Shown: piece by piece, positions 1-64,000 of the stretch
Position numbering within the stretch: position 1 is the first letter of the stretch
Layout of the letters: each line of letters starts with the position of its first letter
Origin: Lineus longissimus
Lineage: Eukaryota > Nemertea > Pilidiophora > Heteronemertea > Lineidae
Direction of reading: 5' to 3'
Assembly (NCBI RefSeq): GCF_910592395.1
Contig: NC_088309.1
Coordinates: forward strand, 17,116,599-17,180,598
DNA length: 64,000 bases
Notes under the pieces: model-generated
The model's input: only the letters and a program-made list of their open reading frames with translations
Databases searched by the model: none
What the model was told of the DNA's origin: nothing
Translations under genes and position numbers: made by a program

Positions 1-3000
1 CCTTGCGTACGATTTTCTTGACACATTTTCGGATGCGATGCACACTAGTTTTCTTGATTACAACTCGCCGAATGACTTTGACTTGCTTGATGATTTTGGT
101 GCATACTATGATCCTTCTCCGAAGTGGTTTCCTCTTTCCTTTCTTTACTTTTCTTAGAACCTTGATCAGCGTTTTCTTTCTGCGAATATATTTCTTAATC
201 ATTTTCTTCAAGATTTTCGCCACTTTCTTTTTAGCCTTCTTCACTTTCTTTGGTCTTGAAACTCTCTTGGGTTTTTTCTTATTTCTCCTTGGTCGCTTGT
301 TTGGACGACGAGTGACACGTCTGATTTTGCTGACAATTTTCTTTAATACTTTTCTCACCCTACGGAGTATCTTACACTTGGTTTTCAGCTTTGGTTTCTT
401 TTGCTTTGGCGTTCTCTTGACTTTCCTCTTTAGCTTCTTGTACTGCTTACATGCCTTGCGTACGATTTTCTTGACACATTTTCGGATGCGATGCACACTA
501 GTTTTCTTGATTACAACTCGCCGAATGACTTTGACTTGCTTGATGATTTTGGTGCATACTTTGATCCTTCTCCGAAGTGGTTTCCTCTTTCCTTTTTTTA
601 CTTTTCTTAGAACCTTGATCAGCGTTTTCTTTCTGCGAATATATTTCTTAATCATTTTCTTCAAGATTTTCGCCACTTTCTTTTTAGCCTTCTTCACTTT
701 CTTTGGTCTTGAAACTCTCTTGGGTTTTTTCTTGTTTCTCCTTGGTCGCTTGTTTGGACGACGAGTGACACGTCTGATATTGCTGACAATTTTCTTTAAT
801 ACTTTTCTCACCCTACGGAGTATCTTACACTTGGTTTTCAGCTTTGGTTTCTTTTGCTTTGGCGTTCTCTTGACTTTCCTCTTTAGCTTCTTGTACTGCT
901 TACGTGCCTTGCGTACGATTTTCTTGACACATTTTCGGATGCGATGCACACTAGTTTTCTTGATTACAACTTGCCGAATGACTTTGACTTGCTTGATGAT
1001 TTTGGTGCATACTTTGATCCTTCGCCGAAGTGGTTTTCTCTTTCCTTTCTTTACTTTTCTTAGAACCTTGATCAGCGTTTTCTTTCTGCGAATATATTTC
1101 TTAATCATTTTCTTCAAGATTTTCGCCACTTTCTTTTTAGCCTTCTTCACTTTCTTTGGTCTTGAAACTCTCTTGGGTTTTTTCTTATTTCTCCTTGGTC
1201 GCTTGTTTGGACGACGAGTGACACGTCTGATTTTGCTGACAATTTTCTTTACTACTTTTCTCACCCTACGGATTATCTTACACTTGGTTTTCAGCTTTGG
1301 CCTCTTTCTCTCCGGCAGTTTCTTGATTTTCCTCTTAAGCCTCTTGTACTTCCTTGATGTCTTCCTTACAATGTGTTGTGTATAGTTCATAATTCTATGC
1401 ACTCTAGTACTCTTGATTATTGTATGCTCTATAATGACAACTTGCCAGATGACAGTGGTGAATATTTTGATCTTTTTACGTAGAATTTTCCTCTGCGTTT
1501 TTTTGGCCTTTTTTAGAGTCTTGATCAATTTTTTCTTTCTCTGAACATACTTCTTAATAATTCTCTTCAGGCAATTTACCACTTTTCGTTTAACCTTCTT
1601 CACTTTCTTTGGTCTTGAAACTCTCTTGGGTTTTTTCTTATTTCTCCTTGGTCGCTTGTTTGGACGACGAGTGACACGTCTGATTTTGCTGACAATTTTC
1701 TTTAATACTTTTCTCACCCTACGGAGTATCTTACACTTGGTTTTCAGCTTTGGTTTCTTTTGCTTTGGCGTTCTCTTGACTTTCCTCTTTAGCTTCTTGT
1801 ACTGCTTACGTGCCTTGCGTACGACTTTCTTGACACATTTTCGGATGCGATGCACACTAGTTTTCTTGATTACAAGTCGCCGAATGACTTTGACTTGCTT
1901 GATGATTTTTGTGCATACTTTGATCCTTCTCCGAAGTGGTTTCCTCTTTCCTTTTTTTACTTTTCTTAGAACCTTGATCAGCGTTTTCTTTCTGCGAATA
2001 TATTTCTTAATCATTTTCTTCAAGATTTTCGCCACTTTCTTTTTAGCCTTCTTCACTTTCTTTGGTCTTGAAACTCTCTTGGGTTTTTTCTTATTTCTCC
2101 TTGGTCGCTTGTTTGGACGACGAGTGACACGTCTGATTTTGCTGACAATTTTCTTTAATACTTTTCTCACCCTACGGAGTATCTTACACTTGGTTTTCAG
2201 CTTTGGTTTCTTTTGCTTTGGCGTTCTCTTGACTTTCCTCTTTAGCTTCTTGTACTGCTTACGTGCCTTGCGTACGATTTTCTTGACACATTTTCGGATG
2301 CGATGCACACTAGTTTTCTTGATTACAACTCGCCGAATGACTTTGACTTGCTTGATGATTTTGGTGCATACTTTGATCCTTCTCCGAAGTGGTTTCCTCT
2401 TTCCTTTTTTTATTTTTCTTAGAACCTTGATCAGCGTTTTCTTTCTGCGAATATATTTCTTAATCATTTTCTTCAAGATTTTCGCCACTTTCTTTTTAGC
2501 CTTCTTCACTTTCTTTGGTCTTGAAACTCTCTTGGGTTTTTTCTTATTTCTCCTTGGTCGCTTGTTTGGACGACGAGTGACACGTCTGATTTTGCTGACA
2601 ATTTTCTTTAATACTTTTCTCACCCTACGGAGTATCTTACACTTGGTTTTCAGCTTTGGTTTCTTTTGCTTTGGCGTTCTCTTGACTTTCCTCTTTAGCT
2701 TCTTGTACTGCTTACGTGCCTTGCGTACGATTTTCTTGACACATTTTCGGATGCGATGCACACTAGTTTTCTTGATTACAACTCGCCGAATGACTTTGAC
2801 TTGCTTGATGATTTTGGTGCATACTTTGATCCTTCTCCGAAGTGGTTTCCTCTTTCCTTTTTTTACTTTTCTTAGAACCTTGATCAGCGTTTTCTTTCTG
2901 CGAATATATTTCTTAATCATTTTCTTCAAGATTTTCGCCACTTTCTTTTTAGCCTTCTTCACTTTCTTTGGTCTTGAAACTCTCTTGGGTTTTTTCTTAT

Positions 3001-6000
3001 TTCTCCTTGTTCGCTTGTTTGGACGACGAGTGACACGTCTGATATTGCTGACAATTTTCTTTAATACTTTTCTCACCCTACGGAGTATCTTACACTTGGT
3101 TTTCAGCTTTGGTTTCTTTTGCTTTGGCGTTCTCTTGACTTTCCTCTTTAGCTTCTTGTACTGCTTACGTGCCTTGCGTACGATTCTCTTGACACATTTT
3201 CGGATGCGATGCACACTAGTTTTCTTGATTACAACTTGCCGAATGACTTTGACTTGCTTGATGATTTTGGTGCATACTTTGATCCTTCTCCGAAGTGGTT
3301 TCCTCTTTCCTTTTTTTACTTTTCTTAGAACCTTGATCAGCGTTTTCTTTCTGCGAATATATTTCTTAATCATTTTCTTCAAGATTTTCGCCACTTTCTT
3401 TTTAGCCTTCTTCACTTTCTTTGGTCTTGAAACTCTCTTGGGTTTTTTCTTATTTCTCCTTGGTCGCTTGTTTGGACGACGAGTGACACGTCTGATATTG
3501 CTGACAATTTTCTTTAATACTTTTCTCACCCTACGGAGTATCTTACACTTGGTTTTCAGCTTTGGTTTCTGTTGCTTTGGCGTTCTCTTGACTTTCCTCT
3601 TTAGCTTCTTGTACTGCTTACGTGCCTTGCGTACGATTTTCTTGACACATTTTCGGATGCGATGCACACTAGTTTTCTTGATTACAACTCGCCGAATGAC
3701 TTTGACTTGCTTGATGATTTTGGTGCATACTATGATCCTTCTCCGAAGTGGTTTCCTCTTTCCTTTCTTTACTTTTCTTAGAACCTTGATCAGCGTTTTC
3801 TTTCTGCGAATATATTTCTTAATCATTTTCTTCAAGATTTTCGCCACTTTCTTTTTAGCCTTCTTCATTTTCTTTGGTCTTGAAACTCTCTTGGGTTTTT
3901 TCTTATTTCTCCTTGGTCGCTTGTTTGGACGACGAGTGACACGTCTGATTTTGCTGACAATTTTCTTTAATACTTTTCTCACCCTACGGAGTATCTTACA
4001 CTTTTTTTTCAGCTTTGGTTTCTTTTGCTTTGGCGTTCTCTTGACTTTCCTCTTTAGCTTCTTGTACTGCTTACGTGCCTTGCGTACGATTTTCTTGACA
4101 CATTTTCGGATGCGATGCACACTAGTTTTCTTGATTACAACTCGCCGAATGACTTTGACTTGCTTGATGATTTTGGTGCATACTTTGATCCTTCTCCGAA
4201 GTGGTTTCCTCTTTCCTTTTTTTACTTTTCTTAGAACCTTGATCAGCGTTTTCTTTCTGCGAATATATTTCTTAATCATTTTCTTCAAGATTTTCGCCAC
4301 TTTCTTTTTAGCCTTCTTCACTTTCTTTGGTCTTGAAACTCTCTTGGGTTTTTTCTTATTTCTCCTTGGTCGCTTGTTTGGACGACGAGTGACACGTCTG
4401 ATATTGCTGACAATTTTCTTTAATACTTTTCTCACCCTACGGAGTATCTTACACTTGGTTTTCAGCTTTGGTTTCTTTTGCTTTGGCGTTCTCTTGACTT
4501 TCCTCTTTAGCTTCTTGTACTGCTTACGTGCCTTGCGTACGATTTTCTTGACACATTTTCGGATGCGATGCACACTAGTTTTCTTGATTACAACTCGCTG
4601 AATGACTTTGACTTGCTTGATGATTTTGGTGCATACTTTGATCCTTCTCCGAAGTGGTTTCCTCTTTCCTTTTTTTACTTTTCTTAGAACCTTGATCAGC
4701 GTTTTCTTTCTGCGAATATATTTCTTAATCATTTTCTTCAAGATTTTCGCCACTTTCTTTTTAGCCTTCTTCACTTTCTTTGGTCTTGAAACTCTCTTGG
4801 GTTTTTTCTTATTTCTCCTTGGTCGCTTGTTTGGACGACGAGTGACACGTCTGATATTGCTGACAATTTTCTTTAATACTTTTCTCACCCTACGGAGTAT
4901 CTTACACTTGGTTTTCAGCTTTGGTTTCTTTTGCTTTGGCGTTCTCTTGACTTTCCTCTTTAGCTTCTTGTACTGCTTACGTGCCTTGCGTACGATTTTC
5001 TTGACACATTTTCGGATGCGATGCACACTAGTTTTCTTGATTACAACTTGCCGAATGACTTTGACTTGCTTGATGATTTTGGTGCATACTTTGATCCTTC
5101 TCCGAAGTGGTTTTCTCTTTCCTTTCTTTACTTTTCTTAGAACCTTGATCAGCGTTTTCTTTCTGCGAATATATTTCTTAATCATTTTCTTCAAGATTTT
5201 CGCCACTTTCTTTTTAGCCTTCTTCACTTTCTTTGGTCTTGAAACTCTCTTGGGTTTTTTCTTATTTCTCCTTGGTCGCTTGTTTGGACGACGAGTGACA
5301 CGTCTGATATTGCTGACAATTTTCTTTAATACTTTTCTCACCCTACGGAGTATCTTACACTTGGTTTTCAGCTTTGGTTTCTGTTGCTTTGGCGTTCTCT
5401 TGACTTTCCTCTTTAGCTTCTTGTACTGCTTACGTGCCTTGCGTACGATTTTCTTGACACATTTTCGGATGCGATGCACACTAGTTTTCTTGATTACAAC
5501 TCGCTGAATGACTTTGACTTGCTTGATGATTTTGGTGCATACTTTGATCCTTCTCCGAAGTGGTTTCCTCTTTCCTTTTTTTACTTTTCTTAGAACCTTG
5601 ATCAGCGTTTTCTTTCTGCGAATATATTTCTTAATCATTTTCTTCAAGATTTTCGCCACTTTCTTTTTAGCCTTCTTCACTTTCTTTGGTCTTGAAACTC
5701 TCTTGGGTTTTTCCTTATTTCTCCTTGGTCGCTTGTTTGGACGACGAGTGACACGTCTGATATTGCTGACAATTTTCTTTAATACTTTTCTCACCCTACG
5801 GAGTATCTTACACTTGGTTTTCAGCTTTGGTTTCTTTTGCTTTGGCGTTCTCTTGACTTTCCTCTTTAGCTTCTTGTACTGCTTACGTGCCTTGCGTACG
5901 ATTTTCTTGACACATTTTCGGATGCGATGCACACTAGTTTTCTTGATTACAACTTGCCGAATGACTTTGACTTGCTTGATGATTTTGGTGCATACTTTGA

Positions 6001-9000
6001 TCCTTCTCCGAAGTGGTTTTCTCTTTCCTTTTTTTACTTTTCTTAGAACCTTGATCAGCGTTTTCTTTCTGCGAATATATTTCTTAATCATTTTCTTCAA
6101 GATTTTCGCCACTTTCTTTTTAGCCTTCTTCACTTTCTTTGGTCTTGAAACTCTCTTGGGTTTTTTCTTATTTCTCCTTGGTCGCTTGTTTGGACGACGA
6201 GTGACACGTCTGATATTGCTGACAATTTTCTTTAATACTTTTCTCACCCTACGGAGTATCTTACACTTGGTTTTCAGCTTTGGTTTCTTTTGCTTTGGCG
6301 TTCTCTTGACTTTCCTCTTTAGCTTCTTGTACTGCTTACGTGCCTTGCGTACGATTTTCTTGACACATTTTCGGATGCGATGCACACTAGTTTTCTTGAT
6401 TACAACTTGCCGAATGACTTTGACTTGCTTGATGATTTTGGTGCATACTTTGATCCTTCTCTGAAGTGGTTTTCTCTTTCCTTTCTTTACTTTTCTTAGA
6501 ACCTTGATCAGCGTTTTCTTTCTGCGAATATATTTCTTAATCATTTTCTTCAAGATTTTCGCCACTTTCTTTTTAGCCTTCTTCACTTTCTTTGGTCTTG
6601 AAACTCTCTTGGGTTTTTTCTTATTTCTCCTTGGTCGCTTGTTTGGACGACGAGTGACACGTCTGATTTTGCTGACAATTTTCTTTAATACTTTTCTCAC
6701 CCTACGGAGTATCTTACACTTGGTTTTCAGCTTTGGTTTCTTTTGCTTTGGCGTTCTCTTGACTTTCCTCTTTAGCTTCTTGTACTGCTTACGTGCCTTG
6801 CGTACGATTTTCTTGACACATTTTCGGATGCGATGCACACTAGTTTTCTTGATTACAACTCGCCGAATGACTTTGACTTGCTTGATGATTTTGGTGCATA
6901 CTTTGATCCTTCTCCGAAGTGGTTTCCTCTTTCCTTTTTTTACTTTTCTTAGAACCTTGATCAGCGTTTTCTTTCTGCGAATATATTTCTTAATCATTTT
7001 CTTCAAGATTTTCGCCACTTTCTTTTTAGCCTTCTTCACTTTCTTTGGTCTTGAAACTCTCTTGGGTTTTTTCTTATTTCTCCTTGGTCGCTTGTTTGGA
7101 CGACGAGTGACACGTCTGATATTGCTGACAATTTTCTTTAATACTTTTCTCACCCTACGGAGTATCTTACACTTGGTTTTCAGCTTTGGTTTCTTTTGCT
7201 TTGGCGTTCTCTTGACTTTCCTCTTTAGCTTCTTGTACTGCTTACGTGCCTTGCGTACGATTTTCTTGACACATTTTCGGATGCGATGCACACTAGTTTT
7301 CTTGATTACAACTTGCCAAATGACTTTGACTTGCTTGATGATTTTGGTGCATACTTTGATCCTTCTCCGAAGTGGTTTTCTCTTTCCTTTTTTTACTTTT
7401 CTTAGAACCTTGATCAGCGTTTTCTTTCTGCGAATATATTTCTTAATCATTTTCTTCAAGATTTTCGCCACTTTCTTTTTAGCCTTCTTCACTTTCTTTG
7501 GTCTTGAAACTCTCTTGGGTTTTTTCTTATTTCTCCTTGGTCGCTTGTTTGGACGACGAGTGACACGTCTGATATTGCTGACAATTTTCTTTAATACTTT
7601 TCTCACCCTACGGAGTATCTTACACTTGGTTTTCAGCTTTGGTTTCTTTTGCTTTGGCGTTCTCTTGACTTTCCTCTTTAGCTTCTTGTACTGCTTACGT
7701 GCCTTGCGTACGATTTTCTTGACACATTTTCGGATGCGATGCACACTAGTTTTCTTGATTACAACTTGCCGAATGACTTTGACTTGCTTGATGATTTTGG
7801 TGCATACTTTGATCCTTCTCCGAAGTGGTTTTCTCTTTCCTTTCTTTACTTTTCTTAGAACCTTGATCAGCGTTTTCTTTCTGCGAATATATTTCTTAAT
7901 CATTTTCTTCAAGATTTTCGCCACTTTCTTTTTAGCCTTCTTCACTTTCTTTGGTCTTGAAACTCTCTTGGGTTTTTTCTTATTTCTCCTTGGTCGCTTG
8001 TTTGGACGACGAGTGACACGTCTGATTTTGCCGACAATTTTCTTTAATACTTTTCTCACCCTACGGAGTATCTTACACTTGGTTTTCAGCTTTGGTTTCT
8101 TTTGCTTTGGCGTTCTCTTGACTTTCCTCTTTAGCTTCTTGTACTGCTTACGTGCCTTGCGTACGATTTTCTTGACACATTTTCGGATGCGATGCACACT
8201 AGTTTTCTTGATTACAACTCGCCGAATGACTTTGACTTGCTTGATGATTTTGGTGCATACTTTGATCCTTCTCCGAAGTGGTTTCCTCTTTCCTTTTTTT
8301 ACTTTTCTTAGAACCTTGATCAGCGTTTTCTTTCTGCGAATATATTTCTTAATCATTTTCTTCAAGATTTTCGCCACTTTCTTTTTAGCCTTCTTCACTT
8401 TCTTTGGTCTTGAAACTCTCTTGGGTTTTTTCTTATTTCTCCTTGGTCGCTTGTTTGGACGACGAGTGACACGTCTGATATTGCTGACAATTTTCTTTAA
8501 TACTTTTCTCACCCTACGGAGTATCTTACACTTGGTTTTCAGCTTTGGTTTCTTTTGCTTTGGCGTTCTCTTGACTTTCCTCTTTAGCTTCTTGTACTGC
8601 TTACGTGCCTTGCGTACGATTTTCTTGACACATTTTCGGATGCGATGCACACTAGTTTTCTTGATTACAACTTGCCGAATGACTTTGACTTGCTTGATGA
8701 TTTTGGTGCATACTTTGATCCTTCTCCGAAGTGGTTTTCTCTTTCCTTTTTTTACTTTTCTTAGAACCTTGATCAGCGTTTTCTTTCTGCGAATATATTT
8801 CTTAATCATTTTCTTCAAGATTTTCGCCACTTTCTTTTTAGCCTTCTTCACTTTCTTTGGTCTTGAAACTCTCTTGGGTTTTTTCTTATTTCTCCTTGGT
8901 CGCTTGTTTGGACGACGAGTGACACGTCTGATTTTGCTGACAATTTCCTTTAATACTTTTCTCACCCTACGGAATATCCTACACTTGGTTTTCAGCTTTG

Positions 9001-12000
9001 GTTTCTTTTGCTTTGGCGTTCTCTTGACTTTCCTCTTTAGCTTCTTGTACTGCTTACGTGCCTTGCGTACGATTTTCTTGACACATTTTCGGATGCGATG
9101 CACACTAGTTTTCTTGATTACAACTCGCCGAATGACTTTGACTTGCTTGATGATTTTGGTGCATACTTTGATCCTTCTCCGAAGTGGTTTCCTCTTTCCT
9201 TTTTTTACTTTTCTTAGAACCTTGATCAGCGTTTTCTTTCTGCGAATATATTTCTTAATCATTTTCTTCAAGATTTTCGCCACTTTCTTTTTAGCCTTCT
9301 TCACTTTCTTTGGTCTTGAAACTCTCTTGGGTTTTTTCTTATTTCTCCTTGGTCGCTTGTTTGGACGACGAGTGACACGTCTGATATTGCTGACAATTTT
9401 CTTTAATACTTTTCTCACCCTACGGAGTATCTTACACTTGGTTTTCAGCTTTGGTTTCTTTTGCTTTGGCGTTCTCTTGACTTTCCTCTTTAGCTTCTTG
9501 TACTGCTTACGTGCCTTGCGTACGATTTTCTTGACACATTTTCGGATGCGATGCACACTAGTTTTCTTGATTACAACTTGCCGAATGACTTTGACTTGCT
9601 TGATGATTTTGGTGCATACTTTGATCCTTCTCCGAAGTGGTTTTCTCTTTCCTTTTTTTACTTTTCTTAGAACCTTGATCAGCGTTTTCTTTCTGCGAAT
9701 ATATTTCTTAATCATTTTCTTCAAGATTTTCGCCACTTTCTTTTTAGCCTTCTTCACTTTCTTTGGTCTTGAAACTCTCTTGGGTTTTTTCTTATTTCTC
9801 CTTGGTCGCTTGTTTGGACGACGAGTGACACGTCTTATTTTGCTGACAATTTCCTTTAATACTTTTCTCACCCTACGGAATATCCTACACTTGGTTTTCA
9901 GCTTTGGTTTCTTTTTCTTTGGCGTTCTCTTGACTTTCCTCTTTAGCTTCTTGTACTGCTTACGTGCCTTGCGTACGATTTTCTTGACACATTTTCGGAT
10001 GCGATGCACACTAGTTTTCTTGATTACAACTCGCCGAATGACTTTGACTTGCTTGATGATTTTGGTGCATACTTTGATCCTTCTCCGAAGTGGTTTCCTC
10101 TTTCCTTTTTTTACTTTTCTTAGAACCTTGATCAGCGTTTTCTTTCTGCGAATATATTTCTTAATCATTTTCTTCAAGATTTTCGCCACTTTCTTTTTAG
10201 CCTTCTTCACTTTCTTTGGTCTTGAAACTCTCTTGGGTTTTTTCTTATTTCTCCTTGGTCGCTTGTTTGGACGACGAGTGACACGTCTGATATTGCTGAC
10301 AATTTTCTTTAATACTTTTCTCACCCTACGGAGTATCTTACACTTGGTTTTCAGCTTTGGTTTCTGTTGCTTTGGCGTTCTCTTGACTTTCCTCTTTAGC
10401 TTCTTGTACTGCTTACGTGCCTTGCGTACGATTTTCTTGACACATTTTCGGATGCGATGCACACTAGTTTTCTTGATTACAACTCGCCGAATGACTTTGA
10501 CTTGCTTGATGATTTTGGTGCATACTATGATCCTTCTTCGAAGTGGTTTCCTCTTTCCTTTCTTTACTTTTCTTAGAACCTTGATCAGCGTTTTCTTTCT
10601 GCGAATATATTTCTTAATCATTTTCTTCAAGATTTTCGCCACTTTCTTTCTAGCCTTCTTCACTTTCTTTGGTCTTGAAACTCTCTTGGGTTTTTTCTTA
10701 TTTCTCCTTGGTCGCTTGTTTGGACGACGAGTGACACGTCTGATTTTGCTGACAATTTTCTTTAATACTTTTCTCACCCTACGGAGTATCTTACACTTGG
10801 TTTTCAGCTTTGGTTTCTTTTGCTTTGGCGTTCTCTTGACTCTCCTCTTTAGCTTCTTGTACTGCTTACGTGCCTTGCGTACGATTTTCTTGACACATTT
10901 TCGGATGCGATGCACACTAGTTTTCTTGATTACAACTCGCCGAATGACTTTGACTTGCTTGATGATTTTGGTGCATACTTTGATCCTTTTCCGAAGTGGT
11001 TTTCTCTTTCCTTTTTTTACTTTTCTTAGAACCTTGATCAGCGTTTTCTTTCTGCGAATATATTTCTTAATCATTTTCTTCAAGATTTTCGCCACTTTCT
11101 TTTTAGCCTTCTTCACTTTCTTTGGTCTTGAAACTCTCTTGGGTTTTTTCTTATTTCTCCTTGGTCGCTTGTTTGGACGACGAGTGACACGTCTGATATT
11201 GCTGACAATTTTCTTTAATACTTTTCTCACCCTACGGAGTATCTTACACTTGGTTTTCAGCTTTGGTTTCTTTTGCTTTGGCGTTCTCTTGACTTTCCTC
11301 TTTAGCTTCTTGTACTGCTTACGTGCCTTGCGTACGATTTTCTTGACACATTTTCGGATGCGATGCACACTAGTTTTCTTGATTACAACTTGCCGAATGA
11401 CTTTGACTTGCTTGATGATTTTGGTGCATACTTTGATCCTTCTCCGAAGTGGTTTTCTCTTTCCTTTCTTTACTTTTCTTAGAACCTTGATCAGCGTTTT
11501 CTTTCTGCGAATATATTTCTTAATCATTTTCTTCAAGATTTTCGCCACTTTCTTTTTAGCCTTCTTCACTTTCTTTGGTCTTGAAACTCTCTTGGGTTTT
11601 TTCTTATTTCTCCTTGGTCGCTTGTTTGGACGACGAGTGACACGTCTGATTTTGCTGACAATTTTCTTTACTACTTTTCTCACCCTACGGATTATCCTAC
11701 ACTTGGTTTTCAGCTTTGGCCTCTTTCTCTCCGGCAGTTTCTTGATTTTCCTCTTTAGCCTCTTGTACTTCCTTGATGTCTTCCTTACAATGTGTTGTGT
11801 ATAGTTCATAATTCTATGCACTCTAGTACTCTTGATTATTGTATGCTCTATAATGGCAACTTGCCAGATGACAGTGGTGAATATTTTGATCTTTTTACGT
11901 AGAATTTTCCTCTGCGTTTTTTTGGCCTTTTTTAGAGTCTTGATCAATTTTTTCTTTCTCTGAACATACTTCTTAATAATTCTCTTCAGGCAATTTACCA

Positions 12001-15000
12001 CTTTTCGTTTAACTTTCTTCACTTTCTTTGGTCTTGAAACTCTCTTGGGTTTTTTCTTATTTCTCCTTGGTCGCTTGTTTGGACGATGAGTGACACGTCT
12101 GATTTTGCTGACAATTTTCTTTAATTCTTTTTTCACCCTACGGAGTATCTTACACTTGGTTTTCAGCTTTGGTTTCTTTTGCTTTGGAGTTCTCTTGACT
12201 TTCCTCTTTAGCTTCTTGTACTGCTTACGTGCCTTGCGTACGATTTTCTTGACACATTTTCGGATGCGATGCACACTAGTTTTCTTGATTACAACTCGCC
12301 GAATGACTTTGACTTGCTTGATAATTTTGGTGCATACTTTGATCCTTCTCCGAAGTGGTTTCCTCTTTCCTTTCTTTACTTTTCTTAGAACCTTGATCAG
12401 CGTTTTCTTTCTGCGAATATATTTCTTAATCATTTTCTTCAAGATTTTCTCCACTTTCTTTTTAGCCTTCTTCACTTTCTTTGGTCTTGAAACTCTCTTG
12501 GGTTTTTTCTTATTTCTCCTTGGTCGCTTGTTTGGACGACGAGTGACACGTCTGATTTTGCTGACAATTTTCTTTAATACTTTTCTCACCCTACGGAGTA
12601 TCTTACACTTGGTTTTCAGCTTTGGTTTCTTTTGCTTTGGCGTTCTCTTGACTTTCCTCTTTAGCTTCTTGTACTGCTTACGTGCCTTGCGTACGATTTT
12701 CTTGACACATTTTCGGATGCGATGCACACTAGTTTTCTTGATTACAACTCGCCGAATGACTTTGGCTTGCTTGATGATTTTGGTGCATACTTTGATCCTT
12801 CTCCGAAGTGGTTTCCTCTTTCCTTTCTTTACTTTTCTTAGAACCTTGATCAGCGTTTTCTTTCTGCGAATATATTTCTTAATCATTTTCTTCAAGATTT
12901 TCGCCACTTTCTTTTTAGCCTTCTTCACTTTCTTTGGTCTTGAAACTCTCTTGGGTTTTCGCCTTGGTCGCTTGTTTGGACGACGAGTGACACGTCTGAT
13001 TTTGCAGACAATTTTCTTTAATGCTTTTCTCACTCTACGGAATATCCTACACTTGGTTTTCAGCTTTGGTTTCTTTTGCTTTGGCGTTCTCTTGACTTTC
13101 CTCTTTAGCTTCTTGTACTGCTTACGTGCCTTGCGTACGATTTTCTTGACACATTTTCGGATGCGATGCACACTAGTTTTCTTAATTACAACTCGCCGAA
13201 TGACTTTGACTTGCTTGATGATTTTCGTGCATACTTTGATCCTTCTCCGAAGTGGTTTCCTCTTTCCTTTCTTTACTTTTCTTAGAACCTTGATCAGCGT
13301 TTTCTTTCTGCGAATATATTTCTTAATCATTTTCTTCAAGATTTTCGCCACTTTCTTTTTAGCCTTCTTCACTTTCTTTGGTCTTGAAACTCTCTTGGGT
13401 TTTTTCTTATTTCTCCTTGGTCGCTTGTTTGGACGACGAGTGACACGTCTGATTTTGCAGACAATTTTCTTTAATACTTTTCTCACCCTACGGAGTATCT
13501 TACACTTGGTTTTCAGCTTTGGTTTCTTTTGCTTTGGCGTTCTCTTGACTTTCCTCTTTAGCTTCTTGTACTGCTTACGTGCCTTGCGTACGATTTTCTT
13601 GACACATTTTCGGATGCGATGCACACTAGTTTTCTTGATTACAACTCGCCGAATGACTTTGGCTTGCTTGATGATTTTCGTGCATACTTTGATCCTTCTC
13701 CGAAGTGGTTTCCTCTTTCCTTTCTTTACTTTTCTTAGAACCTTGATCAGCGTTTTCTTTCTGCGAATATATTTCTTAATCATTTTCTTCAAGATTTTCA
13801 CCACTTTCTTTTTAGCCTTCTTCACTTTCTTTGGTCTTGAAACTCTCTTGGGTTTTCGCCTTGGTCGCTTGTTTGGACGACGAGTGACACGTCTGATTTT
13901 GCAGACAATTTTCTTTAATGCTTTTCTCACTCTACGGAATATCCTACACTTGGTTTTCAGCTTTGGTTTCTTTTGCTTTGGCGTTCTCTTGACTTTCCTC
14001 TTTAGCTTCTTGTACTGCTTACGTGCCTTGCGTACGATTTTCTTGACACATTTTCGGATGCGATGCACACTAGTTTTCTTGATTACAACTCGCCGAATGA
14101 CTTTGGCTTGCTTGATGATTTTGGTGCATACTTTGATCCTTCTCCGAAGTGGTTTCCTCTTTCCTTTCTTTACCTTTCTTAGAACCTTGATCAGCGTTTT
14201 CTTTCTGCGAATATATTTCTTAATCATTTTCTTCAAGATTTTCGCCACTTTCTTTTTAGCCTTCTTCACTTTCTTTGGTCTTGAAACTCCCTTGGGTTTT
14301 TTCTTATTTCTCCTTGGTCGCTTGTTTGGACGACGAGGGACACGTCTGATTTTGCTGACAATTTCCTTTAATACTTTTCTCACCCTACGGAGTATCTTAC
14401 ACTTGGTTTTCAGCTTTGGTTTCTTTTGCTTTGGCGTTCTCTTGACTTTCCTCTTTAGCTTCTTGTACTGCTTACGTGCCTTGCGTACGATTTTCTTGAC
14501 ACATTTTCGGATGCGATGCACACTAGTTTTCTTGATTACAACTCGCCGAATGACTTTGACTTGCTTGATGATTTTGGTGCATACTTTGATCCTTCTCCGA
14601 AGTGGTTTCCTCTTTCCTTTCTTTACTTTTCTTAGAACCTTGATCAGCGTTTTCTTTCTGCGAATATATTTCTTAATCATTTTCTTCAAGATTTTCGCCA
14701 CTTTCTTTTTAGCCTTCTTCACTTTTTTTGGTCTTGAAACTCTCTTGGGTTTTTTCTTATTTCTCCTTGGTCGCTTGTTTGGACGACGAGTGACACGTCT
14801 GATTTTGCTGACAATTTTCTTTAATACTTTTCTCACCCTACGGAGTATCTTACACTTGGTTTTCAGCTTTGGTTTCTTTTGCTTTGGCGTTCTCTTGACT
14901 TTTCTCTTTAGCTTCTTGTACTGCTTACGTGCCTTGCGTACGATTTTCTTGACACATTTTCGGATGCGATGCACACTAGTTTTCTTGATTACAACTCGCC

Positions 15001-18000
15001 GAATGACTTTGACTTGCTTGATGATTTTGGTGCATACTTTGATCCTTCTCCGAAGTGGTTTCCTCTTTCCTTTTTTTACTTTTCTTAGAACCTTGATCAG
15101 CGTTTTCTTTCTGCGAATATATTTCTTAATCATTTTCTTCAAGATTTTCGCCACTTTCTTTTTAGCCTTCTTCACTTTCTTTGGTCTTGAAACTCTCTTG
15201 GGTTTTTTCTTATTTCTCCTTGGTCGCTTGTTTGGACGACGAGTGACACGTCTGATATTGCTGACAATTTTCTTTAATACTTTTCTCACCCTACGGAGTA
15301 TCTTACACTTGGTTTTCAGCTTTGGTTTCTTTTGCTTTGGCGTTCTCTTGACTTTCCTCTTTAGCTTCTTGTACTGCTTACGTGCCTTGCGTACGATTTT
15401 CTTGACACATTTTCGGATGCGATGCACACTAGTTTTCTTGATTACAACTTGCCGAATGACTTTGACTTGCTTGATGATTTTGGTGCATACTTTGATCCTT
15501 CTCCGAAGTGGTTTTCTCTTTCCTTTCTTTACTTTTCTTAGAACCTTGATCAGCGTTTTCTTTCTGCGAATATATTTCTTAATCATTTTCTTCAAGATTT
15601 TCGCCACTTTCTTTTTAGCCTTCTTCACTTTCTTTGGTCTTGAAACTCTCTTGGGTTTTTTCTTATTTCTCCTTGGTCGCTTGTTTGGACGACGAGTGAC
15701 ACGTCTGATTTTGCTGACAATTTTCTTTACTACTTTTCTCACCCTACGGATTATCCTACACTTGGTTTTCAGCTTTGGCCTCTTTCTCTCTGGCAGTTTC
15801 TTGATTTTCCTCTTTAGCCTCTTGTACTTCCTTGATGTCTTCCTTACAATGTGTTGTGTATAGTTCATAATTCTATGCACTCTAGTACTCTTGATTATTG
15901 TATGCTCTATAATGACAACTTGCCAGATGACAGTGGTGAATATTTTGATCTTTTTACGTAGAATTTTCCTCTGCGTTTTTTTGGCTTTTTTTAGAGTCTT
16001 GATCAATTTTTTCTTTCTCTGAACATACTTCTTAATAATTCTCTTCAGGCAATTTACCACTTTTCGTTTAACCTTCTTCACTTTCTTTGGTCTTGAAGCT
16101 CTCTTGGGTTTTTTCTTATTTCTCCTTGGTCGCTTGTTTGGACGACGAGTGACACGTCTGATTTTGCTGACAATTTTCTTTAATACTTTTCTCACCCTAC
16201 GGAGTATTTTACACTTGGTTTTCAGCTTTGGTTTCTTTTTCTTTGGCGTTCTCTTGACTTTCCTCTTAAGCTTCTTGTACTGCTTACGTGCCTTGCGTAC
16301 GATTTTCTTGACACATTTTCGGATGCGATGCACACTAGTTTTCTTGATTACAACTCGCCGAATGACTTTGACTTGCTTGATGATTTTGGTGCATACTTTG
16401 ATCTTTCTCCGAAGTGGTTTTCTCTTTCCTTTCTTTACTTTTCTTAGAACCTTGATCAGCGTTTTCTTTCTGCGAATATATTTCTTAATCATTTTCTTCA
16501 AGATTTTCGCCACTTTCTTTTTAGCCTTCTTCACTTTCTTTGGTCTTGAAACTCTCTTGGGTTTTTTCTTATTTCTCCTTGGTCGCTTGTTTGGACGACG
16601 AGTGACACGTCTGATTTTGCTGACAATTTTCTTTAATACTTTTCTCACCCTACGGAGTATCTTACACTTGGTTTTCAGCTTTGGTTTCTTTTGCTTTGGC
16701 GTTCTCTTGACTTTCCTCTTTAGCTTCTTGTACTGCTTACGTGCCTTGCGTACGACTTTCTTGACACATTTTCGGATGCGATGCACACTAGTTTTCTTGA
16801 TTACAACTCGCCAAATGACTTTGACTTGCTTGATGATTTTGGTGCATACTTTGATCCTTCTCCGAAGTGGTTTCCTCTTTCCTTTCTTTACTTTTCTTAG
16901 AACCTTGATTAGCGTTTTCTTTCTGTGAATATATTTCTTAATCATTTTCTTCAAGATTTTCGCCACTTTCTTTTTAGCCTTCTTCACTTTCTTTGGTCTT
17001 GAAACTCTCTTGGGTTTTTTCTTATTTCTCCTTGGTCGCTTGTTTGGACGACGAGTGACACGTCTGATTTTGCTGACAATTTTCTTTAATGCTTTTCTCA
17101 CCCTACGGAATATCCTACACTTGGTTTTCAGCTTTGGTTTCTTTTGCTTTGGCGTTCTCTTGATTTTCCTCTTAAGCTTCTTGTACTTCTTACTTGCCTT
17201 GCGTACGATTTTCTTGACACATTTTCGGATGCGATGCACACTAGTTTTCTTGATTACAACTCGCCGAATGACTTTGACTTGCTTGATGATTTTGGTGCAT
17301 ACTATGATCCTTCTCCGAAGTGGTTTCCTCTTTCCTTTCTTTACTTTTCTTAGAACCTTGATCAGCGTTTTTTTTCTGCGAATATATTTCTTAATCATTT
17401 TCTTCAAGATTTTCGCCACTTTCTTTTTAGCCTTCTTCACTTTCTTTGGTCTTGAAACTCTCTTGGGTTTTTTCTTATTTCTCCTTGGTCGCTTGTTTGG
17501 ACGACGAGTGACACGTCTGATTTTGCTGACAATTTTCTTTACTACTTTTCTCACCCTACGGAGTATCCTACACTTGGTTTTCAGCTTTGGCCTCTTTCTC
17601 TCTGGCAGTTTCTTGATTTTCCTCTTTAGCGTCTTGTACTTCCTTGATGTCTTCCTTACAATTTGTTGTGTATAGTTCATAATTCTTTGCACTCTAGTAC
17701 TCTTGATTATGGTATGCTCTATAATGACAATTTGCCAGATGACAGTGGTGAATATTTTGATCTTTTTACGTAGATTTTTCCTCTGCAATTTTTTGGCCTT
17801 TTTTAGAGTCTTGATCAATTTGTTCTTTCTCTGAACATACTTCTTGACAATTCTCTTCAGGCAATTTACCACTTTTCGTTTAACCTTCTTTACCTTCTTT
17901 GGTCTTGAAACCCTCTCGGTTTTTTTCTTATTTCTCCTTGGTCGTTTGTTTGGACGACGAGTGACTCGTCTGATTTTGTTGGCAATTTTCTTTACTACCT

Positions 18001-18370
18001 TTCTCACCCTACGGAGTATCCTACACTTGGCTTTCAGCTTTGGCTTCTTTTTCTTGGGTACTCTCTTGACTTTCCTCTTTAGCTTCTTGTATTGCTTACG
18101 TGCCTTGCGTATGATTTTCTTGACACATTTTCGGATGCGATGCACACTAGTTTTCTTGATTACAACTCGCCGAATGACTTTGACTTGCTTGATGATTTTG
18201 GTGCATACTATGATCCTCCTCCGAAGTGGTTTCCTCTTTCGTTTCTTTGCTATTCTTAGAACCTTGATCAGTGTTTTCTTTCTGCGAATATATTTCTTAA
18301 TCATTTTCTTCAAGATTTTCGCCACTTTCTTTTTAGCCTTCTTCACTTTCTTTGGTCTTGAAACTCCCTT
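1..18370 (-). repeat. 453-bp tandem array with higher-order blocks
   Basis: The period is 453 bp, seen from the recurring ccttgcgtacg at 2, 454, 907 and onward. Most units are nearly identical. A divergent unit, marked by gtgttgtgtatagttcat, recurs near 1375, 11794, 15853 and 17665. The spacings equal 23, 9 (after two 9-bp deletions) and 4 units. Two units (near 12955 and 13855) carry the same in-frame 9-bp deletion. Alternating sub-types suggest 906-bp dimers in places. Confidence 0.95.
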
Positions 18371-19113
18371 TGATTTTTTCTTATATCTCCCTTTAACCTT
18401 TCGCCTTGTTATGACCTTTATCAATTTCCGGATAATTTTGATTTTATCCTTTATCTCAGTTTTTATCTTCTTCTGTTTCCCTTTATTTTTCACTTTTGGC
18501 TGCTTGAGTCTTTTCTTTAATGCATTTATTGATTGATTTAGATGTTTCAAAACAGCTTTTTCTGTCTTTTTCTTCTGTGGTAGCCTCAATGTTTTATGAA
18601 TGACCTTTTGAAATCTTGTTAAGTGATGGATTCTTGTTTGAATTTGTTTGGCAGTTTTCTTCTTTTTAACTTTTAATTTTTTTTGACGTTTAATTATCTT
18701 AGCCAGGTGAGACTGCAGTTTTTTTGTTACTTTCTTTATTTTCCTTACCCTCTTCCCCCTTTTAATACAATTGCGGACGTTCCGTCGAATCCTCCTCAGG
18801 CGTATCAGAGATTTATACACAAAGAATAACTGGCGTCTTTTGAGCCGAAGCAATATGACTTTCCGTTTAGAGACTCTTTTTGGACGAAGGGAGTTAATCA
18901 GTCGGATCAGTCTGTAGACTCTCTTTATGACATATCCGGTTCTCCTGACCACTTTCCATGCATATCGCTGTGCTTCAGGTCTACTTGGTGCATGGCCTTT
19001 GCAGCACAAGTCACGAATTCGTTTCAGTTTTTTAACTGGTTTCTTTGCACGTCTGAGAATTATTCTAAACCTTCTCATCAAACGCCTAAGCCTTCGGAGG
19101 AAAAATCTCGCTC
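1..19113 (-). CDS. Exon 12: giant exon encoding about 41 basic repeats
   Basis: Acceptor ctttcactttcag precedes 19113; the first residues are GARFFLRRLRRLMRRFRIIL. About 240 non-repeated but equally basic residues lead into the repeats near 18.37 kb. The frame is open to base 1. Reading upstream from the acceptor, the first in-frame stop is at 19241-19243 and the first in-frame Met is only at 19076-19078, so exon 1 is needed for a secreted product. In the unit I translated (151 residues) I count 51 Lys, 27 Arg, 41 Val/Ile/Leu, 3 Cys and no Asp or Glu. The stretch KKVAKILKKMIKKYIRR is strongly amphipathic as a helix. Variation between units is mostly synonymous or Lys/Arg exchange. Confidence 0.85.
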
Positions 19114-22100
19114 CTGAAAGTGAAAGATCGGTGAAGGTTTTTGTGTGGGCATAAAGGTAACGTGCATGACTCCTAACATAAATATTATGTGCATCAAAGT
19201 GACCTAGAAAGTGGGAAACATTCTGTGAAAGCAGATTGACTCATCAGCCATGATGGAAATATCGCCATACATCACACGAGACTGCACTTGCGCCAGGTAT
19301 AGCGCGAACCTAATATAAGTTTAACTTATTTTCGGTTAACTGAAATTAATATGAGTTTGACTGAAAACACTGAGTACATCTAGTTATACTTAAATGCTCG
19401 AGATTATCCAGCGAAGTTATAGGCATTGTTTCGTCATTTACCATGCGTGAGAATAGGTTCGAATATTTTGTTTCCAAAGATTCCCGAATAGCATATTTTG
19501 GGCAAGTATGTTTTTCCAGTCGTTACCATTTTAGTACAAAATGATTCCGTTTCAACAGTGTAATACAGAAATAAGTTTCAGTTGAATTTAAACTAATTCC
19601 AGCTCGACTGAAATAGAGCAATTATGAGAGCATCGAAAAGGCATAGCCAGGAAGATGACTCTGAATGCTTACTCATTAAAAACGCTTTTAGACAATAATG
19701 AATTAGGTGTGATAAATATGCAAACCAAATAAAAACGTCTACTTTTGTTCCCATTAAAAAGACGTTTTTTAGTCCCTGCTTTTAATGGATGAATGTTTTC
19801 CTATTATTCAAGTGAATTGCATTGATCATGCTAAAAAAATATTTTGTCCCAACATTTTTTTTACATAATGCTCTGATGAAGCTCGGCATATGCTTACACA
19901 ACTTGTAATTGTTCTTAAAGGGGTGCACCGTTTGTAATTAGCATGCCGATCTACCGTCCGTGTGCGTATATCCATCCTTAAGCTAGATTTACATGTATAC
20001 GTTGAAACGGATGCGTGATACGTTTCCATTTCCAGCATCCGAGTTTCCGATACACATCTATACGTAATATCGAGCGCTTTATTAAGGGCAAAACTTTTCT
20101 ATAGATTCCCATGCATTAAAGCATTTTTTTGAATCGTGGTAATCAGCATGCTTCGGATTGTACAGGAACGGACGATCTCGGACAGCGTTCACCAAGTCCT
20201 GGCGAAATTTTTCTTCAACCCTGTCTTCCTCGGCATGGTTTCGTAGACAAGGGTCGACTTCAAGGAAAGTATATCCCAAAATGACGTCATTTCAAAGGAA
20301 TTTCTATCCGTTCACGTACCTGATAGCACGGATGCGTTGGATTCGACCAACGCATGCGCTTAAACGCACCCGTTTTATGCAGTTGTCGGAGATATGTGAA
20401 TGCGCAAATGGTTAAGCATGTGTTGAAAATTTTTCGTTGGACGGATGCGTTAAACGCATACGATATACGGACTATAAAACGTATAAATGTAAATCTAGCT
20501 TAAGGATTGACATTGGGTGATTTCAAAGTCAGTTTTTAGATTTAGTTTTAAAACTAAATGGAACACTAAAACCCTTGATTAAACCAGCATTGAAATGAAG
20601 TGGGTTTTAGTTTCATCCTATTTCAAAGTCAGTGTTTGTTGGTTTTAGCATAATGTCCGGTTTTAGCTTAAAACTAAGGGATGGTTTTAGTGTCAAAAAC
20701 TAACACCGGGACTAAAACTAAAACTCTCCACAACACCAGAAATGAAATCAGTTATGGTGTTAGTTTTGACACTCAGTTTTAGCATTATCCTATTTCAAAT
20801 TAGGTTTTAGTTTCACACTGAAACCAATTGGAACACCAAGGTTTGATCTTAATCCCAGCTCGGTGTTATATTTGGAAGATTTGTAGTGCATTTTGTATTA
20901 CCAATAAAACTAACACCTTAGGCATTAACACCGAGTGGATTTCAAAGTTGGTGTTGGTGTTAAGAATAAAAAATCATGTTGTTCGTACCATTTCAAGAAG
21001 TAGTTGCTGGTATTTTGAACGATGATGGGAATAATGATGGACGTGAAAGAAGACGACAAATGTATATAGATCGGAAGCGGTTACAATTGTGAAACAACAG
21101 TAACAACGACAACAACATGCATGTTTGGTTTTTCCAATGTTTTATCTCTGTCCATCTTGGTGTTAGTTTTACCTGCAGAATAAAACCTCTTCTTAGTTTC
21201 AGCCCAGGTTTTAGGTGTTTAGATAAAACCAGTGTTGGTGTTAAACTAAAATCTCGAATTGGTCTTATCCAGACATAGGTTTTTAGGGGTAGAAATCAAG
21301 AATAAAACTGACACTAACACCCAACACTAAAACCAAAACCAACTTTGAAATCACCCATTCACTGCCGGCAATTCGGCATGGTAATTAGTGGTGGTCCAGG
21401 AAAATAGAAGTGTCAGTAGTTTTATACCGGTACATATTGTGCATGCAACTTTGCTGCTACTTGTTATATATAGTATATGTAAGTCAACCCAGCGGCTGCG
21501 TTGAAATTTATAGGCAACTCGTATTTACGCAATCAGAAATTTTCAAATTCAATAACAAATTTCAAATTTTTAAAGAAAGGAAAATAGCGTTTTTAAAAAA
21601 ATTGCTTTGGGAAAGTGAATTCCTAACATCATGCATATAAACTTGGAGAGAGTCAAGACACCCTGTAATTATTGAAGGATTACATAGCTCTGTTCTTCTA
21701 GTTTCATACATGGAAAACGGTTCTGGGGCAATTCCCCCCGGTCAATCTCCCCCCCCCCCCAGAAAATGTTCCCCCAGTCAAATTGCCCCATGTAAAATTG
21801 CCCCCCCCCCCGGTAATTTGCCCCCAGTGAAAAAGCCCCCTTTGGAGCCTAACTTTTTCTTCACAAAGGTGTTTTCTCATCAGTTTGCACTCCCAAAACC
21901 CCCTCCCTCCTGCCAATCCTATGCAAACCCATAGAGAAGCTTTCGACCAGTCATAGCTCGATTTTTCGAAATTGTCTATGGTTATGACAACAAGGGATCT
22001 TGAAACAATGTATGATGGATTCAGAGACCCAACTCAATGATCTCTTGAATCATTGTGGAGAAACTGACCTTTCACTACCATGAAATTTATAATTCATTAA

Positions 22101-25100
22101 AGGACGATCTCATAAATTTTTCTAAGTGCAATATTACTGGGGGGCAATTTTCGGGCGGCAATTGACCGGGGGAATCATCCGGGGGGGGGGAATTGTCATG
22201 ATACCATGGAAAACAGCCTATGGCATTAAAATCATATGTGTATTGAGGAAGTGTCTGATTACAAACATGATTGCGCAAGGGTGCAAAGGGGGTCATCTTG
22301 CTGAATATGTGTAAACCAGGGTCTTGCAATAAAGAGTCTGGCAACTAGGGAACGTATGGTTTCAGGATCAAAGCCTCCGCCCGTTTCGAAAGACGCACGC
22401 TGGGAGCTCTCTTGGGTCGTGAGTTGACCCAAGCTGTAATATCGCACAACTAGAACTTGAACGAAATTAATGCTTCGATCAGCGGAACATAGCCGTTAAA
22501 CGCTCCGTTCTAAACGGTAAACGCAAGCTTTCGAATTCACTGATTTCTATAAACTATTTAAAAGGACAACATTAATAGGAAAACCGACTTGTTTCGTATT
22601 TTACTTTTCGACAGTTCCGAGAAGTAGTGATGATGGAATTGGTTTATGAATAATTTTCGAAATGCGTTTTTTTTCTCCACATTTTTATATATTTTTTGTG
22701 GTTAGCCGTTAAATATGTTTATATAAGGGTATAGTATGGTTCCATTTGTTGTTATCTTATGGGCTATTCATATAAGTAATCAATTTTGACCGACTACATT
22801 GTATACAACGAGTTTTTGCAGCAGGTTCAATTTTGCGTTTGTGATAAATAATAAAGAAAATGTCCTTAATGTATCGACTTTTGTTGTCAAACGTTGTTGT
22901 CAAACCTTTTTATATTCGATACACACGACCATTATATGAAGAGTATTGTCGGTAGGGCTGGCGTTTTGATCTTCATGTGCCAGTGTCCCAAGAAAGAGAT
23001 TTCTATGGAAAACATAGGACACGAAGTGAAAGGAATTATTTGCCGTTCAATTTCATTAAGGAAACTGAAAAAGAAGCATACATTTCAGTGCAAAAAATAG
23101 CGACTGCACAAGGATGAAAAACTCCCGAATTGAATGTGAATAATCTACAGATAAGTGTACATTGGCAAAATGTCCTACCTGGACTGGGTCGTCGTACTCT
23201 TGGTGGTCGCTTTGGTCGTCGTTGACGTGGCCGTCGTTTTGGTTTCGGCAGACCCTTCCTAGTTATGAAGAACTTCCTGAATTTCGGCTCTGGAAGCAAG
23301 TTGCGAAAAAATATCATGCTTATGCAAAATATGTTGTTTAATGTTCATTTCATGTTGAAAAATAACACTTGATTATTTGCATATTGCACACTTTGAACAT
23401 TCTGCGTGAGGTACCCACGTGGCCTCCCCAAAAATGTTCCAGTAGGATTTCCACAATGCAGAGGTTTTCCTTTAAAGTACGTTTCTAGCGAGAGAAGAAA
23501 CTCTGATTCTGTGGGTTTGCGTGTACGACCTCCCCACCCCCCCCCCCCCCCACCCCACCCGTAGATTATCGCACTGCTATAATGTCTTACAGAACTGGTT
23601 TCTTTCAAAAAATGTTGCTTTTCTCTTTAGTAAGCCTCAGAACGATGCTTTCATAAAATGAATAAAACCGGTGTAACATCTGTGGTTGTTCCCCATGTGT
23701 CAGTGTTTCCAAACAATAGGCAGCTAGAGAGACCACGACTTTTCAATAGGGGGGATACACAGAAAAACTTGTCAATCTATTTTTGAGCGTTCCCAAACAA
23801 TGAGGGGAAACACTCAAAAACAGAAACACTCAAAAACATTACACCGGTCTTAGAAATATTGATTCACTTGATAGTTAGCCATTAACAACTACAGTAGAGC
23901 CTTTGGTATTTAACTAAATACAATAGAAAAAGGTTATGGTATATGTGAACATCAACTTACTTTTTTTGCAAGGCACTGAAATGAAAGCAAGATAATTCAT
24001 CAATAGATATATACATTGCAAAAGTGCACAGATATCATCTATGTCCGGTGCCATGTTTTTTGCTCTTTCTGGGATCATGACTTGATTTCGAACATATACG
24101 ACGTAGATTTGTTCAAATGTGCTAAAATCAAGTATAGATGAGATATTAGATTCTTTAATTTACTTGCTAAAACTAATAATCACACTGAAGAAGTGTAAAG
24201 TGCGGCCGAATGGAAGGGTATATTGGACATTTTTACTCTTTTGTCCTTTGCTTTTTTTATAAAAGTTATCACTAAATTAACTTTTAAGAGCAAATATTCA
24301 TCCTTTCTTTGAAGACAGTGACTTTGAAATGGGGCGGGCAGAGAAAAACATGTCAATATGAGTTTCAGCGTTCCCAAACAATGGGGAGAAACACACAGAA
24401 ACGGAAAACATCAATAAACGTACTCTGCAAAAAGATAACTCTTTGTGAGCTACTTCTATCGCTCTAGTCAACAGAAGAGCGAAACTTGGATTAGATAATC
24501 GTGATCCCCCTCCGTGATTGTGAAATAAGTGCATTGGTTATCATAGAACACTTTCAGGTGTGCTGCAACTAAAAGCTTGTCGTAGAATTTAAAGAAAGTT
24601 GCAGACAGTTATTAGTAAGTATAATCTTTCGTGTTTTTTCTCTCTTTCAGCATATTCAGTAGAGCGATTCTAGATGTAAACTTGCTCTTCAAAACGAATT
24701 TCACTTTTTCTTTTTCTTTTTTTAGACAGTATTAAAAGGGGTATCAAACTGTCGCAAACAATGAAGTATAAGGGAAAAAATCAAAAATGTAAACACTCAA
24801 AAACGTTGCACAGGCGTAAAAGTTTGAAATGTGCCAGGGTAGACTGTCCGCCGAACATAGAATTCTATAATATCTTTAATCTCTGAGCCACGGCCATGGC
24901 ATCTATAGAACCATATACCATAATCCGTTAGAATCTAATAGGGCCAGACACATTTTCCCGGATGACAGTTTCGATTACTACTCCGACTGACATCAGGCAG
25001 GAGTTGAGAACTTTCAGGTCGCGTTTATATTGTCCAACCACATCAAATATACTGAATCATTCATCGCAATATTAGCAACCAGACTCACTTTATAGAGAAG

Positions 25101-28100
25101 TCGTACATTTTTCTCCGGATGGCTAATTCCCCATAGCCAACTCATGTACGAGCTGTTATCCTCATTAAACTGAAAGAAACGTTGAGAAGGTAAAAGAAAT
25201 ATCAATAGCAACTTACATTTTTTGCAGACGAACTTATTGCACTTGTGCTTTACAGGCACTGCGGGTGGCGTCTTGACCTCCTGGACGAACACCACCTGAG
25301 GCTTACCTGAAAAAGAAAAAGAAATCAACTATAGACTTCGAGAAAAGTATGATATAAAGGGGGCTGAAGGCAGGAGCTCCGAACCCGTGTTGATCGCCAG
25401 GAGTGTAATCATGAACAAGTCTGGATATGGGTCTGGTTTAACTTTCGGGGGAAAATATCGATATATGCGATTAATGCGTACAATATGTACACAAGAATAC
25501 ATAACTGATAGAAGAAAGAAAATAGGTGAAACAGCAGTTCCCTAACACGAAGTCCGAGAAGATGTTAATTCCTATCAAGAGACTAAAAACAAGCATGTGA
25601 AGAAGCATGCCAGAAGGGACTAATATACGAATGAGCAGACCAGACGACATGAAAAGAATGTTGTCTGCAAAATCGCCAGAGAACCTTGTCTTATCTCCTG
25701 GACGAAAAGCTTCCCAGCTTGGCGTCCGAAGTTGCAGTATATAAGTTGGATATCAAATAAAATTTAGATATTTACATACAATGAATATTCGAACTTAAGA
25801 TATAAAATGGACATGGTGATGTAAACCTGGATTTCAAAATGAATATATTCAAACATTGGATCATACTTGAACTTGGATGTCAAACAATTAAATTCGAACT
25901 TGGCAATCATGATAGAAATTCGAACTTGGCTATTAAATTGATATTCGAACTTGGAAATCAAGCGGATAATCAAACTTGGCTATTTAATGGATATTCGAAC
26001 TTGGATATCAAATGGATATTCGAACCTTGGTATTGATCATGAATGGATGTTTGAACTTTGATATCAAATGGATATTCCAACTAGGATATCAAATATATTC
26101 GAACATTTGACATTCAATTTCATGCACCTGTCTGTATTGATCCTTAAGTAAGGCATTGCTGTTACCTTATTCTTTTACAAAGACACTGATATATTGCTAT
26201 CAATCTAAAAGTGTTTCCCTACCTTTTGGTGGTGAAGGTTTCGGACGCTGTACCCGTCTCCGCTTGGCGATCAACACTTTGCGAAACCTCCTTCTGTTGC
26301 TGCTGGGCAACATCTGGCGAGTACTCCCTGAAAATTAAGGTCTCACGATGAGCAGATGCACAATTCATAGTTCTTCAAAACATTAGTGTCGTTCCAAAAT
26401 ATGTTGTCTGGTTCGGTAGACGACACTCGCAATGATCCAAAACGATGACGCTGACGGTACAGGGAAGTACGGTGGTACAGTGGAAGTGCGTCCAACTTGT
26501 GCGCGGAAGGACGTGGGTTAGAGGCTTGGGCAATGCCACTCAGTACTATCGACTGGCCTGAAATGGTAGCACAGTGTGTGCCTCCTCGATTGTAACGCAG
26601 TGTGTCATCTGCCCCCTTGGTTTCTACAGAGTTGTTTGGTTTCGTTGGAAAACAGTGGTAGTTGGTCTACCTTAAAAACCCCAACAGAACTCTCTTTCCC
26701 AATGTCGAATCAACGCCGAATATAATTCCCTTCGGTGGACGCTCGCCGATCTCTGCCGATGTACGATAACATATCACTTCTGTCTTAAATTCAACCCCTG
26801 GAAACCACCAATTTGCCCTATGGCTCCTTCCTATATAGTCACTTAAGGACCGAGTTCTTATAGCTCTTATATGCGTATTATACTTACGTCTTGCATTTCC
26901 TTCTCTACCTGAAGAAGAAATAAAGACCCAAGTAAAAAAACATCTGAAACGGCGACGATACAGCGATCGTCTTTTGAAACAACTGTCATTCAGACAAGAT
27001 GTATGACATTCATCAGACCACCTCTGCAAATCAGACCATACAACTCAGATTGGTTGATGTTTATTACGTCAGGTTATTCAAAATAAACTTTCCAAAGACC
27101 TATGCTCACCTCCCTCACAGACATGCTGTTGATTTCGATTTTAGCCAGGTTTTAGCCAGATTTTAGCCTGGTTCCAAAACCAGGAATCGAACCGGACTGA
27201 AATATTCAGTATGTACCAAATTCAAGAAAATAGCTCCAGTAGTTACAAAACATTCAACCATCGGTCATGTTACGCTATTTGACCTCTGTGACCGTGAAAA
27301 GTAGGTCGAATCAAAAACTCGTGTGCCATGTCACGTATCGTCATTACATGTACCTACGATAGTAATTTGGTGATGACCGAGCCCTTAGTTAGGGATAAAC
27401 GGGTATAGCACTTTTAGTGTTTTCGGTTTTGGCCACATTCCTGGTGGCAATATTAGGAATCGAACCGGACTGAATTTTGTTCTCCCAGGTGTCATTTCAT
27501 AGCAGAACATATGTACACGTACCAAGTTTCAGGTTATGTGATAAAATTTATCAATGATCAAGCCGTTTGGCATTTCTATTTTTGCCACCTTGTGGCCAAA
27601 CAAGGAATCGAACCGGACCGAAATTTAGGGTGCAAGGTTTCATAACATAGGGCTACATATAGACCGAGTAGCTCCAGTAGTTACGAAACGTGCCTCCGTC
27701 GGTAATTTACGCTATTTGACCTCGGCAACCTTGAAAAGTAGGTCAAATCGAAAACCCTTGTGATATGTCGGAGTGGCGCAGTGGCAACATCAGCGCATGT
27801 CACCTCTGAGGTCCCGGGTTCGATTTCCGGTCGGTCCTGGTGTAGAAGTTTAAGTGTCCCCTGGTAAAAATGTCCCCCGGATACTAAGTCCCAGGAAAAA
27901 ATGTCCTAGGTTATTTTATTCTGGGGAAAAATGTCCGGGTGGGCAATTTTACCTAGGGGAGATTGTCCAGGGTCTAGGAAAATATGTCCGTTATGGACTT
28001 CTTTTCCCAGTAATATCTGTCCATGTGATCGAAATCCCTTGCTAGTTGTTATCAATTTTTTAGATGATTTACCTACTCTTTTGAGTCTTATTTTAACAAA

Positions 28101-31100
28101 ACTCACAACAATAGTGAATTTACAACGCAGACAGTTGATTACGATGGGTTAGGGTTAGGGTTAGGGTTAGGGTTAGGGTTAGGGTTAGGGTTAGGGTTAG
28201 GGTTAGGGTTAGGGTTAACCCTAACCCATAATAATTCTCTGCGTTATCCAGATAAAATAATCCGGGCATATTACATAACAGGAAAGAAAAAGACAAGCTA
28301 CTTAAAATACAAAAAAGAGCATACCCTCACCGAGATTCGAACTCCATAGTTTCAGTTTACAAGCACCGAATGTTCACCACTACACTACCGAGCTTTAGAT
28401 CTTTAGGCCTTTATTTTTAGACCACGTAACTGCGAACCGTAGCCGGACAATTTCACTGCTGACAGTTTTAACTGTCATAGGTGTAAAAGAAAAAAGTGTT
28501 CGGCCGTTTAAAATGTCCGGATCGTCTGTATATAAGACAGGAAGAAATGTCCCATAGGACATTTTTCTCTCTGGTAAAAACGGTCCGAAGGACCGTTTTC
28601 CCCAGGGACAGGTGTCCTCCGGACACCTGTCCCTGGCGGACACATTTTACTTTTACACCGGTACACTCATGTGATAGAGATTGCGACTGTCTTCGACAGC
28701 GTAGGTTTCCTCCGGATCTCCGATTTCCTCCTGCTTACATTTCAATTGCCCAATATTTTTTATAGAACTAATAATGTCCTTGTTGACGCTCAGCTCTCAA
28801 CTCAATAAATATTATATGTCATATAACGTCAATCGTCATTACATGTACCTTTGATAAATATTTGGTTATGATCGAGATATAGCACATTTTGTGTTTTTGG
28901 TTTTAGCCACCTGATCGCAAGATCAGGAATCGAACCGGTCCGAAAGCTGGCTCCCAGGTGTCATTACATAAGGAAACATATGTACTGAGCTTCAAGTTGA
29001 TAGGTCCAGCAGTTACAAAACGTGCCTTGCTAACTGACGACGACGACGGACGCTGTGCCATAAGATATCCCAAAATGTGGCTAATTTTGAGTCGATGTAG
29101 ACACATAATGCGTGGTATAAAGGACAGCGCGATAGCTAAAGTGACTTTGACGTTAGTGAATAAAATTACATTTATATAGTAGGTCAACACTATCAATATA
29201 TATAAGGAATCTCAAACGGGTAAATGTATGTTCGGACGTGGACATAAAATGGATCGAACTAGGATCGAAATAGGTAATTTGAACTTGGATCAACTGGATA
29301 CACGATCTCGGATATCTGCAACTGGATATTCTAACATTCGACACTACATTCAATTTCATGCAGAAAAGGTTCATTCTGTATTGAACATGGGTACTATGAA
29401 TGGATGTTCGAACCTGGGTATCAAATGGATATTCGAAATCGGGTATCAAATATATTCGAACATTTGTCATTCAATTTCATGCAGAACGTACTTTCCGTAT
29501 TAATCCTCTGCAAGGCTTTGCTGCTACCTTATTTTTTACAAAGACACTTAATGCTATCAATCTAAAAATGTTTCCCTACCTTTTGGTGGTGAAGGTTTCG
29601 GACGCTGTACCCGTCTCCGCTTGGTGAACAACACTTTGCGAAACCTCCTTCTGTTGCTGCTGAGCAACACCGGGCGAGCACTCCCTGAAAATCAAGGTCT
29701 CACGATGAGCAGATGCACAATTTATAGTTCTTCAAAACATTAGGGTCGTTTCAAAATATTTTTTCTGGTTCGGCAGGCGACACTCGCAATTGTCCACAAC
29801 AGAAGAGGAAAGTACGGTGGCACAGGGCATGGAAGAGAGTCCAACTAGTGCTCTGAGGACTTGGGTTCGAGGCTTGGCCACTCACGACTTTCAACTTGCC
29901 TGAAATAGTAGCGTAGTGTGTGCCTCCTCGATTGTAACGCAGTGTGCCATCTGCCCCCTCGGTTCCTACACAGTTGTTTGATTTCGTTGGAAAACAGTGG
30001 TAGTTGGTCGACCTTAAAAACCCCATCGGAACTTAACTCCCTATTCCACCATCGGATCAACGCCGAATATGATATAATTCCCTTCGCCGGCTTCGGTCGA
30101 CACTCGCCGATGTACGATTACGTATCACTTCTGTCTTGAACTGGGATTGGTCGCCTGGAGACCATCTATTGGCCCTAGTACCCGGCCCCTTCCTATAGTC
30201 ACTTTAAGGACCGAGTTCAAATCTGTACTCTTATATGCATATTATACTTACGTCTTGCATTTCCTTTTCCACCTGAAGATGAAATAAAGACCCAAGTCAA
30301 AAACCATCTGAAACGGCGACGACACAGGGATCGTCTTTTGAAACAACGGTCATTCAGACAAGATCGCAAATCAGACCGTACAACTCAGATTCGTCGATGT
30401 TTATTATATCAGAAAAGGCCAGGGCCATTATGCTCATCTCCCTTACACATGTTATTGTCTTTTCGAATTTAGCCACCTGGTGGCCAACCAGGAATCGGAC
30501 CGGACCGAAATTTAGTCTACAAGGTTTCATAACATAGGACTCCATATGTACCAAATTCAAGAAAATTGCTCCAGTAGTTACAAAACGTTTAACCATCGGT
30601 CAATTTACGCTATTTGACCTATGTGACCTTGAAAATTTGGTCAAATCGAAAACTCGTGATCGTGTATTGTCAAACGATAAAAAAATGGTGATGATCGAGC
30701 CCTTAGTTAGGGATATATAGCACTTCTTGTGTTTTCGGTTTTAGCCCTCTGGTGGCAATATCAGAAATCGAACCGGACTGAATTTTGTTCTCCCAGGTGT
30801 CATTTCATAGGAGAACATGCATGTACGTACCAATTTTCAAGTGATATGACAGGTATGCACCAAGTTTCAAGTGATATATTAGTATATTAAAAATTTACAG
30901 AGATCAAGCCGTTTTAGTGTTTTCGATTTGGGCCACCTGGTGGCCAAACAGGGAATCGAATTGGACCGAAATTTAGTCTGCAAGGTTTCATAACATAGGG
31001 TTACATACATACCGAGTTTCGAGGCAATAGCTACGAAACATGCCACCATCGGCTAATTTTCGCTATTTGACGTCTGTGACCTTGAGAAGTATGTTAACTC

Positions 31101-34100
31101 AAAAACCCGTGTGATATGTCATGTATCGTCATTAAATTTACCTTTGATAAAAATTTGGTGATGATCGAGCCTTCAGTTAGGGAGATATAGCACCTTTCGG
31201 TTTTAGCCACCTGATGGCAAAATCAGGAATCGAACCGGACCGAAATGTGGTCTCCCAGGTGCCATTCCATAGGGAAACATACCAAAGCTTCAAGGCGATA
31301 GCTCCAGCAGTTACAAAACGTGCCTTGCTAACTGACGACGACGACGGACGCTGCGCCATGAGATAGAGAGGTGAACAAAAATTACCAAAATTTGACTTAT
31401 TTTGAGACGAGGAAGACACACATATACGTGGTATAAATAACGGCACAATATTGACTTTGACACAGTGAAAAAAAATTACATTTCTATAGTAGGTCAAAAT
31501 TATCAATATATATAGGGAATCTCAAACGGGTGAATGGATAATTATTCGAAATCTGATATCAAATGGACAGTCGAACATCGTAGAAATCGCTCTATCTGTT
31601 TTGAACCGCAGTAAGGCCCTTCTGCTTCCTTATTTTTACAAAGACACTTATTGATATCAATCGAAAAAGAGTTTCCCTACCTTTTGGTGGTGAAGGTTTC
31701 GGACGCTGTACTCGTCTCTGCTTGGTGAAAAACACATTCCTTAACCTCCTTCTGTTGCTGCTGAACAACACCGGGCGCCGTGCACTCCCTGTAAATAAGG
31801 TGGATTCGTGATCGGAAGGACGTGGGTTCGGGGCTCAGTCAGTGCCTCTTGGTAGTTTCAAGTGACTGGCCTCACATGGCCGAATGCAGTGCAGAATGTG
31901 CCTCCTAGTTACGTTGGAAAAACGGTGGTAGTTTGTCGGCCTTAAGAACCCCTCCGGAATTCTCTTTCCCAACGTCGGGCCAACGCTCAATACAATTCCC
32001 GTTGGTCGACTCTCACCGACATCTGCCGGTGTACCACCAACGTCTGCCGGTGTACAACCAACGTATCACTTCTGTCTGGAAGAGGGCGATTTGAGACCAC
32101 CGATTGGCCCTCTGGCTCCTGTATATAGTCACTTTAAGGACTGAGCTCAAATCTGTGCTGTTATACGCTTATTTTTACTTACGTTTTGCATTTTCTACTC
32201 TAGCTGAAGAAGAAAAAGACCTAAGTCAAAAACCAGTTGAAACAGCGATGACGAGGGTACGTCTACAAAACCAACTGTAGTAAATATTTCAGACAATATA
32301 CTGTACATGTATAAACATCCTCTGCGATCAGACCATACAACTCAGATTGGTCGATGTTTATAATATTATCAGGTTATCAGAAAGAAAAAAAAACTTTCTT
32401 AATCTCAAAGATAACAAAATTTGGCTCATTTTGAGATGAGGTCGACACACACATACCTGGTATAAATTTCAGCACGATAGCTAATGTATATTGACTTTGT
32501 CACAGTGAATAAAATTATTATTGTGGTACATTACATGTAGGCCAAAAATATTCAATATTAGAAATAGCCATTTATTTTCGAATATGAATACATGTACAGA
32601 CATGTAGCATGCAGAAAAATAAAGTTAATTATGTAACTTAAACCTAAAAGGATAACAGCCCCTGCCCATTGATTGTTTTTGTCCCATAAAAAACTGATAT
32701 TAAAGGAACGTTTTTTGCGTGATGATGTCATGTCATGGACAACCAATCAGCTATCAGCTCGTAATATTTGTCTTAAAATAGTACATTTGTGACTGATGAT
32801 ACATTATACAACAATAAGCTTCAACAGTGTCAGTTGTGCTTTTTGGTTTTTTGCAAGACCCCTGCCTGCTGCGCCTCTTTTTCAATAGGGATTTTTCGCA
32901 AATTCCCCAAAACGCCAACGTGAACGCCCATCTCATTGTTTGACCTCCTGATAACGAAGTCGAATGGAACAGGTGTTCACGTGGACGGTCAGGGGACTTT
33001 GCGAAAACTCCCTATTGATTCGACGACGTTAACGTAACTACAACGTGATGCATCTTTCTCGCTTCTAAAGTAACAAGTGAAAAATTTGGGAAATTTGCCT
33101 TACCTGTATTTACTCTCACATATCTGGCTTGTCCTGAAAAAAGAACAGAAAATATGTGTTGCTATATAAACTAAATCCAGAAAGAATAACATTATACGTA
33201 TTATAAAAATCTATCACCCTACTTGATATGTACGGTGGCCCCTGGTCATGTTCAAACAAAATAAATCATGTACATGTATGTCCATTCCCGGCCACCGTAG
33301 ATCTGTTACTACATGTTTTGTAAAACTTCATGCATCATTTTTGTTCTATACCAAAATTAAAAAATAAATCTACATGGGCAATTTCTAAATGGTCAGTATA
33401 TTTTTGCGAATTACTTTTGTTCTATACTAAAAATAAAAAATAAATCTACATGGACAATTTCTAAATGGTCAGTATATTTTTGCGACTAGATGTCAAGACA
33501 CGAATTGCCGCATTAGGCAACGCACCTGTAATAATGTTTTAAGCCGTTTTCCCTTTAAAATGGTACTATCTACATGCTCAGATGTTTTCCCGAAACGTAG
33601 GCCTACCAAGGGAGGAACGCTTTCACAGCCAAATAGACTTATCCTAGCCTGTCAAACCATGACATTTTCGTTGTACGTTAAATATGCACGATAATTTCAG
33701 AGTTCGGGGGTCATGAAGTTAGAGGGGTCATTTTTGTCGGCTTTTAAAAACACAATTGCGCACTAATCTTCGCAAACTTAGACACTCTTATGTTGTGCTC
33801 AATATTAGTGAATTTTAAATAGATACAATTGATAAACGCCTGAGAGGCACTATCAAATATATGTTACATTTATGGCTGGGGCGAGTGGACAAAATTCAGA
33901 ATGATTCCACGGCATAAATAGGTATTGTGGTGCACCATAAATCAACCAATCAAAACATCGGATCTCGTGAATTATGCCACGGCATAAATAGGATAATTCG
34001 ATCAATCAGAAAGTGGCAATCGTTTTATTTATGGTGCGGTATAAATCGCAATTCCGTCCACAATTCCTATTTATGCCGTGGCATAATTCACGAGATCTGA

Positions 34101-35049
34101 TGTATTGATTGATTGATTTATGGTGCACCACAATTCCGATTTACTTCCGTCCTCCATAAATGACACTTCCGTCCACAATTTCTATTTATGCCGCGGCATA
34201 ATTCACGAGACCCGAGGTTTTGATTGGTCGATTCATAGTGCACCACAATTCCGATTTATGCCGTGGCATAATTCTGAATTCTGTCCACTCGCGCCAGTCA
34301 TATACATTGTCACTCTCTTCCGCATATCGACCGTCGTTTCATGCGCGAATCGATTAAGGACAGTTCGCGAGAAGATGATTTTCCCACTCCGACTCTGAAT
34401 CAGTTCTGAGACCGAATTAGTCATCTCGAGACACCTTCAATTAAACTATAAACCGAATTTGGCATCTCGAGACACCTTCAGTTGAACTATATAAATTTGA
34501 AGAACGATTATTCACACTGGATAGTCCCATACAAGTAAAATCGGCCAATCAAACAGTCAACTTAGAAGTGTGTAAAAGCCGCAAAAAATGAAGTCTTTCA
34601 AGTCCGGAATGCAACTTTTTCACTTCTGCCTTATGACAGAGTCCTTCTCTGGCTGTACAGTATAAAGCGATAAAGTTTCGTTCTTCATTTTTGTATTAGG
34701 AGTCTAAATGATTATGTTTATTTAGAATTCTTACTATTTTTTTGGCCGAATAGGCCCATTTGATAAGAAGCAGGATCGAGACAATGGACATTACATAGCA
34801 TGAGAGGCGGCAGGCTTGTTGATTTCTTGACTACGAATAAATAGTTTGTAAATAATTAAGGTGAATTTGGAAAGGAAATAACGTGTTTTGGCCAACCAAT
34901 GTATATTCACAAGGAGGAGAAATTAACAAATCGGCTTAAAATGTTGATAAAAAGGGGTTGAATTATAAAATTGACTTACCATCCTCTGCGACCATCAGCA
35001 CTACAATAAGTAGTGTGAGGAGCACAGTAAACACCGTGAATCGAGACAT
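1..35049 (-). CDS. Giant secreted Lys/Arg-rich tandem-repeat protein, 12 exons, 3' end beyond window
   Basis: I do not recognise this gene. The model is a spliced chain in transcript order: 35049-34980, 33133-33104, 32203-32183, 31788-31681, 30272-30252, 29684-29580, 26908-26888, 26327-26223, 25306-25217, 23975-23961, 23289-23179, 19113-<1. Every junction has an AG acceptor and a GT donor (mostly gtaagt, gtaggg or gtaagg). Every junction is phase 1, so the frame stays open throughout. The first 11 exons give 232 residues; the last gives about 6,370 more inside the window with no stop. The product begins with a signal peptide, then basic modules ending in the motif RPKPSPPK, a short Cys-bearing module, and about 41 repeats of 151 residues. 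It should enter the secretory pathway. Function is unknown; a polycationic adhesive, matrix or mucus component, or a precursor of cationic peptides, is inference. Transcript data would confirm the micro-exons. Confidence 0.85.
19114..19975. other. Intron 11, proximal part
   Basis: This is intron sequence beside the giant exon. It is AT-rich with scattered gtttgactgaaa-like motifs and no coding frame I can support. Confidence 0.6.
19976..20505. mobile_element. About 530-bp non-autonomous TIR element
   Basis: The left end ccttaagctagatttacatg and the right end (the same, inverted) form terminal inverted repeats of about 28 bp with one mismatch. There is no transposase frame. It lies in intron 11, 9 bp from the next element. 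Confidence 0.75.
20515..21356. mobile_element. About 840-bp foldback element rich in ttagttttag motifs
   Basis: The ends gggtgatttcaaagt and actttgaaatcaccc are inverted and flanked by ATT on both sides (20512-20514 and 21357-21359), a plausible 3-bp target duplication as in Harbinger-type elements. The interior is made of diverged copies of ttggttttagtgt on both strands. Confidence 0.7.
21724..22198. mobile_element. Foldback element with poly-C left arm and poly-G right arm
   Basis: The left arm holds ggggcaattccccc and long C runs. The right arm holds the inverted form, including attgaccgggggaatcatcc and a G run. The homopolymers make exact ends uncertain. Confidence 0.5.
22200..23178. other. 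Intron 11, distal part, no recognised element
   Basis: AT-rich intron sequence up to the donor of exon 11. I see no gene, array or terminal-repeat element here. Confidence 0.5.
23179..23289 (-). CDS. Exon 11 (111 nt), Arg/Pro/Lys-rich module
   Basis: The exon reads K-PKFRKFFITRKGLPKPKRR then PRQRRPKRPPRVRRPSP before donor gtagga. An alternative acceptor about 10 nt further in reaches a stop at once. The chosen acceptor (cttccag) keeps phase 1 and the basic composition. Confidence 0.75.
23527..23562. repeat. C-rich homopolymer tract in intron 10
   Basis: Near-pure run of C with two A interruptions; a likely sequencing or assembly weak point. Confidence 0.8.
23740..24420. repeat. Dispersed motif around ttcccaaacaatg-ggaaacac
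   Basis: The block gcgttcccaaacaatg followed by gaaacactcaaaaac or a close variant occurs near 23790 and 24370, more weakly near 24750, and again near 35490. It looks like a diverged interspersed family; ends cannot be set. Exon 10 lies among these copies. Confidence 0.45.
23961..23975 (-). CDS. Exon 10, 15-nt micro-exon
   Basis: Acceptor catttcag is followed by 15 nt and donor gtaagt. The exon reads LPCKK once the split codons are joined, giving a third Cys close to the two in exon 9. Without it the joint between exons 9 and 11 would create a stop codon, which supports its inclusion. Confidence 0.65.
25217..25306 (-). CDS. Exon 9 (90 nt), Val/Pro then Cys-Lys module
   Basis: The exon reads GKPQVVFVQEVKTPPAVPV and then KHKCNKFVCKK. 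It holds two cysteines and one of the few acidic residues of the protein. The acceptor follows a long pyrimidine tract and the donor is gtaagt. Confidence 0.75.
25745..26115. repeat. Degenerate minisatellite, atcaaatggatattcgaactt-like
   Basis: Units of roughly 25-30 bp built on ggatatcaaatggatattcg repeat about a dozen times with much divergence. Related copies lie at about 29220-29480 and 31530-31580, in each case in the intron just downstream of a 105/108-nt exon, so the array is part of the triplicated cassette. Confidence 0.7.
26223..26327 (-). CDS. Exon 8 (105 nt), basic module copy 3
   Basis: The exon reads R-STRQMLPSSNRRRFRKVLI then AKRRRVQRPKPSPPK. Its frame, length and splice sites match exon 6. 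The run of arginines and the Pro-rich tail are the conserved core of this module. Confidence 0.8.
26330..26887. other. Cassette intron between exons 7 and 8, SINE-like segment
   Basis: The stretch near 26460-26580 (acggtggtacagtgg, then ggacgtgggttagaggcttg) resembles a tRNA-derived head with A- and B-box-like blocks. Clear homologues occur near 29815-29930 and 31800-31900 in the matching introns of the other two cassettes. Confidence 0.5.
26888..26908 (-). CDS. Exon 7, 21-nt micro-exon, cassette copy 3
   Basis: The micro-exon reads GREGNAR plus a split Arg codon, between acceptor ttcttcag and donor gtaagt. Flanking intron sequence is also shared with copy 2, so the whole genomic cassette was duplicated, not only the exon. 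Confidence 0.75.
27100..27766. repeat. Dispersed repeat with aatcgaaccggac blocks
   Basis: Successive blocks contain ggaatcgaaccggac, a Ca. 40-bp tccagtagttacaaaacgtg segment and tttacgctatttgacctctg. The same order recurs at about 28880-29090 and 30460-31350. The arrangement looks like a mid-repetitive family, locally amplified with the exon cassette. Confidence 0.6.
27767..27838 (+). mobile_element. tRNA-derived SINE head, interrupted copy
   Basis: An A box tggcgcagtgg (27774-27784) and a B box ggttcgatttc (27817-27827, one change from consensus) lie 33 bp apart, as in a pol III tRNA-type promoter. The continuation of this SINE resumes at 28660, so the element between is a later insertion. 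A related copy lies at the right edge of the window. Confidence 0.7.
27839..28659. mobile_element. 821-bp TIR element carrying telomere-type repeats
   Basis: The ends ggtgtagaagtttaagtgtc and its imperfect inverse (ggacacattttacttttacacc region, 28638-28659) form terminal inverted repeats. Many aaaatgtcc motifs and small palindromes lie inside. It sits within a SINE whose two halves flank it. No transposase frame is seen; target duplication is unclear. Confidence 0.7.
28146..28227. repeat. Interstitial TTAGGG tract with head-to-head CCCTAA junction
   Basis: Eleven perfect TTAGGG units (28149-28214) are followed directly by ttaaccctaaccc (28215-28227), so G-rich and C-rich telomere strands meet head to head. 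The C-rich arm is very short. Confidence 0.95.
28660..28758 (+). mobile_element. 3' half of the interrupted SINE
   Basis: The sequence ggtacactcatgtgatagag through cttacatttcaattgcccaa matches the copy at 63893-64000 in order, showing where the 821-bp element landed. Confidence 0.65.
29200..29480. repeat. Degenerate minisatellite, second cassette copy
   Basis: Units such as gtatcaaatggatattcgaa recur with divergence, parallel to the array at 25745-26115. Confidence 0.6.
29580..29684 (-). CDS. Exon 6 (105 nt), basic module copy 2
   Basis: The exon reads R-SARPVLLSSNRRRFRKVLF then TKRRRVQRPKPSPPK, with the same acceptor and gtaggg donor as exons 4 and 8. Differences from exon 8 are few and mostly conservative, so the duplication looks recent. 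Confidence 0.8.
30252..30272 (-). CDS. Exon 5, 21-nt micro-exon, cassette copy 2
   Basis: The micro-exon is flanked by ttcatcttcag and gtaagt and reads GKGNAR, with the split codon giving a second Arg at the next junction. It is a close copy of exon 7 and a more distant copy of exon 3. Confidence 0.75.
31681..31788 (-). CDS. Exon 4 (108 nt), basic module copy 1
   Basis: The exon reads R-SARRPVLFSSNRRRLRNVF and ends in VQRPKPSPPK before donor gtaggg. It is homologous to exons 6 and 8 but one codon longer (an extra Arg near the start). Only this reading frame stays open and basic, and it is the frame dictated by the phase-1 chain. Confidence 0.8.
32183..32203 (-). CDS. Exon 3, 21-nt micro-exon, cassette copy 1
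   Basis: This micro-exon sits between acceptor ttcttcag and donor gtaagt and reads ARVENAK, with the split codon completing Arg from the next exon. The junction therefore carries Lys-Arg followed by Ser-Ala-Arg. It is the first of three related 21-nt exons, each placed before a roughly 105-nt exon. Confidence 0.75.
32886..33018. mobile_element. Short hairpin MITE, copy 1
   Basis: The left end atagggatttttcgcaaatt and the right end ctttgcgaaaactccctatt are inverted copies around an inner inverted pair aacgtgaacgcccatc / ggtgttcacgtggac. A second copy is at 36960-37093. Confidence 0.65.
33104..33133 (-). CDS. Exon 2 (30 nt) of the Lys/Arg-rich gene
   Basis: A strong pyrimidine tract and AG acceptor precede 30 nt that end at donor gtaagg. 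With the single base carried from exon 1 it reads GQARYVRVNT and again leaves one base, keeping phase 1. It likely forms the start of the mature protein after signal cleavage. Confidence 0.75.
33339..33486. repeat. 77-bp tandem duplication
   Basis: The segment ttttgttctataccaaaatt through cagtatatttttgcga occurs twice in a row with few changes. It lies in intron 1. Confidence 0.85.
33873..34306. mobile_element. About 430-bp foldback element, gccacggcataaata family
   Basis: The left end gcgagtggacaaaattcaga and the inverted right end (gaattctgtccactcgcg) pair. The internal module tatttatgccgtggcataat recurs four or more times in both orientations. There is no coding frame. It lies in intron 1. 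Confidence 0.75.
34980..35049 (-). CDS. Exon 1 of the Lys/Arg-rich gene: signal peptide
   Basis: The exon starts ATG at 35047-35049 and reads MSRFTVFTVLLTLLIVVLMV followed by AED, then one base of a Gly codon before donor gtaagt. The layout is a textbook signal peptide: short basic N-region, about 15 hydrophobic residues, then a polar Ala-Glu-Asp stretch where cleavage is expected. The start is supported by the TATA-like box and initiator just upstream, which leave a 5' UTR of only about 24 nt. Confidence 0.85.
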
Positions 35050-35070
35050 GATGTCTGATTCACTCGGCGG

Positions 35071-35124
35071 ACTGACCACCCGACACACCCAGGCCACTTT
35101 TAAAGCAAAACGTCATATGCAAAT
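35071..35124 (-). promoter_or_regulatory. Core promoter of the Lys/Arg-rich gene: TATA-like box, Inr, octamer motif
   Basis: On the minus strand TTTAAAA lies at 35104-35098 and an initiator-like TCAGT at 35075-35071, about 31 bp apart, the canonical TATA-to-start spacing. The octamer ATGCAAAT (35117-35124, plus strand; ATTTGCAT in the gene's orientation) sits about 15 bp further upstream and matches the POU-factor consensus. Spacing to the signal-peptide ATG is short and consistent. These are motif matches only. Confidence 0.6.
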
Positions 35125-35570
35125 TAACCACAAACGGAACAGGTTTTGTTAATATTTCATTCGACTTAAATCAATTAATTGAATACTGTACAAAAAAGTT
35201 TCATATCGATAAGCCATTAATTCTTTTCAAACCTAGAATTATACACATGTATATATCGCACATTATGTGGTCAAGTTTCATTTTTATCTTTAATTGATGG
35301 TCGATCTCATGTCGAAACATTTTCAAGGAAAAATAGGTCTGGACCACGACCATAAGACATTCCCCTTCCAACACTGACTAGTGAGTCCTTGCTAGCCTCC
35401 ATAAGGGTAGGTGTAAAGCCTCTAATTATTTCACATATTTCAGTGTTCCATATACGCTAGACACACTGGAAAACGTCCATCTATCATTCAGCATTCCCAA
35501 ACACTGAGAGGAAACACCCAGAAACGGAAATACTGAATATTCTAGTATTTCTTTAAAAGACAACTATATT

Positions 35571-35753
35571 AGAACCTCGCTATTAAGGACACTCTCGGGA
35601 CTGACAATGTTGTCTAAATTAGGGAGGTGTCCTGACTGGAGAGGTCAAAAACAAATGAAGACAACCAATTTGGGACCAAAACCAGTGTCCTTAATAGAGA
35701 GGGTGTCCTTGATACCGAGGGGTCTACTAATGGAGGCGCCACTGTACATGTAT
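35571..35753. mobile_element. Dispersed element, tagaacctc-tattaaggac family, copy 1
   Basis: The element begins tagaacctcgctattaagga and has the internal blocks gaggtgtcctgactggagag, aatttgggaccaaaaccagt and gtccttaatagagagggtgt. Family ends are palindromic (acagtagaacctc / gaggttctactgt). Six further copies lie in the window. It is non-coding. Confidence 0.75.
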
Positions 35754-36959
35754 AGCGCAGACACTTCCCATTTAACATGTTTAAACGTCATTCAAATTGA
35801 TGCTGGAATTTGACTCGTAAACACATAAACAAAAATAGTTAATTGCAATTTTATCACATTTCCTATAATCGCTTCAATAAAGCACGTGCTGCTATAATAA
35901 TTCCCTAACAATGCTACCTTTTATCATTCTTAGATACAATACATGAAAAATCGAAGCCAAACTTTCGAGCAAATTCAGCAGTTTTGAAATACATTAAACG
36001 GTCTTAATGGTGATTTACCTTAATTATCAAATTACATTGCATTGTATATAATGGTGTTTCTATTCGTGGCGTGGAATGGGAGATTGATTTTGGTGACCAG
36101 CTGTGTTCGAAAACTGAATGGCACACCTAGTTCTGAATTTTCAGCGTTTATAAGTAATATCATGTCACCAAGACAGAAATATTTCAAAACACTTTTTGAT
36201 CCAGCAAGTTTTCACTTATATCCAAACCCAAACAATGGGCGTAGCGAGGGAAGCAGGGAGGGACAAAAGATGCCCCCCAAAAGATTGTGTTTTTCACCGA
36301 GATTTCGGCCGAAAAATTTCAAAAAGTGTCAAGGTCAAAAAGCTACCTAATTCACGCCCCCGACCTGCAAATAGACGATTTGGTCATCGGAATTTTTAGG
36401 GAGCGGATCGTTTCCGGAGAACAGCCTAGCCAGGCGCGTTGAGGAACAAAATCACGAGTGTGAGATGGACACCATGCAGTCAGACAGGGATCCCCGAACG
36501 GCCACTTGTTGCCACAACAAGCCAGGCTTTTTGCTTGGACATCCGCCGGTTCAATTTTACCGCTTCAACTGTCAAGGGATCCTGACCGCACTCTTCCTTT
36601 ATATAACCCGTGCCATTTTTGTACAGACTGCACAGATAAGCGCTTTTTTGCGCAAACCTTCATGTCCTTGTTGATTTCAACGATGAACTCCCAATTAAGT
36701 TAAAAACCAGCATGATCGCACTTTTTTCCATAACCTTTGTGTAAAATGCTGTACATTAGGCGGCGTGTCGGCACAGCTTGATTTATAAGCTACATGTATT
36801 TCCGTGACGAAACTCCCCAATTTAACTCCGACAATAGTCGGATCGGGGAGCTTGGAGAAGATTGTCGCCCGAATTGGCGGCCATTTGGGGATGATCCTTG
36901 ACTATGGCTACGCAGCTGCTTGCTTCGATGGGGGAGGGTTCGAGTCAGGGCCTTTAGCA

Positions 36960-37093
36960 AAAGGGAGTTTTCGCAAATCCCCCGAAACTCCAACGTGAAC
37001 GCCTATCCCATTGTTCGTCCTCCCGATAACTATGTCGAACAATGGGATAGGCTTTCGTGTTGATGTTTAGAAGCTTTTTGAAAACTCCCTAAT
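36960..37093. mobile_element. Short hairpin MITE, copy 2
   Basis: Ends aaagggagttttcgcaaatc and tttttgaaaactccctaata are inverted around the pair caatgggataggc / gcctatcccattg. It is homologous to the copy at 32886-33018. Confidence 0.65.
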
Positions 37094-37679
37094 ACCAATT
37101 ACCCTGCGCTCTACTGTCGTATTCCAGGGGATTTTGCCAGCTGTAACAACGGTCACTTAATATTGATTGGTGACAGGTGGACCGTTTTGATCAGCTTTCA
37201 TGCGTTTATTGAATATAAGCTTATATATTGCTCGGAAGTATTACTAAACATGCTTAATGAGAGACTGATGACAAGACAGCAATTGTTTGAGAGGGCGTCA
37301 CTCGTCACTCAAGAAACAAAATTTAAAAGATATATTGATTAGAGATCGTTTAATCTATAAGAGCTTTCGTCTTTACAGCAATACACCTTGAACAGGATAT
37401 TGATCCTTGACAATTGTAGAATTGACGACACTTCCGGCATTGGGTTGCAGGCCTACAGGACTGAGACATGACGAGAGACGACCAACACCTGATATTGGCC
37501 AATAGTACGTCCTTTTTCAAGTTCAAAATCCAGGCCTACAATACGTCCTTCATCGGCCAGCTTCCCAGCAGTTACCTGGGCGTAATTTCTTCAGCAAATT
37601 TAAAGTGTACAGCTCTATAAAGATGTAACAACATTACTCTCCGCCCTTTTCAAGTCTTTATTTTGTCTCTGTATCAAGT

Positions 37680-39053
37680 ATTTCACGTCGAGGAATACCT
37701 TGGTTGTGACATGGATTGATGTCATTATTAAAGACTGGCCTTGTCTCAGTGTCCTGCATTTTAGGTCGAGGTATACCTTGGTTGTGACATGGATTGATGT
37801 CATTGTTAAAGACAGGCCTTGTCTCAGTATCCTGCATTTCAGGTCGAGGTATACCTTGGTTGTGACATGGATTGATGTCATTATTAAAGACTGGCCTTGT
37901 CTCAGTATCCTGCATTTCAGGTCGAGGTATACCTTGGTTGTGACATGGATTGATGTCATTGTTAAAGACAGGCCTTGTCTCAGTATGCTGTATTTCACAT
38001 CGAGGAATACCTTGGTTGTGACATGGATTGATGTCATTGTTAAATACAGGCCTTGTCTCAGTATGCTGTATTTCACATCGAGGAATACCTTGGTTGTGAC
38101 ATGGATTGATGTCATTGTTAAATACAGGCCTTGTCTCAGTATGCTGTATTTCACATCGAGGAATACCTTGGTTGTGACATGGATTGATGTCATTGTTAAA
38201 TACAGGCCTTGTCTCATAGCTCTGTATTTCACGTCGAGGAATACCATGGTTGTGACATGGATTGATGTCATTGTTAAAGACTGGCCTTGTCTCAGTATCC
38301 TGTATTTCACATCGAGGAATACCTGGGTTGTGACATGGATTGATGTCATTGTTAAATACAGGCCTTGTCTCATAGCTCTGTATTTCACATCGAGGAATAC
38401 TATGGTTGTGACATGGATTGATGTCATTGTTAAAGACAGGTCTTGTCTCAGTATCCTGTATTTCACATTGAGGAATACCATGGTTGTGACATGGATTGAT
38501 GTCATTGTTAAAGACTGGCCTTGTCTCAGTATCCTGTATTTCACATTGAGGAATACCATGGTTGTGACATGGATTGATGTCATTATTAAAGACTGGCCTT
38601 GTCTCAGTATCCTGTATTTCACATTGAGGAATACCATGGTTGTGACATGGATTGATGTCATTATTAAAGACTGGCCTTGTCTCAGTATCCTGTATTTCAC
38701 ATCGAGGAATACCATGGTTGTGACATGGATTGATGTCATTATTAAAGACTGGCCTTGTCTCAGTATCCTGTATTTCACATCGAGGAATACCATGGTTGTG
38801 ACATGGATTGATGTCATTATTAAAGACTGGCCTTGTCTCAGTATCCTGTATTTCACATTGAGGAATACCATGGTTGTGACATGGATTGATGTCATTGTTA
38901 AAGACTGGCCTTGTCTCAGTATCCTGTATTTCACATCGAGGAATACTATGGTTGTGACATGGATTGATGTCATTGTTAAAGACAGGTCTTGTCTCAGTAT
39001 CCTGTATTTCACATTGAGGAATACCATGGTTGTGACATGGATTGATGTCATTG
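37680..39053. repeat. 78-bp satellite array, left half
   Basis: About 17 units of 78 bp, each holding ggttgtgacatggattgatg and ccttgtctcagtatcctgta. Because 78 is divisible by 3, any frame lacking a stop in one unit stays open through the array, so the long frames on both strands are not evidence of coding. Confidence 0.95.
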
Positions 39054-41480
39054 ATGTCACTCTAAGTGTAACCCTAGCAAATCTCCATCATGATCCAACT
39101 TGGTCAACGCTGAACATAAATGATAGCTTCAATAAATTTCATACCATAATTACCAAGTGCAAAGAGAAACACTTTCCACTGATATCTGTTAAGTTTAATA
39201 AACATAGACATAAAAAGGAACCCTGGATTACAAGCGCTCTTGTCAAATCAATTACGAAAAGGGACAAACTCTACAAAAAACTTAAAGGAACTCCAAGAAA
39301 CTGTCAACTCTATGAAACAAGACATAATCAACTCAGAAATTATAATAAGATTCTAAGACGACTCATTCATGGAGCAAAAAGGTCATACTACACTGAGCAA
39401 TTCAACAAATGTGCGAATGACAGCAGAAAAACCTGGTCAAATATAAACTCGATCATAAAAAAAAAATCAAACAATAAGGGTGAACAAATACCAAGTTCGT
39501 TCAGTGTAAATAATGTACAAACAACCGATAAAACAGTTATAGCCAATGGTTTTAATGACTTCTTTGTAAATATCGGTCCTAAACTTTCAAAAAACATAAA
39601 GCCTATCACCACTGATTTCAAACATTACCTTGATAATCAAAGAGATAAGACCTTTCAATTTACGAAAATAAACCGAATGGATATTGCTAAAGTAATTGAC
39701 AATCTAAATCCGAAACCTAGCAGTGGCTGGGATGGTATATCCACTAAACTCTTAAAAATGTGCAAATTTGAAATTCTTGACATTGTCACAGCTTTAGTAA
39801 ACCGCTCTCTTGAATCAGGCATTTTCCCAGACAATCTTAAAATAGCAAAAGTTATTCCGTTATTTAAAAAAGGGGGAAAAGATTCATTTAACAACTACCG
39901 GCCAATATCCCTTCTTCCATCAATCTCAAAAATCTATGAAAGAATCATACATGATCAACTCACTAAATATCTCGTCGACAACAAAATGATCTTTGAAAGT
40001 CAATATGGTTTCCGAAAAAAACACTCAACAGACCTCGCCGCAGCAGAGTTAATTGATAGAATAACTAAAACCTTGGATAACAACAAGAAATCAATTGCCA
40101 TATTTATGGATCTGTCCAAGGCTTTCGATACATTGGATCATAATATCTTATTACATAAACTTAGCCTTTACGGTCTTACTGACTCTGCTCTAAATCTCAT
40201 GAAAACTTATATATCCAACAGACGTCAATATGTTGATTTCTCTGGTTACACCTCCGACCATGCTGTCATTAAAACGGGTGTACCCCAAGGGTCGATCTTA
40301 GGGCCTCTCCTTTTTACCATTTACATCAATGATCTAAACAAAGCAAGTAAATTCTTCAATTTTATAATGTTTGCGGACGATACAACTTCACTTAGCGAAT
40401 TACATTCTTTCTCTACCAAGGTAAACCACATATTAAACACCGAGCTATTAAACATAGCAAACTGGTTAAAAGCAAATAAATTATCTTTAAATATCTCAAA
40501 AACTAAATTTATGATCTTTGAACGAACACACAAAATTTTTAATGGCATCCTAGATTTACAAATTGAAGGCACGAAACTCGAATGTGTTGAATCGTTTAAC
40601 TTCCTTGGATTACTTATAAATAAGGATCTTACTTGGACTTCACATATAAATCATATTTCAAAAAAAATATCAAGGGCAACCGGCATTATCAATTACTTAA
40701 AACATTTTATTCCACAGAAAATTCTAATAACGATTTACCACTCTCTTATCTCTGCTCATCTCAACTATCAAATATTATCTTGGGGCTATGATCACAACGA
40801 AATTTTAAAATTACAAAAGAAAGCTATTCGTGCCATTACTCTCAGTCATCCTATTAGTCACACTGACCCTTTATTCATAAAGCTGAAACTACTCAAACTA
40901 CCGGACTTACACAAATTAATTGAAATAAAATTTCTCTATAGATTTTTAAAAAAGGATTTACCAGTGTACTTCATGCACAATCTTTTCTCATTTAACAGTG
41001 ATGTTCATAACTATCCCACAAGAATTAATGATAAATTTAAAATACCAAATGTAAGACACGAATATGCCAAAATGACACCACGATACAGTTTAACTAAATT
41101 ATATAATTCTCTCTCAAAACAAACTCTAAACAAACTCCACTCAAATTTTAGCTTAAAATCCTTTTCAACATACTACAAAAATGAAATTTTGGGTTCCTAT
41201 AATAAAAAGTGCCAAATTCGCAACTGCTATGTTTGCGACATTCGTTAAACTTTTTTCGTCTTATAACTGTTATTACTCACTCCTTCACTGTAAAATAGAA
41301 CTGTCTTGTAAATTAAATTGTAAATCCTGTATATAATAATTAACATTGTACTACATGTAATTCATAAGGGAGCAGGCATTAAGCGGCCAATCTGGTCTTG
41401 TTCTGCTCCCGACCACAATCAATATCATGTATTTCATTAATGCACCTTGTAAATTTTGTTGGTCGAATAAATATTCATAT
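39054..41480 (+). mobile_element. 5'-truncated CR1/L2-like LINE inserted in the satellite
   Basis: The element is flanked by TCATTG at 39048-39053 and 41481-41486, and the 78-bp unit resumes in register after it, so insertion target and duplication are clear. The 3' UTR carries a stem (gggagcag at 41368-41375 with ctgctccc at 41403-41410), and the tail ends in ataaatattcatattcattg. Such 3' stem-loops and short-repeat tails are typical of CR1/L2-type LINEs. The 5' part with the endonuclease is missing. Confidence 0.9.
39056..41248 (+). CDS. LINE reverse transcriptase ORF2, N-terminally truncated
   Basis: About 730 residues are open to a stop at 41246-41248. The reverse transcriptase core is intact: KVIPLFKKGG and NNYRPISLLPSISKIYE, then IFMDLSKAFDTLDH, GVPQGSILGPLLFTIYINDL and the catalytic FADDT motif near 40370. 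Residues before this form the linker region; the AP endonuclease domain is absent. The C-terminus has a small Cys cluster (CQIRNCYVCD). There is no native start; the frame runs in from the satellite by chance. The intact frame suggests a recent insertion, unable to move on its own. Confidence 0.88.
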   Translation, partial: VTLSVTLANLHHDPTWSTLNINDSFNKFHTIITKCKEKHFPLISVKFNKHRHKKEPWITSALVKSITKRDKLYKKLKGTPRNCQLYETRHNQLRNYNKILRRLIHGAKRSYYTEQFNKCANDSRKTWSNINSIIKKKSNNKGEQIPSSFSVNNVQTTDKTVIANGFNDFFVNIGPKLSKNIKPITTDFKHYLDNQRDKTFQFTKINRMDIAKVIDNLNPKPSSGWDGISTKLLKMCKFEILDIVTALVNRSLESGIFPDNLKIAKVIPLFKKGGKDSFNNYRPISLLPSISKIYERIIHDQLTKYLVDNKMIFESQYGFRKKHSTDLAAAELIDRITKTLDNNKKSIAIFMDLSKAFDTLDHNILLHKLSLYGLTDSALNLMKTYISNRRQYVDFSGYTSDHAVIKTGVPQGSILGPLLFTIYINDLNKASKFFNFIMFADDTTSLSELHSFSTKVNHILNTELLNIANWLKANKLSLNISKTKFMIFERTHKIFNGILDLQIEGTKLECVESFNFLGLLINKDLTWTSHINHISKKISRATGIINYLKHFIPQKILITIYHSLISAHLNYQILSWGYDHNEILKLQKKAIRAITLSHPISHTDPLFIKLKLLKLPDLHKLIEIKFLYRFLKKDLPVYFMHNLFSFNSDVHNYPTRINDKFKIPNVRHEYAKMTPRYSLTKLYNSLSKQTLNKLHSNFSLKSFSTYYKNEILGSYNKKCQIRNCYVCDIR

Positions 41481-41486
41481 TCATTG

Positions 41487-43540
41487 TTAAAGACTGGCCT
41501 TGTCTCAGTATCCTGTATTTCACATTGAGGAATACCATGGTTGTGACATGGATTGATGTCATTATTAAAGACTGGCCTTGTCTCAGTATCCTGTATTTCA
41601 CATTGAGGAATACCATGGTTGTGACATGGATTGATGTCATTATTAAAGACTGGCCTTGTCTCAGTATCCTGTATTTCACATCGAGGAATACCATGGTTGT
41701 GACATGGATTGATGTCATTATTAAAGACTGGCCTTGTCTCAGTATCCTGTATTTCACATCGAGGAATACCATGGTTGTGACATGGATTGATGTCATTATT
41801 AAAGACTGGCCTTGTCTCAGTATCCTGTATTTCACATTGAGGAATACCATGGTTGTGACATGGATTGATGTCATTGTTAAAGACTGGCCTTGTCTCAGTA
41901 TCCTGTATTTCACATCGAGGAATACTATGGTTGTGACATGGATTGATGTCATTGTTAAAGACAGGTCTTGTCTCAGTATCCTGTATTTCACATTGAGGAA
42001 TACCATGGTTGTGACATGGATTGATGTCATTGTTAAAGACTGGCCTTGTCTCAGTATCCTGTATTTCACATTGAGGAATACCATGGTTGTGACATGGATT
42101 GATGTCATTATTAAAGACTGGCCTTGTCTCAGTATCCTGTATTTCACATTGAGGAATACCATGGTTGTGACATGGATTGATGTCATTATTAAAGACTGGC
42201 CTTGTCTCAGTATCCTGTATTTCACATCGAGGAATACCATGGTTGTGACATGGATTGATGTCATTATTAAAGACTGGCCTTGTCTCAGTATCCTGTATTT
42301 CACATCGAGGAATACCATGGTTGTGACATGGATTGATGTCATTGTTCAAGACAGGCCTTGTCTTAGTGTCCTGTATTTCACTTTGAGGAATACCATGGTT
42401 GTGACACGGATTGATGTCATTGTTAAAGACAGGCTTTGTCTCAGTATCCTGTATTTCACATCGAGGAATACCATGGTTGTGACATGGATTGATGTCATTG
42501 TTAAAGACAGGTCTTGTCTCAGTATCCTGTATTTCACATTGAGGAATACCATGGTTGTGACATGGATTGATGTCATTGTTAAAGACTGGCCTTGTCTCAG
42601 TATCCTGTATTTCACATTGAGGAATACCATGGTTGTGACATGGATTGATGTCATTATTAAAGACTGGCCTTGTCTCAGTATCCTGTATTTCACATCGAGG
42701 AATACCATGGTTGTGACATGGATTGATGTCATTGTTAAAGACAGGTCTTGTCTCAGTATCCTGTATTTCACATTGAGGAATACCATGGTTGTGACATGGA
42801 TTGATGTCATTGTTAAAGACTGGCCTTGTCTCAGTATCCTGTATTTCACATTGAGGAATACCATGGTTGTGACATGGATTGATGTCATTATTAAAGACTG
42901 GCCTTGTCTCAGTATCCTGTATTTCACATTGAGGAATACCATGGTTGTGACATGGATTGATGTCATTATTAAAGACTGGCCTTGTCTCAGTATCCTGTAT
43001 TTCACATCGAGGAATACCATGGTTGTGACATGGATTGATGTCATTATTAAAGACTGGCCTTGTCTCAGTATCCTGTATTTCACATCGAGGAATACCATGG
43101 TTGTGACATGGATTGATGTCATTATTAAAGACTGGCCTTGTCTCAGTATCCTGTATTTCACATCGAGGAATACCATGGTTGTGACATGGATTGATGTCAT
43201 TGTTCAAGACAGGCCTTGTCTTAGTGTCCTGTATTTCACTTTGAGGAATACCATGGTTGTGACACGGATTGATGTCATTGTTAAAGACAGGCTTTGTCTC
43301 AGTGCCCCATATTTCACGTTTTGGAATACCATGATTGTGACATGTATTTCACGTTGAGCAATACCACGGTTGTGAGATGGATTGATGTCATAGTTAAAGA
43401 CAGACCTTTTTCAGTGCCCTGTGTTTCACGTTGAGGAATACCATGGTTGTGACATGGATTGATGTCATTATTAAAGACAGGCATCGTCTCAGTGCCCTGT
43501 ATTTCACGTAAAGGAATACTATGGTTGTGACATGGATTGA
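41487..43540. repeat. 78-bp satellite array, right half
   Basis: About 24 good units continue the left array, with the final three or four (from about 43310) strongly degenerate. Blocks of roughly ten units recur as a group (41525-42340 against 42530-43200), so unequal exchange has copied multi-unit segments. Confidence 0.93.
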
Positions 43541-45065
43541 TGACGGCCCTGGCCCAATATAAAAAGGTGGCCGAGCACAGGGATCCTATCATCCCCTCAT
43601 GCAGCTCCGCGGAGAGAGAGAGAGGTCCTTGTAGTGCACCAGCCAGTACATTCTGGTAATACCAGTGGTAATATGCATACAAAGTCATAAGGTGACAGAG
43701 AGGATTATGTAGCTTTGTCAATTCTTTAAAGGGCTAGAAATCCTACAGTAGCAACTTCCAACAATTTCCCCCTCCCTGGATCAGCAGCCCTGCAACACCC
43801 ATATATCATGTTCAAAAAGGTCTCATGCCGGCATGCCTTGCACTTGTGCTTCAAATGTGTAAACTGATCTTTGCTCCCATAACGCCAATTTTGAACTGCA
43901 TGCCCTGTCAATTTATTAAGCAATCAGCCGAGAAGAAAATGGCATTCACATCATGATCCTCGCCACAAACATGAAATTGTCGAATCACTCCATCAATCGT
44001 TTTTGATCAGATAAACCCTCCACATAATTTGTTTTCTAGTTGCTATTGATATCAAGAGTAGACACCAGTGTTATCAGCACTCCTTACAACAGATGTTGTT
44101 CGTCACACCTAAGAATGACTATTTAACATGGTTTAATGTTCAATTGGCTTTCAAGGCTTGACATTTCAAATAGTCATGCGACAGACTGCTCCAAAGAACT
44201 AATGACATCTAATGAACGTCATTTCGCAGGGAAAGTGTTAGAACCTCTGGGCTTGAAGGCCCAAACTGCCTGAGAACTGCAACACTTTTCACGCAAGTCT
44301 TAGTCAGAAAATGTGAGATATTCACAGACAATTGACAACTCTTTTTATAACAGGTTTATTGAAAAGTAATCATCTTTACAGCCAGCAGAAATAATCCATA
44401 GATGTATAAATTTTGTGGAAACGGTGCCTAAATGTCTTTCATGTTTCATACTGCAGGTGCAGGTCAAACTCTAAACATCCAATGTGTTCTCCGCACGAAA
44501 AACTGGCACATTGTAAACTTTGACAGCTTTATTATCAATTATTAGAGTAGTTACAAAAGTTGTTAGCAGATGGCAGTACTATGCATTCACTTAAAACGCA
44601 ATTTTTTTGAGGCGTACCCAGTATGAGTGACGTGTCCTGGGATAGCAAATTACTGCGTACAGGGTACGCATTACGTAGGCAAAGGGTTAATCCCCTGTTT
44701 ATCCCCGAGGCTAGTCTCTCCGTGCCCCAGTCCTCTGAATGACAGCTTTACATACCGGTACGGTACAAGAAGTCTTTTGGTATCCTCACCAATTGAGGTT
44801 TTGGCTTCACTGATAGCACAATAGGAAGCAACAGCCATCATTCCTCACAACTTTTTTATCCACTATCATCCCAGCGTCTCAAAGATAAGCTGTTGTTTTG
44901 GTAGCTTTACAAGACATTTTAGATACGTCCATTGTCGGCAAAGTGGGTTTGGCACCGCAAATCACAAATCAGAAACTACAAGAATCATGATCTTTTCACC
45001 TCCAACGGCTCATTATTAGGCTGCATCCATGCTTCAGTACCTCTTTCTTCCATGGTCCTACCAAC
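43541..45065. other. ATR 3' flank and 3' UTR region
   Basis: No further coding exon is seen. On the minus strand AATAAA occurs at 44533-44528 and 44360-44355, either of which could serve the ATR transcript whose stop is at 45066-45068. The rest is unassigned. Confidence 0.45.
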
Positions 45066-63722
<18,657 letters not shown>

Positions 63723-63845
63723 CTGGAAAAGTCATGTTACAGTGTATCATGCGAGGATATAAATGAATCTCTCATCACAAAGTGCCAAAGTTTGCACCCC
63801 TTATTTGTAACTTGAAAAACATTCCCAGTTTTGTGGAAATATCAG

Positions 63846-64000
63846 CACCTGTCACCTCTGATCACCTCTGAGGTCCCGCATTCGATTCCCAGTCGGTCAT
63901 GGTACACACATGTGGTACCGAGAGGGCGACTCTCCTCGACAGAGTAGGTTTCCTCCGGGGTCTCCGGTTTCCTCCTACTTACATTACAATCGCCCAATAT
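63846..64000 (+). mobile_element. tRNA-derived SINE copy cut by the window edge
   Basis: Carries the B-box-like block ggtcccgcattcgattccca, then ggtttcctccgg and catta-caatcgcccaatat, parallel to the interrupted copy at 27767-28758. The A-box end is missing or diverged. Confidence 0.6.

Follow-up and report, generated by a model that had tools for sequence, protein, structure and literature searches.

A probable gene for a secreted giant polycation of predicted helical modules in Lineus longissimus

The locus described here raises the question of whether a minus-strand reading frame that stays open through a long tandem array in Lineus longissimus belongs to a genuine gene, and what kind of protein such a gene would make. 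In our study, the window is the whole stretch of 64,000 nucleotides that was analyzed, and in its six-frame translation the longest open stretch, on the minus strand between 19240 and base 2, counts 6,413 codons. The array has a period of 453 bp, repeated about 40.6 times; because this period is divisible by three and T is scarce on the sense strand, an accidental open frame has to be excluded. Our results indicate that the locus is probably a real gene for a secreted giant polycation, on the basis of a spliced phase-1 model, a hydrophobic N-terminus and a homogenized giant exon, all of them read from the DNA sequence.

Gene model and surroundings of the locus

We rebuilt the list of exons directly from the DNA. 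Twelve minus-strand exons, from 35049 to the left edge, join without a stop into 6,603 codons through 11 introns, all of them GT-AG and all in phase 1, and every inner exon has a length divisible by three (Table 1). The initial annotation had proposed twelve exons in a single phase, a giant exon open for more than 19 kb and running off the left edge, and a product of more than 6,600 residues; each of these proposals held in the rebuilt chain, and the anatomy of the locus and the controls given below both give good support to a spliced gene on this strand whose giant polycationic product starts with a signal-peptide-like segment. It is important to note that the gene leaves the window at the left edge and that the 6,603 residues are its visible part only.

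Table 1. Positions of the exons, putative promoter elements and repeat units of the locus.
Feature	Position	Strand	Remarks
TATA-like box TTTAAAAG	35097..35104	-	31 bases before the A of TCAGTC; recognized after the fact
Initiator-like TCAGTC	35070..35075	-	implies a 24-nt 5' leader before the ATG
Exon 1	34980..35049	-	start codon and hydrophobic signal-peptide-like segment MSRFTVFTVLLTLLIVVLMVAEDG
Exon 2, 30 nt	33104..33133	-	GT-AG, phase 1
Exon 3, 21 nt, with copies in exons 5 and 7	32183..32203	-	identity 15/21 with exon 5 and 17/21 with exon 7
Exon 4, 108 nt, with copies in exons 6 and 8	31681..31788	-	rebuilt chain and exon alignment
Exon 5, 21 nt	30252..30272	-	19/21 identical to exon 7
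Exon 6, 105 nt	29580..29684	-	rebuilt chain and exon alignment
Exon 7, 21 nt	26888..26908	-	rebuilt chain and exon alignment
Exon 8, 105 nt	26223..26327	-	rebuilt chain and exon alignment
Exon 9, 90 nt	25217..25306	-	rebuilt chain
Exon 10, 15 nt	23961..23975	-	rebuilt chain; weakest single exon, least certain because it is very short
Exon 11, 111 nt, Pro/Arg-rich	23179..23289	-	rebuilt chain
Exon 12, giant, 19,113 nt to edge	1..19113	-	runs off left edge
Single-copy start of exon 12, 247 aa, 40% K/R	18371..19111	-	predicted all-helical
40 complete units	263..18364	-	38 of 151 aa, 2 of 148 aa
Type-B unit no. 2	17459..17911	-	unit classification
Other type-B units (nos. 6, 15, 38)	15647-16099, 11588-12040, 1169-1621	-	
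Partial 41st unit	1-262	-	runs off left edge

Two lines of evidence bear on the start of the gene, both obtained with patterns written after exon 1 and its surroundings had been seen. First, the core-promoter-like pair: the motifs TWTAAAR and TCAKTY at a spacing of 29-33 bases match once per strand in the 64 kb, with a pattern that was composed post hoc. Second, the start codon: the ATG of exon 1 is the only one on either strand of the window that passes a filter, likewise composed with this exon in view, that demands an open frame, strong hydropathy and a GTAAGT donor close by. The hydrophobic N-terminus resembles a signal peptide, and it could be a membrane anchor instead.

Exons 3-8 consist of three copies of one two-exon block (3-4, 5-6 and 7-8). 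Six exon pairs were aligned, and Fisher's test was applied to two of them, using about 200 bases of flanking intron on each side of the exon. Exons 4 and 6 are identical in 96 of 108 columns, against 194 of 387 in the flanking stretches (P = 2e-14), and exons 6 and 8 in 99 of 105, against 299 of 393 (P = 8e-6); exons 4 and 8 point in the same direction (90/108 versus 185/388 in the flanks). The identities of the 21-nt exons 3, 5 and 7 (15, 17 and 19 of 21) come from lengths too small to weigh. Exons 6 and 8 differ at six sites, each of them a first or second codon position, and six residues change as a result, so this pair does not show conservation of the usual, synonymous kind. The triplication includes the introns and extends over 26039-32264, with inner repeats of about 250 bp besides, and the intron between exons 6 and 7 contains the telomere-type hexamer GGGTTA repeated twelve times without error (28146-28217).

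Other features of the window were recorded as well. A plus-strand open frame at 37604-41245 contains a reverse transcriptase domain (RVT_1, E 1.4e-33) and is probably a non-LTR retroelement; its 5' part runs across a tandem repeat of 78 bp. Together with the intron-rich structure of the gene, this element points to a probable animal source. Two arrays whose 78-bp units are nearly alike, one at the start of the reverse transcriptase frame (37663-39053) and one just past it (41481-43348), contain long open frames in both directions. Among the 7 of the 90 listed other open frames that were scanned against Pfam, only the retroelement gave a match. A U2 spliceosomal RNA match on the minus strand (58444-58640; score 50.6 versus a gathering score of 46) is possibly a pseudogene. 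Minisatellites with 18-bp and 28-bp units occupy 58750-59079 and 59838-60515, respectively, and two copies of an 18-bp unit almost identical to that of the first are found at 35685-35721.

Coding status of the repeat array

The 40 complete units fall into two types, A and B, whose consensus sequences differ in 98 of 453 bases and 51 of 151 residues. These base differences are concentrated in codons 1-107 (95/321, against 3/132 thereafter), and the near-identity beyond this point makes the last part of the unit look recently exchanged or converted. Identity between type-A units is about 98.7% for neighbors (29 pairs) and 97.9% at a distance of 30 units (6 pairs), which fits an array homogenized by exchange. 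Unit length varies in one way only: two of the 40 complete units lack three codons in frame, possibly through a single event.

Dinucleotide shuffles were used as controls on the open frame. Any of the three sense frames was open in 16 of 20,000 shuffles of the type-A consensus, and the K/R content of this consensus, 0.523, lies 8 sd above the shuffle mean (0.305, sd 0.026, maximum 0.430). The 247 single-copy codons that precede the array were open in 0 of 20,000 shuffles. Since shuffles are rarely open and their K/R content reaches at most 43%, as opposed to 52%, composition alone does not explain the array frame and its basic content. The A consensus also leaves one antisense frame open, yet this frame is stopped in 9 of 38 units, whereas the sense frame is broken in none.

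The variation among units was also analyzed. In the 34 full-length type-A units, 78 distinct variants were counted, 27 synonymous, 51 non-synonymous and none creating a stop (2.6 stops expected, P 0.057); the synonymous share among these units is not above chance (P 0.37). Between the A and B consensus, there are 0 stops versus 3.8 expected (P 0.0185), 51 amino-acid changes versus 60.4 (P 0.009) and 15 basic residues lost versus 24.6 (P 0.0014), and the share of changes that keep the residue class is 0.49 versus 0.35 (P 0.006), while the loss of hydrophobic residues (5 versus 8.1, P 0.078) is not significant; these tests are several views of one comparison and are not independent. As a proof of coding, dN/dS between units (100 sampled A-B pairs, 150 sampled A-A pairs and all B-B pairs) was rejected: its in-frame values are 0.42-0.58, but frame +2 and an antisense frame, not always the same one, gave comparably low values in most comparisons. 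Taken from the sequence controls, an array frame that is the accident of a satellite is unlikely.

Composition, predicted structure and relatives of the product

The visible product contains 3,287 Lys and Arg among 6,603 residues (49.8%; Lys 32%, Arg 18%) and 25 Asp and Glu, the polybasic and acid-poor composition expected of a sandcastle-worm-type cement protein. The computed charge of this visible part is about +3,255 at pH 7.4 and its mass 807 kDa, and the net charge (K/R minus D/E) is about +79 per type-A consensus unit and about +66 per type-B unit. Among the 40 complete units, 32 have three Cys, four have two and four have four, and the N-glycosylation motif NYT is confined to the four type-B units.

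The unit was modeled with AlphaFold2 on the 40-unit alignment, which yields helices at residues 4-38, 41-70, 74-101 and 104-135 (mean pLDDT 83.8, pTM 0.70) and a low-confidence tail at 136-151, predicted as a disordered basic linker of 16 residues. The alignment carries little diversity (effective number 1.3), and for this reason the four-helix model is a prediction only. Amphipathic helical periodicity is strong in three segments of the unit that were picked by eye (0, 7 and 5 of 1,000 shuffles reach the observed value) and gives no signal over the unit as a whole (660 of 1,000). The single-copy stretch of 247 residues is amphipathic-periodic as well (8 of 1,000), and six helices of 23 to 64 residues are predicted in it by single-sequence AlphaFold2 (pLDDT 76.9, pTM 0.51). 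Homology between this stretch and the unit was considered and rejected: the alignment score is 139 versus 143 for the reversed sequence, 28 of 500 pattern-keeping shuffles reach 139, a profile comparison gives a 0.6% probability over 13 columns, and the BLAST hits between the two came with composition correction and filter switched off.

In the fold comparison against the PDB, no specific fold stands out for the unit model. The matches mostly cover one half of it (1-72 or 73-137) and therefore do not corroborate that all four helices pack together, and several weak ones are designed helical bundles. The PDB sequence search listed six weak matches (best E 0.071), all to designed helical proteins; de novo designed bundles are among the closest known structures, through weak matches in both comparisons.

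No relative of the product reached the threshold in the searches made, in collections that may cover animals poorly. In Pfam, the best E values were 0.082 for the unit consensus and 0.094 for the first 482 residues, with all listed scores below the curated cut-offs. It should also be considered that two of the sequence searches scored only about 8,000 candidates sharing most words, a weakness for a Lys-rich query. Within the window, tblastn gave no match right of 35100 that would represent a paralogue. No title or abstract start describing such a protein was found in the literature covered, a scope that excludes subscription journals and preprints and does not imply unpublished status. Two shell matrix proteins of the brachiopod Laqueus rubellus are comparatively rich in basic residues (PMC4536745); the available part of that report describes nothing of the size or module of the product, from which these proteins are set apart by description.

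The initial annotation had characterized the product as about half Lys and Arg in its repeats with almost no acidic residues, and as belonging to no described family. The composition stands, at 52% K/R in the type-A consensus, and the second claim agrees with the searches made, within their animal coverage. The role put forward there, in an adhesive, tube, shell or mucus or as a reservoir of peptides, is a putative one. The giant polycation also stands; its plainness does not, since units predicted as four amphipathic helices and a disordered linker make the product look like a chain of supercharged helical modules.

Proposed role of the product and its rivals

Our best reading, to which we assign a probability of roughly 0.45, is that the product is a secreted supercharged repeat protein that would condense with polyanions in a structural secretion, as the sequence, the predicted model and an analogy with known glues suggest. 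A structural polyelectrolyte is the most economical reading because it accommodates a secretory-type start, an extreme charge, no acidic shield and predicted modular helices. The four helices of each unit would pack together, possibly in two hairpins, so that hydrophobic faces are buried and Lys and Arg are exposed, and the chain would enter the secretory pathway. In granules, its charge would be neutralized by sulfated, phosphorylated or acidic polyanions; after release, a dense polyelectrolyte network might form in a glue, tube, mucus or mineral matrix, where the two to four Cys of each unit could provide extra cross-links.

The sandcastle-worm proteins Pc2 and Pc5 are small and of another composition than the product, which exceeds 800 kDa and is predicted to be helical; the two are likened by description, not by sequence. 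According to the available text on the sandcastle-worm glue, secretion granules contain sulfated polyanions that are balanced by the polybasic Pc2 and Pc5 before coacervation (PMC11277488), and for the product this would be a proposed way of working.

The main rival, a close one that we nevertheless hold to be doubtful, is a polyprotein in which a convertase would cut at an R-X-R-R site in every linker, possibly in the Golgi, and free dozens of soluble cationic helical effectors of about 151 residues, for example antimicrobial or polyanion-neutralizing ones. A furin-type site is present at residues 141-144 of all 40 complete units (R-P-R-R in 39, R-T-R-R in 1), inside the non-helical low-confidence tail of the model, further R-X-[KR]-R sites number only 4 across these units, and the helices are cationic and amphipathic. 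A precedent is Baramicin A of flies, whose precursor, in the accessible part of its description, is cut at RXRR sites and contains tandem repeats (PMC8423362). Tandem antimicrobial polyproteins such as Baramicin A and apidaecin share tandem units and RXRR-type sites with the product, but as far as that text describes them they release short peptides (23 residues for the IM10-like ones), whereas the product has more than 40 units of 151 residues that are predicted to fold. Furthermore, the number of furin sites is ordinary for the composition of the unit (no excess, with 1 in the tested unit versus a mean of 2.3 over 500 shuffles), an acidic pro-segment to shield the charge is absent, and the linker belongs to the part that is nearly the same in A and B, so that its conservation may be homogenization. 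Because linker conservation can be explained in this way and the sites are not in excess, the sequence alone does not decide between a material and a cut precursor.

We regard as improbable that the product is an intracellular polyanion binder, serving in chromatin, sperm, RNA or polyphosphate packing, with its hydrophobic start misassigned or its true start elsewhere. A content of one half Lys and Arg resembles that of basic nuclear proteins, but the regular predicted helices are unlike protamines. In addition, the coincidence of start codon, hydrophobic stretch and donor at exon 1 alone in the window and the core-promoter-like pair 24 nt upstream of the ATG argue against this reading, both with the post hoc character noted above. 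Cylicins, which the available portion of their report describes as sperm cytoskeletal proteins, also derive positive charge from lysine-rich repeats (PMC10684152), a likeness of description only. Finally, a non-coding 453-bp satellite with one frame open by luck and upstream exons due to chance would accommodate the T-poor sense strand, the uninformative dN/dS and the open antisense frame of the A consensus, but it is very improbable given the rarity of open shuffles for unit and single-copy codons, the K/R excess, the in-frame length change, the stops confined to the antisense frame and the charge kept between A and B.

Returning to the structural polyelectrolyte, secreted polycations are already known, and those described so far are mostly small or disordered; a single chain of more than 40 supercharged, apparently folded helical modules is a variant without a match in the searches made. 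Genes of this kind are easily missed through repeat and low-complexity masking. As a tentative proposal, with the odds against it, the product may belong to a class of extracellular biopolymer not described before, in which natively folded and supercharged modules of helices follow one another in a chain of nearly a megadalton. Polyanions would neutralize this chain when it is packed and secreted, and the resulting animal material would consist of folded rather than disordered polycations. If true, a cell would need some means of producing, folding and storing a giant protein that is half Lys and Arg, has a net charge above +3,000 and is nonetheless composed of helical modules, and how it does so would be a question in its own right. 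Such a protein would also offer a natural template for supercharged protein materials.
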